This document shows positions 1 through 64,000 of a stretch of DNA of 64,000 nt, piece after piece (position 1 is the stretch's first letter; every line of letters starts with the position of its first letter). The stretch lies in assembly GCA_009760855.2 (NCBI GenBank), contig WPIO01000286.1, positions 1 through 64,000 of the forward strand. Direction: 5' to 3'. The notes under the pieces are model-generated. The model made no database searches. It was given only the letters and a program-made list of their open reading frames with translations, and had not been told where the DNA came from. A program made the position numbers and the translations under genes. Source of the stretch: Cristatella mucedo (taxonomy: Eukaryota; Bryozoa; Phylactolaemata; Cristatellidae).

Positions 1-1275
1 AGAGCAACTGGGCTAGTCACAGAGGTAATAAAGACTGTCTTCGTGTTCGCGTTTAAGCAAAGGAGATGCAACATCTAAGCACAGATCGACCAAGGCAGGT
101 AAAAAAAGAAACCATGTGAAGAATTTTAAAAGCTTGGCCTAGAAATAATCTCAGTACCGTTCGTTTTACGATACAGAGCTCCACTGGCTGAGCTATTGCC
201 ATTGCTCAAGCAGCAGCCGGGGGCATGAAGTCTGGAATTGCATTTAGTGCCTGCATGCTGAAGCCTGATCCAGCTCTACTGCCTAAATCAAGTTCTGCTG
301 AATAGGCAGAGCTCAGATCAAGGTTTGCTGACTAGCTGCTTGAGAAAGGTATAAACTGAGCAATCTAAATGCTTACTTTTCAGTGTCTCTGTCTGTAACT
401 CAATAAAGTCATAAAAAGGCAAACAAAGTTTTCAGTAAAAGGCTTGTACCTTGTATATGTACAAATATCTTGCGCACGCACCTTGTAGAAGTGTATTTAC
501 TTGGCTGACCTTGTACAGGTTTGATTGAAGGGTGAGTGAAACTACACAGCAGCAACAGTCAACTGCATCATTTCTAGGTACCCTGCTGGTAGTTAAGAGC
601 ATGTGTGGTTTTATTATGAATTAGAGCCCAAAAGTCAATTTTAAGTTTGAAAATGTGATTAACTTAAAAAAGATTACTAGTGGACCTTAGTTTGTCTATT
701 CTTAGTCGTTTAATGATGTATCACCTCATGAGCAGTGGATGAGGCCATCGATGTATGGCTTGCTGTGGCTTGATAAGTTAAGCTGATCTACATCACTTAC
801 CTTTTTACAGCTTCTGTGATTCATTATAGCATGAAGAAGTGATGGAGTGGCCAAAATCGAAAAGCTGAAAATAAGGAGAGGCATCATGCCTTGCTTACAG
901 GCAACCAATGAAAAGTGATATATTTTAGCATTTAAATAACACATAAGCGCTGATTGAAAATGGGGCTTGCCAACTTGAGCTTAGCAACCAGCAAAAGGGC
1001 GACTCACAAGCAAACAACTTGCAATTTCTTTTATCATAGCGATAAGCAGCATTTCTATTAGCCAAGTTTTGTTTTGCTTAGCAATTAAAATTTATTAACA
1101 AATAGCAGCTAACCTTCAGAGTATGAAAGTCTATATGTGCTTGCAGCCAATGACCAATGCACAGAAAATGTTGAGCAGAGGAAATTTTCAAGCATTCTAA
1201 CAAGAACTCTGACATTCTCCATGCAAGCACTATGTCTCTGTCTTATTCATTAATACTGTACTGTGCTTGTCATAG
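1..1275. other. Non-coding stretch upstream of the first propeller exon
   Basis: No convincing coding sequence is seen. By position it is probably the intron before the exon that begins at 1276, or older flanking DNA. Around 380-415 there is a weak match to the minus-strand 3' end of LINE family B (CTGTCTGTAACTC followed by a CATAAA-type segment). The match is too short and diverged to call firmly. The 72-residue minus-strand open frame at 726-944 has no recognisable domain. Confidence 0.4.
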
Positions 1276-2152
1276 GGGAGCAGCCAATGCTGCACTTTGG
1301 ACCTGCTTCCTGCAGCTTTCAGTCAATTGGCGATTGCTGGGATATTTGTGTGACACCAGTTGGGCATCTGCTGCTGGCTGCCAGACACCATGGCCTGAAA
1401 GAATACAGCCAGAGTGGCCTCGAGCTGAGCTGCTGGAGACCTGCGAAGCAGAGCTACGGAGGGGACGACGAGGTCATTACAGTGCAGTCTCTGGTGGACG
1501 GCCGAGCTGCTGTAGGCGTGGCTTACTCACGGCTAATCCTATTACTCAGACGCAGATCTGCTGCTGCTGGGGACCAGTGGATTGAGAATAGACGTGTCGC
1601 AGTGCTGCAGTCACCTCCCTGGAAGCTGTCTGTGCTCGGTGACCTGCTTGCTGTGACTGAGGGCCGAGGCCAAGAGCTGCAGCTGCTGCAGCTGAGCACA
1701 GGGCAGCTGCTGTACAGCAGGAAATGCAAGTATTGGATAGGCAGTGTTGCTCTTATTGCGGCTTCTGTGGTCATTACGAACACATCAGGTAGGTTGCTGC
1801 CAAGCGACGGAAATAAAAAGTCCGTCGTTGACCGCCATGATCACCGAGGTAGCAGACAGTGGAGACACAAACTGAGCAGCAAGGAGAAAGTGGTAGATGT
1901 GTACTGCAGGCGGCTTGCTCTACGTGGCCGTAACAGGAACGTGGCCTGGTAAGTGGGGGAACAGTGTGAGGGCCTTCAGTGCCGAGACGGGCTTGCTGCT
2001 GAAGCGAGTCATATCCTACAGCAGCCACCGACTGATGAACCTTTCGCGCCTGTCACTGTGAACAGGACCGAGGACGGTGCTAGCAGTGCTGAGCCTAGAT
2101 TCTTCTAGCAGGCAGTCGATGAACGTGACTTTGTACCTGCAGCAGCAGTAGG
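1276..2152 (+). pseudogene. Broken beta-propeller-like last exon (paralogue 1)
   Basis: This 877-nt exon is homologous along its length to the exon at 61130-61998. Shared landmarks in order are LAARHHGLKE/LVAASEQGLKE, SCWRP/HCWRP, DGRAAVG, LLRR, VAVLQSP, LAV/LAA, the GxRxWRH motif, LYVAV/LYLAV and a terminal VLAV...VTLY/VTVY strand. It begins after a TCATAG acceptor and enters with two bases of a split codon, exactly as its paralogue does. The alternation of short hydrophobic strands and the segment RAFSAETGLLLKRV suggest a beta-propeller (NHL, WD or PQQ type); the fold is inferred. There are two lesions. A frameshift lies near 1900, after KVVDV, where reading moves from the frame of 1263 to the frame of 1912. 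A TGA stop lies in that second frame at 2059-2061. The natural stop would be TAG at 2150-2152. Upstream exons are outside the window or lost. It is most likely a pseudogene. Confidence 0.75.
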
Positions 2153-3400
2153 CAGCAGCTGAGAGCGAACGATGCTCGCATGCAGCTTCAGGTCTGGAAC
2201 AACTTCGTAGTCTGCATTGCATGCAACTCACCTGTTGTTAGACTGCTACAATTACCCAGCGTATCTGTACATATACCCACGTATCTGATCTTGCCTTGCG
2301 ACAAATTAATTATTATTCAATAATTTAACGACTTGTTTTAAAACATTGCAGCTTTAGTTAGTTGCAGCAGGTGCAATGCTGAGGAGCTCTAGAGCGTTTG
2401 CCGACTTTACGCCAAGGTCCATTGTTATCCTGCCTGCTTTAGAGTCGTTCAGCCTAATGACGCATCACATAACCTACTTCCAGTGCAGACACTCAGCTTT
2501 CGGCATGCTCTGCTCGGAAAACCTTTGCCTTGCGGGCTTAACCTTGACCCATCCAGCTAAACTTCACACGGTCTCTGTATAGCTTTGCCAAACCTGAAGA
2601 AGCGTCGTGTGGCGTCACTTCAGCATAGCTTCCCGTGGACATTCCTTCCTATGTTAATATAATTTCGTTTGGACCAGCTTGGAACCTCGTTCGTGAAGAG
2701 CATTCCCCTTACCCAGTGGATTATGACGGCCGTCCGAACGTACCCCAGCGCTCTTTAAATTAACCTAGTCTGTAAAAACCTCGACCGGACTCCGGAAAGG
2801 CGTCAGCTTGCTGTGTGTAGAATGAACCAGTTGATTTTAAAATTCGATCAAGCTTAGCTTCACTTGACCAGGTAAAGCAAAGTAGCTAAGGCTTTATTCA
2901 AGATTCATGGGAAGTGGCAAACTTAATGCTATCTCTGTGGGTTGTTATCGGACGATTAACCTAGCGCATTTATTGATTATTTTTCAGTTTTGTTGGCAAT
3001 TTTTATCTTAATTTCATTTCATTTGTAATTTCAATAACAACCTTCCCTCGTACTCCTTTGCTTTCTTCCGTTGTCTTGCTTAATTTGATAGAGATATTGT
3101 ATTTGGAGGATTAAAATAAGCAGCACTTATTTGCTTGCCTACGATTACTTTCTTTTTATCTCGCCATTCTGGTTTCAAAAGATTAACCCATGAAGCTTTT
3201 AATTTGCTTTCAGGGTTCAAATCTCTGTTTTATTAATTAGCCAATTTAGACAGCGAACTTGTAATGGTGAAGATAGACAAGATCAGGAGTCCATCCCTGT
3301 GAAGACCATAACCCCCTAGAATACTATACCACCGATTCCTGGCTGCACCTCAATGTATACATTTATACATGTCACTAGTAATCTCGTACTGAAGTTCGTA
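2153..3400. other. Intergenic stretch, nothing recognised
   Basis: AT-rich DNA without a convincing open frame, RNA gene or repeat that I can name. The 68-residue plus-strand frame at 2376-2582 has no recognisable motif and is probably chance. Confidence 0.4.
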
Positions 3401-3800
3401 TCCTAATCAATAATAATAATAATAATGCACTTGATAACGCAACCTCAGAGAACTCAATCTCTCTCTCAAGGCGTTTTACATTTGCTGCAAAGGGAAATGC
3501 AATTGAAGGGTGACTAATATCATACTTGATAAAAAACAAAATCAATAACATGGTTAGGGGTGACATGCACAGGGTCAGCATGCAAATGTGGTTAGCGGCA
3601 GCATGCACAGTGTTAGCACGCATAAGCATGTATTGGACGAATCACAGGGACCCACTAAATGCTGCCCTAAATAGGTGTGTTTTTAAGTCCTTTTTAAATG
3701 TCGTCAAGTCAGGGGATGCTGTGATGCAAGTCGGTAGGGAGTTGCAGGCTTTGGGAGCGTACGAACTAAACATTGAAGGAGACAACGAGTCTTCTGGACC
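3400..3800 (-). mobile_element. LINE family A, 3' end fragment
   Basis: Read on the minus strand, it contains the last residues of the RT ORF, the family 3' UTR with its CATGCTGCC...CATGCTGACCCTGTGCATGTC blocks, the terminal hairpin, and the (ATT)n tail at 3407-3425. It is 5'-truncated, as is usual for LINEs. The hairpin is diverged here (GATAACGCAACCTCAGAG). Confidence 0.8.
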
Positions 3801-4084
3801 CTAATCCCACCGTCCTGCTCCTACGCTGCATTCATTTGCTGCAGTCATGCATAACTATCTGTATTTCGACTGCATGCCGGCTGGTACCGCTCCTTTCCTA
3901 AACAGCTGTTGGGAGCATCGTCGAGCATACACTGTAGTACCAACTCTTGATTACAATTTCGCCTTTAATTACCCGATGCTTTTTCTTCGCTGGTGAATTA
4001 CATTGGAAAATTTCTCACTTTGAAACTTTTCAAGCAGCCGCGTTTCTCCAAATAAATGGCGATAACACCTGCCTAATAGTTTAA
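3801..4084. other. Short unassigned spacer
   Basis: Nothing recognised between two minus-strand LINE A ends. Confidence 0.35.
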
Positions 4085-4180
4085 TAGTAATAATACATGT
4101 GATAAAGTGCTCTCAGAGAACTCGATTTCTTTCTAGGCACTTTACAATTGCTGCAAGCGAAGCCCAAATTGAATTTAGGA
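4085..4180 (-). mobile_element. LINE family A, terminal hairpin fragment
   Basis: It carries only the (ATT)n tail, the terminal hairpin (ATAAAGTGCTCTCAGAGAAC on the plus strand) and the start of the 3' UTR. It is a very short 5'-truncated or decayed copy. Confidence 0.7.
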
Positions 4181-4434
4181 TCTAGGCAGTATCATCGTGA
4201 CACTCTAAGGCCGAGTGCTCAGAATAGGCTCATCCAGCATAACCCTTGTAATACCAGTATGGAAAGTACTTGCAATGTAATGCATCAGCGTCTTTATTTA
4301 TGCCAACGCACAAGAACTCGGTGGGTGTAAGCTGGTTTTCCTATAGCTCATTCAAAGCCTAATCGTCTTTTCGTATGCATATGGTAACCATTAGAATTGA
4401 GTACACAAAAAAGAGTACAATTAATTATACCCAT

Positions 4435-4700
4435 GAGCAAATGTAAAGCGCCTAGAGAGAGATTAAGTTCTCTGAGGGCGCTTTATCAAGTGAATTATTA
4501 TTATTATTATTATTATTATTATGATAAAGCGTCCATGGAGAACTAAATCTCCTTCTAAGTGCCTTACATTTACTGCATAGGAAGCACGATCGAATGGTTA
4601 GTGGTAGCATACTCAATAACAATAAGCATAACTTGGTTAGGGGTGACCTGCACACAGTCAACATGCAATCATGGTTAGGGACAGCATGCAAGCCTGATAG
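4435..4700. mobile_element. Two LINE family A 3' ends, tail to tail
   Basis: A plus-strand terminal hairpin at 4441-4493 runs into an (ATT)n tract at 4495-4521. That tract is followed by a minus-strand hairpin and 3' UTR running to about 4700. The two copies share one A/T tract, giving a large inverted repeat. Either one copy inserted into the tail of another, or this is a twin insertion. Confidence 0.75.
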
Positions 4701-4865
4701 CCAGGTCAGATTTCAACGCCTGAAAGAGTATCTGCTTAATTATTGGCGTCCTTCTGCTAAATAGCTGTTTTCATGTTATACCCTGATATTACAATTAGTT
4801 TTTCAACGATACTCGTGTAGCCGATCTTTTAGCAGGACCGTTATTGTGTCTACCTAAGGTTAAAC

Positions 4866-5410
4866 ATGGCGGCTTTACAGGAGCGTCCTGCGATTGATAA
4901 AGGCGTGCTATCATACATATGCTGCGGACGAATGGAAGAGCGGTCGCTGCTGCTGGGCTGCCTGCACAGCTGTTGCAGTGGCTGTGTTGATAGTGCCGCA
5001 AAAATGGAGGGCTCAAGAAGCTCGCACTGTGACGGTTGTGACGTACTCACTAACTTCAGTTCAACCAACCATCTCACTCGTTTTGTTGCTGCCACAGTAA
5101 GACTTGTCACAGCCCTGAGAGATGCAAGAAGCTTAAGTGTCTGCAGAGAAGCTGGCAGGCCGGATAAGCCCCGTGCAGGCAGTGCCAGAAATTCCTGTGC
5201 TCAGCCTGCCTAGGTTGCCATGACCAATATAGTACATACCGCTTGACGGCTGAATTGGAACTTAACCCGAGTGAAGTGTTGCAACTCACGCCGGAGAAGC
5301 AATGCCCAAAGCACGGAAAGCTGCTGGATTTCATCTGCTTAGACTGCAAGCAAGCCAAGCACATCTAGTACATCATGCAGTGCAGGCACTCAGGACACTC
5401 ATTTTTGAAC
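4866..5410 (+). pseudogene. TRIM-like RING/B-box N-terminus, decayed
   Basis: A methionine in a good context (AAACATGG, 4866) starts a frame with RING spacing: a CC pair, then LLLGCLHSCCSGC, then CDGC. This matches the C-H-C-C and final C-x2-C ligands of TRIM-type E3 ubiquitin ligases, although the first Cys pair is irregular. After about 5100 the reading frame changes. Another frame gives a B-box-like cluster (CRQCQKFLCSACLGCHD) and then a second B-box (CPKHGKLLDFICLDC...CRHSGH) through 5403. A TAG at 5367-5369 interrupts the second B-box. In TRIM proteins these zinc modules build an E3 ligase platform. The last B-box residues are in the same frame as the Gypsy gag that follows, so the junction lies near 5405-5420. 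It may be the first exon of the gene whose later exons lie at 39.7-62 kb, or the remnant of a separate gene. Confidence 0.65.
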
Positions 5411-6121
5411 GGAGTGGGTGGCAGGAGGCTGATAGAATGCGCTTGTGCCAAACAACAATTGTCGCAGCAAAGTGTGTACGAATTTTATGAATGTATCTTG
5501 AAGGAATCAGGAATGGCGTACCCTGCTATGACTGCTGCCGACCTCGACGGGTTAATGCTTCCGATTTTTGTGCGTGGCTTAAACCCACGCATGGGCGAGC
5601 ATGTGTTTCGCCATGGGTGTCGCGACTTGAATGAAGCTCTGAGATACGCCGAGCGTTGCGAAGAGCTGAAGAGGCAGAGACAGGTTAGCGGGTGGGGCAG
5701 CAGGCCCATCGTAGGGCAATCCAGTGGCACGGGCCTACGTGGAACAGGTGCCACTATGGTAAGCCCTAGTGAGCAACTCTTGGCATCCCAGTTTGAGCGC
5801 CTTTGTGACATAGAAGCTAGACTCAAATCAAGAGAAGTTTCGACCAGTCCTAGGGGCGGTCGTGGTGGGCGACCGGACGATGTTTATACCCACGATAGAC
5901 AGCCGATTTGTCGACGATGCAAGCAGCCTGGCCATATAGAGCGGCAGTGCAGGCGAGAGCAGGCCCAGATGCGCACCGGACCGGCCACGGGGCTTCCACG
6001 TGTTGCTCCCCGCCTTCGAGCAATAACTCATGCTGGGGCCGCAGGTGTCCTGCAGGGCTGGGAAAACCCAGTCCAGACGGAGCGTGAGCTGACCGAGAGG
6101 CCCCCTAGCCCACCGGTTTGA
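5411..6121 (+). pseudogene. gag: Gag-like protein with zinc knuckle (5'-truncated)
   Basis: The open frame runs through 5375-6121, but its first residues are B-box-derived. The gag part starts near 5411 and lacks the usual N-terminal matrix/capsid half. It keeps the capsid C-terminal type segment (FVRGLNPRM...) and a classic zinc knuckle C-x2-C-x4-H-x4-C at 5909-5950 in a basic, glycine/arginine-rich context, which in the family binds genomic RNA. It ends at TGA 6119-6121, and the pol frame continues in the same phase beyond it. Confidence 0.8.
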
Positions 6122-8600
6122 CCAGCTCGAGTACCGCAGGTCGGGAAGGCCCTAGGCTCTCGAGAGGGCATCCTCACAACGGCGGTGGACCTGCAGGTAG
6201 ATGGCCATGATGTGGTTGGACTTCTAGACTCCGGGGCCGAAATCTCGTTAGTGGACGCTAAGTATGCTACAGCCTGGGGCTTGAAGTTGAATAAGTCCAC
6301 CATGAAGGCCGTCGGGGTGACCGGGGCACCACTGGATATCATAGGCACAGCCAGCGTCCTTATCACTATAGCGAAGTTGGTGAGGAAGCACGTGGTGCAT
6401 GTAGCCGAGGGTAGCTCATTTCCAGTGCTACTAGGGACAAACTTTCTTAGGAAACTTCCCCCTCTAACTCTGGACTACGGGCAAGGTGTAGCGACTATTG
6501 GGACCCATACAATAAACTTACGAAGCAACCGCTCCTGTGACCCACCTGGAATGGATGTATGTGTGCCAGAGGACCTAAATATTGCACCTAGGTGCGAGCA
6601 GTTGGTCAGATGTCCTGTGACGACTGCAGTAGAGGTTAAATGGCTGTTCGAGCCCAACGAAGGGAGGCTGGCAGGGCTAGGTCTGGCTGCAGCTAGGGCC
6701 ATAGTCGTATCGCGAGGCTGGGTCCCAGTGCGGCTCATTAATACTGGCCACCACCAGGTCCGGCTCAAGCTGGGCACTCACATTGGTAGGCTGCTTCCAG
6801 TCGACTCCAGGGTGGATGTACAAAACAGGCCAGCCACTGAAGTGTGTGGCGTTCGGGAAGTGGCATCGGATGAGTTCCAGCTCGACCTTTCAGGAACTAG
6901 CTTGAAACCACAGGAGCAGCAGCTGCTGCGAGATCTCCTGATTGATTATCGGGATGTTTTCTCAAGTGGGAGCTTGGACCTCGGCCTGCTAGAACAAGTG
7001 CAGCACCAAATAGACACCGGGAGTTCGAGGCCGATTCGGGCCAGACCCTACCCTGTACCTCAGGCACTGCGGTCCGAAGTAGACAACCAGGTACGCGTCA
7101 TGCTCGAAGCCGGTGTGATCGAAGAGTCGTGTAGCCCATGGAGCTCACCGGTAGTACTAGTCAAGAAGAAGGACGGTACATACCAGTTCTGTGTTGATAA
7201 TAGGCGGCTTAACTCAGTAACGGTAAAGGACAGCTACCCATTACCTCGGCCAGACGAGGTTTGTCAATTGTTAGGGGGCGCACGATATTTCAGCACTCTT
7301 GACCTTGCCTCAGGGTACTGGCAGATAGCGATGCACCCTGAGGACAAGGCAAAGACTGCCTTCGTGACCTACAATGGGCAGTACCAGTTTAAGAAGATGA
7401 GCTTTGGGCTGTTCAATGCACCCGGTACGTTCCAGCGAGCCATGGACTTCGTCCTAGTAGGTCTTCAATGGACGACTTGTCTAATTTATATTGATGACGT
7501 ATTGGTCTTTTCGATGAGCTTTGAGGAACATCTGGTTCGGCTTGGGGAGGTTCTGGATAGGATGAGGGCAAATGGTCTCAAGATCAAACCCTCGAAATGC
7601 CACTTTGCCAGGGACGATCTGGGGCACCTACTGTCCGCGGACGGTATATTGCCAGATCCGGGGAATGTTGACAAGATTCTGCATTACCCACCACCCAGGA
7701 ATGTACAGGAGGTCAGGCAGTTCCTTGGACTGGCCTCCTACTATCGCAAGTTTGTGCCCGGGTTTGCCAAAATTGCTGTGCCGCTAAACAACCTGCTGCG
7801 AAAGGGTGAGCGCTTCGTGTGGTCGAGGGAATGTGAGCGTTCCTTCAAGGATCTCCGGGACCGGCTGTGTTCAAAGCCAATTCTCAGGTTCCCAGACTTT
7901 GCTGCACCCTTTGTTCTTAGTACAGATGCCAGTGGTACTGCTCTAGCAGCCGTTCTCGGGCAAGTTGTGGACGTGGAGGAGCATGCCGTGGCCTATTTCA
8001 GCCGGATTCTGAACAAGACTGCATGTAATTATTCCACCGTTGAGCGGAAGGCATTAGCCGTCGTAGCAGCAGTGCGCCACTTTCGAGGGTACCTTTATGG
8101 TCATCGGTTCTCTGTACTATCAGATCACCAGCCTTTGGTGTGGGTCCTTAAAGGGAACCACGAATCTCGGCGCTTAGCAAAGTGGGCCTTGGAGCTACAG
8201 GAGTACGATATGGAGGTGAAATATTGTTGTGGGAAGGCTAATGCCAATGCGGATGCTCTGTCATGTTTGCAAGAGCCGGCTCCTGCTGGCTTCGTGGGCA
8301 CTGTTGTTGCAGCCGAGGCTGACCCTGCGTACATGAGGAAAATGCAGTTGAACGATTCGTTGCTGCGCTGCCTAATGGATTCGTTGCAGGGGAACGATGT
8401 CGGACACTGCACACAGGAGCATAGACAATATGTTAACAATGATCGCTCATCGTTCGTTCTGCTCCCGAATGGGTGTCTCTATCGGGCCGTCGCCGGAAGG
8501 CGCCGGAAGCAGCTGGTGGTACCTGCTGCCCTGCGACTGCATGTTAAGCGAGAGTGCCATGACGGTCTATTCGGAGCCCATTTGGGCACCAGAAAACCCC
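6122..8600 (+). CDS. pol: Pol: protease, reverse transcriptase, RNase H
   Basis: One frame is open from the gag stop to 8662. It holds an aspartic protease with LLDSGAEIS (active-site DSG at 6227-6235) and a C-terminal hydrophobic-Gly loop (VLLGTNFL). Next is RT with the fingers motif WSSPVVLVKKKDG, LDLASGYWQI (first catalytic Asp) and YIDD at 7487-7498 (the catalytic pair). RNase H follows with STDASG near 7922, an ERKALA glutamate, SDHQPL and NADALS aspartates. All key acidic residues are present. The order and spacing are those of Ty3/Gypsy pol, which copies RNA to DNA in virus-like particles. The frame breaks near 8600 at the start of integrase. Confidence 0.92.
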
Positions 8601-9870
8601 GAGCCGCGTGCAGGAGCGATATTTCTGGCCAGGCATGGCAGAAGACATCGTGGAGTATGTAAGGACGTGCATCGCATGCCACTCCGAAAAGCGGCCTCGG
8701 CAATGGGCAAAAGTGCCTCTGAAGAGCATTCCAGTGGAACGACCTTGGCAAAGAGTTGCCATGGATATAGTGAAGCTGCCACTAACATCGTCAGGGAACC
8801 AGTACATACTAGTGATGACCGACTGCTTCACGAAGTGGCCCGAGGCTAGAGCGATTCCCGATCAGACAGCACTGACTTGTGCCAAAGTCTTCATGGAAGA
8901 GATTGTCTGCCGGCACGGTGTTTCCGATGAGGTCTTCTCTGACCGTGGGGCCAACTTTATGTCTCGAATGCTCGAGCGGGTGTGTCGCATGATGTCTATC
9001 GACCAATTGCACACATCGCCGTATCACCCACAGACTGATGGGCTAGTAGAGCGCTTAAATGGCAAGCTTGTAGAGATACTTTCCATGTTTTCCAGTAGCA
9101 ACCAGCGTGATTGGGACTTGTACATACCGTACGTGCTGTTTGCCTATTGAACTTGCTTTCACGAGTTGACTCGCTGCAGCCCATTTTTCATGAACCACGG
9201 GCGAGAGGCTCGTTTGCCAATAGACCTAGTTTTGCCTGTGGACGAGCCGTGTGAAGCCGGGGACGGCTATGTGCAGGCCATGCATGATAAGCTTGTCGAA
9301 GCATGGGACGTAGCAAGGCAGAACATGCAGGCTGCTCAGGCCAACCAAAAGCGGCAGTACGACCGTACTGCCACAGAATCCACGTTGAAGGTCGGTGACT
9401 ACGTGTATGTTTATCCACCCAGGCCCCGGAGGGGTCTTTCACCAAAGTTGCAACACCTGTGGCGAGGTCCCCACCTAATTGTGGACCATACTGACACGAA
9501 CGTTCGCGTTGTGGACGAACACGACACTGCTGGCACACCTAGGACAGTACATATCAACCGCTGCAAACCATCTTGGCGCAGGGCAACAGGACTGCCACCT
9601 GCTGACCTGGAGGACGAGCTTCCCACGCCAAGCACTTCTGATGAGGCAGATAGAGGGGAAATTAATGATGATCAGTCACCAGCCACTGCAGATCACGCTG
9701 AAGAAGAACCGGTCGAACCGACGGCGACACCTCAACTCGACGAAGAACTAACGCTCGGAGTTGGACCAGCTACTGCCTCGCTAAGCGATCAGGCTAATGC
9801 AGGCCCAGCAGGCTCACGGCAAAGCGCACGCCAGCAGAAGCCCAATCCTCGTTTTTCAGACTTTGTGTAG
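8600..9870 (+). pseudogene. int: Integrase with frameshift and one internal stop
   Basis: The HHCC zinc module straddles the frameshift. Its histidines (CHDGLFGAHLG) are in the pol frame and its cysteines (CIACH, about 8668) are in the next frame, which runs from 8608. The catalytic triad is intact: Asp at 8764, Asp at 8941, Glu at 9049, giving the family's D-D-x35-E spacing, with HTSPYHPQTDG before the Glu. A TGA at 9148-9150 interrupts the frame after VLFAY. The same frame reopens and carries the GPxxI-type C-terminal domain (WRGPHLIVDHTDTNVRVV) and then an acidic, low-complexity tail ending at 9870. No clear chromodomain is visible. One frameshift and one nonsense codon should abolish function unless suppressed. 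Confidence 0.88.
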
Positions 9871-10273
9871 AGTTCGTATGTTCCATGGTATGCGAAAGGT
9901 TTAACAGTTAGTGCCATGTGTTTCTTGTGGTCTTAGGTCGACCTCGACTCCGGTCAACGTGCATCGTGGAACATTTGGGACTTCGACGAACAGCAACCGT
10001 ATGGCCACCTCATGATGATGATGCCCACAGAGTACAGCCACCGCTAGCTCGCCAGAAACTCTCCAGGAGCGGCTGTGTCTCGTAAAAAGGACGTCGTCTG
10101 ATAACTTTGAGGACATTTTAGATTAGTTCGTAGCACTAATAGATTTGTAATCGTGGTCACTCGGTGTAATGCTGATGAGCCATCGCTGTGTATTTGGAGC
10201 CTCTGTGGTAGTTAGACGACATATCCACAGAGTGAATGGTTGTAGATGCGAGGACGCATCTTCCCCCGGATGG
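9871..10273 (+). other. Non-coding region between pol and 3' LTR
   Basis: About 400 nt between the end of the integrase frame and the putative LTR start. It contains no ORF with recognisable content. A polypurine tract would be expected just before the LTR. Only a weak purine run (CCGGATGGTGA) is seen near 10267-10275, so the tract is decayed or the boundary is off by some bases. Confidence 0.5.
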
Positions 10274-10860
10274 TGACATATGTACCCTAGAGTAGGCGGA
10301 CCCACTGACATTCGATATGTTGGACTGGGCGTCGCCTTGCCCCGGAAGGGTAAAGCCTGGGGTCAGCTCCCACAGTTCCGAGGACGGGAACTGGGTACAA
10401 CGTGCTCGCTCTCTTTTGGCAGAAGCTCTCGACGGTGTTGGACGTCCGCTCCGTCTACCACAGAGTACTCAGCTAGCCAGGTCTTGGACGGCGTACGCGT
10501 GTACTGGTAAAACGGAGTCCTGCGACGGTGCGACTGTGGACGCCGACTGAGCACTAACACGTTTGTCCACGCTTGCGGCATCATCCCGCGCCCTTTAGTT
10601 TACTTTGTATAGGACCTTCCTCTGTAGGCTTGCTTAGTGCCCTCCTCTGTATAGCGCATGCATATGTATTATATAAAGTGTTGTGTACCCGATCGATCAC
10701 GCGTGAACCACTGTTACCGGAGGGCTTGGCGTAACGACCCAGAACGGACATAGATAGTAGCGAGCTATAGTAGGAGTTAGCTGCTGGCCCCTTGAACTCG
10801 GTTACAAATATGTCAATAAAAGTCAAGTTTTGTGAAAGTCGATCGTCGTTTTGTTTGTAT
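10274..10860 (+). repeat. Putative 3' LTR of the Gypsy element
   Basis: It begins near TGACATATGT (10274). It holds a TATA box (TATATAAA, 10670-10677) and a poly(A) signal AATAAA at 10815-10820, in the order expected for U3-R-U5. The inverted counterpart ACAAATATGTCA occurs at 10804-10815, but that would place the end inside the poly(A) signal, so the true 3' end is probably further on and cannot be fixed without a second LTR. A diverged minus-strand relative of this LTR lies at about 22960-23590, which supports its identity as an LTR. Confidence 0.65.
10670..10677 (+). promoter_or_regulatory. TATA box in the Gypsy LTR
   Basis: TATATAAA lies about 140 bp upstream of the AATAAA signal in the putative LTR. 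This is a suitable distance for a U3 core promoter driving transcription from R. Function is inferred from position only. Confidence 0.5.
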
Positions 10861-11215
10861 TGAGTGAATCTAAAAATGCCTGGGGCTTTGATTAGTCGGC
10901 GAATACTGGAAGCTTAGCCTCGACGCCATTTAGTCCTGCCTCAATCTCAGCTGTGGGCATGCTGCATAGAAGCTTTAGACCGCTTGCAGCAGCTGTTCAT
11001 GCGGATTTATTTCTTAGCCTCCGCACGTGTAATGTGACCTTTTCTTTGATGCTTGCGTTATTAGCTAGCTTGAGCTCACGTGAGGTTTGGGGTCGCAGTT
11101 TAGGGACCCAATGATAACGTAAGAGGCATAAAGACGAAGTAAATTAAATAGATTAGTAGGAGACATTGAATGACAGAAATTGCCCATAAGTGACATGACT
11201 CTGAAGACGATTAGC
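10861..11215. other. Spacer, nothing recognised
   Basis: DNA between the Gypsy LTR and the solo LTR. No gene or named repeat is seen. Confidence 0.35.
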
Positions 11216-11685
11216 TGTAGTTCGTATGTATGTATGTATGTATATATTTTATGCCGGCTCCTGACTTGTGACCGTAAGGTCAAGGGAGCGTGTAGTTCGA
11301 ATGGATGTATTGTATGTCTGGTGAGCCACTGGTGAGCTGTAAGAAGCACCACCGAGAGGGGCCGGTGCACAGCTGTGGTCCGCCTGTGATGTGGTATGGA
11401 CACAGGCCGGTAACCAGCTGGTGGCCAGATGGTGGATTCACCATCAGGGTCGGCCAGTGCACCGCTGTGGTCCCCGCCTTTGATGTGGCATGGACCAGAT
11501 GGTGGATTCACCATCAGGGTCGGCCGGTGCATCGGTGTGGTTGATGAGTCATCGGAGTCGACCAGGGGAGGCAGTCGTGTGAGGGCAGGGGCTGAGGGAA
11601 GCCGTGTGCTCTTGGGCTCCGTGTGTTGGGAATAAACAGTCGGTGTTGGGCATCGGCTGGCTCTCTGCTGTGCAACCAAACTACA
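11216..11685 (+). repeat. Solo LTR with perfect 5-bp target duplication
   Basis: A 470-bp unit begins TGTAGTT and ends AACTACA, a perfect 7-bp terminal inverted repeat of TG...CA type. It is flanked on both sides by TTAGC (11211-11215 and 11686-11690), the 5-bp duplication typical of LTR-element integration. It contains AATAAA at 11631-11636. Internally it has a (TGTA)n tract near 11223-11245 and an imperfect direct repeat of about 70 bp around 11425-11540. No internal element sequence is present, so it formed by LTR-LTR recombination. It is unrelated in sequence to the Gypsy LTR next door. Confidence 0.9.
11425..11540 (+). repeat. About 70-bp direct repeat inside the solo LTR
   Basis: Two imperfect copies share CCAGATGGTGGATTCACCAT and then CAGGGTCGGCC. 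Each contains the short palindrome GATGGTGGATTCACCATC. Tandem motifs in U3 often act as enhancers; that role is inference here. Confidence 0.75.
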
Positions 11686-11690
11686 TTAGC

Positions 11691-12289
11691 CACTGCTTGG
11701 ATAGCTAGTGCGACCTCCTTCCGCCACTATCATCTGCTATCGAATTACGCTTTAACTTGCAGCTGCAATCATAATTCGGCTTTGCTCGTCTAACTCGTTT
11801 AATCACTGCCAATTCTTGCAAAGCTGAATATAGAGATACATGATTCCATTTCTGATATGGGGTCCTATTTCTGCCCTATAGTTCTACTGTTTTCGCTCTT
11901 TTTAATTTTGCTACAAGCTAGCAGGGATTTCAATGCTTTATATATGAAATGTAATCCGACAATCGATTCTTCGCGGGTGTGCCATTCAATAGACAAATGT
12001 ATTAAGCTTGACAATTTTGATTGACATTATCGTATTTGCATCCATAAATTTGCATCATTTGCAAACAACCTGCTTGCTTGCAAATGCTCGCTCTAGCTGT
12101 ACCTAAAAATGTTCGTACTAAGAACGCACGAATGATTGTATTAAAGCTCAGTAGACTAAAAACGAGCCTAAAAATTGACCCATAACATATTTCCTTTGCA
12201 TTTTTCAGTCGTCCTGTGTTATTTCCGGAAGCCCAGAACATCGTATCCCTGCCAAAGACTTGTAAGTAAAGCAGTAACATCCATGGATT
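11691..12289. other. Spacer, nothing recognised
   Basis: AT-rich sequence. The minus-strand 92-residue frame at 12002-12280 shows no recognisable domain. Confidence 0.35.
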
Positions 12290-12965
12290 GCTGGCCTACC
12301 GGCATGTGCAATCAGGCGATTGCAGCTGGTACGAAATTCCACGTCTAGGCTTATCTGCCATGAGCGTCACAGTTGCCAGTTGCCATCTCACCACTTCTCG
12401 CCGACCTGCACTGGCTACCAGTCCAGCAAGGCATCGACTTCAAGGTTTTTTCGCTAACTTTAAGGCTACTTTATTCTTTGGCTCTTGCCTGTCTCTCAGA
12501 TCTACTCCCCACCAGGCCAAGCTTCGTACCACCCGCTTTTCGGAATCCAACAGTTTACCAATACCTCGTACAAAAGTAAAATTCTTTTGAGACCGTGCAT
12601 TTACTTCGTTTGCTCCCAAAGCCTCGAACTCACTCCCGACTTGCATCAGAAGATCCCCTGATTTGACCGCATTAAAAAATTTTTGAAAACACACCTTTTT
12701 AGGACAGCATTTAGTGGGTCCCTGTGACTCATCCTTCACGTGCTTATGTGTACTGACAGTGTGCATGCTGCCACTAACTATACTTGCAAGCTGACCCTGT
12801 GCAGGTCACCCGTGACCATGTTATTAATGTTGTTCGTCCAGCATGATATTACTCACCATGCAATCGCCTTTCCCTTGGCAGCAAATGCATAGCGCCTAGA
12901 AAGAGATTGAATTCTCTGATGGTGCTTTACGAAATGCTTTACTGTTATTATTGTTATTATAGGTA
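12290..12965 (+). mobile_element. LINE family A, RT C-terminus and 3' UTR
   Basis: A 5'-truncated copy starts in the ACAIRRLQ region of the RT C-terminus. It continues through the LHWLPVQQ-like segment, the family 3' UTR and the terminal hairpin (AGCGCCTAGAAAGAGATTG at about 12893), and ends in an (ATT)n tract at about 12945-12960. The reading frame is broken by several indels. Confidence 0.85.
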
Positions 12966-14060
12966 CGTAAAGAGTAGCTTGGCGCTTAAGTAACGACGGA
13001 AGTGATAAATTTGCATCTCTAGCGAATGTCATTAAGAAAAAACTCAGGGGTTACTGTATCGTGGTGAATAGAGGTACCAACGGCTCTGTAGTTTAGAGTT
13101 TAATTCACCTTAAACGTGCTGGCCAATTGCATGCCCAAAAATGTATTAGCCTAGTATACGACTATTTCTATAATTTTGCATTTGCCATAGATTACAAATT
13201 TCTTACTTACCAGATATTATAATGACTCATTGCCTTTATCGATGAATAATTATATAATTGACGACCATAATCTGGCTGATTAGCACAGAGCAGCCGCTTA
13301 TACAAGACGACGTCCAGGCCACTACTCACTACAATCGATTGTCAAGCAGTACATTGCAAAGTAACGAGATAGCGACTCGGTTCTTCTAAGGCTCAGTAAT
13401 TAATCTTAATTTTTATAATTCTGCCAGTAGACTATATAAACTGCCCTGCATAACCTCCGCGTAGTCTGTATGGCTTTGTTGGGCTACAAACCAAGATAGA
13501 CTGCATTGGATTGCACTGAGGTAAAGAATTTCCACTTCCATGCAAGATCAAGCAGAGTGACCTGCTATACATGAGCCGTATTGCTTTTACTTTCAACGAT
13601 AGAAAATAGTTTCGCAGGTTTACCTGCAAGAAAGCATTTGATTTTTTTCCCTAGCTTAGTCTCATACTATGGTCTCCATTGAACAGGCCTAAATAGCTGC
13701 CCAAGACATTCAAACTGCGATCAAACCGTCATTTACATAAAAATTCCACCCATCTTTGAATTGGAATTGTATGATTGTGAAAAGTAAGCCTGGCTTATCC
13801 ACCAAGTATCAGCCGGTTTATTCTGCAAGTTCTTTTCTATTTATTATGTTGGACAAGCACAAATGGCATCCCAACATTACAGTGATGTGTTACAGCTGCC
13901 ATTTCCACAAAAAAGCATGGGAAACTGGTTTTAATTTACCTTCTCCGAATATAATTTTGCCGGTGTACTAACAAATCGTCATGAAATAGCACCAGCTTGT
14001 TCTTACAAAGTGGCCTATAATTGTCCGTCGGCTTTATAAAATCAAACTGCGATACTGATT
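12966..14060. other. Spacer, nothing recognised
   Basis: About 1.1 kb of AT-rich DNA with only short frames (13432-13629 minus, 13756-13971 plus) and no motif I recognise. Confidence 0.35.
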
Positions 14061-14089
14061 TTGAATATACTTTTTCGCATATACTTCGT

Positions 14090-14435
14090 AAAAATTCAAA
14101 TCTTTTGGAGACCCTGCATTTTAGTTCGTATACTTCTAAGCCGGGAACTCACTACTACCTACCGTCTTGAAACCCCCTGACTTAACCTCATTTAATAAGA
14201 ACTTCAAAACGCATCTATTTATGCCACCACTTGCAGGGTCCCGGTAATTCATCCTTGATCTGCTTATGCATGCTGACACTGTGCATGCTGCCACTAACCA
14301 CACCAGCAGTGTGACCCTGTGCTTGTCAAATCTAACTATGTTTATCTTGTTGTTTATCAAGCGTGATACCACTCGCAATTTGATCCTGTTTCGCTTGTAG
14401 CTAATGCAAAGCGTCTAGAAAGAGAGTTAGTTAAT
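14090..14435 (+). mobile_element. LINE family A, 3' end fragment
   Basis: It begins in the RT C-terminal tail (TTTTGGAGACCCTGCATTT) and runs through the 3' UTR into a decayed hairpin at about 14408-14430. It abuts a minus-strand copy tail to tail. Confidence 0.8.
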
Positions 14436-15165
14436 AATAATGATAATCTTAATAATAATAATGCACTTGGTACAGCGTCTTCAGAGAACTTAATCTCTTC
14501 CTAGGCACTTTACATTTGCTGCAAAGGGAAACGCGATTGAATCGTGAGTGATATCGTTCTAAATAAACAACATTAACAACGTTGTTAGGGGTTACACGCA
14601 CAGGGTACGCATGCAAATGTGGTTAGTGGCAGCATGCACAGTGTCAGCACGGAGAAGCACATGAAGCATGAATCACAGGGACCGACTAAATGCTGTCCTA
14701 AATAGGTGTGTTTTTAAGTTCCTTTAAATGTGCTCAAGTCAGGGGATGTTCTAACGCAAGTCGGGAGGGAGCTCGAGGCTTCGAGAGCAGACCAACTAAA
14801 TGCATGGTCTCCAAAGAATTTGAGGTTTATACGACGTATTGGTAGACTGTTGGATTCCGAAAAGCGGGTTGTACGATTCTTGGCCTAGTGGGGGAGTAGA
14901 TCTGAGAGATAGGCTGGAGCCAAGCAATGTAGTGACCTAAATGTGAGCGACAAAACCTTGAAGTCAATCCGTTACTTGACTGGTAGCCAGTGCAGGTCGG
15001 GGAGAAGTGGTGTGATGTGGCAACTGAGACGTTCACGACAGACAAGTCTAGCTGCAGAGTTGTGCACAAGCTGTAATCGCCTGATTACACATGCCGGTAG
15101 GCCAGCAAACAGTGACTTACAGAAGTCAAGTCAGGATGTCACAAATTCGTGGACCAACTTAGACT
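14436..15165 (-). mobile_element. LINE family A, RT C-terminus and 3' UTR
   Basis: The (ATT)n tail at 14441-14470 is followed on the plus strand by the antisense hairpin, the 3' UTR, and antisense RT C-terminus to about 15165. With 14090-14435 it forms a tail-to-tail inverted pair. Confidence 0.85.
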
Positions 15166-16319
15166 TTGACTATCTGGGGGCACTTATTCACGAGTATTAT
15201 TGCTCTTATAATCCTCTATTCAAACTTGAACCTTTTAGCCATACCTCATGTGATCCTCAGAATCTTCGGAAACCCGTGCCTTTAATTTGCTTACTTCGCT
15301 CTAGTCAAGTGCCATTTAAAAGCCGCAGTAGCTGCAATAGCCGAGTGTCTGGTGAGAGGACTTTGAGGTAGGCCAATCGTGTCAGTGCAGTGGCTAACCA
15401 AAGGCATGTCCTCGGGTGAGATGGCTGGGTTTCTCGATTCTTGGGAGTTAGCAACGCCAGGCAGCACTTTTCGCCAGGTTGTGACTGCCCGACGTAGTCA
15501 TAAATCGCTCTTCCTAAATAGTAAGCCTTTGGAAACGGTTATGTGATAGTCCACGGTTAGTTAGGGCAGAGTTGAGCCTTAGCTGTGCCAGCAGCTGAGA
15601 TTAGCTTTGCTTTAGGCTTCTGTCGGTGCGGTACTTCGCGGCTGGTTCTGAAGCCTTGAAATTCTGTCGCCGTCGAATACACTTCCGTGAGCTGTAGATT
15701 TTCGGCTTTGTATGCATTAATTAAGGCTTTTTTCGTTGCTGAGTTGTGTCCTGACTTCCTCATGTTTAAATGCAGCACCTACAAGACGCTAGCCGCAATT
15801 CGAATGCTCAGAGCTCCACCGTTATTTGTTGAGTTTCATCTAGGACCAGCACTGCTACCAGTGCTGCGTTTGCCGACTAGTTATGTCTGCATGGGGAAGC
15901 CGGTACTGTTGCACTACGTGGTAATGTCGGGCGCCGGGCTGCTGATATATTAGGTCACGCAGCTGTAGCTGTCAACGAAATGGTACGGCCCATGTTGCTG
16001 CATTGAGGGCATTGAGCATTGAAGTGCTGATATGTTGCTCCAGCCATTTTTTTGCAACCTTAGATATTACTTGCCCTCCCTAGTTATGAAATTTATTGAA
16101 GACACAATGTATCTTTTATCAAGTATGGCTGCCTTCCGAAGCTACTGCTCGTCAACGGTAAGTTTTGCTTTGACAGAGACGGCTGTATGCTGTGGCCGAA
16201 ACTGTACAGACTCGCCTGTCTGTGGCCGTGGAATGCACTATTGAAGATTAACGACAGGGACTTTTTATATTAGCCCCTCGGTCTCAGCCCAGGGCTAACA
16301 TGCTCGGTCTTATAATAGT
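15166..16319. other. Spacer, nothing recognised
   Basis: Several 70-90-residue frames overlap on both strands (for example 15557-15778 minus and 15687-15953 plus) without a recognisable domain or splice context. I cannot assign this stretch. Confidence 0.35.
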
Positions 16320-16400
16320 GATAATAATAATAATACTTTTTATATAGTGCCCTCGGGTAACTCAATCTCTTGTAGGCACTTTATGTTCTGCAGAGGAAGC
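16320..16400 (-). mobile_element. LINE family A, terminal hairpin
   Basis: An (ATT)n tail followed by a diverged antisense hairpin (GTGCCCTCGGGTAACTC...GTAGGCACTTTA). Only the last 80 bp or so of the element remain. Confidence 0.65.
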
Positions 16401-16530
16401 AGGATAACTTCCCAGGTCATAGGGTCGAGTCCTGCAGTGGACAGTCCTTTATCGCTCACTGCAAGCTGTGGTGTTATTCGTTAATGCTCTTTCACAGCGT
16501 GTGCAAATGAGGCTGTTGAACCTTGTTCTT
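16401..16530 (+). mobile_element. tRNA-derived SINE, plus-strand copy
   Basis: It has a B-box-like GGGTCGAGTCCT at about 16426, followed by a body that matches the SINE at 27649-27830 in order: CTTTATC-CACTGCAA-GTGGTG-GCTCTT-GAGGCTGTT. The A-box half is missing or decayed. It directly follows a LINE tail. Confidence 0.6.
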
Positions 16531-16669
16531 TGAGATATGCATGGCATGGTCTTGAGTGCTGCAATGCCATGGTACTGTCGACCGATGTGTGTACATGGGT
16601 GCAACAGCTACGACTCATCAGCTGGGCCTCCAGTAGCCAGGTCTAGCAATATCGACCGTTCTTCTGCAA

Positions 16670-16865
16670 GGATGCTGCAACTAACCATACTTGTATGCTG
16701 AACCTGTGCATGCCACCCATAATCGTGATATTCGTGCTGTTTATCAAGTATGATACAGCTCACCATTATATAGTGTTTCACTTGCACCAAATCCAAATAA
16801 CCTAAAAAGTGATTAAGTTATCTGAGGGTGCTTTATCAAGTTTATCATTATAATATTATTATTAA
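16670..16865 (+). mobile_element. LINE family A, 3' UTR fragment
   Basis: It starts in the CTGCAACTAACCATACTTG block and ends with a diverged hairpin (AGTGATTAAGTTATCTGAGG) and an (ATT)n-like tail. Confidence 0.75.
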
Positions 16866-17154
16866 GGAACAGTGTAGGCTGCTTTTGATGGCTCTGCAAT
16901 ATGCACTTCAGTACAAAAGCCGAAATATGCAGATTTGCAACAGTATTGGTTAGCTCTGCATGTTGATCTAGACCCCTGTGCTTGCTGGCTTTCAGGAATA
17001 GGTCTTCCTGTTAGCATCCGTTAAGACAGATATATTGTAGAGTGACAAACAAAAATATTTACATCAATAGGTGGTTTGTGTAGTGCTTTCGGATCACTAC
17101 CCTGCTATTCAAGTGCTTTACAGCTCACTGCAAGACAGTAATTAGCCATGGGTT

Positions 17155-17445
17155 AATTACGGGAAGTAATGTAATGTAATGTATCTCCGTCAGTAACTCC
17201 GCAAAGTCATACAGACCATGTGGGTGTTACGCAGGAGAGTTTTGTACAGTGCACACACAGCCTAAGCGGCTTTCGGTACGCATTCGGTAGCCAACAGACT
17301 TCGTCTCACGCAACAATGAGAATATGGGAAGCATAGCAGAGTTAGGAGAGCAGTTGAGGTAGTGAGTAGCATAGAAGTGCAGTGTAAAGCATAGAAGACG
17401 ATGTAAAGAGTACACAAATAAGCACTGGGGGTGACCCAAGGCCCA
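17155..17445 (-). mobile_element. LINE family B, 3' UTR
   Basis: On the minus strand it reads through the family B 3' UTR (ACCGAAAGCCGCTTAGGCTG, then a CACCCACATGG-type block, then GGAGATACATTACATTAC). It ends in an (ATTAC)n tail at about 17166-17182 on the plus strand. The same unit recurs at 28590-28720, 40690-40945, 45120-45240 and 56345-56860. Confidence 0.75.
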
Positions 17446-18180
17446 CCCATGCCAAGCTGAGCAGCACAAGTACGTTTTAACATAAGACTGGAATTGTGCA
17501 AGCTCGCTGCCGCTTGCTTGATCTTGCTTGTTCCTGATCTATCAACGAGCAAAATTTAGGCTTGAAAATCTAGTGCTACAAGCCGTGAGAAAACTGGTAG
17601 GTAACCGAAGCATGTGTTGTCAGAGCAAGAATTGGTACGACTGTAGAAATGCTAATCCGATACAAGTTCTTTAACAAACAGTGAGACGATCTTACTGTCA
17701 ATAAGATGCTTTTCAGGCAGCAAGCAAATCTAAGCCAGAAGTGTTCCGTTGTGGTGGCTCAACAGCAGACAACAGTCTTGTCGAAATCCTGAGTTTGCCA
17801 CTAGTTGGAGCCGATTACGCGCACAGACCCCAGTGCAATTGCTCTATCGAGGGTGATTTCTGATATCTATTGTGCTAACCTGCTATCAATTTTGATGTCT
17901 TCATTTGACCTAGACCTACCCTGATTTTGGTAATTTTCGTTAACTGAAAGTAGGCCATATTGACTGTGTAGTCGCTTTGCAGTACTAATGCAGTTATTAG
18001 TCGTATAAGAATAAGTAACCTAGATGGGTCGATGTTACAGGAATGATGCTTGATGAACTAATCATAAGGCAACGGTCCAACAGCTAAAGTGTGACACTTG
18101 GCTTGTCAATAACTATCAGGTTGGTCTTGTTCTTGTTGAGATTCAAAATGTTGGTAGCCTTCTGATTGCGAATGAAGGCG
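17446..18180. other. Spacer, nothing recognised
   Basis: No gene or named repeat is evident. The last 60 bp or so may belong to the LINE that follows. Confidence 0.35.
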
Positions 18181-18184
18181 ATTC

Positions 18185-18830
18185 AGGTTTCAAAAATTTA
18201 GTAATCCATCTGAAAGATGGGGTAACTCAGGGCTCCATGCTTGGTCCTGTTCTTTTCACAGTTTATACGCTCCCTCTTGCCGATGTAATTGCCAACCACA
18301 ATCTAGGCTTTGACTTTTTTTGGACGACACTCAGTTGTACATTTGTTTTGATCTCTCCCAGTCCTTAGCTCATAGAATTCTCCCAACTCCCTAGTTGCAT
18401 GTATGGATGGCATCATAGGTGGCTGAAAGTTAACTTGAATTAAATGGTGATAAGACCAACTTACTAGTCATGGGCAATTCATGTGTAATTCAGAAATTGG
18501 AAAAGCCGAAGCTCAAAAACGACTCTGCCAGCATATCTATTGCTGGATCTGCACAAAATAAAACTCATTTACAAAAGTTACCTTTCGTTAGATGAGCATC
18601 TTAGCTCCACAATCAAGTCTACCTACTTTCAACTACATAACATTGCTATAATTCGGTATCCTTTAGACAGGGATACCACGTATAAGTTGGTCCATGCATT
18701 TTTTACATCCCGTCCTGACTTCTGTAACTCACTGCATGCTTGGTCTAGCGGCCTCTACAATCTGGTGCTTACAGCTGGTGCAAAAATGTGCAGCTAGGCT
18801 TGTATGTCATGAGTGGGCGTCGCAGTTGCC
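18185..18830 (+). mobile_element. LINE family A, RT palm fragment
   Basis: It carries broken RT coding sequence from the [13 protein letters not shown]...[11 protein letters not shown] region through the C-terminal RT (HAFFTSRPDFCNS). Frameshifts are frequent. At about 18830 it switches abruptly into family B sequence. Confidence 0.8.
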
Positions 18831-19605
18831 AACTCAAACCAAACTTAATGCTTGCCTTGCCGATATTCGATCCTGGATGTCGGAAAACTTCCTGAAAATT
18901 AATGATAATAAAACCGAACTGCTGCTCATATGAAACCCTAAGCCTGTGGCTGGATTAAAAGGCTTTGCTCTTCTAATAGGTGATGCTGTTGTGCGACCAT
19001 CACTAGTGCTCGAAATTTAGGAGTCGTGTTCAACAGCTGCCACAATTTCAAAAGCTTCATTCAGAAAACTGCCTCTACAGCTAGCAATAACATCCGATCC
19101 ATATCCAAGATTAGGAGCTCTCTCCCACAGTGGCTTGTAAAAAATTAAATTCGCTCTTTAGTTCTGTCTCGGCTTGATTGTTGTTATTCCCTTTTGGCTG
19201 GGCTGCCAAAGAAAGCTTTTAGGCCACTGCAGCGGACTATAAACATGGCTGCAAGGCTAGGCTTCAAGTCCCAGCGGTTTGAGCACGTGTCTCCTTTGCT
19301 GAAAGAGCTAGGATGGTTGCCGGTTTAGCAACGGATACAGAGCAAAGTTCTTACGCTGACCCACAACGCCTGCCACGGCTTGGCTCCTTCGTACCTAGCT
19401 TAACTGATGCATTAGTTTCAGCCTGTTCTCACACTCGGGTCCTCCGTGGACAATAATATAGCAGTCCCATTTCTCAGCTTAAAGACAGTTGGCGATAGAA
19501 GCTTTAACTCTGCAGGTCCTAGGCTGCGGAACTTGCTGCGACAATTCTTATGCAACGACAACTACTCTCCCACTGCCGACTATGGCTCACTTGCTGGCCG
19601 ATTTC
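18831..19605 (+). mobile_element. LINE family B, RT C-terminal part
   Basis: It reads ACLADIRSWMSENFLKINDN, then FKSQRFEHVSPLLKEL, then SKVLTLTHN with several stops. This is a non-LTR RT thumb and C-terminus different from family A but shared with 44640-45000. It ends at about 19605, where family A 3' sequence resumes, giving an A-B-A mosaic. Confidence 0.8.
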
Positions 19606-20100
19606 TTGCTCCCTTTTAGGTCACTTCATTATTTGGCTCCAGCCTATCTCTTAGATCTACTCCCCCTCCCGGCAAAGGATCGTTCCACCATCTTTTCGGA
19701 ATCCAACGGTCCACATCGTACGAATCTCAAATCCTTTGGAGACCGTGCCCTTAGTTCGTATGCTCCCAAAGCCTGGATCTCCCTTCCGACTTGCGTCAGA
19801 ACATCTCCTGACTTGACCACATTAAAAAGAATTAAAAACACACCTATTTAGGACAGCATTTAGTGGGTCCCTGTGATTCGTCCTTGATGTGCTTACGCTG
19901 ACACTGTACATGCTGCCACTAACCACACTTGCATGCTGACCCTGTGCATGTCATCCCTAAACATGTTATTCATGTGATTTATCAAGCATGATATTACTCA
20001 CAATTCTGTCGCGTTCCCCTTGCAGCAAATGTAAAGCGCCTAGGAAGAGATTGAGTTCTCTCAGAGCAGATGATCAAATGTGTATTATTAATATATTATA
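19606..20100 (+). mobile_element. LINE family A, 3' end
   Basis: It resumes in the RT C-terminal FRSLHYLAPAYL region, continues through the 3' UTR and ends with the hairpin at about 20033-20072. The tail is short (TATTATTAATATATT). Confidence 0.85.
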
Positions 20101-20282
20101 CTATCCAGGTTCTGAGCTAAATTTTACTAAGTCCAAGTTTAGGTACATATGGATCTATAGTGTGTGCAAGGGTATGCCATTACTGATACTGACGATTATA
20201 TCATCAGAGGGCGACTACGCAACGTGAAATGAAAAGGGCCTAAGACAGACCTTCACGTATATCGTTCTTTGTGGTTTCTTAA

Positions 20283-20402
20283 ATGTATGTATGTATGTAT
20301 GTATGTATGTATGTATGCATGTATGTATGTATGCATGTACGTAGGTATACATGTGTGTATGTATGAATGTATGCATGTATGTATGCATGCATGTATGCAT
20401 GG
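20283..20402. repeat. (TGTA)n microsatellite with ATGC variants
   Basis: About 115 bp of TGTATGTATG-type repeat with interspersed GCATG variants. The antisense His/Thr/Tyr-rich frame over it is a by-product of the repeat. Confidence 0.95.
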
Positions 20403-20443
20403 AATTGCTTGAATGAGTTAAGAGAAAAGAAGTAGAGAGAAAT

Positions 20444-20724
20444 ACTTGTAGTAGGACAGCGGTGCTTGTAGTAGGACAGCGGTGCTTGTAGTAGGACAGC
20501 GGTGCTTGTAGTAGGACAGCGGTGCTTGTAGTAGGACAGCGGTGCTTGTAGTAGGACAGCGGTGCTTGTAGTAGGACAGCGGTGCTTGTAGTAGGACAGC
20601 GGTGCTTGTAGTAGGACAGCGGTGCTTGTAGTAGGACAGCGGTGCTTGTAGTAGGACAGCGGTGCTTGTAGTAGGACAGCAGTGCTTGTAGTAGGACAGC
20701 GGTGCTTGTAGTAGGACAGCGGTG
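20444..20724. repeat. 20-bp minisatellite, 14 copies
   Basis: The unit CTTGTAGTAGGACAGCGGTG is repeated head to tail 14 times with almost no variation. The only internal substitution is an A for G at 20681. Near-perfect homogeneity implies recent expansion or gene conversion. Three units (60 nt) make one 20-codon cycle open on the minus strand, which explains the long repetitive frames there. Confidence 0.97.
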
Positions 20725-20984
20725 GTGGTACGTACTCCCAGCTCATTCCGTGTAAACTTTGAAAGATTGGGACATAACGGATCACATGCCATTATACCTC
20801 ACGAGCCGCAAATAATATCTCGGCTTGTGGCTGATTTAGCTTGCCATTTTCTCAAAAGCAGCACCGTAAAAATGCAGGCTCACTGTGCTTTTTAATGTGG
20901 ACGTGTGTGTATGCGTGCGCGCATGTTTTCTCGCGCACCTGTGTGCGTCTGCATCTCTGTGTATGTGTTTGTATGTATGTGTGC

Positions 20985-21215
20985 ATGTATGTGCAAGCTC
21001 GCACGTAAGCATGCGAACACCAAAAGACATCATCTCAAGCAGCACTAGAAAGTGAGAAGCATAGCTATGTATGCAGGGCAATCAGGGGAAGTAAGTGACA
21101 TGGAAGTTGCAGCCCAGGTCGCCTTGAAAGTATGTGCCACAGTCAGCAGCAGGAGAGTACATGGCGTTGCATAAGAGTTTCGGAATGAGGTCCATAGTCT
21201 AGGGCCTGCAGAGCA
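20985..21215 (-). mobile_element. LINE family B, 3' UTR and RT tail
   Basis: It matches 56500-56680 (AAGCATAGC..., GCAGCCCAGG, GGAGAGTACATGGC-type blocks, GCCTGCAGAG). It is interrupted at about 21216-21295 by a LINE A end and appears to resume to about 21400. Confidence 0.65.
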
Positions 21216-21298
21216 AAATAATGATAATGACAATAATAATAATGCTCTTGATTAGGCACCCTCAGAGAACTCGATCTCTTTCTAGGGGCTTTATATAA
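21216..21298 (-). mobile_element. LINE family A tail inserted in family B
   Basis: About 80 bp consisting of the (ATT)n tail and the antisense hairpin (GCACCCTCAGAGAACTCG...). Family B sequence lies on both sides (GGTCCATAGTCTAGGGCCTG before, AAAGCATCTGTC after). It is an extreme 5'-truncated insertion. Confidence 0.7.
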
Positions 21299-21439
21299 AG
21301 CATCTGTCATCAATAGTCTTTAAGCAGAGGGATGGAACAGCTAATCTGTTTTTGCTATATGACCTGAGGTAACAACGCTGAAACTGGAGATGCAGTTCAC
21401 TAAATGGTTGTTTCACACTGTCAGCAATGCTGACTTATT

Positions 21440-21775
21440 AATGTAACTCACTCCCGACTTTCGTAACATTTCCTGACTTTACCACATGTAAAAAGAAATT
21501 AAAAGCAGACCTACTTAAGACAGCATTTAGTGGATCCCTGTGATTTGTTCTTTATGTGCTCATGCTTGCTGACACCGTTGCAAGCTGCCACTAACCGCAC
21601 TTGCATGGTGACCCTGTGCATGTCATCCCTAACCATGCTATCCATGTTGTGTATCAAGCATGATACCACTCACCATTCGACCGTGTTTTCTTTCCAACAT
21701 ATGTAAAGCGCCTAGAAAGAGATTGAGTTCTCTGAGGGCACTTTTTTAAATGTACTATTATTGTAATTATTGTCA
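21440..21775 (+). mobile_element. LINE family A, 3' end
   Basis: It begins at CTCACTCCCGACTTTCGT (RT C-terminus). It then has the 3' UTR, a clear hairpin at about 21703-21748 and a short (ATT)n-like tail. Confidence 0.85.
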
Positions 21776-22034
21776 ACATAACAGTGCCAATATTTAAGTC
21801 TGCTCAGACAGGGCTACTAAATCCAAAGTTACATGCATGCTTTATATATTTTAACTTCTGTAATTCACTTCTCACAGATCTTCTGGACTAGACAATCAGG
21901 CCTTACAGTTTGTGCTGAGATCGGTGACTTGGCTTGCTTGTCAGGAACAAGGCAGGAGCCACATTGCTCAGCGTTTAACTCTCTACCGAGGTTACGACTT
22001 CTCTTTTTTGCCAACATTTAAAAATAAGCTAGAA

Positions 22035-22260
22035 AAGAAGGCGCTTCGAAGAAGCATTATAGTGGCCCCAGCTGTTTTTGCGCTTCCTGCTTGTGGTTAC
22101 TAACATTGTGCAAGTTACCACTAGCTATAAATATTAGAAGATGACAACGAGCATGCTACCTTTAATCAAATTTCGCTTGATAGCATTATGCAATGGTTTA
22201 AGCTTCTTTGACGATATGTGTAAATTGTTTAGAAAGAGATCAAGAATAACACGTAATATT
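22035..22260 (+). mobile_element. LINE family A, decayed 3' end
   Basis: It carries diverged 3' UTR blocks (GTTACTAACATTGTGCAAG, then CCACTAGC) and a degraded hairpin (TGTTTAGAAAGAGATCAAG). It is tail to tail with the next copy. Confidence 0.55.
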
Positions 22261-22261
22261 T

Positions 22262-22830
22262 ATAGCACGTTTGATAAAGCGCCCTCAGAGAACTCATTGC
22301 TGGTCAAAGCCATTTACATTTGCTACTAAAGACACGCGATCAAAAGTGGTAGAAAGGCCAAAAAACAACAAGAATGAAATGGTCAGAGATGACATGTTCT
22401 CAGCATTGAAGTCTTGTGGTGGCAAAGTACAGAGTGTCAGCGTACAAAAGCACGTATAGGACGAATCACAGGGACCCGGTTAAAGCTATGAACCTCGGGT
22501 GCGTTTTTAGCTTCTTTTAATTGCCTTCAAGTCAGGAGATACTGTGACGCAAGTCGAGAGTGAGCACTGTCCCCAAATGATTTGAGCTTTGTACTAGGTA
22601 AACAGTTAGATGCAGAAAAGCGGGTGGTACGATGCTTAGCCTGGTGGGGCAGTAGATCTTATAGGTATGCTGAAGCCAAAGAATGAAGTGACCTAACAGT
22701 GAGCAACCAAACCTTGAATTCTACGCATCTCTTGACTGGTAGCTGGTGCAGGTCGGGAGAAGTGGTGTGAAGAGGTAAATGTGATGCTCACGACAGACAA
22801 GCCTAGCTGCAGAGTTGTTCAAGAATTCAT
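22262..22830 (-). mobile_element. LINE family A, RT C-terminus and 3' UTR
   Basis: The antisense hairpin (TGATAAAGCGCCCTCAGAG) lies at its left end, followed by the 3' UTR and diverged antisense RT to about 22830 (GACAAGCCTAGCTGCAGAG). Confidence 0.8.
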
Positions 22831-22959
22831 CTTCAGACGCCATAGTAATTTATTATTATAATAAGCACAATCGTCGGCAGTACTTCCTACATGACGTAAT
22901 TCCCGGTCTTGTCCCTTGCATTGCCTCAGACTTGTTATTTTGTATAAAGGATTGAGCGC

Positions 22960-23590
22960 CTCGGATATTTGGGATAGTACTACTAGGATCTAAGATAACA
23001 GCTTATCGTGTACCGTGGTGTACATGTCGGTCTCTTTCATGTCGTACACCCCGATATATATTTAGATCTATTTATTAGCTAGGTGACCTGGTTCATGGGT
23101 ACTAACCTATTCCATCTACAGGCCCCAACTATTTATGCCAGTTCTTGGCTGTTAGGCAGACCCTACTCTACACTGGTTCAAAGGTTATTTACCGGAGGCA
23201 CAATACATTGTATAATACAAGTGCATGTGGAACATAACTAGACAAGTCTACAGGGAGAATCGAAAACACCACTGACTATAGGGGCTCGATATAATTCTTT
23301 AGGGCCTACACATGTGTTAGTTGCTCGGTCGGCTTCCATAGTCCTGCTGTTGCTCAATTCCAAGAGTACAATCATGCACCGTCAAAGATCCAGCTATCTG
23401 AGTAACTGCTTGGATAGTCGGAGTCGACGTTAACTCCAGTCAAGAGCTTCGTCCTAAAGAGGAAGAGGATGCCATTTTTAAGTTCCGGACCTTGGGCCTC
23501 AGACTTTGCCCTTCCAGGGTTAGGCGACGCCCAGCTCGACATATACAAAATCAGTAGCTTCACTTTCAATGGGGGACAGCTATTCAACTC
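22960..23590 (-). repeat. Diverged solo LTR of the Gypsy family
   Basis: Read on the minus strand, it aligns in order with the LTR at 10274-10860. Shared blocks are GAGCTGGGCGTCGCC and GGAAGGGCAAAG, an ACGAAGCTCTTGAC-type block, CTCAGATAGCTGG...TTGACGGTGC, and AAGAACTGGCATAAATAGT. An AATAAA follows (TTTATT at 23071-23076 on the plus strand). No internal element sequence is attached, so it is probably a solo LTR, much older than the full element. Confidence 0.65.
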
Positions 23591-24139
23591 TACCCCATCA
23601 ATCCCAATCTAACATAGCCTAAGCTGCCCAGACCTGTTAAGTGTTCCTACAGCTCGAACTCAAGGGCATCCCACCATCTTACATCGCCTCCCCACTTTCC
23701 TACCAATAGGTACCGAGCCTTCAAGGTGTCGTCTGAGTTCAGTTAGGAAATCCTTTTTTTGACATTCATCTCAGCTTCTTTCGCTCAAAACTTGCTGGTC
23801 TACCAACCTCTGCAATAGAAACTTACAGGCTCTCTTAGGTTATTATTCAAAGGTGTTATTGACCATATTCACGCTGCTATCATAGCTAAAATTATCCAAG
23901 CTTTGGCTAATCAGTTATTTCCTTGTTCACCATATTTATTGCACTGCTCTAAGTATTTAAATCTTGAAGAACACACGCCAAAGTTTTTATTAACGTCACT
24001 ACGCATGCACTGTTTACTCTATCGCAACTAGTTTCAGCTGTCAATTCAAATAGTCAAAGCTGTTGTTGTGACTTCATAATTTTAGAACAGTAATAACACT
24101 AATAAATTTAGTGCTGTTGGACAATGAGTCAGTCAATCC
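23591..24139. other. Spacer, nothing recognised
   Basis: AT-rich sequence, possibly old LINE 5' region, but nothing I can name. Confidence 0.3.
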
Positions 24140-24430
24140 ACTAAATTCATTGGAGATAGCATTGGATAAGTAATCAAGATAAATATCGAAATTACCCACA
24201 ATGAATAAGGATTGATTCCTTGCAGACAGAATGAAAGTGAGAGCAGAGAAATATGAAGAAAGACTTGGTACCTAGTGGGTGATTGACTACTGCCACTATC
24301 GATATCTTGCTATCGGGTGAAATCAAGTCAACACATTCAAATACTGTTTCGAGGGTACTACAACGGCTTGAAGTTTATTTGTGAGCATGTGATTAAAGCG
24401 ACTCCATCTTTAGCTATCATAGATCTAGGG
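24140..24430 (-). mobile_element. LINE family A endonuclease fragment
   Basis: It is homologous to the minus-strand APE endonuclease coding sequence at 27225-27545. Both share the antisense of the NRPLGTKSSF and FLVMGDF-type segments, but this copy is more diverged and frameshifted. Confidence 0.7.
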
Positions 24431-24474
24431 GAGTAAAAGAAGTTTGTATTGATCTAGGAGTGTGAAAGAAGCAT

Positions 24475-24786
24475 TGTGTTAACGGTAGCATGGATAGTGT
24501 CAACACTCCTTTACACATAAAATACAAATCACAGAGACCCACTAAATATGGTCAAAAATAGATGCGTTTACAGTTTGTTTTTATTGTGGACCAATCAGAA
24601 AATCTTTTGAAGCTGGTCGGGAGTGAATTCTACGCTTTAAGACCATACGAACTAAAGGCTTGGTCTCCAAAGGATTTGAGGTTTGTACTAGGTACAGGTA
24701 AGCACCTGGTTTCCAAAATGCTGGTCAAACGATGCTTTGCCTGGTATTGGAGTAGAATTAATAGGTATGTTGGAGCCAATAATTAC
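24475..24786 (-). mobile_element. LINE family A, RT tail and 3' UTR (nested host copy)
   Basis: Antisense 3' UTR (GGTAGCATGGATAGTGTC) and RT C-terminus. It runs without its own hairpin into the next minus-strand copy, so one copy interrupted or joined another. Confidence 0.65.
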
Positions 24787-26430
24787 AGTAATAATACTAT
24801 TAATGAACTTGAAAAAGCGTCCCCAGAGAACTCAATCTCTTTCTAGGCGCTTTACATATGCTGCAAAGGGAAATGCAAATGAATAGTGAATAATATCATG
24901 CTTGAAAAACAAACAAAATGAATAACATGGTTAGGGGTGACATGCCCAGGGTCAGCACGCAAATGCGGTTATTGGTGGTATGCATAGTGTCAGCACACAT
25001 AAGCACATGTAGGACGAATCACAGGGACCCACAACATTTTGTCCTAAATAGATGTTTTTTAAGTTATTTTTAGATGTGCTCAAGTCAATGGACGTTCTGA
25101 CGGAAGTCGGGAGAGAGTTCCAGACTTTGGCAGCATACAAACTAAATGCAAGGTCGCCGAAGGATTTGAGGTTTGTAGGAGGTATTGGTAGACTGTTGGA
25201 TTCCGAAAAGCAGGTGGTACGATGCTTGGCCTGGTGAAGGGGGAGTAGATCTGAGAGATAGGTTGGAGCCAAAGAATGAAGTGACCTAGAAGTGAGTGCC
25301 AAAACCTTGAAGTCAATCAGTCGAGCCAATAATGAAAGGACCTGAAAGTGGGTGAGAAAGCATTGAAGTCGATGCATTGTTTTACTGTTAACCAGTGCAG
25401 TCGGCGAGAAGTGGTGTGACCTGGCAACTGCGACACTCACCCCTGACAAGCCTAGATGCAGAGCTTTTCACCAGCTGTTTGGGCCTGATTGCACAGGCCG
25501 GTAGGCCAGTAAACAGTGAGTTACAAAAGTCAACACGGGCTTTCACAAGTGGAAAGACATATTTGGGTGTGGTATAATTGTCTACATAAACCCTAATTTT
25601 AGCAAAGTTATCTACCTAAAAGTAGGCAAACTTGACATTTGAGCTAATGCTGCCGTCCAACAAAAGGTCACTTTGGAAAATGGCATCTATATTTTAGGTT
25701 GGTAGAACCAATTTTTAGCTTCTGCCTTTCCAATTTCAAAATAAAAATTAGTTTTCCCATCATTAGTAAATTGGTTTTATTATCATTCAATTTAGAAAAA
25801 TTTGCTGCCACCCATGTGCGAACGGCATCAATACATGTAGCAAGGGAGTTATTTTGAGAGAATTCGATGTGCTCGAAGGCTCGGAGAGATCAAAGCAAAG
25901 ATACAACTCAGTGTCATCTGCATAAAAGTGAGAGCCTAGATAGTGCTTGGCAATCACATCGACAAGAGGGAGAGTATAAATCATAAAAAACACGAGACCA
26001 CGCATGGATCCCAGAGATTTAGCCCATATTTTGGAAGTGTCTATACTGATCTTCGTCCATTCACATCAATACTCTGGAGTCTCTCTCTCTCTCTGAGATG
26101 GGACATCGACCATTGCAGTGCAGTGCCAGTGAGGCGAAGTCGAGATGAGAGGCACTCAAGAAGAATTGAAACATTAAGCAACACAAGCTGAGATACTCTA
26201 CCTAAATCTGCATTTTGAAGCAGGTCGTTGTACACCCGACACAATTCTGACTCGGTGGATTGATTTGCCCTAAAACCAGACTGACCCTTGCTAGAAAGGT
26301 TTGCAGTTATAATATGTGAGTTCATCTGATCTGCCGCGACTCATTGCAGTATGTTTGATAGGAACCACAGGAGAGAGACTGGGCGGAAGTTGGTCAAGTT
26401 TTCATGTTCTAGTGTTGTTCTAAACTAAAC
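24787..26430 (-). mobile_element. LINE family A, long RT-bearing copy
   Basis: On the minus strand it runs from the RT fingers/palm (SGFRANQST...VLLNVS, about 26320 to 26100) through the YADDTELYLCFD catalytic region (about 25920), the thumb, the C-terminus, the 3' UTR and the hairpin at 24810-24853, with a short tail. The YADD motif is intact but the frame is broken in several places. A (CT)n tract at about 26080-26096 lies inside the RT. Confidence 0.85.
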
Positions 26431-26945
26431 TTTCAGGTCCCTTCATTCTAGGGCTCCAGCCTATCTCTCCGATATACTACCCCATAAGGCCAAGCATCGT
26501 ACCACTCGCTTTTCGGAATCCAACAGTCTACAATTACCCCGTACACATCTTATATCCTTTGGAGACCGTGCATTTATTTCGTATGCTCCCGAAGCCTGGA
26601 ACTCCCTCACGACTTGCGTCAGAACATCCCCTGACTTGACCACATTTAAAACGAACTTAAAAACACACCTATTTAGGACAGCATATAGTGGGTCCCTGTG
26701 ATTCGTCCTTCATGTGCTTATGCATGCTGACACTGTGCATGCTGCCACTAACCACATTTGCATGCTGACCCTGTGTAGTTCACCCCTAACCATATTATTC
26801 ATTGTGTTTGTTTTTCAAGCATGATTTTACTTACCATTCAATTGCATTTCCCTTTGCATCAAATGTAAAGCACATAGAAAGAGATTAAGTTATCTGAGGA
26901 AGCTTTATCAAGTGTATTATCATCATTATTATTATTATTATGTCC
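26431..26945 (+). mobile_element. LINE family A, 3' end
   Basis: It starts at the RT C-terminal CAGGTCCCTTCATTCTAGGG. It continues through the 3' UTR and hairpin (AAAGCACATAGAAAGAGATT) to (ATT)n at about 26925-26940. It lies head to head with the preceding minus-strand copy. Confidence 0.85.
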
Positions 26946-27540
26946 AAGCGGGGGGCCGCACAGTGCACTTTGTCAAAGGTGCAAACTCGTCGAGCGTGTC
27001 AGCTAGGGTCGTGTTGTAGCTATCTACCAATCAATACAGATCGGAGGGAGGACTGAGCAGCAGAGGTGAAGCAGATATTCTCGCACGGACAGCATCGATG
27101 TCAAGGGTTTTGAGGTTTCGCGATTTACAGGATAATTGGTGATGACGAAGTGCAGTTGTATGAGAAAATCTGGTCGAGTGTTTGACCCTTGATGTGAGTA
27201 GGGCCATGCACATGAGCCACAAGAGACCATGAGTCAGTCAATGCACGAAATTCTGTGCTGAAGGCGTCAGATAAGTTATCAAAGTGAATGATGAAATCAC
27301 CCATAACGAGGAAGGATCGATTTCTTGCATACAGAATCGAAATGAGATAGGAGAAATCTGAGATAAAGGAGGATTTGGTACCTAGCGGGCGATTGACTAT
27401 TGCCACTATCAGTAGCTTCTTTTCGGATGAGACCAAGACAATTGATTTAAAAGACTGCTCCGAGGGTACTGCAAATGGCTTGAAGTTGAATTTCGGGCTC
27501 ACGGTAATAGCAACTCCACCCCAATTTTGATCGATCTAGG

Positions 27541-27893
27541 GGTAATAATAATAATAATAATAATAATGTACTTAATAAAGCGCCCTCAGAGAATGTAATC
27601 TCTTTCTAGGCGCTTTACATTTGCTGCAAAGGCAAATGCAATTGTCTGGTAAAAAAAAATCCTAGCTGATTAAACAGCCTCTTTTTGTATAGTGACAGAA
27701 GAGCCTTTGCGGCTATCACCACCGTTTGCAGTGGTGATAAAGAATCGCCCACCACAGGAATCGAACCCGTGACCTCGGGACCGAGGTCGTGAAAGCAACC
27801 ACCTTACCTAGTGCGCCATCACGGCTCACCAAGTAAAATCATGCTGTAAAAAAAAACAAAATGAATAATATGGTTAGGGTTAGGGGTGACATG
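27541..27893 (-). mobile_element. LINE family A 3' end nested in the endonuclease
   Basis: An (ATT)n tail at 27543-27567, the antisense hairpin and the 3' UTR, itself split by a SINE at 27649-27830. The flanking endonuclease coding sequence is continuous on either side, so this is an insertion into an older LINE. Confidence 0.85.
27649..27830 (-). mobile_element. tRNA-derived SINE, best copy
   Basis: On the minus strand the head reads GTGATGGCGCACTAGGTAAG (A-box, about 27800-27820) and then GGTTCGATTCC (perfect B-box, 27757-27767) with tRNA-like spacing. A body of about 95 bp follows and ends in a T-run. It sits inside a LINE A 3' UTR. The internal RNA polymerase III promoter is intact in sequence. 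Relatives lie at 16401-16530, 37660-37740 and 37790-37985. Confidence 0.85.
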
Positions 27894-28215
27894 CGAAAGA
27901 ATGAGAAACCAGATGGGGTTGCGTCTTTTATTGTCGGGCAGTTTATCGATTTTAGCCAAGTTTCAGTTAGAGCGAGAAGGACGATACCATTTTCAGAAAT
28001 AAGGTCGCTTATTACCAGAGGCTTATTGCACATTGAGTGAGGATTCCAAAGGCAAGCGTTAAGTCTGGCCGATGGAGTTACAACAGGCGTGATGACCACT
28101 AGGTTAGAGAGATTTACAGTGACGCATGTGGGGGAGCGTGCTGAGCGGTTCGAAACAATGCTAGGAATACCAAACGAGCGGGTACTCAGCTCACAGGTCC
28201 CGCCCAACGAGCGGC

Positions 28216-28589
28216 GTTGACCTGGCGGTTCCGGCCACCGCGGCGGCTACGGGGGGGGGCTTTTCTTTAGTTAATGCATAGCTCGTGAATCTTAGCAACA
28301 ACAATAACATCTAGGAATTCATTTGATCTACGATGACGAAGCGATAACCGCTGCTGACGATCATAACTAACATGCAGGCTACTAGCCGCCGGTGTAGCTA
28401 AGGCAGCCGCCGGCTTAGGAGACCCAGCAGCCCGAAGCGATAAGGGTTTAGATATCCATAGGCACGTAATTTCTTTCGTGCTACGGTCAAATAACAATCA
28501 GAATAACTTTAAACAGGTCTTAGCTGTATCGTTTCGGTATACGATGTTCGCAAGAACTTCGGTTTTCGGAGGAATTCTGCAGGAAGTTG
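28216..28589. other. Spacer, nothing firm
   Basis: It begins with a G-run (28251-28259) and contains a 76-residue minus-strand frame. It could be the 5' part of the neighbouring LINE, but no motif supports this. Confidence 0.3.
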
Positions 28590-28725
28590 GCTAGCGAATG
28601 CGTACCGAAAGCCGCTTAGGCTGTGAGTGCTCTATACAAAACTCTCCTGCGTAACACCCACATGGTCTTTATGACTGTGTGGAGTTACTGACGGAGATAC
28701 AAACAAACGCACGTTAGAGCTCTCT
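28590..28725 (+). mobile_element. LINE family B, 3' UTR
   Basis: It carries GTACCGAAAGCCGCTTAGGC, an ACACCCACATGGTC-type block and GGAGATACAAAC at the end. It is a short 5'-truncated copy whose tail is (ACAAAC)-like rather than (ATTAC). Confidence 0.7.
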
Positions 28726-28756
28726 ATGTCAGGGTGCGAGAATGTCTAGGCGGTTA

Positions 28757-29131
28757 GCAGGTCAGAGGTAACGGAGGAACGGAAGTTCCAGCGTGGCAGC
28801 TCGGTTTCAATTCCTTCTGTGCGTTTTTGGCGGCCTCTGCCTGAGGTAGGTCGCCGTCAATCTGAGCTGTGCTTTCAAACCTTGTGTTCGTCGGTCCTAC
28901 ATACGTGTGCATTCTAATTCTTCTTTGTGCTGCCCGTGGCATGTGCGAAGAACCTTGATAGAGATTAAGTGTGCTCCGGCCAAACTGCCTTACACTTAGC
29001 CATGCTACAAAGAAGCTGTAGCGCTGGCTGAGTGTATAGTCCTTTAGCAGGTAACTGAACTGTGCCAAGCACAATTGAACGTCCTCTTGGGCTCTTTGCT
29101 TTGGTGTACTAGTGTCATAAGGTAGCTGCAT
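28757..29131 (-). CDS. Unassigned 125-residue open frame
   Basis: The minus-strand frame starts at an ATG and is open for 125 codons. An in-frame stop lies just upstream. The N-terminal half looks helical (QEDVQLCLAQFSYLLKDY, then YSFFVAWLSVRQFG). The C-terminal half is polar and basic (MPRAAQRRIRMHTYVGPTN). Unlike most frames in this window it does not coincide with a LINE antisense pattern. I do not recognise the family. It may be an exon of a lost gene, part of another retroelement, or chance. Confidence 0.35.
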
Positions 29132-29199
29132 TGCATTTGCGAAATGGCTAATTCATTACACTGACTTTCTCCGAAAATGCAGACACAGGTATGTAAAGT

Positions 29200-29455
29200 C
29201 TCTCATGATCACCGAGCGTATTTTGATACTATTGATAGCCAAGTTCTTCTTGAGTGCCTTTGATCCGGACATCATTGGCACTGCGTTGAAATAGCTCAGT
29301 TCCCATCACAATAGGAGACTCCAAATAATTGATTGTAGCAAGCAAATATTACCCGAAGAATCACTGACGTACTCTCAGCTCTGTACTTGGGCGGCTCATT
29401 TTCACAACTTATATTTAACCTCTTGTCGATGTGATCGCCATGCACAATTGTGTAA
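29200..29455 (+). mobile_element. LINE family A, diverged RT fragment
   Basis: It matches the RT palm region in order (TTTGATACTATTGATA, GTTCTTCTTGAG, GGAGACTCCA, TTGTCGATGTGATCGCC). It is strongly diverged and stops abruptly where the LTR-like block begins. Confidence 0.65.
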
Positions 29456-29895
29456 AGCCGAAGGCTCGGCGGAGTCGGCTTGACCTGCCGCTTACCTAGC
29501 GGCGTAGCCTAGCGCCTACTGCCGTTCGTTGCGTGCCTACGCGCAATAAGCTGGCCGCCACGAAACGAGCGTTTCTGACGCCGACCTGCTTACCCTTACT
29601 AAAGAAGGGTCGTGAGTCCGCGGCGTGAATTGGAAAGCGAGACACACAAATTGGGGATTCTACGGAGCTTTATTCGCAAGCGCCGAAGTCGCTACGCGAC
29701 TAGCTCAGTTTTATCTCCACACTCCTCGCACGCTCTCAACAGCACAAACACTCTTGCGGAGGAAACACGTCTCCACACTTAAGCTATTTACGTCTATAAT
29801 GGGGAACGACCTAAATAGACAGAGCCCGAACCGGAGCCTAAGCCCTAACCGGAGAAGTAGGACTCCACACACGCCAACTACGTCTAGCTGTACAT
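29453..29895 (-). repeat. Probable LTR (solo), GC-rich
   Basis: On the minus strand it starts TGTACAGCTAG and ends GGCTTTACACA, with TG...CA ends and an AATAAA (TTTATT at 29670-29675 on the plus strand) in the 3' half. It interrupts LINE sequence and is markedly GC-richer than its surroundings. A diverged relative is at 40165-40505. No target duplication is visible, so the boundaries are provisional. Confidence 0.45.
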
Positions 29896-29924
29896 AGCAT
29901 TCTAGCAATACGTAAGCCTCAGGT

Positions 29925-31518
29925 CATGTCCCAGCACCTTTCAAAAAAGCTGTAGTCAGGCCACTTCTCAAGAAAGCTAGACTTGACCAAGAGAACTTGA
30001 GCAACTACCGCCCAGTTTCCCTTCTACCATTCCTATTAAAGACACTCGAACGGGTCGTGGCGGACCAGCTGAACTCGTATATCGAAACCTCACACCTAGC
30101 TAGTAAGTTCCAGTCTGGTTTTAGAGCTAATCATTCCACAGAGTCAGCATTGCTTCGGGTATACAACGACCTACTTAGGAATGCAGACATGGGTAGAGTG
30201 TCTCTGCTTGTTTTGCTCGATCTTCCGACAGCTTTTGATACCATCGATCACAAAGTTCTTCTAGAGCGCCTCTCATCTCGCCTGGGCATCACTGGCACTG
30301 CTCTGCAGTGGTTCAGGTCCTATCTCAGTGGGAGACTCCATAGTATTGACGTGAATGGACAAAGATAATCTGAAGTACCTCTGAAATATGGAGTACCTCA
30401 GGGCTTAGTGCTAGGTCCGGTTCTTTTCACAGTTTATACTCTGCCTCTTGCTGATGTGATTGCCAAGAACAATCTAGGCTTTCACTTTTATGCAGGTGAC
30501 ACTCAGTTTTACCTTTGCTTTGATCCCTCTCAGCCTTCGCGAACCTCAAATTCTCTAAACTCACTAGCTGCATGCATTGATGACATCAGCACATGGATGG
30601 CATCAAATTTTATAAAACTTAATGATGATACAACTAACTTACTAGTTATGGGCAAACCCAGTGTGATCCAGAGATTGGACAGGCTGACTCTCAAAATTGG
30701 CTCGGCCAGCATATCTCCAGTTGAATCAGCTCGAAATCTAGGTGTCATATTCCAAAGCGACTTCTCGTTAGACGACCGTATCAGCTCCACAGTCAACTCC
30801 GCCAATTTTCAGCATCATAACATTGCTAAAATTTGGGCTTGTTTAGATAAAGATACCACGTCCAAGTTGGTCCATGCATTCGTGACATTCCGTCTCGACT
30901 TCTGCAACTCACTGCTTACTGGCCTACCAGCATGTGCGATCACGCGATTGCAGCCGGTGCAAAACTCTGCAGCTAGGCTTGTCTGTCGTGAGCGTCACAG
31001 TTGCCACATTACTCCACTTCTCGCCGACCTGCACTGGCTACCAGTCAAGCAACGGATTGACTTCAAGGTTTTGTCACTCACTTGTAGGTCCCTTCATTCT
31101 ATGGCTCCAGCCTATCTGTCAGATATACTACCCCATCAGGCCAAGCATCGTACCACCCGCTTTTCAGAATCCAAAAGTCTAGAAATACCTCATAGAAACC
31201 TTTAATCCTTTGGAGACCGTGCATTTAGTTCATATGCTCCCAAAGCCTGGAACTGCCTCCCGACCAGCGTCAGAACATCCCCTGACCTGACCACATTTAA
31301 AAGGAACCTAAAAACACACCTATTTAGGAAAGCGTTTAGTGGGTCCCTGTGATTCGTCCTTGATGTGCTTATGCGTGCTGACACTGTGCATGCTGCCACT
31401 AACCACATTTGCATGCTGACCCTGTGCATGTCTTGCATTTCACTTTACAGCAAATGTCAAGCGCCTAAAGAGAGATTAAGTTCCCTGAGGGCGCTTTATT
31501 AAGTGTATTTTTCTTATT
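29925..31518 (+). mobile_element. LINE family A, most complete RT copy
   Basis: The RT domain is nearly continuous from 29997 to 31205. It has [38 protein letters not shown], an [14 protein letters not shown] motif (catalytic Asp), GVPQG-LVLGPVLF, and the catalytic box, which reads YAGDTQ instead of YADDTQ. One TAA at 30366-30368 interrupts the frame after NGQR. The C-terminal RT, the 3' UTR, the hairpin (about 31459-31499) and an (ATT)-type tail follow. The motif set is that of CR1/L2-group LINEs. The stop and the lost catalytic Asp make it inactive. Confidence 0.92.
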
Positions 31519-31519
31519 A

Positions 31520-32170
31520 TTATCAGCTCGCACAGGCAATTCCTTATGCTGAGACCGCTTGCCAGCGTGTGCACACAAAACACAAGAAACACAAAATGCC
31601 AGCTCGGGCGCGATACGACCGTACTCAGTGGAGTCCACTGAATCCTCCAAGCGGTGTCTCGTCCTGTTCCGTGCATCGCCGGCGAGCAGCCCGCCCTCCT
31701 CCCTCGCTTCTAGAGAAACCAGTCCGATGGCGTCGAAGCGCAGAGCCTGAGAAAAGACCCCAAAGACACTCAGAGTGAGCGTCGCTCGACTCTTAAATAC
31801 TTAGCTGAGACAATTGGGCAAGAGCTTAGTGGTATTGGGCCCGACACCCGGCCTATTACGGCCAGGAATTAATACCGTCAGTAGGCCACTGGAAGGGCAC
31901 CTCTGTCCAGCTTGAATGGTGAATGTGTTCCAGACGATTCTTTCTTGGAACGAGTGAAGGAGGAGGTTGACAGGCTAGCCAACATCAATCAGCAGCTTCC
32001 ACGGGTTTCGGACAAATTCTAAAGGCCAAATCGCCACAGCAGGTCTCAGAGCTTCCTGGCTTGCTGTTAAGCTCATGCTCTCTAACCGCACTGAAGCTCC
32101 TCTCTGGCTCACTGCTCCAGGACAAAGGAGTTCTAGCCCCCCTCCGAACAGCTCTTGTTCATGCTAAAAT
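31520..32170 (+). other. Unassigned stretch with a coiled-coil-like frame
   Basis: It begins with a 91-residue Arg/Pro-rich frame (31503-31778). Another frame near 31935-32020 reads DDSFLERVKEEVDRLANINQ, which is coiled-coil-like. This resembles the ORF1 region of a non-LTR element and precedes further LINE A sequence, but it could also be host coding sequence. Unassigned. Confidence 0.3.
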
Positions 32171-32189
32171 TCAGCCAAGGCCAGCAAAG

Positions 32190-32700
32190 TGCTACAATTG
32201 AGGCACTCATTTCTACCTGTGCTTTAATCCCTCGAAGCGCTCCAGCCGACAAAATAAACTGCCTCAACTCCCTTGCTACAGGTATTGCTGATATACATAC
32301 TTTGTTGGCAGAAAACTATATTGAAATTGGACGATGATAAGACCAACAAATGGGAAAAATAAGTGTGACTCAAAGACTGAAAAGCTTAACGCTAAAAATT
32401 GGCTCATCCAGCATCCCTCCGGTAGCATGGTCAATAAATCAAGATTTCCTCTTCCAATTTGGTAGCAACTAGAAGACCACATCAGATCTAAAGCAAAGTC
32501 TTCCATGCCTACTTCTAGAATGCGTTCCATCGTGCTGACACAGTTCATGTTACCACTAGTCATAATATGCTTGTTGAAGTTGTGCATGCTACCACTGATC
32601 ATTTGATCATGCTTTCTTTACAGCATTTGTAAAGAGGCTAAATGGAATTTAAGCTACCTTAGGTCGCTACAAAAAATTACTATTTTTATTATCACAAAGG
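32190..32700 (+). mobile_element. LINE family A, heavily decayed RT and 3' end
   Basis: Short blocks match RT (CTGCCTCAACTCCCTTGCTA and GCTAAAAATTGGCTCATCCAGC) and the 3' UTR (GCTGACACAGTTCATG). A strongly degraded hairpin follows at about 32628-32672. Confidence 0.65.
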
Positions 32701-33475
32701 TGAAAAGCAAATGCAGGCAGTCTATTTTGATAATTTGTCACTTCAAAATTGATGCAGTGTTCTTCTAAAGTAGAAAGAGCTCAATGCATGAGAGCTGCTT
32801 CTGCTACTCACAAGCCGTGCTTTGAGCCGTCAGTTCTGGCAGCATTGTTCACGTGGGAGTAAAAATTAAAACCGTCGGGTGTAAATCCAGTAACGCAGAG
32901 GGCAATGGCTGTGATTATGGCAGTCACATGATCCCCACACCAATTCGTCGGAGCAGCAGATAGTAGCATTTGTGAAAAGCCGTCGTCTGGGCTAATGAAC
33001 TTAAGTCCCTTCTCTTAAACATTAAGCATTTAATGGGCATTGGGTTTGCCTCCTCTGGGCAACACTGGTGGAGCTGGCTTCTCACACGACAGCCTTACGG
33101 GTTCTCTTGCCTATAGCATAGAAGGCTCGGGATATATGCGATGCAGCAACTAAGTTTTGAGATCGCAGCTATCGAATGCCCTCGTAAATATTTCGTCTTT
33201 GCCCTAGAGTACTGTCCGCCTCGATACATATCAAGTCGAAGTCAGACCATGTTGACTAACCGACCAGAATTAGGCAACCGAAAGAGATTTAAACTCAAAG
33301 CAGCACCTTAGCTTCCGGTACACGGCTCGCTTATGCCGTAGAGAATACCTGGAAAACCGGCAGCACATACTGTCTCTGGTTTACATTTTAGAGAAATGAT
33401 GCTTTCTACTTGAAACTTTCCTTTCCGTCGTATCCCCGGAAGCCTAATGCAGCTAGGATCTTGGGATTGAGAGCT
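32701..33475. other. Spacer, nothing recognised
   Basis: No gene or nameable repeat is seen. Confidence 0.35.
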
Positions 33476-33479
33476 ATAA

Positions 33480-33565
33480 TCCTTTGCAGGCAATGTAAAG
33501 TGCCTAAAAACGACATTTGAGTTCACTGAGGGCGCTATATCAATTGTATTATTATTGTTATTACT
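33480..33565 (+). mobile_element. LINE family A, terminal hairpin
   Basis: GCAATGTAAAGTGCCTAAAA, then GAGTTCACTGAGGGCGC and (ATT)n. Only the last 85 bp or so are present. Confidence 0.7.
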
Positions 33566-33639
33566 ATTCTCGTAACTGCCTGCGGCGAATAAAATAAGAC
33601 TGTAATGCCTGGTTTAGATGGCGATTCTTCGTTCCGACT

Positions 33640-34740
33640 TTAGTCTACTAATTTTAGCATTGTTATATAGCTAAAAGTAAGCAGACTTGACAATCGAGCT
33701 GATGCAGTCATCCAACGAAAGGTCACTTGGAAACATGGCACCTAGATTTTGAGCCGGTATAACCGATTTTAAGCTTATGTCTTTCCAATTTCCATATCAC
33801 GCTTGGTTTTCCCATAAATAGTAAATTGGTTTTATCATCGTTCAATTTAAGAAAATTTTCTGCCTTCCATGTGTGGATGTCATCAATACATGCCGCAAGG
33901 AAGCAGAGAGAATTCGAAGTGCTTAAAGTGTGTGAGGGATCAAAGCAAAGGTACAACTAAGTGTCATTCGCATAAAAGTGAAAGCCTAGATTGTGCTTGG
34001 CAATCGCATCGGCGAGAGGGAGAGTAAAAACCACGAAAATGACGACCAAGCACGGATCCCCAAAATAACCCATATTTTGGAGGTTCCAACGCTGATCTTT
34101 GTCCATTCACATGAATACTCTGGAGTCTCCCACTGTGTTTGACACCACCCATTGCAATGCAGTGCCAGTGGGGCCAAGTCGAGATGAGTGGCGCTCAAGA
34201 AGGACCGAAACATCGAGCAACACAAGCAGAGATATTCTACCTAAATCTGCGTTTCTAAGCAGGTCGTTGTACACCCGACACAATTCCGACTCGGTGGATT
34301 GATTTGCCCTAAAACCAGACTGACCCTTGCTAGAAAGGTTTGCAGTTGTAATATGTGAGTTCAGCTGATCTTTCGCGACTCATTGCAGTATCTTTTATAG
34401 GAACCACAGGAGAGAGACTGGGGGAAGTTGGTCAAGTTTTCATGTTCTAGTGTGGCTTCCTTGAGTGGTGGCCTGACTATAGCCTTTTTGACAGCTGCTG
34501 GGACCCAACCTGAGGCTAATGACATATTAATGATGCTAGTTGTGCACGGCACTTTCAGATCCTCATAATAGAAGTAGGACACCAATTGCAGTCAAAGTAT
34601 GAGATGAATGAGCCTGCTGTAGCACGTGTGACGCCCTGATCTGTTCAGTGACGTGAGGACGTAATGATTAGTACTCAAGTTCTCTTCTGCCAGGACAAGA
34701 CCATCAAAATTGGAATTTCCATGTTATTATGCAATAGTTA
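33640..34740 (-). mobile_element. LINE family A, RT without 3' end
   Basis: Antisense RT from the thumb (left) to the N-terminal segment (SLASGWVPAAVKKAIVRPPL at about 34500). It lacks the 3' UTR and hairpin, so it was cut at its 3' side after insertion. Multiple frameshifts are present. Confidence 0.8.
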
Positions 34741-34869
34741 AACGGTGGAATATTTATTCCGAGTGAACAGCCCATTGATCCTGCATGTGCATCTTCGTCC
34801 ATGCATGTCTTTTAAAATGATATCTATTTATTGTTTATACGTATATAATGTACGGTACAATTATATATG

Positions 34870-35695
34870 TACAGTAAAGTCACTCTGCTTGCCCCACTTG
34901 ATCTTTCAGGAGCATTTCTTACTATTATATTCCAAGTCCTTCTAAAGCGTTTGGAATTTCGCCTGGGCATTACTAGCACTGTTCTGTAAGGATTTAGTTC
35001 CTATGTCAGTGGGAGACTCCAGAGTATTGATGTGAACTTACAAAGATTAATCTCGGAACCACTTAAGTACGAGGTACCTAACGGCTCTGACCGAAGTCTG
35101 ATTCTTTATGCAACTTATATTCCCATCTTTCCAATGCAATCCTCAAGAAAATACAATCTAATCTTTCACTTCTATGCTGCCTGTGCAGTCAGGTACTTAC
35201 ACTTGGTGCAAAACTCTGCAGCTAGGCTGGTCTGTCGTGAACGTAGCAATTGCCACATCAACCACATCTCGCCCACTGCATCTAACCTATTGGAACTACT
35301 CCCACACCAGGGGAAACATCGCAGAATCCTCTATTCTCATTCCAATCCTTAAGCCATACCTAACATGATCCTCAAAACCTCTGAAAACCGTGCCTTTTGT
35401 AGGTATAATCTCAAAGCCTGGAGCTCACTGCCGACACACTTCACAATATCACCCGACATTGTCACCTGACGAAAAAGAATCTAAAAACACACCTTTTTAT
35501 TACCGCATTTATTGAGTCTTTGTGATCCGATCAGTCCTCAGTGTGCACATACCTGCTTATGCTGTGCCTGCTGCTTTTTAATGTTACCACCAAAGATTTG
35601 GCAATGCTTTCTATGTAGAATCTTTAAAGTGCCTAAAGAGAGATGCTATTCTCTGAGAGTGCTATGACCATTTATTATTGAAAATATCATTATTA
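34870..35695 (+). mobile_element. LINE family A, internally deleted copy
   Basis: RT palm sequence (GTCACTCTGCTTGCCCCAC, then GGAGACTCCAGAGTATTGA) jumps at about 35185 to the C-terminus (GTGCAAAACTCTGCAGCTAG). A diverged 3' UTR, a degraded hairpin (about 35627-35668) and a short tail follow. Confidence 0.75.
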
Positions 35696-35699
35696 ATTC

Positions 35700-35830
35700 A
35701 TTTACATAAACCCTCAAGTTAAACCTAAGACATATGTTCAAACACGTTAAATAAACTAAGGATTTAAATCCACGACCTTGTTGCTTAAGCTGAGCATCTT
35801 ACCCTCGGGCCAAAACTGAGAGCCTTATCT
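35700..35830 (-). mobile_element. tRNA-like SINE remnant
   Basis: On the minus strand it shows TGGCCCGAGGGTAAGATGCT (A-box-like) and GGATTTAAATCC (decayed B-box) at tRNA spacing, followed by an A/T-rich body. The body does not clearly match the SINE at 27649, so it may be a second family. Confidence 0.5.
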
Positions 35831-36049
35831 TTGCAAGTTATCTGTGCCTAATGCCTATGCCAACAGCCTGCTCTACTATCCGACATAGCATGAATAATTT
35901 TATCTATGAATGGTATGTATGCGAGCATCTTGCTGCAATATCAATGCTTTAGGTAAGCTACGGTGTTATAAGGATTCCACAATGCATTATTATTATTGTT
36001 ATTATGTTATTAGGTCTCACAATGCATACGGATGCAAGAGCAGACGATT

Positions 36050-36755
36050 CATTCACGTATTCTCGACTTCTGCAACTCACTGCTTACTGGCCTACCAGCA
36101 TGTGCGATCAGGCGATTGCAGCTGGTGCAAAACTCTGCAGCTAGGCTTGTCTGTCGTGAGCGTCGCAGTTGCCACATTACTCCACTTCTCGCTGACCTGC
36201 ACTGGTTACCAGTCAAGCAACGGATTGACTTCAAGGTTTTGTCGCTCACTTTTAGGTCTCTTCATTCTATGGCTCCAGCCTATCTTTCAGATATACTACC
36301 CCATCAGGCAAAGCATCGTACCACTCGCTTTTCGGAATCCAACAGTCTAGAAATACCTCGTACAAACCTTAAATCCTTTGGAGACCGTGCATTTAGCTCG
36401 TATGCTCCCACAGCCTGGAACTCCCTCCCGACCTGCGTCAGAACATCCCCTGACCTGACCACATTTAAAAGAAACTTAAAAACATACCTATTTAGGACAG
36501 CATTTAGTGGGTCCTTGTGATTCGTCCTCGATGTGCTTATGCGTGCTGACACTGTTCATGCTGCCACTAACCACATTTGCATGCTGACCCAGTGCATGTA
36601 ACCCCTAACCATGCTATTCATTTTGTTTGTTTTTCAAGCATGATTTTACTTACTATTCTATTGCGTATCACTTTGCAGCAAATGTAAAGCGCCTAGAAAG
36701 AGATTAAGTTCTCTGAGGGCGCTTTATCAAGTGCAATATTATTATTATTATTATT
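36050..36755 (+). mobile_element. LINE family A, well-preserved 3' half
   Basis: It starts inside the RT at [20 protein letters not shown]. The frame stays open to 36520 through [36 protein letters not shown] and AFSGSL, then reaches the 3' UTR, hairpin (36686-36726) and (ATT)n tail at 36738-36757. This is one of the least diverged copies and a good reference for the 3' end. Confidence 0.9.
36686..36726 (+). repeat. Reference 3'-terminal hairpin of LINE family A
   Basis: AAAGCGCC and GGGCGCTTT pair as the outer stem, and AGAGA with TCTCT as the inner stem, around a small TTAAGT-type loop. The structure survives in nearly every copy although the surrounding UTR diverges. In related LINEs the 3' stem-loop is recognised by the element's own RT; the role here is inferred. 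Confidence 0.8.
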
Positions 36756-36759
36756 ATTC

Positions 36760-37200
36760 AAATGACCAGCAGCACGTACAACCTGAAGAAGGTATATATC
36801 TGTATTAAATCTTGTTATTGGTCTTCATTAATATTTCTTGGTTATGCTTTTGGTCATTACTGGTGTATTTTGTTTCCCCTTTTGACACGAGAAAGTAGAT
36901 ACCCATCTGTCGCAACTTGTGGTGTTACTTATTGTGAAAACTTATACGTGAAAGAAATATTAAGGCGAAACTATGCTTAATTTAGTGTTATTATAGAGTC
37001 TGGCCTACATCCTGGCCATGGCTGCCTTGCACCATGTTCATCGCTGCATGTGCATGTACACACAAACAGCCAGGTCACTTAAGGATGTGGTGGCTTGGTG
37101 ACTGTCGCAGATGTGTTAAAGCCGGGCAGCACTTTAAGGCTCTGTGCTTGCAGAAGTTGTATTTCAATCAGCGGGTGGCAAGAGCTTTAACATATGCGCC
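36760..37200. other. Spacer, nothing recognised
   Basis: A short plus-strand frame (36762-36980) has no motif. Nothing else is seen. Confidence 0.3.
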
Positions 37201-37545
37201 CAACGAGTAAGAGACCCACTCGTGTCCAGCAGCTAGCAGTGGACTCTTTGTGGTGCCCTACCTCAGGGATCATGTGATTCCTAATCGGCCGGTTGGCCCT
37301 AAAGAGACAGTCATTTGTTCTTTGCCTTTAACGAATGTGAGAGCCATGCTGCGTGTGCATGGCACTAGCCACTTTTATGGATTTGCTGTGCCCATTACCA
37401 AGGGCTACGAAAGCTTTGAGCGAAATGATGCTAACACGTTTTTTCAAGAAGCATAATTTGTCGCTATATATGCAGCCAACAAAGGGGATGCATATAGAAA
37501 GGCATTATTTTCCGGATGTTGTGGCAGTCCTGTTTGTGTAACACA
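37201..37545 (+). other. Unassigned open frame
   Basis: A frame open from about 37205 to 37456 reads FVVPYLRDHVIPNRPVGPKE, then LPLTNVRAMLRVHGTSHFYG. It is not a LINE frame seen elsewhere in the window. No start, splice border or domain could be assigned. It may be a remnant of host or element coding sequence. Confidence 0.3.
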
Positions 37546-37590
37546 ACATCATGCCGATAGTGATGACCGGTTCTTAAGCTTGCATATGGG

Positions 37591-37591
<1 letters not shown>

Positions 37592-37637
<46 letters not shown>

Positions 37638-37640
37638 GCA
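37592..37640. repeat. (CA)n microsatellite
   Basis: About 22 uninterrupted CA units followed by CGCACGCACG. Confidence 0.97.
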
Positions 37641-37659
37641 CGAATACACGCTCACGTGC

Positions 37660-37745
37660 ACATGCACCAGTGCAGGTGGTAATGTAAGCCATAAAGCAAA
37701 GGATCACCTGCTGCTATTCGAATGAGGCTACTGAATCAGTATACT
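37660..37745 (+). mobile_element. SINE tail fragment
   Basis: A segment ending GAATGAGGCTACTGAATCAG matches the tail of the tRNA-derived SINE (AAGAGGCTGTTTAATCAGC on the minus strand of 27649-27830). Confidence 0.45.
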
Positions 37746-37789
37746 TTTTATGCAGTTGTGGCTTGTCGTAATGCTGAGAAAGATAGACA

Positions 37790-37985
37790 TATTAACTGAT
37801 TTACCAGCCTCATTTGTTCAGAGGCAGTACAGCCTTACTGGCTACGAATACCTCTTTTGGTTGGCAGTTCAGAATCACCTACTGCAGAACTTGAACCAAA
37901 TACCTCGGTCGTGAAGAGCGCACACCTCACCTCCTGGGGTATACCAGAAGGCCATTTTTAATAACAGCCTCCGGCATTAGAATAA
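37790..37985 (-). mobile_element. tRNA-derived SINE, second full-length copy
   Basis: On the minus strand it has an AGGAGGTGAGGTGTGCGCTC head, GACCGAGGTATTTGGTTCAA (B-box region), a GTAGGTGATTCTGAAC body and a tail ending AATGAGGCTGGTAAATCAG. It is collinear with 27649-27830 but diverged, including in both promoter boxes. Confidence 0.7.
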
Positions 37986-38109
37986 GGAGCTGCACGTGAG
38001 GCTAAGTCGGCCATTAAATTTTTCTGAATAGGTAGTGCAAACGCAGTATCTAGGTAAGCAATGGGCAATGGCAATGAGGTCAATCGATAACATAAATGCA
38101 GCTGTCATG

Positions 38110-39065
38110 CCAACGTTCACTCAACTAACTTACTAGTTATTAGAAAACCCAGTGTAATTCGGAAATTAGAAAGGCTGAAGCTCAAAATTGGCTCTACCAG
38201 CATATCTCTGGTCGAATCAGCTCGAAATCTAGGTGTCGTGTTCCAAAGCGACCTCTCGGTAGACGACCACATCAGCTCCACAGTCAAATCTGCCTACTTT
38301 CAGCTTCATAACGTTGCTAAAATTCGGGCTTGTTTATATTAGGATACCACGTCCAAGTTGGTCCATACATTCGTGACATCCCGTCTCGACTTCTGCAACT
38401 CACTGCTTACTGGCCTACCGGCATGTGCGATCAGGCGATTGCAGCTAGAGCAAAACTCTGCTGCTAAGCTTGTCTGTCGTGAACGTCGCAGTTGCCACAT
38501 TACACCACTTCTCGCCGACCTGCACTGGCTACCAGTCAAGCACCAGATTGACTTCAAGGTTTTGTCGCTCCCTTTTTGTCACTTTCTTCTTTGGTTCCTG
38601 CCTATCTCTCAGATCTACTACCCCACCAGGTCAAGCAACGTACCACCCGCTTTTCGGAATCCAACAGTCTGAAAATACCTCGTACAAAGCTCAAATCCTT
38701 TTGGAGATGGTGCATTTAGTTCGTATGCTCTCTAAGCCTGGAACACACTCCCGACTTATGTCACAACATCCCTTGACCTGACCACATTTAAAAAGAACAG
38801 ATAATTTAAAAACACCTATTTAGGACAGCATTTAGTTGGTCCCAGTGATTCGTCCTTGATGTGCTGACACTGTGCAAGCTGCCACTAACCACATTTGCAT
38901 GCTGACCTTGTGCATGTCACCCCTAACTATGTTTTTAATGTTGTTTATCAAGCATGATATTACTCACCATTCAATTGCGTTCCCTTTGCAGCAAATGTAA
39001 AGCACCTAGAAAGACAATAAGTTCTCTGAGGACGCTTTATCAAGTGCATTATTATTAAGATTATT
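38110..39065 (+). mobile_element. LINE family A, RT C-terminal half and 3' end
   Basis: It starts at the LLVIRKPSVIRKLERLKLKI region and runs through the RT C-terminus with a few lesions (TAG near 38340). It then reaches the 3' UTR, hairpin (about 38998-39040) and (ATT) tail. Confidence 0.88.
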
Positions 39066-39727
39066 AATTTTTCTTTGTCATAGAATCTTGATAGACATCT
39101 CTTACAAAATAATTTTGTTTCCCCATTATCTTGCTCAGTTCTAGGTAGAGCGTTAAAATCGTTTAGCTTTCATGATGCTGTTCACACACATCCGGTCGTC
39201 ACCGTGCATGCCAAGCAAGGGTTCGAGCTCAACTGACTTTAACTGCTACTGTAAATATCTATCACTTTTACAAAAATATGCACTAGTCAAATTACGAGGC
39301 TGATTTAATTAATTTCCGATTTAATCAATTACGGGTTTTCACACCAACAATTTGCTAGTCTGCAAGTGACAAGCCAAACTTCAACATTTGCTGAATCTAA
39401 GCTGCCCTAGATTGAGGCTAGTGTAGCCAAATCGTCACGTCTTAAGAACCGACCTGAAAAGTTGACTCAGCTGAGTACGACTCTCGCTATTTACGATTAT
39501 TCTGCTTCGATATGTACTCGTGCCTGTGTGCTTAAATATCAACTGACCTTCCTGACAGGCAGTACGTTTTGGGTTAGAAAGGACCACTGCACGGAGTAGT
39601 GTTTGTGACAGCCCTTCCCCAGTAACATGGTCCATAAGACCACTCTTGCTTTGAGTACGAAAGGTTGAAGTTCGCCATTTTTAATTACTTCTCGTTTACA
39701 CCTAAACTTTTTGTTAATTGCTTTTAG
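39066..39727. other. Putative intron upstream of the CARD exon
   Basis: AT-rich, without coding signal on the plus strand. It ends in a pyrimidine-rich TTTTTGTTAATTGCTTTTAG acceptor at 39727. Confidence 0.45.
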
Positions 39728-39897
39728 AAGTTCATTCTGCAAGATCGACGCCAGCCGTCGGTCACAGTCTGCACGATGCTAGCCGAAAGTTTAATGTAGC
39801 TATAGCAAATAGACTTCCCGATCAGAAGGTGTTTCAAGTTGCATCGTATTTGTATGCAGAGGAGATGCTAAAGGCCGCCGAGTTCGAAGCAATACAG
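39728..39897 (+). CDS. CARD-like domain, first half (internal exon)
   Basis: This 170-nt exon lies between a TTGCTTTTAG acceptor and a CAG/GTAACC donor. It enters with two bases of a split codon and leaves in phase 0. Its product has predicted helices SLHDASRKFNVAIANRL, DQKVFQVASYLYAEEML and KAAEFEAIQ. That is the helix 1-2-3 pattern of caspase-recruitment (CARD) domains, with the usual acidic start of helix 2 and an LxxxEFExIQ-type helix 3. Joined in phase 0 to 42164-42295 it gives a complete six-helix CARD of about 95 residues. CARDs are homotypic adaptors in apoptosis and innate-immune signalling. The frame is free of stops. What lies upstream in the transcript is not resolved; the RING/B-box at 4866 is one candidate. 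Confidence 0.7.
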
Positions 39898-40164
39898 GTA
39901 ACCGATTGAACAATTCTTTATGCAATCCTCCCGAAATGAGAAGCTCCATTGCAGGTCAAGTAGTGGGCTCACAGATGCTTTGCTATATTACTGGATGTAA
40001 CGCTGCCTACTTTAGCAGATTCGGCCTGCTGAGTATCGTGTGCTTGAATGTATACGACTACGAACTGCTGCTGTTACTTCTCGTTGTGAAATACAAACAG
40101 CTGTCTGCTGCAGTAATCAAACTAACGACCAGTCTCTTGAACACCTTAGGTCAAATCCTAAATA

Positions 40165-40505
40165 TTTAGCGATAGTCCGTCGGCGGCTGACTTGAAAAGT
40201 ACTTAGCAGCAAAGACGTGTGGGCGGTAGAAGAGGCATAACCCCAAGTGGCATGGCCAACTCCTGCGTGCCTGTTCGTTGCACTGTTTGTGCCTAAAGCT
40301 GGTCGCCACGCCTGCGGCGCTTTTGGTGTAATGCAGTTCCTCATTAGTGTAAGGTTTGAGAGTTCGTTGGCATGAACCGAGTTGAATTAGAAAGCCCTGG
40401 CAGGGAGTTTTCCTGAATTGTACTCGCAAGCACACGATGTCCCAGTGCCCCTATCTCAGTGCTTACCTTGCACAATACTCACACACTCCCTGTGCCAAGC
40501 ATGCT
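40165..40505 (-). repeat. Diverged relative of the LTR-like block at 29453-29895
   Basis: Shared collinear blocks on the plus strand are CGTGCCTGTTCGTTGC, AGCTGGTCGCCACGC, GAATTAGAAAGC, TACTCGCAAGC and CACACACTCCC. The relation is clear in order but divergence is high. It is placed on the minus strand by analogy. Confidence 0.45.
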
Positions 40506-40689
40506 AACGTCACCCTTAACACAAGGTGCTACGACGGAAGAAATAATTTGCATCGCTAGTTCCCTGAGGCAGAGTTTTTCAACCCAGTGCTGTGTAGGCA
40601 GCACCAGCGAAGACCCTTATCATGTATATAGGAAAATATTACTCTTTTCCTTCCTAACATGATGTTGGAATCGCCAACCACGTATGCCA

Positions 40690-40945
40690 TGCAATAAAGC
40701 TCCGTCTGTAACTCTACAAAGCCCCAAAAACTATTAAGGTGCTACGAAGGGCAGTTTTTTTTATACAGCTAATATCCTAAGCGGATTTCAGTATGCATTC
40801 GGTAGCCAGAGACTTCATTTCATGCAACATCGAGTAGTTGAAGTAGTGGCTAGAATGAAAGTAGCAGCTCAGGACCACTAGAAAGAATGAGTCACAGGTG
40901 GCAGTAGGAGAGTAGCTGTTGTTGCATAATACATTTTCGTTTTTA
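40690..40945 (-). mobile_element. LINE family B, 3' UTR
   Basis: CTCCGTCTGTAACTC, then CTAAGCGGATTTCAGTATGC, CATTCGGTAGCC and AAGTAGCAGCTCAGGACCAC on the plus strand, collinear with 56345-56600. The copy is diverged and ends against LINE A. Confidence 0.65.
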
Positions 40946-41420
40946 ATGTGGTCGAGTCAGGGAAAATCACGAGGCTAGTCGGAAGTGAGTTTCAGCCTTT
41001 TGGAGCAAACGAACAAGCAGCACGGCCTCCAAAGAGTTGATACTCATACAAGGTACAGGATTAGATTCTGAAAAAGGGAGTGGTGCTGTGCTCATCTTGG
41101 TGCGGGAGTAGATTTGATAGGTAGGCTAGAGCCAAAGAATGAAGATACCTAAAAGTGAGCGACACAACCTTTGAAGTCGATGCGTTGCTTGACTGGGAAC
41201 CAATGTAGGTTGGAGAGAATTGATGCGAGGTGGCCATTGTAACACTCACGACAGACAAGAATAGCTGCGAGTTTGGCACAAGCTGTAATCCGCCGATTAC
41301 ACCAGCCGATAGACCAGCAAGCAGTGAGTTACAGATGTCAAGACGGGATGTCACAAAGTTGGATTTGGTATTCCTGGCTAAACAAGCCCGAATTTTAGTT
41401 ATTTTATGTAGCTGACATTA
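40946..41420 (-). mobile_element. LINE family A, RT C-terminus
   Basis: Antisense RT C-terminal region (LDICNSLLAGL at about 41340 to FRYLHSLALAYLSNLL at about 41100) without hairpin or tail. It is a truncated remnant. Confidence 0.7.
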
Positions 41421-41944
41421 GCCATTTACCAATTTCGCCTACAGAAACGGTAAAAGATGGGAGTTACTTTACGAAGATCTGCTTTCCTGATTAGCTATTA
41501 CTGACCTGGAGCACTTCTGACTCATCAACGGATACAGATTATAGTTCTCATACTGTCCCACAAGGCTATTTATAGCTTAGCTCTCTCACAACTTTCTGAA
41601 CTGCTCTGCAAGTTTGAGCATCGCCATGCCATCAGGTTCTCTCTGCAGAAAAAGTAAGCTGTTCCTATTCGTTCCTTAAAAAAACTGTTTGCAACAGGTT
41701 TGGGAGAGTTTAAAAAGACCAGAGATTTCATGGACTCTCTGATTTGTAGGATGTCTTGACAAGTTAAACGCTAAGATACAGTCATGCATTCCTGGCAAGT
41801 ACTAGTTTCGTGAGTTAAAATTGAAATCGTTTGAGCCTGAACGCAACTGCTACGTAAATAAACGGCTGTACTTACCAGTTACGGAACAGTAACTATTGCA
41901 TATTCATTCTCTAAAACCCTGTTCTATGATTATTTTACGGTGCC

Positions 41945-42015
41945 TTTAACATTAATAACAATAATGTACTTGATAAAGCGCCCTCAGAGAACTTAATCTC
42001 TTTCTAGGCGCTCTA
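41945..42015 (-). mobile_element. LINE family A, terminal hairpin
   Basis: AATAATGTACTTGATAAAGC, then CCCTCAGAGAACTTAATCTC and AGGCGC. Only the last 70 bp or so of the element remain, about 150 bp upstream of the second CARD exon. Confidence 0.8.
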
Positions 42016-42163
42016 TCGGAATATTGAACACGGTATGCTCTTATAGCAACTTGACATTACAACGTGTACAGGCACAGCCTGCAAATGTAGGCTAGTCAGA
42101 GAAATCTCCCGTCAAAAGTCTCTGCCTTATCTTTTGCTGACTCTCAGCCCGTTCGTTTTGTAG

Positions 42164-42295
42164 GCCCAGCACACACAAATAGAAAGAGTTTTTAAACTCG
42201 TGGAATACTTATTAGTGAAGGGGGAAAGTGGAGCTGAGAAGTTTCTTGCAGCTCTTCGGCAATGTGAAGAACAAGAACTTGCAGATCAGATTAAG
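42164..42295 (+). CDS. CARD-like domain, second half (internal exon)
   Basis: This 132-nt exon is exactly 44 codons, phase 0 at both ends, between TTTTGTAG and AAG/GTGAGT (a strong donor). The product contains IERVFKLVEYLLVKG, then SGAEKFLAALRQC and EEQELADQIK. This is the helix 4-5-6 signature of CARDs, where helix 5 carries the FLxALR core and helix 6 the LAxxI core. The match to the family is better here than in the first half. With 39728-39897 it completes the domain without a stop. The downstream partner is probably the coiled-coil exon, which has a phase-0 acceptor option. The nearest alternative is another death-fold class (death effector or pyrin), which fits less well. Confidence 0.78.
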
Positions 42296-43050
42296 GTGAG
42301 TGAGCTGAAGTAGATATGAGTTTCAATTTGTTGGTGTCACGTGATTGAAAAGAGATTGATCACTCGTGAATCTCTAGTGAGCTAACCCAGGTAATTTTAG
42401 GGCTCGTGATTTACGGAGTTTCTAAAATGGTTGAGTCTACCTAAGTCGCATGCCAGTTAGCACTTATTATTATACGGCGATCGACTCCATCTGCAGCTCC
42501 AGCAAGTAACCATGGACTAGTCCGACTGAGTGAACTGTGAATGATCCCAGGTGAGCCCAGCTAACTATCTGCTGTGTCTGTAATAAGTAAGCTCAGATGC
42601 GTGTTCAGTTAGTGAGCCCAGGTGAGAGTCTATACCAGCAAGACAATACGTTTTCCCCACGTGCTTAATGGCATGAACCTTAACTCATTTTTAAAGAAGA
42701 ATGTAGTAATTCGCTGGCTTAGTGCCTTTAAAAGACATTTGCCATTCAAAACTTAAAAACTCAAGATGAGAGGATCGATACATTTGTGTCACTTGCATGG
42801 TCGTAACCTAACATTCAAAAGCGAACGAGTATGGCCATCGTGCTAAACTAAACATGGTACTCATTGCTATCGGCATGGATGACCGCCCACAAGTAAACTG
42901 TTCGAAATCACGGCCAGGTTCACAGGCAAAGTGCACCAGAACAAAAAAACATACACATTGAATAGGGCAAAGAGATGCTTACCAGAATAGAAGTGTTTTT
43001 GGCTGCAACTAAAATGATGCCTGGTTAGTGCAGGCAGCGATCAAGTTAGA
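42296..43050. other. Putative intron sequence
   Basis: No coding signal is recognised downstream of the CARD donor. Confidence 0.4.
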
Positions 43051-43054
43051 AGCT

Positions 43055-43710
43055 AGCTGAATTTTGTCGCTTTGTAGTTGCTGTAAGCTTGATTAGCAAA
43101 GATTTCAAATGAGTTCTGAATGTGGAACGAGGGATGGCGGAATGAATAGATTCTAAGGATCTGGTGGTGCACAGTTAAAGAGATAAGAGGTCGAAAGCAT
43201 AGGCTGGTTGAAGTAGATGGAATGAATTATAGGTTGGATGCAGAATCTCGAACTGAATCCAACGCTTGATTATAAGCCACCAATGGTCAGACGTAAGTTT
43301 TCTTATCAAGAGTTTAGTGAGAAACAGAGCTCCGGAATATGCCAAAGAATTGGCAGTTATTACCGGTACTTCCAAGTTCGGAAGTATTACCAGTCGATCG
43401 ATTAGGCCTTAACAGCATGCATTGTGATTATTCCGAACCCACTCTGCTTGTGATGGTAGGTCACTGATGACTTTGAAATTTACTCTCTTTCCAGAATAGC
43501 GTGACAGCCAAAGAAGGCTTGAGCAAGATAATGAAAGCACCTACAAGTGAGTGACAGAAACTTGTTGTTAATATGCTGCTTAATGACGAGCCAGCAGGCG
43601 TTGGTAATTCGTGGTGTTATGCGGAAATTGAGAAGTTGGCTGCAGGCAAGCCTAGCCTCAGAGTTGTGTACCTCTATAAGCACCTTTATCAATAGAAGGA
43701 GAATCTGCCA
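43055..43710 (-). mobile_element. Old LINE RT C-terminal fragments
   Basis: Two decayed minus-strand blocks. One at about 43375-43180 reads LIRKLTSDHWWLIIKRWIQF. The other at about 43690-43500 reads ARLACSQLLNFRITPRITNA. Both align to the C-terminal RT of family A/B-like LINEs but are too diverged to assign to either. Confidence 0.55.
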
Positions 43711-44640
43711 GTCGTGACTACCACTTGGCTGTTTCGTCGTTGTCCCAGCTGATATGAAGTTTTGGAATCGTTCATAGCTGGACGTCGGTGGACATATTTA
43801 AGGAGCTCATGCAATCTTTCATTGTAAAGTGATTTTAAAGAAGAACACTAAGAAATGCTACGGGGGGTGTGCTGGTAAAAATTGTTTTTACGGTTTTGCA
43901 ATACATATTAATTATATTTCCATGGAATTCTCAGAGAACTTAATCCCGATCAATGCACTGTACATAGACCATAATACGATTGAATAGCCACTTTAGAGAA
44001 CTGAATAGCTGGTCTAGGCACTTGGCAGGTATATTAAAAGTAGTATAATCTTATTGAAATGTAACCAAGCATAATACGACTTAATGCACAAAGTTAGTTG
44101 ATTTAATTTTCATTTAGTTTGAGAAATTTTAAATTTTGGCATGACTTTTGTTTCGGAAAACTAAACTTAAAAAACAGATGGAAGAAAGAGCACATAAAGC
44201 ACTTATTTTATGCCCACTGGCCGAAAGCTCATCTAGTGGAAGTGGTTCAGAAATTCTCCGTTGGTTATGGTTCGAACATGGATTAAGGTGGCAGCCCGAG
44301 GTAGACAATCCTGGGCAATATGCCACTTCCGAACCTAGAGGCTGTGCAACTTTATTCACCTGCAATAGGCTAATCGTGTCAGCGGCTTCAATTTCGAGTG
44401 TCTAAAAGGGTCAAAAGTAGGCATCATTTGGTCTGATCAGTTAGCAGTAATCCTCATTTGCAAGCTTTCTGAAGTAGTCTCAAAGAGTGGCTTTGAAGGG
44501 GTACATTGATGTGTAGCAAAGGACTGAGGGTGATGAATTGATAGTGTCTTACCGAATGTTTGACAGACTAGTGTTGAGTTATTCAATCACTGTGCCAGAT
44601 TACGGTGGTATAAATAGAATAAGAAGGCAACTTGGCAGCT
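43711..44640. other. Mostly unassigned intronic DNA
   Basis: It contains a weak decayed LINE A hairpin around 43925-44030 (TTCTCAGAGAACTTAATCCC). An 85-residue plus-strand frame (44148-44405) has no recognisable domain. Confidence 0.35.
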
Positions 44641-45242
44641 GCAGCTGGATATGAGTACTGCTGCAAGGCTAGTCTTCAAGTCCCAGAGGTTCGAACACGT
44701 GTCTCCTTTGCTTAAAGAGCTAGCGTGGCTGCAGGTTGATCAACCGATAGAGAGCAAAGTCCGTACAAAGATCCAGAAGGCCAGCAACGGCTTGGCTTCT
44801 CCGTTCCTTGCTGAACTACTGCACCAGTTTCAGCCTCTTTGGGCCCTCAGATCCTGTAAACACAAAAATTTGGCTGTTCCATGCTGCTGCTTAATGACCA
44901 TTGGCGACAAAAACTTAAGCTCTCAAGTCCTAGACTGTGGAACTCACTTTGCTTCCACGATTCTTAGCCAACGATAACTACTCTGTAGCTGCCGACTATG
45001 GCTCACTCTTTTCAGCGTTCCTGAACTCCTACTTCCATGCTACTCACTACCTCGACTGCCCTCCTGAATCTGCTATGCTGTCCACTTTCTATGTGTTGAG
45101 TTAAATGAAGTGTGTTGGCTACCGAAAGCACACCGCAAACCGCTTAGTCTGTGATTGGGCCGTACAAAGCTGTCCTGCGTCACACCCACGTAGTCTTTGA
45201 GGCCTTGAGGACTTACAGACAGAGATACATTACACTACACTA
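44640..45242 (+). mobile_element. LINE family B, RT C-terminus and 3' UTR
   Basis: STAARLVFKSQRFEHVSPLL, then KELAWLQVDQPIESKV continues the RT thumb. A stop ends the frame at about 44977. The 3' UTR runs through TGTTGGCTACCGAAAGC and ACCCACGTAGTC-type blocks to GAGATACATTACACTACAC, the (ATTAC)n-type tail. This is the best family B reference in the window. Confidence 0.8.
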
Positions 45243-45259
45243 ACAGAAGCTAGAAAGGC

Positions 45260-45515
45260 TTCTATATAACCCAGCGTTCAGTAGGCCATCGCATGATTCG
45301 TTCTCTGTATGCTTATGTCTCCTTACATCTATTGGTGCTGACACTAAACGCACTTGTTGTAGGCTGGCCCTGCGGAAGTCAGTATAACCATATTATGATA
45401 AGTATCATAGAGCTTGCTAGTACTAAACGTGCGATAGTCGTACTTCTTCTCCAGTAAATGTAAAGTGCCTAATAAGATATTAGGCTCTCTGAGGGTGCTA
45501 TATTAAGAGTATTTT
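45260..45515 (+). mobile_element. LINE family A, 3' UTR and hairpin
   Basis: Diverged 3' UTR (CTGACACTAAACGCACTTG) and hairpin (AAAGTGCCTAATAAGATATT, then CTCTCTGAGGG). The block continues into sequence also found after 60060. Confidence 0.7.
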
Positions 45516-45850
45516 TCTTTTCGATTGTTAGGATCTACCGTAGCAACGTATGCCTGTCGATTGACAATCAGTCCTGACATTTTTTCATACTTTTTTAAAG
45601 GTTGGGCTAAGTAGACCTAGCTAGCTTAACTTCTGCAGTTAACCATTTCCGTCAGGGTGAGGGCACACCGTGTGCTTAGTCAGAGAGGCAAACTAGTAGG
45701 ACATGTCTGTGAGCGTGATGTAAGAGCAATCTGTTAAAGGCCACAGGTCGGGAAGGTGGATTGAGCAGCAGAGGCACAGTGCACATTTTCGCATGGATAG
45801 CAAAGACGCTAAGGTAATTTAGGTTGTCTTTTAATTCACTTGTATTTTTA
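45516..45850. repeat. Dispersed repeat shared with 60080-60420
   Basis: Collinear with 60080-60420: TATGCCTGTCGATTGACAA, AAGTAGACCTAGCTAG, CGTCAGGGTGAGGGC, GCAAACTAGTAG, and GATTGAGCAGCAGAGGC. The last part resembles the region upstream of the LINE endonuclease at 27045-27110 (GACTGAGCAGCAGAGG), so it is probably old LINE 5' sequence on the minus strand. Confidence 0.65.
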
Positions 45851-45884
45851 AGTGAGGATGAGGTTCGCACACGGAATAATAATA

Positions 45885-46560
45885 ATAATCATAATATTGT
45901 ACATGATAAAGCTCACTCAGAGAACTTAATCTCTTTCTAGGCACTTTACATTTGCTGCAAAGGGAAATGCAATTGAATGGAAAGTAAAACCATGCTTGAA
46001 AAACAAACAAAATGAATAATATGGTTAGGGTTAGGGGTGACATGCACAGGGTCAGCATGCAAATGTGGTTAGTGGCAGCATGCACAGTGTCAGCACGCAT
46101 AAGCACATGAAAGACGAATCACAGGGACCCACTAAATGCTGTCCTAAATAGATGTGTTTTTAAGTTCCCTTTAAATGTGGTCAGGTCAGGGGATGTTCTG
46201 ACGCAGGTCGGGAGGGAGTTCCAGGCTTTGGGAGCATATGAACTAAATGCACGGTCTCCAAAGGATTTAAGGTTTGTATGAGGTATTTGTAGACTGTTGG
46301 ATTCCGAAAAGCGGGTGGTACGATGCTTGGCCTGATGGGGGAGTATATCGGAGAGATAGAATGGAGCCATAGAATAAAGGGACCTAAAATTGAGTGACAA
46401 AACCTTGAAGTCAATCCGTTGCTTGACTGGTAGCCAGAGCAGGTCTGCGAGAAGTGGAGTAATGAGGCAACAGCGAAGCTCACGACAGACAAGCCTAGCT
46501 GCACAGTTTTGCACCAGCGGCAATCACCTGATCGCACGTGCTAGTAGGCCAGTAAGCATT
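45885..46560 (-). mobile_element. LINE family A, 3' half (in D1)
   Basis: (ATT)n tail, antisense hairpin, 3' UTR, and RT C-terminus open on the minus strand from 46523 to 46119 (LLADLLWLPVKQRIDFKVL, ending AFSGSL). Well preserved. Confidence 0.9.
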
Positions 46561-46729
46561 GAGTTTTTCACTCCAGCTTCAATCAAACCTGGCGGATGTG
46601 GCCATATTCGCTAGCCTCAATTTAAAAATGTTTGCAGTTCCCTTAAAAAAGTCTTGTGAATCTTTCGCTGCAAGTCAATTTTTTAGTGAGCTGACAACTT
46701 TTCTATCGCTCGAAGGAAATAAGTCCTTA

Positions 46730-46800
46730 TTATTATTATTATTCATTATTTATTTATTATTTATTTATTTATTATTTCATTTATTATTCATTATTCATCG
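46730..46800. repeat. (ATT/ATTT)n tract
   Basis: Simple sequence of ATT, ATTT and ATTC units. It is absent from the duplicate at about 53805. Confidence 0.9.
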
Positions 46801-46908
46801 CAGATTATTCTATTATCGTTGTGAGTCTTCACTCTTAAATCAATCTAGCCACGTTGTGTTCGATTTTAAATTTGATTTTGATAAATATCTGTTCATTTAA
46901 GCGAACTT

Positions 46909-47175
46909 TTGTTACTGGAGGACTCGATCACTCTTGCCGCCCATGTACGTCACCTTACTCAATTTAAGGCTCACACATTCCGCCACACGTTTCTTTTAAA
47001 CCGAATGCCAACTTCAGCAACGCCAAAATTCCGCCTATCTAACCACAGGCTGATCTCAGTCAGTCTACACGATGTGCCCTCCTCCACATCAAAGGTCATC
47101 TGTGAATTGCGAAACCCTGAGACTGGTGGTATCGATGCTATCCGCTCTAGAAATTATTTTCTAGGCCCCAGCTAA
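46909..47175 (+). CDS. Unassigned 88-residue frame ahead of a LINE A tail
   Basis: The frame reads LLLEDSITLAAHVRHLTQFK, then HTFRHTFLLNRMPTSATPKF, and ends NYFLGPS. It is followed within 25 bp by the LINE A hairpin and tail. The duplicate at 53935-54200 has lost one A in an A-run (CCAAAATTCC to CCAAATTCTG) and is frameshifted. I do not recognise the protein. It may be the C-terminus of a different element using the family A 3' end, or captured sequence. Confidence 0.4.
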   Translation: MLLEDSITLAAHVRHLTQFKAHTFRHTFLLNRMPTSATPKFRLSNHRLISVSLHDVPSSTSKVICELRNPETGGIDAIRSRNYFLGPS

Positions 47176-47194
47176 TTAATCGACCCTCCAACCT

Positions 47195-47285
47195 TTTCCT
47201 TTGCAGCAATTGTAAAGCGCCTAGAAAGAGATTTAGTTCTCTGAGGGAGCTTTACCAAGTTGTGATATTATTATTCATAACAGGT
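47195..47285 (+). mobile_element. LINE family A hairpin and tail after a foreign body
   Basis: GTAAAGCGCCTAGAAAGAG, then TTCTCTGAGGG and TATTATTATT. The sequence upstream is not the usual family A 3' UTR. Confidence 0.75.
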
Positions 47286-47601
47286 AGAATTCTACAACAC
47301 GACTCTAGCTAACATGCTTGACAAGTTCTTGCTCTGGGTTAGTTCACTGGCTGTCCTCGTGCTGACGAACTATACGGTTTAACACGGATGATAAACTAGC
47401 TAGGTGAACTAAGTTAAAGTTTTTGCGACAGCATGGGAAAGATCAGTACTTATTTCTTATTGAAAGGTTGCTTGTTATTATTTTGATTATAATATTATAT
47501 GCTTGTATTATTATTATTTGCTATCATTATTGACATATTTCTTAGGTCTACCGTCGGTTATCATCTTTAGCATTCCCACATTAGCTCCTTACTTTGTGAC
47601 C

Positions 47602-47668
47602 CTATACCCTACTAGTCTCGTCGACCTTATAACCAGGTATAGGGTCTCTGAGACTAGTAGGGTATAGC
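47602..47668. repeat. Large inverted repeat (hairpin) in D1
   Basis: Arms CTATACCCTACTAGTCTC and GAGACTAGTAGGGTATAG are perfect complements around a loop that itself contains a CCTATACC/GGTATAGG-type partial repeat. The same structure is at 54614-54680. It sits directly against a LINE A 3' end. Confidence 0.85.
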
Positions 47669-48250
47669 ATCCTCGGAGAGCTCGATCTCTTTCGAATATT
47701 TGTAAAAAGGCTGCAAATAAAGCTTGATCAAATGGTTATTTGCATTATGCTGAATATGCAACAAGAATAACAAGGTTGGTGGTGAAATGCACAGGATTAG
47801 CATGCTAGCATGGTTAGTGGCAGCATGCACAGTTTCAGCATGCATAAGCACTCAAACGGTGAATCACAGTAATTCGCTAAATGCTATCATAAATAGATGC
47901 GTTTTCAATTTCTTTTTAAATGATAATAAACCAGGAGACTTCGCGATGCAGGTCGGGAGTTAGTTCTCAGCTTTGGGAGCATGGGAACTAAAAAGGCACA
48001 ATATTCAAAGGATTTGAAATGTGTATGGCGTATGGGTAAATTATTGTATTCCGAAAAATTGGTGGTACGACGCCATGCGTCCTTGGGAAGTAGATCTGTT
48101 AGGTAGGCTAGAGCCAAAGAATGAAGGACTGAAAAATGAGTGATAAGATAATGAATTCGGTGCCTTTCTTTACTGGAAGCCAGTGCAGGCGGCAACAAGT
48201 GATGTGATGTTGCAACTGTGATGCTCACGAAGACAAGCCTAGTTGAAGTA
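47669..48250 (-). mobile_element. LINE family A, diverged 3' half (in D1)
   Basis: Antisense hairpin (GCATCCTCGGAGAGCTCGAT), 3' UTR and RT C-terminus. More diverged than the other LINE in D1. It lacks an (ATT)n tail and instead abuts the inverted repeat. Confidence 0.75.
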
Positions 48251-48929
48251 GTAGTAATTACCATTAAATTTAGATCCCGCTCATTAGCAACGTTTTGTGT
48301 TTGAAACCGTGTGTTATAAAACAGTCGTTAATATAAATAATGGTTATTTTCAAACGGCTACAGCGATGACGTCTGGACAATTTAAGCTACTCATGCTGGT
48401 ACTATACAAAACTGCACTATTGAGGTATCCTGTTAAAATGGTTTCAAGATAGATCAGCCCAATAACTACCAAGATGAATAACATTTACGGTTAATTTATT
48501 GTAAGGGCTACAGGAAGATAGTGTGGTTTTCTATAATTAGATGTCCTAAATGTCGATGTCAAGTACTAATGAAGAACTGACTGTCTGAGCAGTTAAAGAA
48601 ATTCCAGCAGAGCCAGATAGATATTTTGATGCGTCCTGCAAGAGCTTTATTATGTGAGTTTAAAATGATTAAACATATAGATATAATGTCGATTGTTCAT
48701 GCAAGTGCCTAATATTTTGAGCTGTAGGTGCTAATGCAATCCAAACCCCCTTTCAATTAGAGCGATTCATTGCTTGGGCTACAGCTTAAGCACTGGCAGC
48801 TAGCCTGAAACATATTTTGAATTGAGAGTCCATATGAACCTATGAATGTACGAACGGATATAAAACCTATATAATTACTGATATATAATTACGGATATAT
48901 AATTACTGTTGGCTTATCGAATAGCACTG
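48251..48929. other. Unique DNA of D1, no gene recognised
   Basis: Also present at 55265-55875. It is highly conserved between the two copies but has no coding signal that I can see. Confidence 0.4.
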
Positions 48930-48939
48930 CTCGCTCTGT

Positions 48940-49075
48940 TGGCACTCGGTTTGGTTCCGGCAACCGGAAGTCACTTGTCAAATTGCGAAAGGAGGCAGCC
49001 ATGGAAGATGGCAGCCTGCCACTGGCTTTAGACTTTAACCACGAAGAGCAAAAGATTTAGCAGAGAGACAAGTAT
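48940..49075 (+). other. Conserved frame at the start of C1 (possible exon)
   Basis: After a CTTATCGAATAG acceptor-like site one frame reads SVGTRFGSGNRKSLVKLRKE, then ALDFNHEEQKI and TAG. The duplicate at 50568-50700 conserves GTQFGSxNRKS, LALGFNHEEHKI and the TAG, but has an extra internal stop. Conservation between copies could reflect past coding function or only recent duplication. Confidence 0.3.
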
Positions 49076-49644
49076 CTAAAGAAGGTGCCAACGCACATTT
49101 TTGGTATAGCTATTGCTGACAAAATATGCTAATCATTCTTGTAACTATGTCTCCTTATAATGCATGTTCATTTGTATCCGAAGTAGTTGCAATCTGAGGT
49201 GTAGAAAGTTCGATTGGCTTTATAACTTCCTTAGCACGCTAACCGTAAATTGTCGTAGAAATGGCATTCACAGTGGATTCATTGCAGTTACATTTTTGAT
49301 AAAACTTAAAAATACAATAGGAGAAAAAAATTACGTTTAGTTGCTTTGCGAATGAATATTGGGTTCTTACAGCTTACTGCTTGTGTGGCACTATTTATTA
49401 ATGTATATTCAATACTGCAGGCCGGTAACACCACGTTACCACGAACCAGCTTACATTTTTTGACATAGCCTTATAATATGAATTTAGTAAAGTTAATTTT
49501 TATTTGCGCAGTCTTGAAACTTCTGAGGTTTAGTTTAAAGCAGCATTCTGTCTTTATTCGAATTGATTGAGAGGATATTATGCTCGAACACTGACATATT
49601 TAGTTATATTTATATTTACTTTTAAATGTTTCCGCTTCAAAGAG

Positions 49645-49801
49645 CAACAGGAAAGCCAAATCAAAGAGAAGGAAGAAATTACACGGAAGCTGCAAGAGAA
49701 TTGTCAACTGCTGTCACAACAGTTGGAGCTTGAGCTTGGGAAAAGTCAGAAGTTGCAGAAGCTTCTGAATCACAAGGAGACCCAGTTTAAAGTTGCTCAA
49801 G
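49645..49801 (+). CDS. Coiled-coil exon 1 (internal exon)
   Basis: This 157-nt exon encodes a heptad-rich, Glu/Lys/Gln/Leu segment (KEEITRKLQENCQLLSQQL, then ELELGKSQKLQKLLNHKE). It ends at CAAG/GTTAGC in phase 1, which matches the two-base entry of the propeller exon at 61130. The acceptor is CTTCAAAGAG. Splicing after the second AG gives phase 0, compatible with the CARD exon 42164-42295. Splicing two bases earlier would give a 159-nt, phase 1-1 exon. Coiled coils in TRIM-type and CARD proteins drive oligomerisation. There are no stops in the frame. Confidence 0.68.
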
Positions 49802-50559
49802 GTTAGCATCATGGGAGCGGCCTTTGCAAGAATTTAGGCTGAGCCTATAACTCGATTGATTTGAGTCTCGCAGCCTGTTATTTGTATGCATTTCTAGATC
49901 AAATTGCTATTTTTATGGTCCTTGAATTGATTATTAACAGAAATATGCCGAGCCGTGACTGCCGTAGCAATGTAAACTTGCTTGGAAGGGAGCTGAATGA
50001 ACGTTTTCTATTCTCAGCATTGCCTCTTGCCGCCCTGCATTACTTTCTAAAAGTGCTGCAGTTAATCCCTCTAACGTAGTAGTCATCAGGCCTGCTATAG
50101 CCTTAGCAGCCCTGCTTAACAATGCATGCCTTCCAGTGCTTGCTAAATTGAACGAACCCCCTAGAATACTTGCAGTAATTACTTCAAACGGCTTTACCAT
50201 TTTCTGATATATTTGATATTTCTGATATATTCGCTCCGACTCTCAGCTAAGTGGTGGGCAATGTTAATAAGTTGTGGACTCTAGGTTTGCAGTTGCAAAC
50301 TTTTCACGTCTACTGCTGGTGGTCGAGATAGCCAGCAAGGCTCTCCAGAAATCATCTCCTACTTCTATATAATTGTAAGTTCTAAATGAGCCTACCTGTA
50401 TCTACTAATCAGTTGTTTCGAACTTTCTGTACTATTTGTTAGTGAGTATTTGCTCCAAATATATTAGGAAATATTAATGTTTGTTTCGAAGTTTACTCAC
50501 CAGTGCTCGTGCATTTCCAAAAGTACTCAATGTATTATGGTTCGTTTATCAGGGAACAC
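49802..50559. other. Intron-like DNA after coiled-coil exon 1
   Basis: The 72- and 88-residue frames here (49861-50079 plus and 49934-50200 minus) recur in C2 only because the block is duplicated. No domain is recognised. Confidence 0.4.
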
Positions 50560-50854
50560 TGACTACTCCATTGGCACTCAGTTCGGTTCCATCAACCGAA
50601 AGTCACGTGTCAAATACTGGAACGAGGTAGACACGGAGGATGACAGTCTTTAGCTGGCGTTAGGCTTTAACCACGAAGAGCACAAGATTTAGCAGAAAGA
50701 CGAGTATTTTAAGATTGTGCCAACACACATTTTTGTATAGCTATTGCTGATAAAATATCCTGATCATCCTTGTAAGTATGTCTCCTTATAATGCATGTTC
50801 ATTTGTTTCCGAACATGTACCAATCTTACCCATTGCAAATTCTACTGGCTTTAC

Positions 50855-51880
50855 TCAAATTCTCTTAACTCACTTGCTGCATGTATTGATGACATCCGCA
50901 CATGGATGACAGAAAATTTTCAAAACGAAACGATGATTAAACTAATTTACTAGCTATGGGCAAACCCAGTGTGATTCAGAAATTGGAAAGGCTGACGCTC
51001 AAAATTGGCTCTGCTAGCATATCTCCAGTTAAATCTGCTTGAATCGAAATCTTGGTGTCATGTTCCAAAGTGACCTGACGTTAGACGACCACATCAGCTC
51101 CACAGTCAAATCTGCCTACTTTCAGCTACATAACTATGCTAAAATTCAGGCTTGTTTAGATAAGGATACCACGTCTAAGTTGGTTCATGCATTCATGACA
51201 TTCCGTCTCGACTTCTGCCGCTCAGTGCTTACTGGCCTACCGGCATGTGCAATCAGGTGATTGCCGCTTGTGCAAAACTCTGCAGCTAGGCTTGTCTGTC
51301 ATGGGAGTCGCAGTTGCCATATCACACCACTTCTCGCCGACCTGCACTGGCCACCAGTCAAGCAACGGATCGAGTTCAAGGTTTCGTTGCTCACTTTTAG
51401 GTCCCTTAATTCTTCTCCAACCTACCTCTCAGATCTACTCCCCCACCAGGCCAAGCATCGTACCACCTGCTCTTCGGAATCCAACAGTCTACCAATACCT
51501 CGTACAAAGCTCAAAATCTTTTGGTGACTGCATTTAGTTCGTATGCTCCCAAAGCCATGAACTCCCTCCCGACCTGCGTCATAACATCCCCTGACCTGAC
51601 CACATTTAAAAAGAACTTTAAAAACACGCGTATTTAGGACAGCATTTAGTGAGTCCCTGCGAGTCGTCCTTAATGTGCTTATGTGTGCTCACCGTGTGCA
51701 TGCTGCTGCTAACAACATTTGCATTCTGACCCTGTGCATGTCACCCCTAACCATGTTGTTTATAAAGCATTATATTACTCATCATTCAAACACGTTTCCC
51801 TTTGCAGCAGTAGTAAAGTGCCTAGACAGACATTGAGTTCTCTGAGGGCGCTTTAGCGAGTGCATTATTGCTATTATTAT
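50855..51880 (+). mobile_element. LINE family A, inserted in C2
   Basis: It starts in the RT thumb (NSLNSLAACIDDIRTWM-like) and continues through the C-terminus, 3' UTR, hairpin (about 51814-51856) and a short (ATT) tail. The empty site is preserved in C1 near 49222. Confidence 0.9.
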
Positions 51881-52309
51881 GTATATATTGCATCTGCCTT
51901 AGCACACCAAGCTTCAAATAATGTAGAAATCACATTCACAGTGGAATCACTGCAGTTAAATTCTATAATACCTAAATTTACAATAGGAGAATAAAATTAC
52001 GTTTAGTTGCTTTGCGAATGAATATTGAGTTCTTACAGCTTACTGCTTGTGTGGCACTATTTATTAATGTATATTCGATACCGCAGGCCGGTAACACCAC
52101 GTTACCACGAACCTACTTACATTTTTTGACATAGTCTTATAATATGAATTTAGTAAAAATAATTTTTAATTGCGCAGTCTTGAAACTTCTGAGGTACAGT
52201 TTAACGCAGCAGTGTGTTTTCATTAGAATTGATATGGAGGACATTATGCTCTTACACCGACATATTTACTTATATTTAAATCACTTTTAAATGTTTCCGC
52301 TTCAAAGAG

Positions 52310-52466
52310 AAACTGGAATACGAAATCCAAGAGAATCAAGAAAATATACGGAAGCTGCAAGAGAAATGTCAACTGCTGTTACAACGGTTGGAGCTTGAGC
52401 TTAGGAAAAGTCAGAAGTTGCAGGAGCTTCTGGATCACAAGGAAAAAACATTGAAAGTTGTTCAAG
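52310..52466 (+). CDS. Coiled-coil exon 2 (duplicate internal exon)
   Basis: Same length (157 nt), same borders (TTCAAAGAG and CAAG/GTTAGC) and same phases as exon 1, still open. It reads QENIRKLQEKCQLLLQRL, then ELELRKSQKLQELLDHKE. Roughly two thirds of the 52 residues match exon 1. Many differences are conservative (Lys/Glu/Gln) and heptad leucines are kept. Both exons ending in phase 1 from a phase-0 start means they could not be used together without a frameshift, which suggests alternative use. With the 159-nt border they could be used in series. Confidence 0.65.
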
Positions 52467-52954
52467 GTTAGCATCATGGGTGCTGCATTTGCAAGAATTT
52501 TGGCTGAGCCAGTGATTCGATTTATTTAAGTCTCACAGCCTGTTATTTGCATGCATTTCTTGATCAAGTTGCTATTTTGTGGTCCATTATTGATTACTAA
52601 CAGAAAACTGCTGAGCTATGACTGCTGTAGCAACCTAAGCCTGTCTGGCAGGGAGCTGAATGAACGTTTGCTATTCTCAGCATTGCCTCTTGCCGCCCTG
52701 CAATACTTTCTAAAAGTGCTGCAGTTAATTCCTCTAACGTAGTAGTCATCAGGCCTGCAATAGCCTTCGCAGCCCTGCTTAATAATACATGACTTCCAGT
52801 GCTTGCTAAATTGCACGAACCCCTTTGAATACTTTCTGTAATTACTTCAAACGGCTTTAACATTTTCTGATATATTAGACTTGACCGAGAACTTTCAGAA
52901 ATCGATTGACTGCTAGACCATAACCAGTAAAACAGCTGCAGGCTTTCTTTTTTA
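52467..52954. other. Intron-like DNA after coiled-coil exon 2
   Basis: Duplicate of 49802-50225, followed by about 70 bp of unassigned sequence before D2. Confidence 0.4.
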
Positions 52955-53640
52955 ATGAAAATAGTAATAATAATGCACTTGATAAAGCGCCCTCTGGGAA
53001 ATTAATCTCTTTCTAGGTGCTTTGCATTTGCTGCAAAGGGAAATGCAATTCAATGGTAAGTAAACTCATGCTTGAAAAACAAACGAAATGAATAACATGG
53101 TTTAGGGTGACATGCACAGGGTCAGCATGCAAATGTGGTTAGTGGCAGCATGCACAGTGTCAGCACGCATATGCACATCAAGGACGAATCACAGAGACCC
53201 ACTAAATGCTGTCCTAAATAGGTGTGTTTTTAGGTTCCTTTTAAATGTGGTCAGGTCAGGGGATGTTCTGACGCAGGTCGGGAGGGAGTTCCAGGCTTTG
53301 GGAGCATACGAGCTAAATTCACGGTCTCCAAAGGATTTAAGGTTTGTACGAGGTATTTCCAGACTGTTGGATTCCGAAAAGCGAGTGGTACGATGCTTGG
53401 CCTGATGGGGGAGTATATCGGCGAGATAGAATGGAGCCATAGAATGAAGAGACCTAAAAGTGAGCGACAAAACCTTGAAGTCAATCCGTTGCCTCACTGG
53501 TAGCCAGTGCAGGTCGGCGAGAAGTGGAGTAATGTGGCAACTGCGACGCTCACGACAGACAAGCCTAGCTGCAGAGTTCTGCACCAGCTGCAATCGCCTG
53601 ATCGCACATGCTGGTAGGCCAGTAAGCAGTAAGTTATTTC
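52955..53640 (-). mobile_element. LINE family A, 3' half (in D2)
   Basis: Counterpart of 45885-46560. The RT C-terminal frame is open on the minus strand from 53593 to 53189. (ATT) tail at 52965-52975. Confidence 0.9.
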
Positions 53641-53934
53641 ACCCCTGCTTCAATCAAACCTGGCGGGCGTGGCCATACTCGCTAGTTTCTCCCTCAAATT
53701 TTAAACGTTTGCAGTTCCCTCAAAAAAGTCTTGTGAATCTTGTGTTGCAAGTTTATCTTCTAGTGAGCTGACAACTTTTCTATCGCCCAAAGGTAGTAAG
53801 TCCTAATTTATCGCAGATTATTCTTATATCATTGTGAGTCTTCACTAATAAATCAATCTACCCACGTTGTGTTCGATTTTAAATTTGATTTCGATAAATC
53901 ATCTGTTCCTGTGAGCGAACCTTTGTTACTGGAG

Positions 53935-54290
53935 GACTCAATCTCTCTTGCGGCCCATGTACGTCACCTTACTCAATTTAAGGCTCACACATTCCGCCAC
54001 ACGTTTCTTTTAAACCGAATGCCCACTTCAGCAACGCCAAATTCTGCCTATCTAACCACAGGCTGACCTCAGTCAGTCTACACGATGTGCCCTCCTCAAC
54101 ATCAAAGGTCATCTGTGAATTGCGAAACCCTGAGACTGGTGGTATCGATGTTATTCACTCTAGAGAATATCTTCTAGGCCCCAGCTAATTAATCCACCTT
54201 CCAACCTTTTCCTTTGCAGCAAAGGTAAAGCGCCTAGAAAGAGATTTAGTTCTCTGAGGGAGCTTTACCAAGTTGTAATATTATTATTCT
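53935..54290 (+). pseudogene. Frameshifted duplicate of the 88-residue ORF, with LINE A tail
   Basis: Counterpart of 46909-47285. The frame is lost near 54040 by a single-base deletion; downstream sequence still matches in the other frame (VIHSREYLLGPS). The LINE A hairpin and tail follow at 54225-54290. Confidence 0.6.
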
Positions 54291-54613
54291 TAACAGGTAG
54301 AATTCTACAACACGACTCTAGCTAACATGCTTGACAAGTTCTTGCTCTGGGTTAGTTCACTGGCTGTCCTCGTGCTGACGAACTATACGGTTTAACACGG
54401 ATGATAAACTAGCTAGGTGAACTAAGTTAAAGTTTTTGAGACAGCATGGGAAAGATCAGTACTTATTTCTTATTGAAAGGTTGCTTGTTATTATTTTGAT
54501 TATATTATTATATGCTTGTATTATTATTATTTGCTATCATTATTGACATATTGCTTTGGTCTACCGTCGGTTACCATCTTTACCATTCCCATATTAGCTT
54601 CTTACTTTGAGAC

Positions 54614-54680
54614 CCTATACCCTACTAGTCTCGTAGACCCTATAACCAGGTATAGGGTCTCTGAGACTAGTAGGGTATAG
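54614..54680. repeat. Large inverted repeat (hairpin) in D2
   Basis: Same arms as 47602-47668. The loop differs at two bases or so; the arms are unchanged. Confidence 0.85.
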
Positions 54681-55262
54681 CGTCCTCGGAGAGCTCGATC
54701 TCTTTCGAGTATTTTTAAAAAGGCTGCAAATGAAGCCTGAACAAAAGGTTATTTGCAGTATGCTGAATATGCAACAAGAATAACAAGGTTAGGGGTGACA
54801 TGCATAGGATCAGCATGCTAGTATGGTTAGTGGCAGCATGCACAGTGTCAGCATGCATTAGCACACAAAAGGTGAATCACAGGGATTCACTAAATGCTGT
54901 CATAAATAAATGCGTTTTTAATTTATTTTTAAATCTGATCAAGTCAGGAGAAGTCGTGATGCAGGTCGGGAGTTATTTCTCTGCTTTAGGAGCATGGGAA
55001 CTAAAAAGGCACAATATTCAAAGGATTTGAAATGTGTATGGCGTATGGGTAAATTATTGTATTCCGAAAAATTGGTGGTACGACGCCATGCGTCCTTGGG
55101 AAGTAGATCTGTTAGGTAGGCTAGAGCCAAAGAATGAAGGACTGAAAAATGAGTGATAAGATAATGAATTCGGTGCCTTTCTTTACTGGAAGCCAGTGCA
55201 GGCGGCAACAAGTGATGTGATGTTGCAACTGTGATGCTCACGAAGACAAGCCTAGTTGAAGT
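54681..55262 (-). mobile_element. LINE family A, diverged 3' half (in D2)
   Basis: Counterpart of 47669-48250, near-identical in its distal half. Confidence 0.75.
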
Positions 55263-55875
55263 AGTAGTAATTACCATTAAATTTAGATCCCGCTCATTAG
55301 CAACGTTTTGTGTTTGAAACCGTGTGTTATAAAACAGTCGTTAATATAAATAGTAGTTATTTTCAAACGGCTACAGCGATGACGTCTGGAAAATTACAGG
55401 TAATCATGTTGGTACCATACAAAACTGCACTATTGAGGCATCCTATTGAAATAGTTTCAAGATAAATCAGCCCGATAACTACCAAGATGAATAACATTTA
55501 CGGTTAATTTATTGTAAGGGCTACAGGAAGATAGTGTGGTTTTCTATAATTAGATGTCCTAAATGTCGATGTCAAGTACTAATGAAGAACTGACTGTCTG
55601 AGCAGTTAAAGAAATTCCAGCAGAGCCAGATAGATATTTTGATGCGTCCTGCAAGAGCTTTATTATGTGAGTTTAAAATGATTAAACATATAAATCTAAT
55701 GTTGATTGTTCATGCAAGTGCCTAATATTTTGAGCTTTAGGTGCTAATGCAATCCAAACCCCCTTTTAATTAGAGCAATTCATTGCTTGGGCTACAGCTT
55801 AAGCACTGGCAGCTAGCCTGAAATATATTTTGAATTGAGAGTCCATATGAACCTATGAATGTACGAACAGATATG

Positions 55876-56344
55876 AAACGATTGTTCACTTTATTAAAAG
55901 CGTGCATGACGGTTTGGAATGTATACCAAAGCTTCTTTGCCAAATTCTGGCTTGGAAAAATATGCGAACAATGATTTCTTGTATGATTTCCATAAATGGA
56001 TGTTTGTTTCTTATCGATCAGACTGTGCATGGAGATAATCGGCAAAAACTAGGCTGCTTGACGAATCGTAGAGCACGTCCAAAGCACAACTAGAGTGACT
56101 ATGCATACAAGAGGTTCAATGGTAGCTACATTCCATCTCGTGGTAATTTATTTGAGCTTAGGAGCTAAGGTGCTTGCTCTTTACGGCTAATGTTGAGTGT
56201 TCAAATCTTGCTGGGCCGAGTTTGTATTTTTAAGTTGAGGAATTGGTATAGCAATGAGGCCGTTATGCCATACTACAAACAATGCAGTTCAATCACCCAA
56301 TATTTCTTAATATTCACTTCGTTCATGTGCTTCCCACTATAATA
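55876..56344. other. Mostly unassigned, with a tRNA-like remnant
   Basis: At about 56155-56222 (plus) GAGCTTAGGAGCTAAGGTGC and GTGTTCAAATCTTGCTGGGC have tRNA A-box/B-box-like spacing and look like a decayed SINE head. The rest is not recognised. Confidence 0.35.
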
Positions 56345-56860
56345 TAACGTAACGCATCTCCGTCTGTAATTCCACAAAGCCATAAGGACTATGTTGGTAT
56401 TACACAGGAGAGTTTGGCATAGCGAACTCACAGCCTCAGGGGCTGTCGGTATGCATTCGGTAACCATCAAAGTTCATCTCAAGCATCAGAGAGAAAGTGG
56501 AAAGCATAGCAGAGTCAGGAGAGCGGTTAAGGTAGTGAGTAGCATAGAAGTAGCAGCTCAGGACCGTTGGCAAGAATTAGCTATAGTCGGAAGCAGGAGA
56601 GTAATTGTTCTTGCATAAGAATCGTTGAAGCGAGTTTCACGGTCTAGTACCTGCACAGGTAAAGCTTCTGTCGCCAACGATCCTTAAGCGGAGGAATGGA
56701 ACAGCTAATTTATTTTCCATAAAGGCACTGAGGGCACGAGGAGGCTGAAACTGGTGCAGCAGTTCTGCTAGGTACGGAGGATCCAAGCTGATGTGGGCAT
56801 TGTGGGTCAGCGTAAAAGCTTTGCTTATTTTATCCGATGAACAACCGGCAGCTATCCTAG
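56345..56860 (-). mobile_element. LINE family B, RT tail and 3' UTR
   Basis: The plus strand reads antisense from the 3' end (CATCTCCGTCTGTAATTCC) through the 3' UTR to the RT C-terminus (GTGGGTCAGCGTAAAAGC, antisense of the KVLTLTHN region at 19350). It is the longest minus-strand family B piece here. Confidence 0.75.
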
Positions 56861-57379
56861 CTTACTTAGCAAATAAGAGACACGGTCAAACCTCTGAGAC
56901 CTGAACGTTAGACTTGCAGCTATATTCATAGCCAGCTGCAATGGCCTAGTTGCTTTCTTTGGTAGCTTAGCCAAATGGGAATTACAACAAGCAAGCCGAG
57001 ACAAAACTAAGGTTCTGCCAATCGCAATAATGCAACGGCAGCTGTATAGAAATATAAATCATTGTGGAACATGGACTGTCCTAGGAACTGGATTCCACCG
57101 GCTAAAAACTGGCTAAGGCAATGCCCTTAACTTCATAGTGCTAACTCTTAAAGCCGTTCTGGGAAAACGGATCAAAACCGCAGTTTCAATGTGGAACTTG
57201 AGGAGTTATCTCACAGTTTAATTAATCATATCTGCCATATGTGCTATTACAGGCCTTAGCATGAGGAACAGCATAGTCGCATTCGATCTATAACATACAT
57301 TTTAAACTATGTTGTCTGTTATTTGAAAAATAAAACCGCAATTACCCTGTGTGAAGATAATTTAAAATATATTTATTGT
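56861..57379. other. Spacer, nothing recognised
   Basis: No gene is seen. The first 170 bp or so may be decayed family B RT (antisense). Confidence 0.35.
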
Positions 57380-60080
57380 GTATAGCGCATTAAGTACTTA
57401 CATCCAGTGAAAAACTCTGCAGCTACGCTTATCTGTCGTGAGCTTCGCAGCAGCGATGTCACACCACTTCTCACCGATCTGTACAGGCTACCACTCAAGC
57501 AAAGCATCGATTTCGAGGAATCGTCACTCACTTTTTGGTCCCTTCATTATTTGGCCCCTGTGACCTATCAGATTTACCCCCTACCAGGCCATCGTGCCAC
57601 ACACTTTACAGAATTTAGTGTTTACCCCTTCCCCTAACGAATCTCAAATCCTTTAGAGACCGAGCCTTTAGTTTGCATGTTCCGAAAGCCTGGCACTCAT
57701 TCCGACTTGCTTCGCGACCTATCCTGACTTATCCTGACCAACCTATCCTGACTTGTCCACTTTTAGAAAGAATCTAAAGCTCATCTATGTACCACGGCCT
57801 TTGCTGAGTCCCTGTGATTCGTCCTAAATGTTTTTATCTGCTCTGACAATTGGTATGCTACCACTAACGAGACTTGTATGCAGATCTCGTGCAGGCCACC
57901 CCTAACCATGTTATTTTTGACAGTTATTGTGCTTGCTACCACTAACCATTTGATCATGCTTCTTTTACAGCAAATGTGAAGTGAGTAGAAAAATTCTAAT
58001 TTTTTGAGGGTGCTATATCAATGTCTTATCACAAATATTATTCGTATACCTCATTTTGAATCTGGACGAAATCTGTGTGTGTATTCCGTAGTGACAGTTT
58101 ATTAGATGACCACGTGGGCTATGCTATTGATTCTTTCTACTTTCTGCTACCTAACAAAGGTAGAATTTGGGTTCGTTTAAACAAAAAATTCCATCTAATT
58201 GGTACATGCATTAGGAAAATCCTGTATTAATTTCTGTAACTCACAAATTGCGTATCTACTAGCAACTTCAATTAGGCGTTTGCACACGTATGGGAAAAAT
58301 TTCTGTTTCAATCTCGGAAGATTCGTATTCGTTATATCAAACCATGCTTCCTTTACAAGGAATGTAAAGTCACTAAAAAGAGATTGTGTTCGGAGATTGA
58401 TTATTGATTGGGCTGTGGATTTATAGTAATCAATATTATTATTTTTAATATTATTAATCCACTTCTTTTAGCTGACCTGCACTATCGACTTCCCACCAGG
58501 CTCAAAATACTACCACTCGCTTTTCGGAATATAGTCGCTTACCTAAATGTCGCAAGGAGCATCTAATTGATAGGCAACGATGCCGCTCGTTCTCATCCTC
58601 CACAAGCCCGGAACTCTCTTCGAACCGGCGTCACGACGTTCTCTTACCTGAACAGACATAAAAAGATTCTATCAATGCGTCTATATATTGCAGCGTTTAG
58701 TGGGCTTGCAGGATTCATCCTCTGTGTATATTCATCCTCTGTGTGACCCGGTGCAAGTCACACTAACCATGTTATGCTGGTTATCATTTAGCATGCCTCC
58801 ACTAACCATGCGACCATGCTTTCTTTCCAGCAAACGCGAAGTGCCTAATATAATACATCTGGTGCAAAACTTGCATCATTACATCTGTTGCAAAACTCTG
58901 CAGCTTCGCTTATCTTTCGTGAGCTTCGCAGCTGCCACATCTCACCACTCTGCACCGACCTGTACTGGCTACCAGGCAAGCAAAGCATCGACTTCGAGGA
59001 ATTTTCACTTACTTTTCGGTCCCATTTTATTTGGCCCCTGTTACCTATCAGATCTACTCCCCTACAGACCTTCATTCCACAAACTTTGCATAATTTAATT
59101 GTTTACCCATTCCTCTAACAAATCTCAAATCAAATAGAGACTGAGCCTTTAGTTTGTAGCGACAGTTAATTAGATGACCACATTGGTTCTGCTATCGATT
59201 CTTTCTACTTTCCTCTATGTAACAATGGTGGAATTCAGGTTCGTTTAAACAAGCAAAATCCCTTCTAATTTTCAGATACATTGGAGAAATCCTGACTTAA
59301 TTTCTGTAGCTCTCTAATTGCTTATCAGCTAGCCAGTACAGTAATGCGTTTGCATATGGGGAAAATCTCTGTTTCTTTGTCGGAAGAGTCTTATTTGTTG
59401 CGTCACACCTCGCTTCCTTTGCAAGGAATGTAAAGTTCCTAGAAATAGTTTGAGTTCTGAGATTGTGTATTGATTTCGCTGTAGATTTATTGACATTACT
59501 ATTATTATTGTGAATATTATTATTCAACTACTTTTAGATGACCTGCACTGGCTACCAGTCAACAATGTTGTTGACTTCAAGGATTTATCAAGTACTTTTA
59601 GGTTCTTTTTATCTTAATCCTATCTGGCAGATCTACTTCCCGCCAGGCTCAGAATCGTACCACTCGCTATTCGGAATATAATCGCTCACCTAAATGTCGT
59701 AAGGAGCCTCAAATTATTCGGAAATGCTGCTATTATTACTCATCCTCCAGAAGCCCGGAATTCACTTCGAAGTGGTGTAACAAAGTTCCCTTTCCTGAGC
59801 AGATTTCAAAAGAATCAAAAATGCATCCATATATAGCAGCGTTTAGTGGGCGCTCGTGATTCGTCCTCGGCGTATGTATGCCTTCTTACAATATGGATGT
59901 TGTCACTAACCACACTTGCAGCTTGACCCGGTGCAAGTCACCCTAGCCATGTTATGCTTGTAATCATTTAGCATGCTACCACTAACCTTGTGACCATGGT
60001 TTCTTTCCAGAAAACGTGAAGTGCCTAATAAAATATTAGGCTCGCTGTGGGTGCTATGTATCAAGTGAATTATTCTTTTC
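57380..60080 (+). mobile_element. Tandemly duplicated, diverged LINE family A-like fragments
   Basis: RT C-terminal pieces with their own 3' UTR and hairpins occur in series: 57400-58040, 58060-58450, 58455-58860, then again 58870-59150, 59150-59530 and 59535-60080. The second series repeats the first in order (for example TCTGCAGCTACGCTTATCTG at about 57413 and TCTGCAGCTTCGCTTATC at about 58897, and the frames CHISPL/SDVTPL). This implies a tandem duplication of about 1.4 kb of a nested LINE cluster. The hairpins are degraded (GAAGTGCCTAATAAAATATT). It is a more diverged sub-family than the other A copies. Confidence 0.75.
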
Positions 60081-60420
60081 GCTTGGTAGGATATACAGTA
60101 GTCCTCGTATGTCTGCCGATGGACAGTCAGTCCCGACCTTTTGTATACTTTTTTGAAGCTTTGGCTTAGTAGACCTAGCTAGTTTAATTTCTGTGGTAAA
60201 CCATAGGCCGTCAGGGTGAGGGCTCACAATGTGCCTGTTCAGAGATGCAAACTAGTAGAGCATGCCTGCTAGTGTGACGTGAAAGCAACCTATAAGTAGT
60301 GACAGGTCTTAAGGTGGATTTGAGCAGCCGAGGCCTTGCAAAAACGTTCGCATGGACATCGTTGACGTCAACGTTCTCGAGGCTTTATTATTCATACGTA
60401 TTTTCATATGAAAAAGAGGT
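60081..60420. repeat. Dispersed repeat shared with 45516-45850
   Basis: Collinear blocks as described for 45516-45850. Here too it follows a family A-like hairpin, so the repeated unit includes the preceding LINE end (59830-60420 against 45260-45850). Confidence 0.65.
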
Positions 60421-60478
60421 TTTCACTCGGTATAGACTCTGTGAGATCTGCATGTGGTCAGATAGGCAACGTTGGTAA

Positions 60479-60559
60479 TAATTGGTCTTAGTAGCCTGTG
60501 TTAGTAGGAGACATTTGGTCAAATGTCTCCTACTAACACAGGCTACTATGACCAATTGG
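60479..60559. repeat. Near-perfect 80-bp palindrome
   Basis: Two arms of about 39 bp are complementary with one mismatch (TCTTAGTAGCC against GGCTACTATGA) and almost no loop (centre ACATTTGGTCAAATGT). It would extrude as a cruciform or fold as a long RNA hairpin. It could be a tiny foldback element, but it lacks a visible target duplication. Confidence 0.9.
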
Positions 60560-60971
60560 CAAATAGCTGGCTGTAGCCAGCATTCTGTTGTGGAGTCATA
60601 TTTTTGCTGTGGTACTAGAAAGCTGTTACTGCTGTGGTAATTTGTGTACCGTAGAGTTGAACGACTTTCTTGTTAAGGTAATGTAATTTCCTTATGTACC
60701 TAGACTTGTACGACTTTTGTGCTAAAGAAACGTTTAAAGGTAAAGTGTAGTCGCGTTGAAAGAAACTTTTAAATGTAAAAATGCATTGGTGCGATGTGAG
60801 GTGTCTGTCGATGTGTAGTTGATTAATCACTCAGCAATGACTCTTACCTCGACTTTTTTTTTTACTTTCTGGTCGTGCCTTCTACTCCTAAGCACGTCTG
60901 GACATTTTTATTTCTTGCCTTTAGCTATTAACGTATCAATTGCAATGCTAGTCACTACTGGTTGTTAGCTT

Positions 60972-61051
<80 letters not shown>
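60972..61051. repeat. (AT)n microsatellite
   Basis: About 40 uninterrupted TA units, in the putative intron 80 bp upstream of the propeller exon. Confidence 0.97.
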
Positions 61052-61053
<2 letters not shown>

Positions 61054-61129
61054 CAAGAATTTTGAATATATTTTAGCTGCTTAGAGATTGTTATCTTATA
61101 TTTATTTTGTAACTATTTATTTGTATCAG

Positions 61130-61998
61130 TCGTTTGGACAGCTATTCGTGCCAGCTGGCGTTATCCGACCTGCTACGACGTGGCTGTCGCAGATGAAGAC
61201 ACTGTGCTAGTGGCTGCTTCCGAGCAAGGACTGAAGGAGTGCGACACGAGAGGGAACGAGCTGCACTGCTGGAGACCGAAAGGAGGAGAAGACGAGAGCG
61301 TCTGCACAGTGGACGTGCTGGACGACGGTCGAGCGGCTGTTGGCTTGTTTGCTTCAAAGCAGGTCGTGCTGCTGCGACGCAGCTCTGCCTACGGCCGCGC
61401 CTGGCTCGAAGACAATTGTGTCGCTGTGCTGCAGTCACCTGCGAGGCAACTGTCCGTCCACGGTAAGATCCTAGCTGCATGTGAGAATAGGTGGAACAGT
61501 GAGGAATCAAAGAGTTAGTGGCCTAAACTAACAAATCCTAACCGCTGGGTGCCTGGCCCTCAGCTGGTGCTCGTGAAACTGGATGATGCTACATCGCTGT
61601 ACCGAAGTAGGCTGGAGTACGACATTAGCAGCGTTGCAGTAACGGATCTAATAGTCGTCGCAGCTAGCGAATTTAAAGTCAAGCTCAGCGACATGAGAGA
61701 AATGTATGTGGTGGACGGCTACAATTACTCTGGCGACAGACTCTGGCGACACGAGCGAAGCTGTAAAGTTATAGACATTGTGCCCTTTGGACACGTGCTA
61801 TACCTGGCTGTGTGTAACAACAACGTCGTGCAAGCCATCGGAATTGATGACCGTCAGCACCTGATGAATGCCGTAGCATGCGACAGACCGCACGCACTGT
61901 CGCTGGCTAAAGGAAAGCGCGTCCTAGCGGTCATTAGAAGAGATGAGAAGAACCATCCATGTCAAGTGACCGTCTACCAAGTCAGTGGCTCCACTTGA
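61130..61998 (+). CDS. Beta-propeller-like last exon (paralogue 2)
   Basis: The exon follows a TTATTTGTATCAG acceptor and enters with two bases of a split codon, fitting the phase-1 donors of both coiled-coil exons. The frame carries VAVADEDTVLVAASEQGLKE, HCWRP, DGRAAVG, VVLLRR, VAVLQSP, then ISSVAVTDLIVVAA, RLWRHE, VLYLAV, VLAVI and VTVYQ, ending at TGATAATGA. Repeated short beta-strands suggest a propeller; the fold is inferred. It is homologous throughout to 1276-2152. One TAG at 61516-61518 interrupts the frame within a 72-nt insertion absent from paralogue 1. No phase-compatible GT/AG intron removes the stop cleanly, so it is either a nonsense mutation or an intron I cannot resolve. In similar architectures this position carries a ligand- or substrate-binding domain. 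Confidence 0.72.
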
Positions 61999-62539
61999 TA
62001 ATGAGTAGAAATGTTTGAGTAGTTTAATATATTTTGTATATTGCATACAGTATTTAGTCTTGCGTGGTTTATTTGCTTCACTCGTGCACTTGTATTTTTA
62101 AGGAGACTAGTTGTATGTACTGTTGTGAGACAACTGGCTGCTGAGAGAATCTAAAGGGTTTAATGCATGCGGTTCATTCCAAATTGGCGACCTGGTTAAC
62201 AAGCAATTAACTGAATTGAACGCCATCAGCAGCATGTGTTTTAATCCTTAGAGTTGCCATAATGATCCCGCTTTGCGTCTGACAGACGAGTCATTTAGTG
62301 CCAATAAATATGATGCTAAATAATAATGTCAATAATCGCAGGGTGCCTTCCTAATTGAACCAACACAAGCTCTTGGCCAGCTAAGTTTTCTGTATCAGTG
62401 CGATATGCCTAGCTAAGACGAAATGCCCAACTTTGGTAATCAAAATAGTCAATAGTTTCAGTGCCATTTAATTTCTACCACTTTAATTCTTCTGAATTGC
62501 AATACATAAGTCTTTCTGCCTTTCTATGTCTTCCTATAA
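61999..62539. other. 3' flank of the propeller exon
   Basis: AT-rich sequence consistent with a 3' UTR and intergenic DNA. AATAAA occurs near 62304, which is far for a poly(A) signal; no nearer canonical signal is seen. Confidence 0.4.
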
Positions 62540-63045
62540 TAAAAATAATAATAATGCACTTGATAAAGCGCCCTCAGAGAACTCAACCTGTTTCTAGGGG
62601 CTTTGCATTTGCTGCAAATGTAAATGCAATTTAATGGTGAGTGAAATCTTGCTTGATAAACAAACAAAATGAATATCATGTTTAGGGGTGACATGCACAG
62701 GGTCAGCATGCAAATGTGGTTAGTGGCAGCATGCACAGTGTCAGCACGCATAAGCACATGAAGGACGAATCACCGGGACCCAGTAAATGCTGTCCTAACT
62801 AGGTGTGTTTTAAGTTCTTTTTAAATGTCGTCAAGTCAGGGGATGTTTTGACGCAAGTCGGGAGGGAGTTCTAGGCTTTGGGAGCATATTAACTAAATGC
62901 ACGGTCTCCAATGGATTTGAGGTTTGTTCGAGGTATTTGTAGACTGTTAGATTCCAAAAAGCGGGTGGTACAATGCTTGGCCTAATGGGGGAGTATATGT
63001 GAGAGATAGGCAGGAGCCAAAGAATGAAGTGACCTAAAAGTTTTT
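62540..63045 (-). mobile_element. LINE family A, 3' half
   Basis: (ATT)n tail at 62538-62554, antisense hairpin, 3' UTR and RT C-terminus to about 63040. Moderately diverged. Confidence 0.88.
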
Positions 63046-63605
63046 TCTGTGAGTAATGAATCAAAATTGTCATTCCTTCTTCGTGTGCTAATCAGTATTG
63101 TTACTGCCATATGCCGTACCACATGCACAACCGGTACCCTTTCGGATTCTTGTTTCGAAATCAATCTTTCTCTCTCGGTTCCCCCCCCCTATTTTATTCT
63201 CTGCCTGTAGCTATAAGATGTCCCCTTTCACAAGTTTCCTGCACGTGACACCGAATCGCAGCGCTGAAATGCAGCAACCATCGGTTGATACGATCAATTC
63301 AGAAGGCTAGCTATAAAGCTTCCGTGACTTTAGTTTCAGACGGTGGCCTTCCTAAGAAGACTCGGGAATCACGAGTCGCCGACTGATCACTTGTTCTGAC
63401 ATGTTTTAATAAATTTTATAATTCCCGGAGATTATGGGAAATGTGCTTGACTGACAAGAATAGATTAGAACCAAACCCACTAATTAAGTATCCTCGGTAA
63501 AGTTAAAGCCTACAAGCAGCATGATGTATAAATGCATACCGGGTAATTCTCTCTGGCTTAGGACCTGGCTATGGTATCAGGCATGAGCCTTACCAGCGTC
63601 GCTCT
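63046..63605. other. Spacer, nothing recognised
   Basis: It includes a C-run (63181-63189). No gene is seen. Confidence 0.35.
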
Positions 63606-63800
63606 CTGTCATCAATACATGCCGCAAGGAAGCTGAAAGAAATTGAATATGCTGGGGGGCTGGGAATGATCAAAGCAAAGGCAAAACTGAGTGTCATCCA
63701 CATACAAGTGAAAGCCTAAATTGTACTTGGCAATCACATCGGCAAGAGGAAGAGTATAAACAGTGAAAAGAAAATAACCAAGCATGGAGCTCAGAGGACT
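63606..63800 (-). mobile_element. LINE family A, RT palm fragment
   Basis: The minus-strand frame reads [20 protein letters not shown], then YVDDTQFCLCFD. The catalytic box is YVDD here. It is about 190 bp, truncated at both ends, and directly precedes the propeller scrap. Confidence 0.8.
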
Positions 63801-63804
63801 GCCA

Positions 63805-63857
63805 CAGTCACTCTGGTGACAGACTCTGGCGACACGAGCCAAGCTACAAGGCTATAG
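63805..63857 (+). pseudogene. Scrap of a third propeller-like paralogue
   Basis: About 45 bp match 61729-61775 with few differences: CTCTGGTGACAGACTCTGGC, then GACACGAGCCAAGCTA and a GCTATAG end (against GTTATAG). It encodes the conserved RLWRHE motif. It is cut off on both sides by LINE and by the terminal repeat. Confidence 0.75.
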
Positions 63858-64000
63858 GGGCCGTCCATAAACGACGTCACGTGATTTTGGCCGATTTTTC
63901 ACCCCCCCCCTCCCCCACGTCACAAGTTATCACAAAAAGTCAGACCCCCCTTCAAATATAACGTCACAAAGCTAAGTTTCTATAGGTCTTCAAATATAAC
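63858..64000 (+). mobile_element. Terminus of a DNA-transposon-like or MITE-like repeat (cut by window end)
   Basis: It starts GGGCCGTCCATAAACGACGT and CACGTGATTTTGG, then has C-rich runs and repeated CACGTCACAAG/AACGTCACAAAG motifs. I recall similar GGGGCCGTCCATAAAT-ACGTCA ends in repeats from many invertebrate genomes, but cannot verify this here. Only the left end is in the window. Confidence 0.5.

Follow-up and report, generated by a model that had tools for sequence, protein, structure and literature searches.

Organization of the locus

Within the 64-kb window (the whole stretch of DNA analysed), a CARD encoded in two halves, two copies of a coiled-coil-like exon and a propeller-like exon (P2) follow one another on the plus strand with repeats between them; a paralogous propeller-like exon (P1) and a decayed RING and B-box piece are also present (Table 1). 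From 39728 to 61998, 37% of the sequence is covered by at least two self-alignments, and no self-alignment overlaps exon A or B of the CARD. The preliminary description had named four stop-free exon candidates with GT/AG borders. All of these borders are found at the bases and in the phases that it gave, including CAAAGAG/ before 49645 and 52310, AAG/GTTAGC after 49801 and 52466, and TATCAG/ before 61130. The two halves of the CARD and the two coiled-coil-like exons are open in the frames that it gave, but the propeller-like exon contains an in-frame TAG at 61516.

Table 1. Features of the window. A slash marks the splice position.
Feature	Position	Strand	Details
Paralogous propeller-like exon, P1	1276..2058	+	phase-1 acceptor available at 1275 (by eye); frame change near 1907-1909
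Decayed RING + B-box piece, TRIM-like N-terminus	4833..5416	+	runs into gag-like frame
CARD exon A, N-terminal half	39730..39897	+	39728 start, two-base entry; acceptor TTTTAG; donor CAG/GTAACC, phase 0
CARD exon B, C-terminal half	42164..42295	+	phase 0 to 0; donor AAG/GTGAGT
Duplication unit 1, carries coiled-coil exon	49226..50213	+	about 1 kb
Coiled-coil-like exon candidate, copy 1	49643..49801	+	phase 1-1 cassette, 159 bases; phase-0 version of the preliminary description starts at 49645
Duplication unit 2	51894..52876	+	about 1 kb; 88% identical to unit 1
Coiled-coil-like exon candidate, copy 2	52308..52466	+	phase 1-1 cassette; phase-0 version of the preliminary description starts at 52310
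Propeller-like exon, P2	61130..61998	+	two-base entry; frame broken by TAG 61516-61518; terminal TGA 61996
21-codon stretch with in-frame TAG	61492..61554	+	absent from paralogue P1

Splice sites were scored with matrices of approximate textbook values, not trained on the source genome. Among the plus-strand internal-exon candidates of the window, a mechanical scan places exon B first (score 10.9); one minus-strand candidate scores higher (12.3). The site scores of exon A sum to approximately 3.8 and those of the coiled-coil-like exons to approximately 1.1 at best; these exons do not stand out in the scan because such sums fall below its listing limit of 6.5. The donor of exon A ranks first among the 56 phase-0 donors with at least 40 open codons between 36.2 and 42.2 kb.

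The plus strand was scanned with Pfam, stops being read as X, over 1-4.8 and 9.9-64 kb. Neither tRNAs nor Rfam families were found in the window, and no LTR pair was recognised around the retroelement; an 81-base, 81% identical pair at 4436 and 12880 flanks this element and resembles a dispersed repeat.

The CARD and its intron

Joined in phase 0, exons A and B together score 34.4-35.0 bits against the Pfam CARD model (PF00619), for which the gathering cut-off is 23.9 bits; the earlier proposal of two CARD halves joined exactly in phase 0, and the profile check that it suggested, are thereby borne out. The exactness of the join matters: exon B without exon A scores 21.1 bits, a shifted join 25.5 bits and ten decoy joins 18.9-21.2 bits, none of the latter exceeding the cut-off. 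The acceptor of exon B, TTTTGTAG/, ends on the base before 42164. The sister model CARD_2 gives 26.9-27.6 bits, slightly under its cut-off of 28.2, and a sequence search of the PDB with the CARD returned weak matches only, the best being RAIDD (E 0.2), followed by designed proteins and NOD1. This CARD, a death-signalling domain divided by a phase-0 intron, is real, and stands whether or not the propeller is joined to it. As exon A has no in-frame ATG ahead of the CARD, a further upstream exon is needed.

The coiled-coil-like and propeller-like exons

Each coiled-coil-like cassette encodes about 52 residues, and both copies are open with the same borders and heptad-like leucines, the latter judged by eye and not by a coiled-coil predictor. 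Of the borders previously proposed, the phase-0 acceptor and phase-1 donor are both present, but the acceptor is weak (-4.7 and -4.1, values equalled or exceeded by 70% and 64% of the AGs in the window). Two bases further upstream, another AG scores -1.03 (29%); used as the acceptor, it makes the exon phase 1-1, out of step with the phase-0 donor of exon B. Chance alone would be expected to produce the 1-to-1 agreement in phase between coiled coil and propeller in about a third of cases.

Over 212 codons, P1 and P2 show 90, 76 and 118 differences at first, second and third codon positions, respectively, and their dN/dS of about 0.45 (no significance test) indicates amino-acid constraint. The predicted structure of P1 is all-beta, at low confidence (pLDDT 46); its Foldseek list is led by the NHL propellers of Thin and Mei-P26 and also includes TRIM71, Lin41, TRIM2 and WD40 propellers, with TM scores to the query of 0.37-0.54 and rmsd values mostly above 8. 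The P2 model (pLDDT 37) is not relied on; Foldseek found nothing for it at E 0.001 or better, and propellers are among its weaker matches. A test for an internal repeat, set aside, gave 11 of 2000 equally good shuffles for P2 and 1991 of 2000 for the halves of P1, where the repeat is not significant. A sequence search of the PDB with the propeller profile gave no match, nor did Pfam NHL against P1 and the two P2 pieces at E up to 1. Taken with the constraint between P1 and P2, the low-confidence P1 model and its matches to TRIM-NHL and WD40 propellers suggest that the propeller is probably real.

No relatives were found in protein, genome-contig or viral-contig searches; the contig sets are microbial or viral and the proteins seemingly include few animals, so that this absence says little.

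Possible readings: a single decaying gene or several genes

We favour the reading that these exons belong to one decaying CARD - coiled coil - propeller gene, to which we give a probability of roughly 0.4, over two separate genes or an intact gene. The gene would be a transposon-stretched, plus-strand member of the propeller family with a CARD, perhaps of TRIM-like origin, as the decayed RING/B-box piece upstream hints, running from an upstream exon beyond those recognised, through the phase-0-split CARD and one or two coiled-coil cassettes, to a C-terminal beta-propeller. An intact relative would use its propeller for ligand binding and its coiled coil for multimerisation, and its CARDs, once clustered, would attract CARD partners (caspase or NF-kB adaptors) through homotypic assembly. 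The present copy is probably decaying, as its propeller frame is broken; the TAG in P2, the frame change in P1 and the lesions in the RING/B-box piece all support this. The single-gene reading is supported by the CARD score, the rank of exon B, the constraint between P1 and P2, the fold of P1 and the matching 1-to-1 phases. The earlier one-gene claim holds for the order and common strand of the CARD, heptad-like and propeller-like exons, with repeats between; a single transcript, encoding one immune-type protein, is plausible, and the poor acceptor between CARD and coiled coil, the unconstrained coiled coil and the interrupted propeller count against it. Also against a single gene are the low pLDDT and TM scores of the P1 model, the failure to find a relative, and the predicted introns of 7.3 and 8.7 kb between the modules.

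Rather less likely, the locus holds a CARD gene, its other exons unrecognised, and a downstream, TRIM-like coiled coil - propeller gene, their order being a coincidence in a repeat-rich array. The phase 1-1 cassettes suit the phase-1 propeller and not exon B, and the same-strand RING/B-box piece is what one would expect at the N-terminus of a coiled coil - NHL gene; additionally, tblastn found no second CARD near P1, the upstream part of which falls outside the window. Set against this, the interval from 42.3 to 49.6 kb, in which only phase 0-to-1 exons were systematically listed, yielded no recognised terminal exon for a CARD gene. The best of these 222 candidates, at 43495-43546, is the second-ranked plus-strand candidate and its phase would exactly bridge CARD to coiled coil; 71% of it lies inside a dispersed repeat, and it was therefore set aside as a linking exon, being probably due to chance. 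The RING and B-box occupy different frames, with stops in that of the B-box, and score 21.9 and 15.4 bits (Pfam cut-offs 21 and 24.1); the piece has decayed and lies 34 kb upstream of the CARD. We think it improbable that all of these parts formed one decaying TRIM-like E3 gene of an invertebrate over 57 kb, ordered RING - B-box - CARD - coiled coil - NHL-like propeller, of which the CARD-bearing half possibly survives without the RING; were it true, a single protein would combine propeller sensing with ubiquitin ligation and death-fold assembly.

That the gene is instead intact and expressed, TAG 61516 being spliced out within an unrecognised intron or an assembly error, seems unlikely. A fair donor (top 0.6% of window GTs) does lie directly before the stop, and both coiled-coil-like copies remain open, although a stop arises in 75-77% of copies simulated under neutrality; but 122 different frame-keeping introns could remove the P2 stop, such that the existence of one means little, the best-scoring of them delete residues common to P1 and P2, and P1 also has a frame change. 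We regard as more doubtful still the explanation that the coiled-coil-like exons are not exons but parts of an anonymous 1 kb repeat that happen to be open, with CARD and propeller joined directly or not at all. The exon copies are indeed no better conserved than their flanks (84.7% identity versus 87% and 84%), and no purifying selection is seen between them: differences fall 9/9/6 by codon position, without a third-position excess, and one of the 20 differing codons is synonymous. The weak acceptors point the same way. Conversely, both copies are open with shared borders and heptad-like leucines; copy 1 has no Pfam match, and copy 2 has weak, sub-threshold matches to ADIP and ANG-1 (E about 0.08), offset by one to the unrelated family DUF3734 (0.16).

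Comparison with known systems

In having a CARD followed by a coiled coil, the candidate resembles proteins of the CARD9/CARD11 type; it differs in adding a propeller, which is not known in that family, and in a coiled coil of only about 52 residues per cassette. Like the TRIM-NHL proteins (TRIM2, TRIM32/Thin, TRIM71/Lin41 and Mei-P26), it appears, from the fold search, to have an NHL-resembling propeller, with a coiled-coil-like exon ahead of it and a RING/B-box piece elsewhere on that strand; unlike them, it has a CARD in between, a propeller missed by Pfam NHL, and a RING/B-box piece that is decayed and distant.

APAF-1 is described as CARD - NB-ARC - WD40 (PMC2575513). The candidate likewise has an N-terminal CARD and a propeller-like C-terminus, but the coiled-coil-like exon takes the middle position. 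Neither NB-ARC nor TRADD-N gave a Pfam match in the three plus frames of 39.7-64 kb, a scan of low sensitivity for split domains: it saw the real CARD as exon B only, at 13.4 bits and below cut-off, and a split NB-ARC or TRADD-N could therefore be missed.

The DED - TRADD-N - WD40 propeller proteins of Branchiostoma have an N-terminal death-superfamily adaptor and a C-terminal beta-propeller, and have undergone lineage-specific expansion (PMC8195603). The candidate shares the death-fold N-terminus, a propeller-like C-terminus and the lineage-specific expansion, and has a CARD and coiled coil in place of DED and TRADD-N. The preliminary description knew of no family with the order CARD - coiled coil - propeller, and our literature search does not contradict this, although close analogues exist. 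If the exons do encode one protein, they would add to the animal death-fold sensors an arrangement in which no NTPase switch is recognised, suggesting that coiled-coil clustering replaces nucleotide-driven assembly; if that gene is decaying, it would illustrate how such fast-turning families have their members lengthened and disrupted by transposons. Overall, death-fold proteins with propellers are already known in marine animals, and it is the CARD - coiled coil - propeller order that would be new.

A CARD encoded by two exons

The window encodes a CARD whose halves lie on separate exons, A and B. The borders were read and the pieces translated, and the GT/AG borders and phases given in the preliminary description are as claimed. 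Spliced in phase 0, as proposed there, exons A and B do encode a CARD: the product scores 34.4 bits (100 aa) and 35.0 bits (86 aa) against the Pfam CARD model (cut-off 23.9), whereas exon B by itself scores 21.1 bits and exon A by itself has no match to this model. With the acceptor shifted six bases downstream, the score is 25.5 bits. As a control, exon B was fused to ten alternative upstream segments between 36.2 and 42.2 kb, each open and terminated by a phase-0 GT. Of 56 such donors ordered by score, the ten used were those at ranks 2, 3, 5–9 and 11–13 (4 and 10, each three bases away from a donor in this set, were left out); they score 2.86 to −2.77, all below the 3.37 of exon A. All ten joins gave 18.9–21.2 bits, none exceeding the cut-off. 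In a mechanical scan with approximate textbook matrices, not trained on this genome, exon B is the top plus-strand internal-exon candidate of the window (10.9), outscored by one minus-strand candidate (12.3); the splice sites of exon A, the coiled-coil exons and the propeller are not outstanding. It is mainly the HMM result that makes the CARD and its intron well supported. The model must lack one or more upstream exons, since no in-frame ATG precedes the CARD in exon A.

Features of the window (forward-strand positions)
Feature	Position	Strand	Remarks
Internal-exon candidate	864-801	−	score 12.3, the window's best
Internal-exon candidate	949-801	−	score 10.3
Propeller paralogue P1	~1276-2058	
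RING/B-box piece	4833-5416	+	RING 21.9 bits (cut-off 21); B-box 15.4 (cut-off 24.1)
Gypsy-type retroelement	5369-9870	+	gag zinc knuckle, protease, RT, RNase H; frames interrupted
Minisatellite	20445-20724		14 copies, 20-base unit, 99% match; all three minus frames open
Exon A	39728-39897	+	two-base entry; N-terminal CARD half
Exon B	42164-42295	+	joined to exon A in phase 0
Bridging exon candidate (probably chance)	43495-43546		52 bases, phases 0 to 1
Duplication units	49226-50213, 51894-52876		88% identical
Coiled-coil exons	49643/49645-49801, 52308/52310-52466	+	one per duplication unit
Open frames	49934-50242, 52597-53001	−	one per duplication unit, mutually similar
Propeller-like exon P2	61130-61998	+	TAG at 61516
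Third propeller copy	63797-63865	+	short scrap; 60.9% similar over 23 residues

Coiled-coil and propeller exons

The two coiled-coil exons are copies within a duplication of ~1 kb, with 84.7% identity in the exon, and 87% and 84% in the flanks. Purifying selection has left no signal in them, and drift cannot be separated from relaxed or diversifying change: differences are distributed 9/9/6 by codon position, one of 20 differing codons is synonymous, and dN is 0.19 and dS 0.09 (few sites), while 12% of open copies in neutral simulations give one or fewer synonymous changes. The openness of both copies speaks for coding exons, as 75–77% of simulated neutral copies with 24 changes acquire a stop. 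The proposed phase-0 acceptor exists, but an AG two bases upstream (CTTCAAAG/AG) outscores it and gives a symmetric phase 1-1 cassette. Such cassettes suit a chain leading into the phase-1 propeller, but mismatch the phase-0 donor of exon B. The bridging candidate has good sites, but 71% of it lies inside a dispersed repeat.

The claim of four stop-free exons was overstated: the borders and the CARD join stand, but P2 is interrupted by its TAG, which sits in a 21-codon stretch missing from P1. Because of this stop, it is doubtful that the P2-bearing copy would be a working gene.

One gene or several

About half of the window aligns elsewhere within it, and two or more self-alignments cover 37% of 39.7–62 kb; none within the window overlaps exon A or B. 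Plus-strand Pfam scans of 1–4.8 and 9.9–64 kb gave only a reverse transcriptase above cut-off; CARD exon B, B-box, DUF1232, DUF2208 and an ice-binding family fell below it, as did ANG-1 across coiled-coil copy 2. These scans are weak for split domains, the genuine CARD exon scoring 13.4 bits.

The plus-strand order, P1, RING/B-box, CARD, coiled coil, P2, is how TRIM-like propeller genes arranged in tandem could look. The RING/B-box piece resembles the N-terminus of a TRIM protein in decay: its B-box is in a different frame from the RING, and stops are present. The piece continues into a gag-like frame, the gag of the Gypsy-type retroelement. The N-terminal part of that gag seems to be missing, and no LTR pair was recognised for the element within 2–13 kb. 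No observation in this window places the RING piece and the CARD in a single gene. Overall, the CARD is real, a propeller family is probably present, and a single transcript carrying CARD, coiled coil and propeller is only possible.

Possible function and known relatives

Propellers, coiled coils and CARDs generally serve in sensing, multimerisation and assembly, respectively. If joined, the propeller would be a ligand sensor, the coiled coil a multimeriser, and the CARD an assembly domain recruiting CARD partners. This mechanism is suggested by such general domain behaviour and by the way in which TRADD-N proteins with repeats have been proposed to work (PMC8195603).

The same paper describes DED–TRADD-N–WD40 propeller proteins in Branchiostoma, with 13–129 in each species. 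For Amphimedon it gives 357 TRADD-N proteins, the majority combining 1–3 death-fold domains with variable C-termini. The sponge Dysidea avara has 39 CARD genes and 20 CARD–NACHT–LRR genes (PMC12909245), and TRIM2, 3, 32, 45, 56 and 71 form one animal TRIM subfamily (PMC3503706). Among the open-access matches listed, no title or abstract opening dealt with a CARD–coiled coil–propeller protein; if true, this would be a new arrangement of a known sort of protein.
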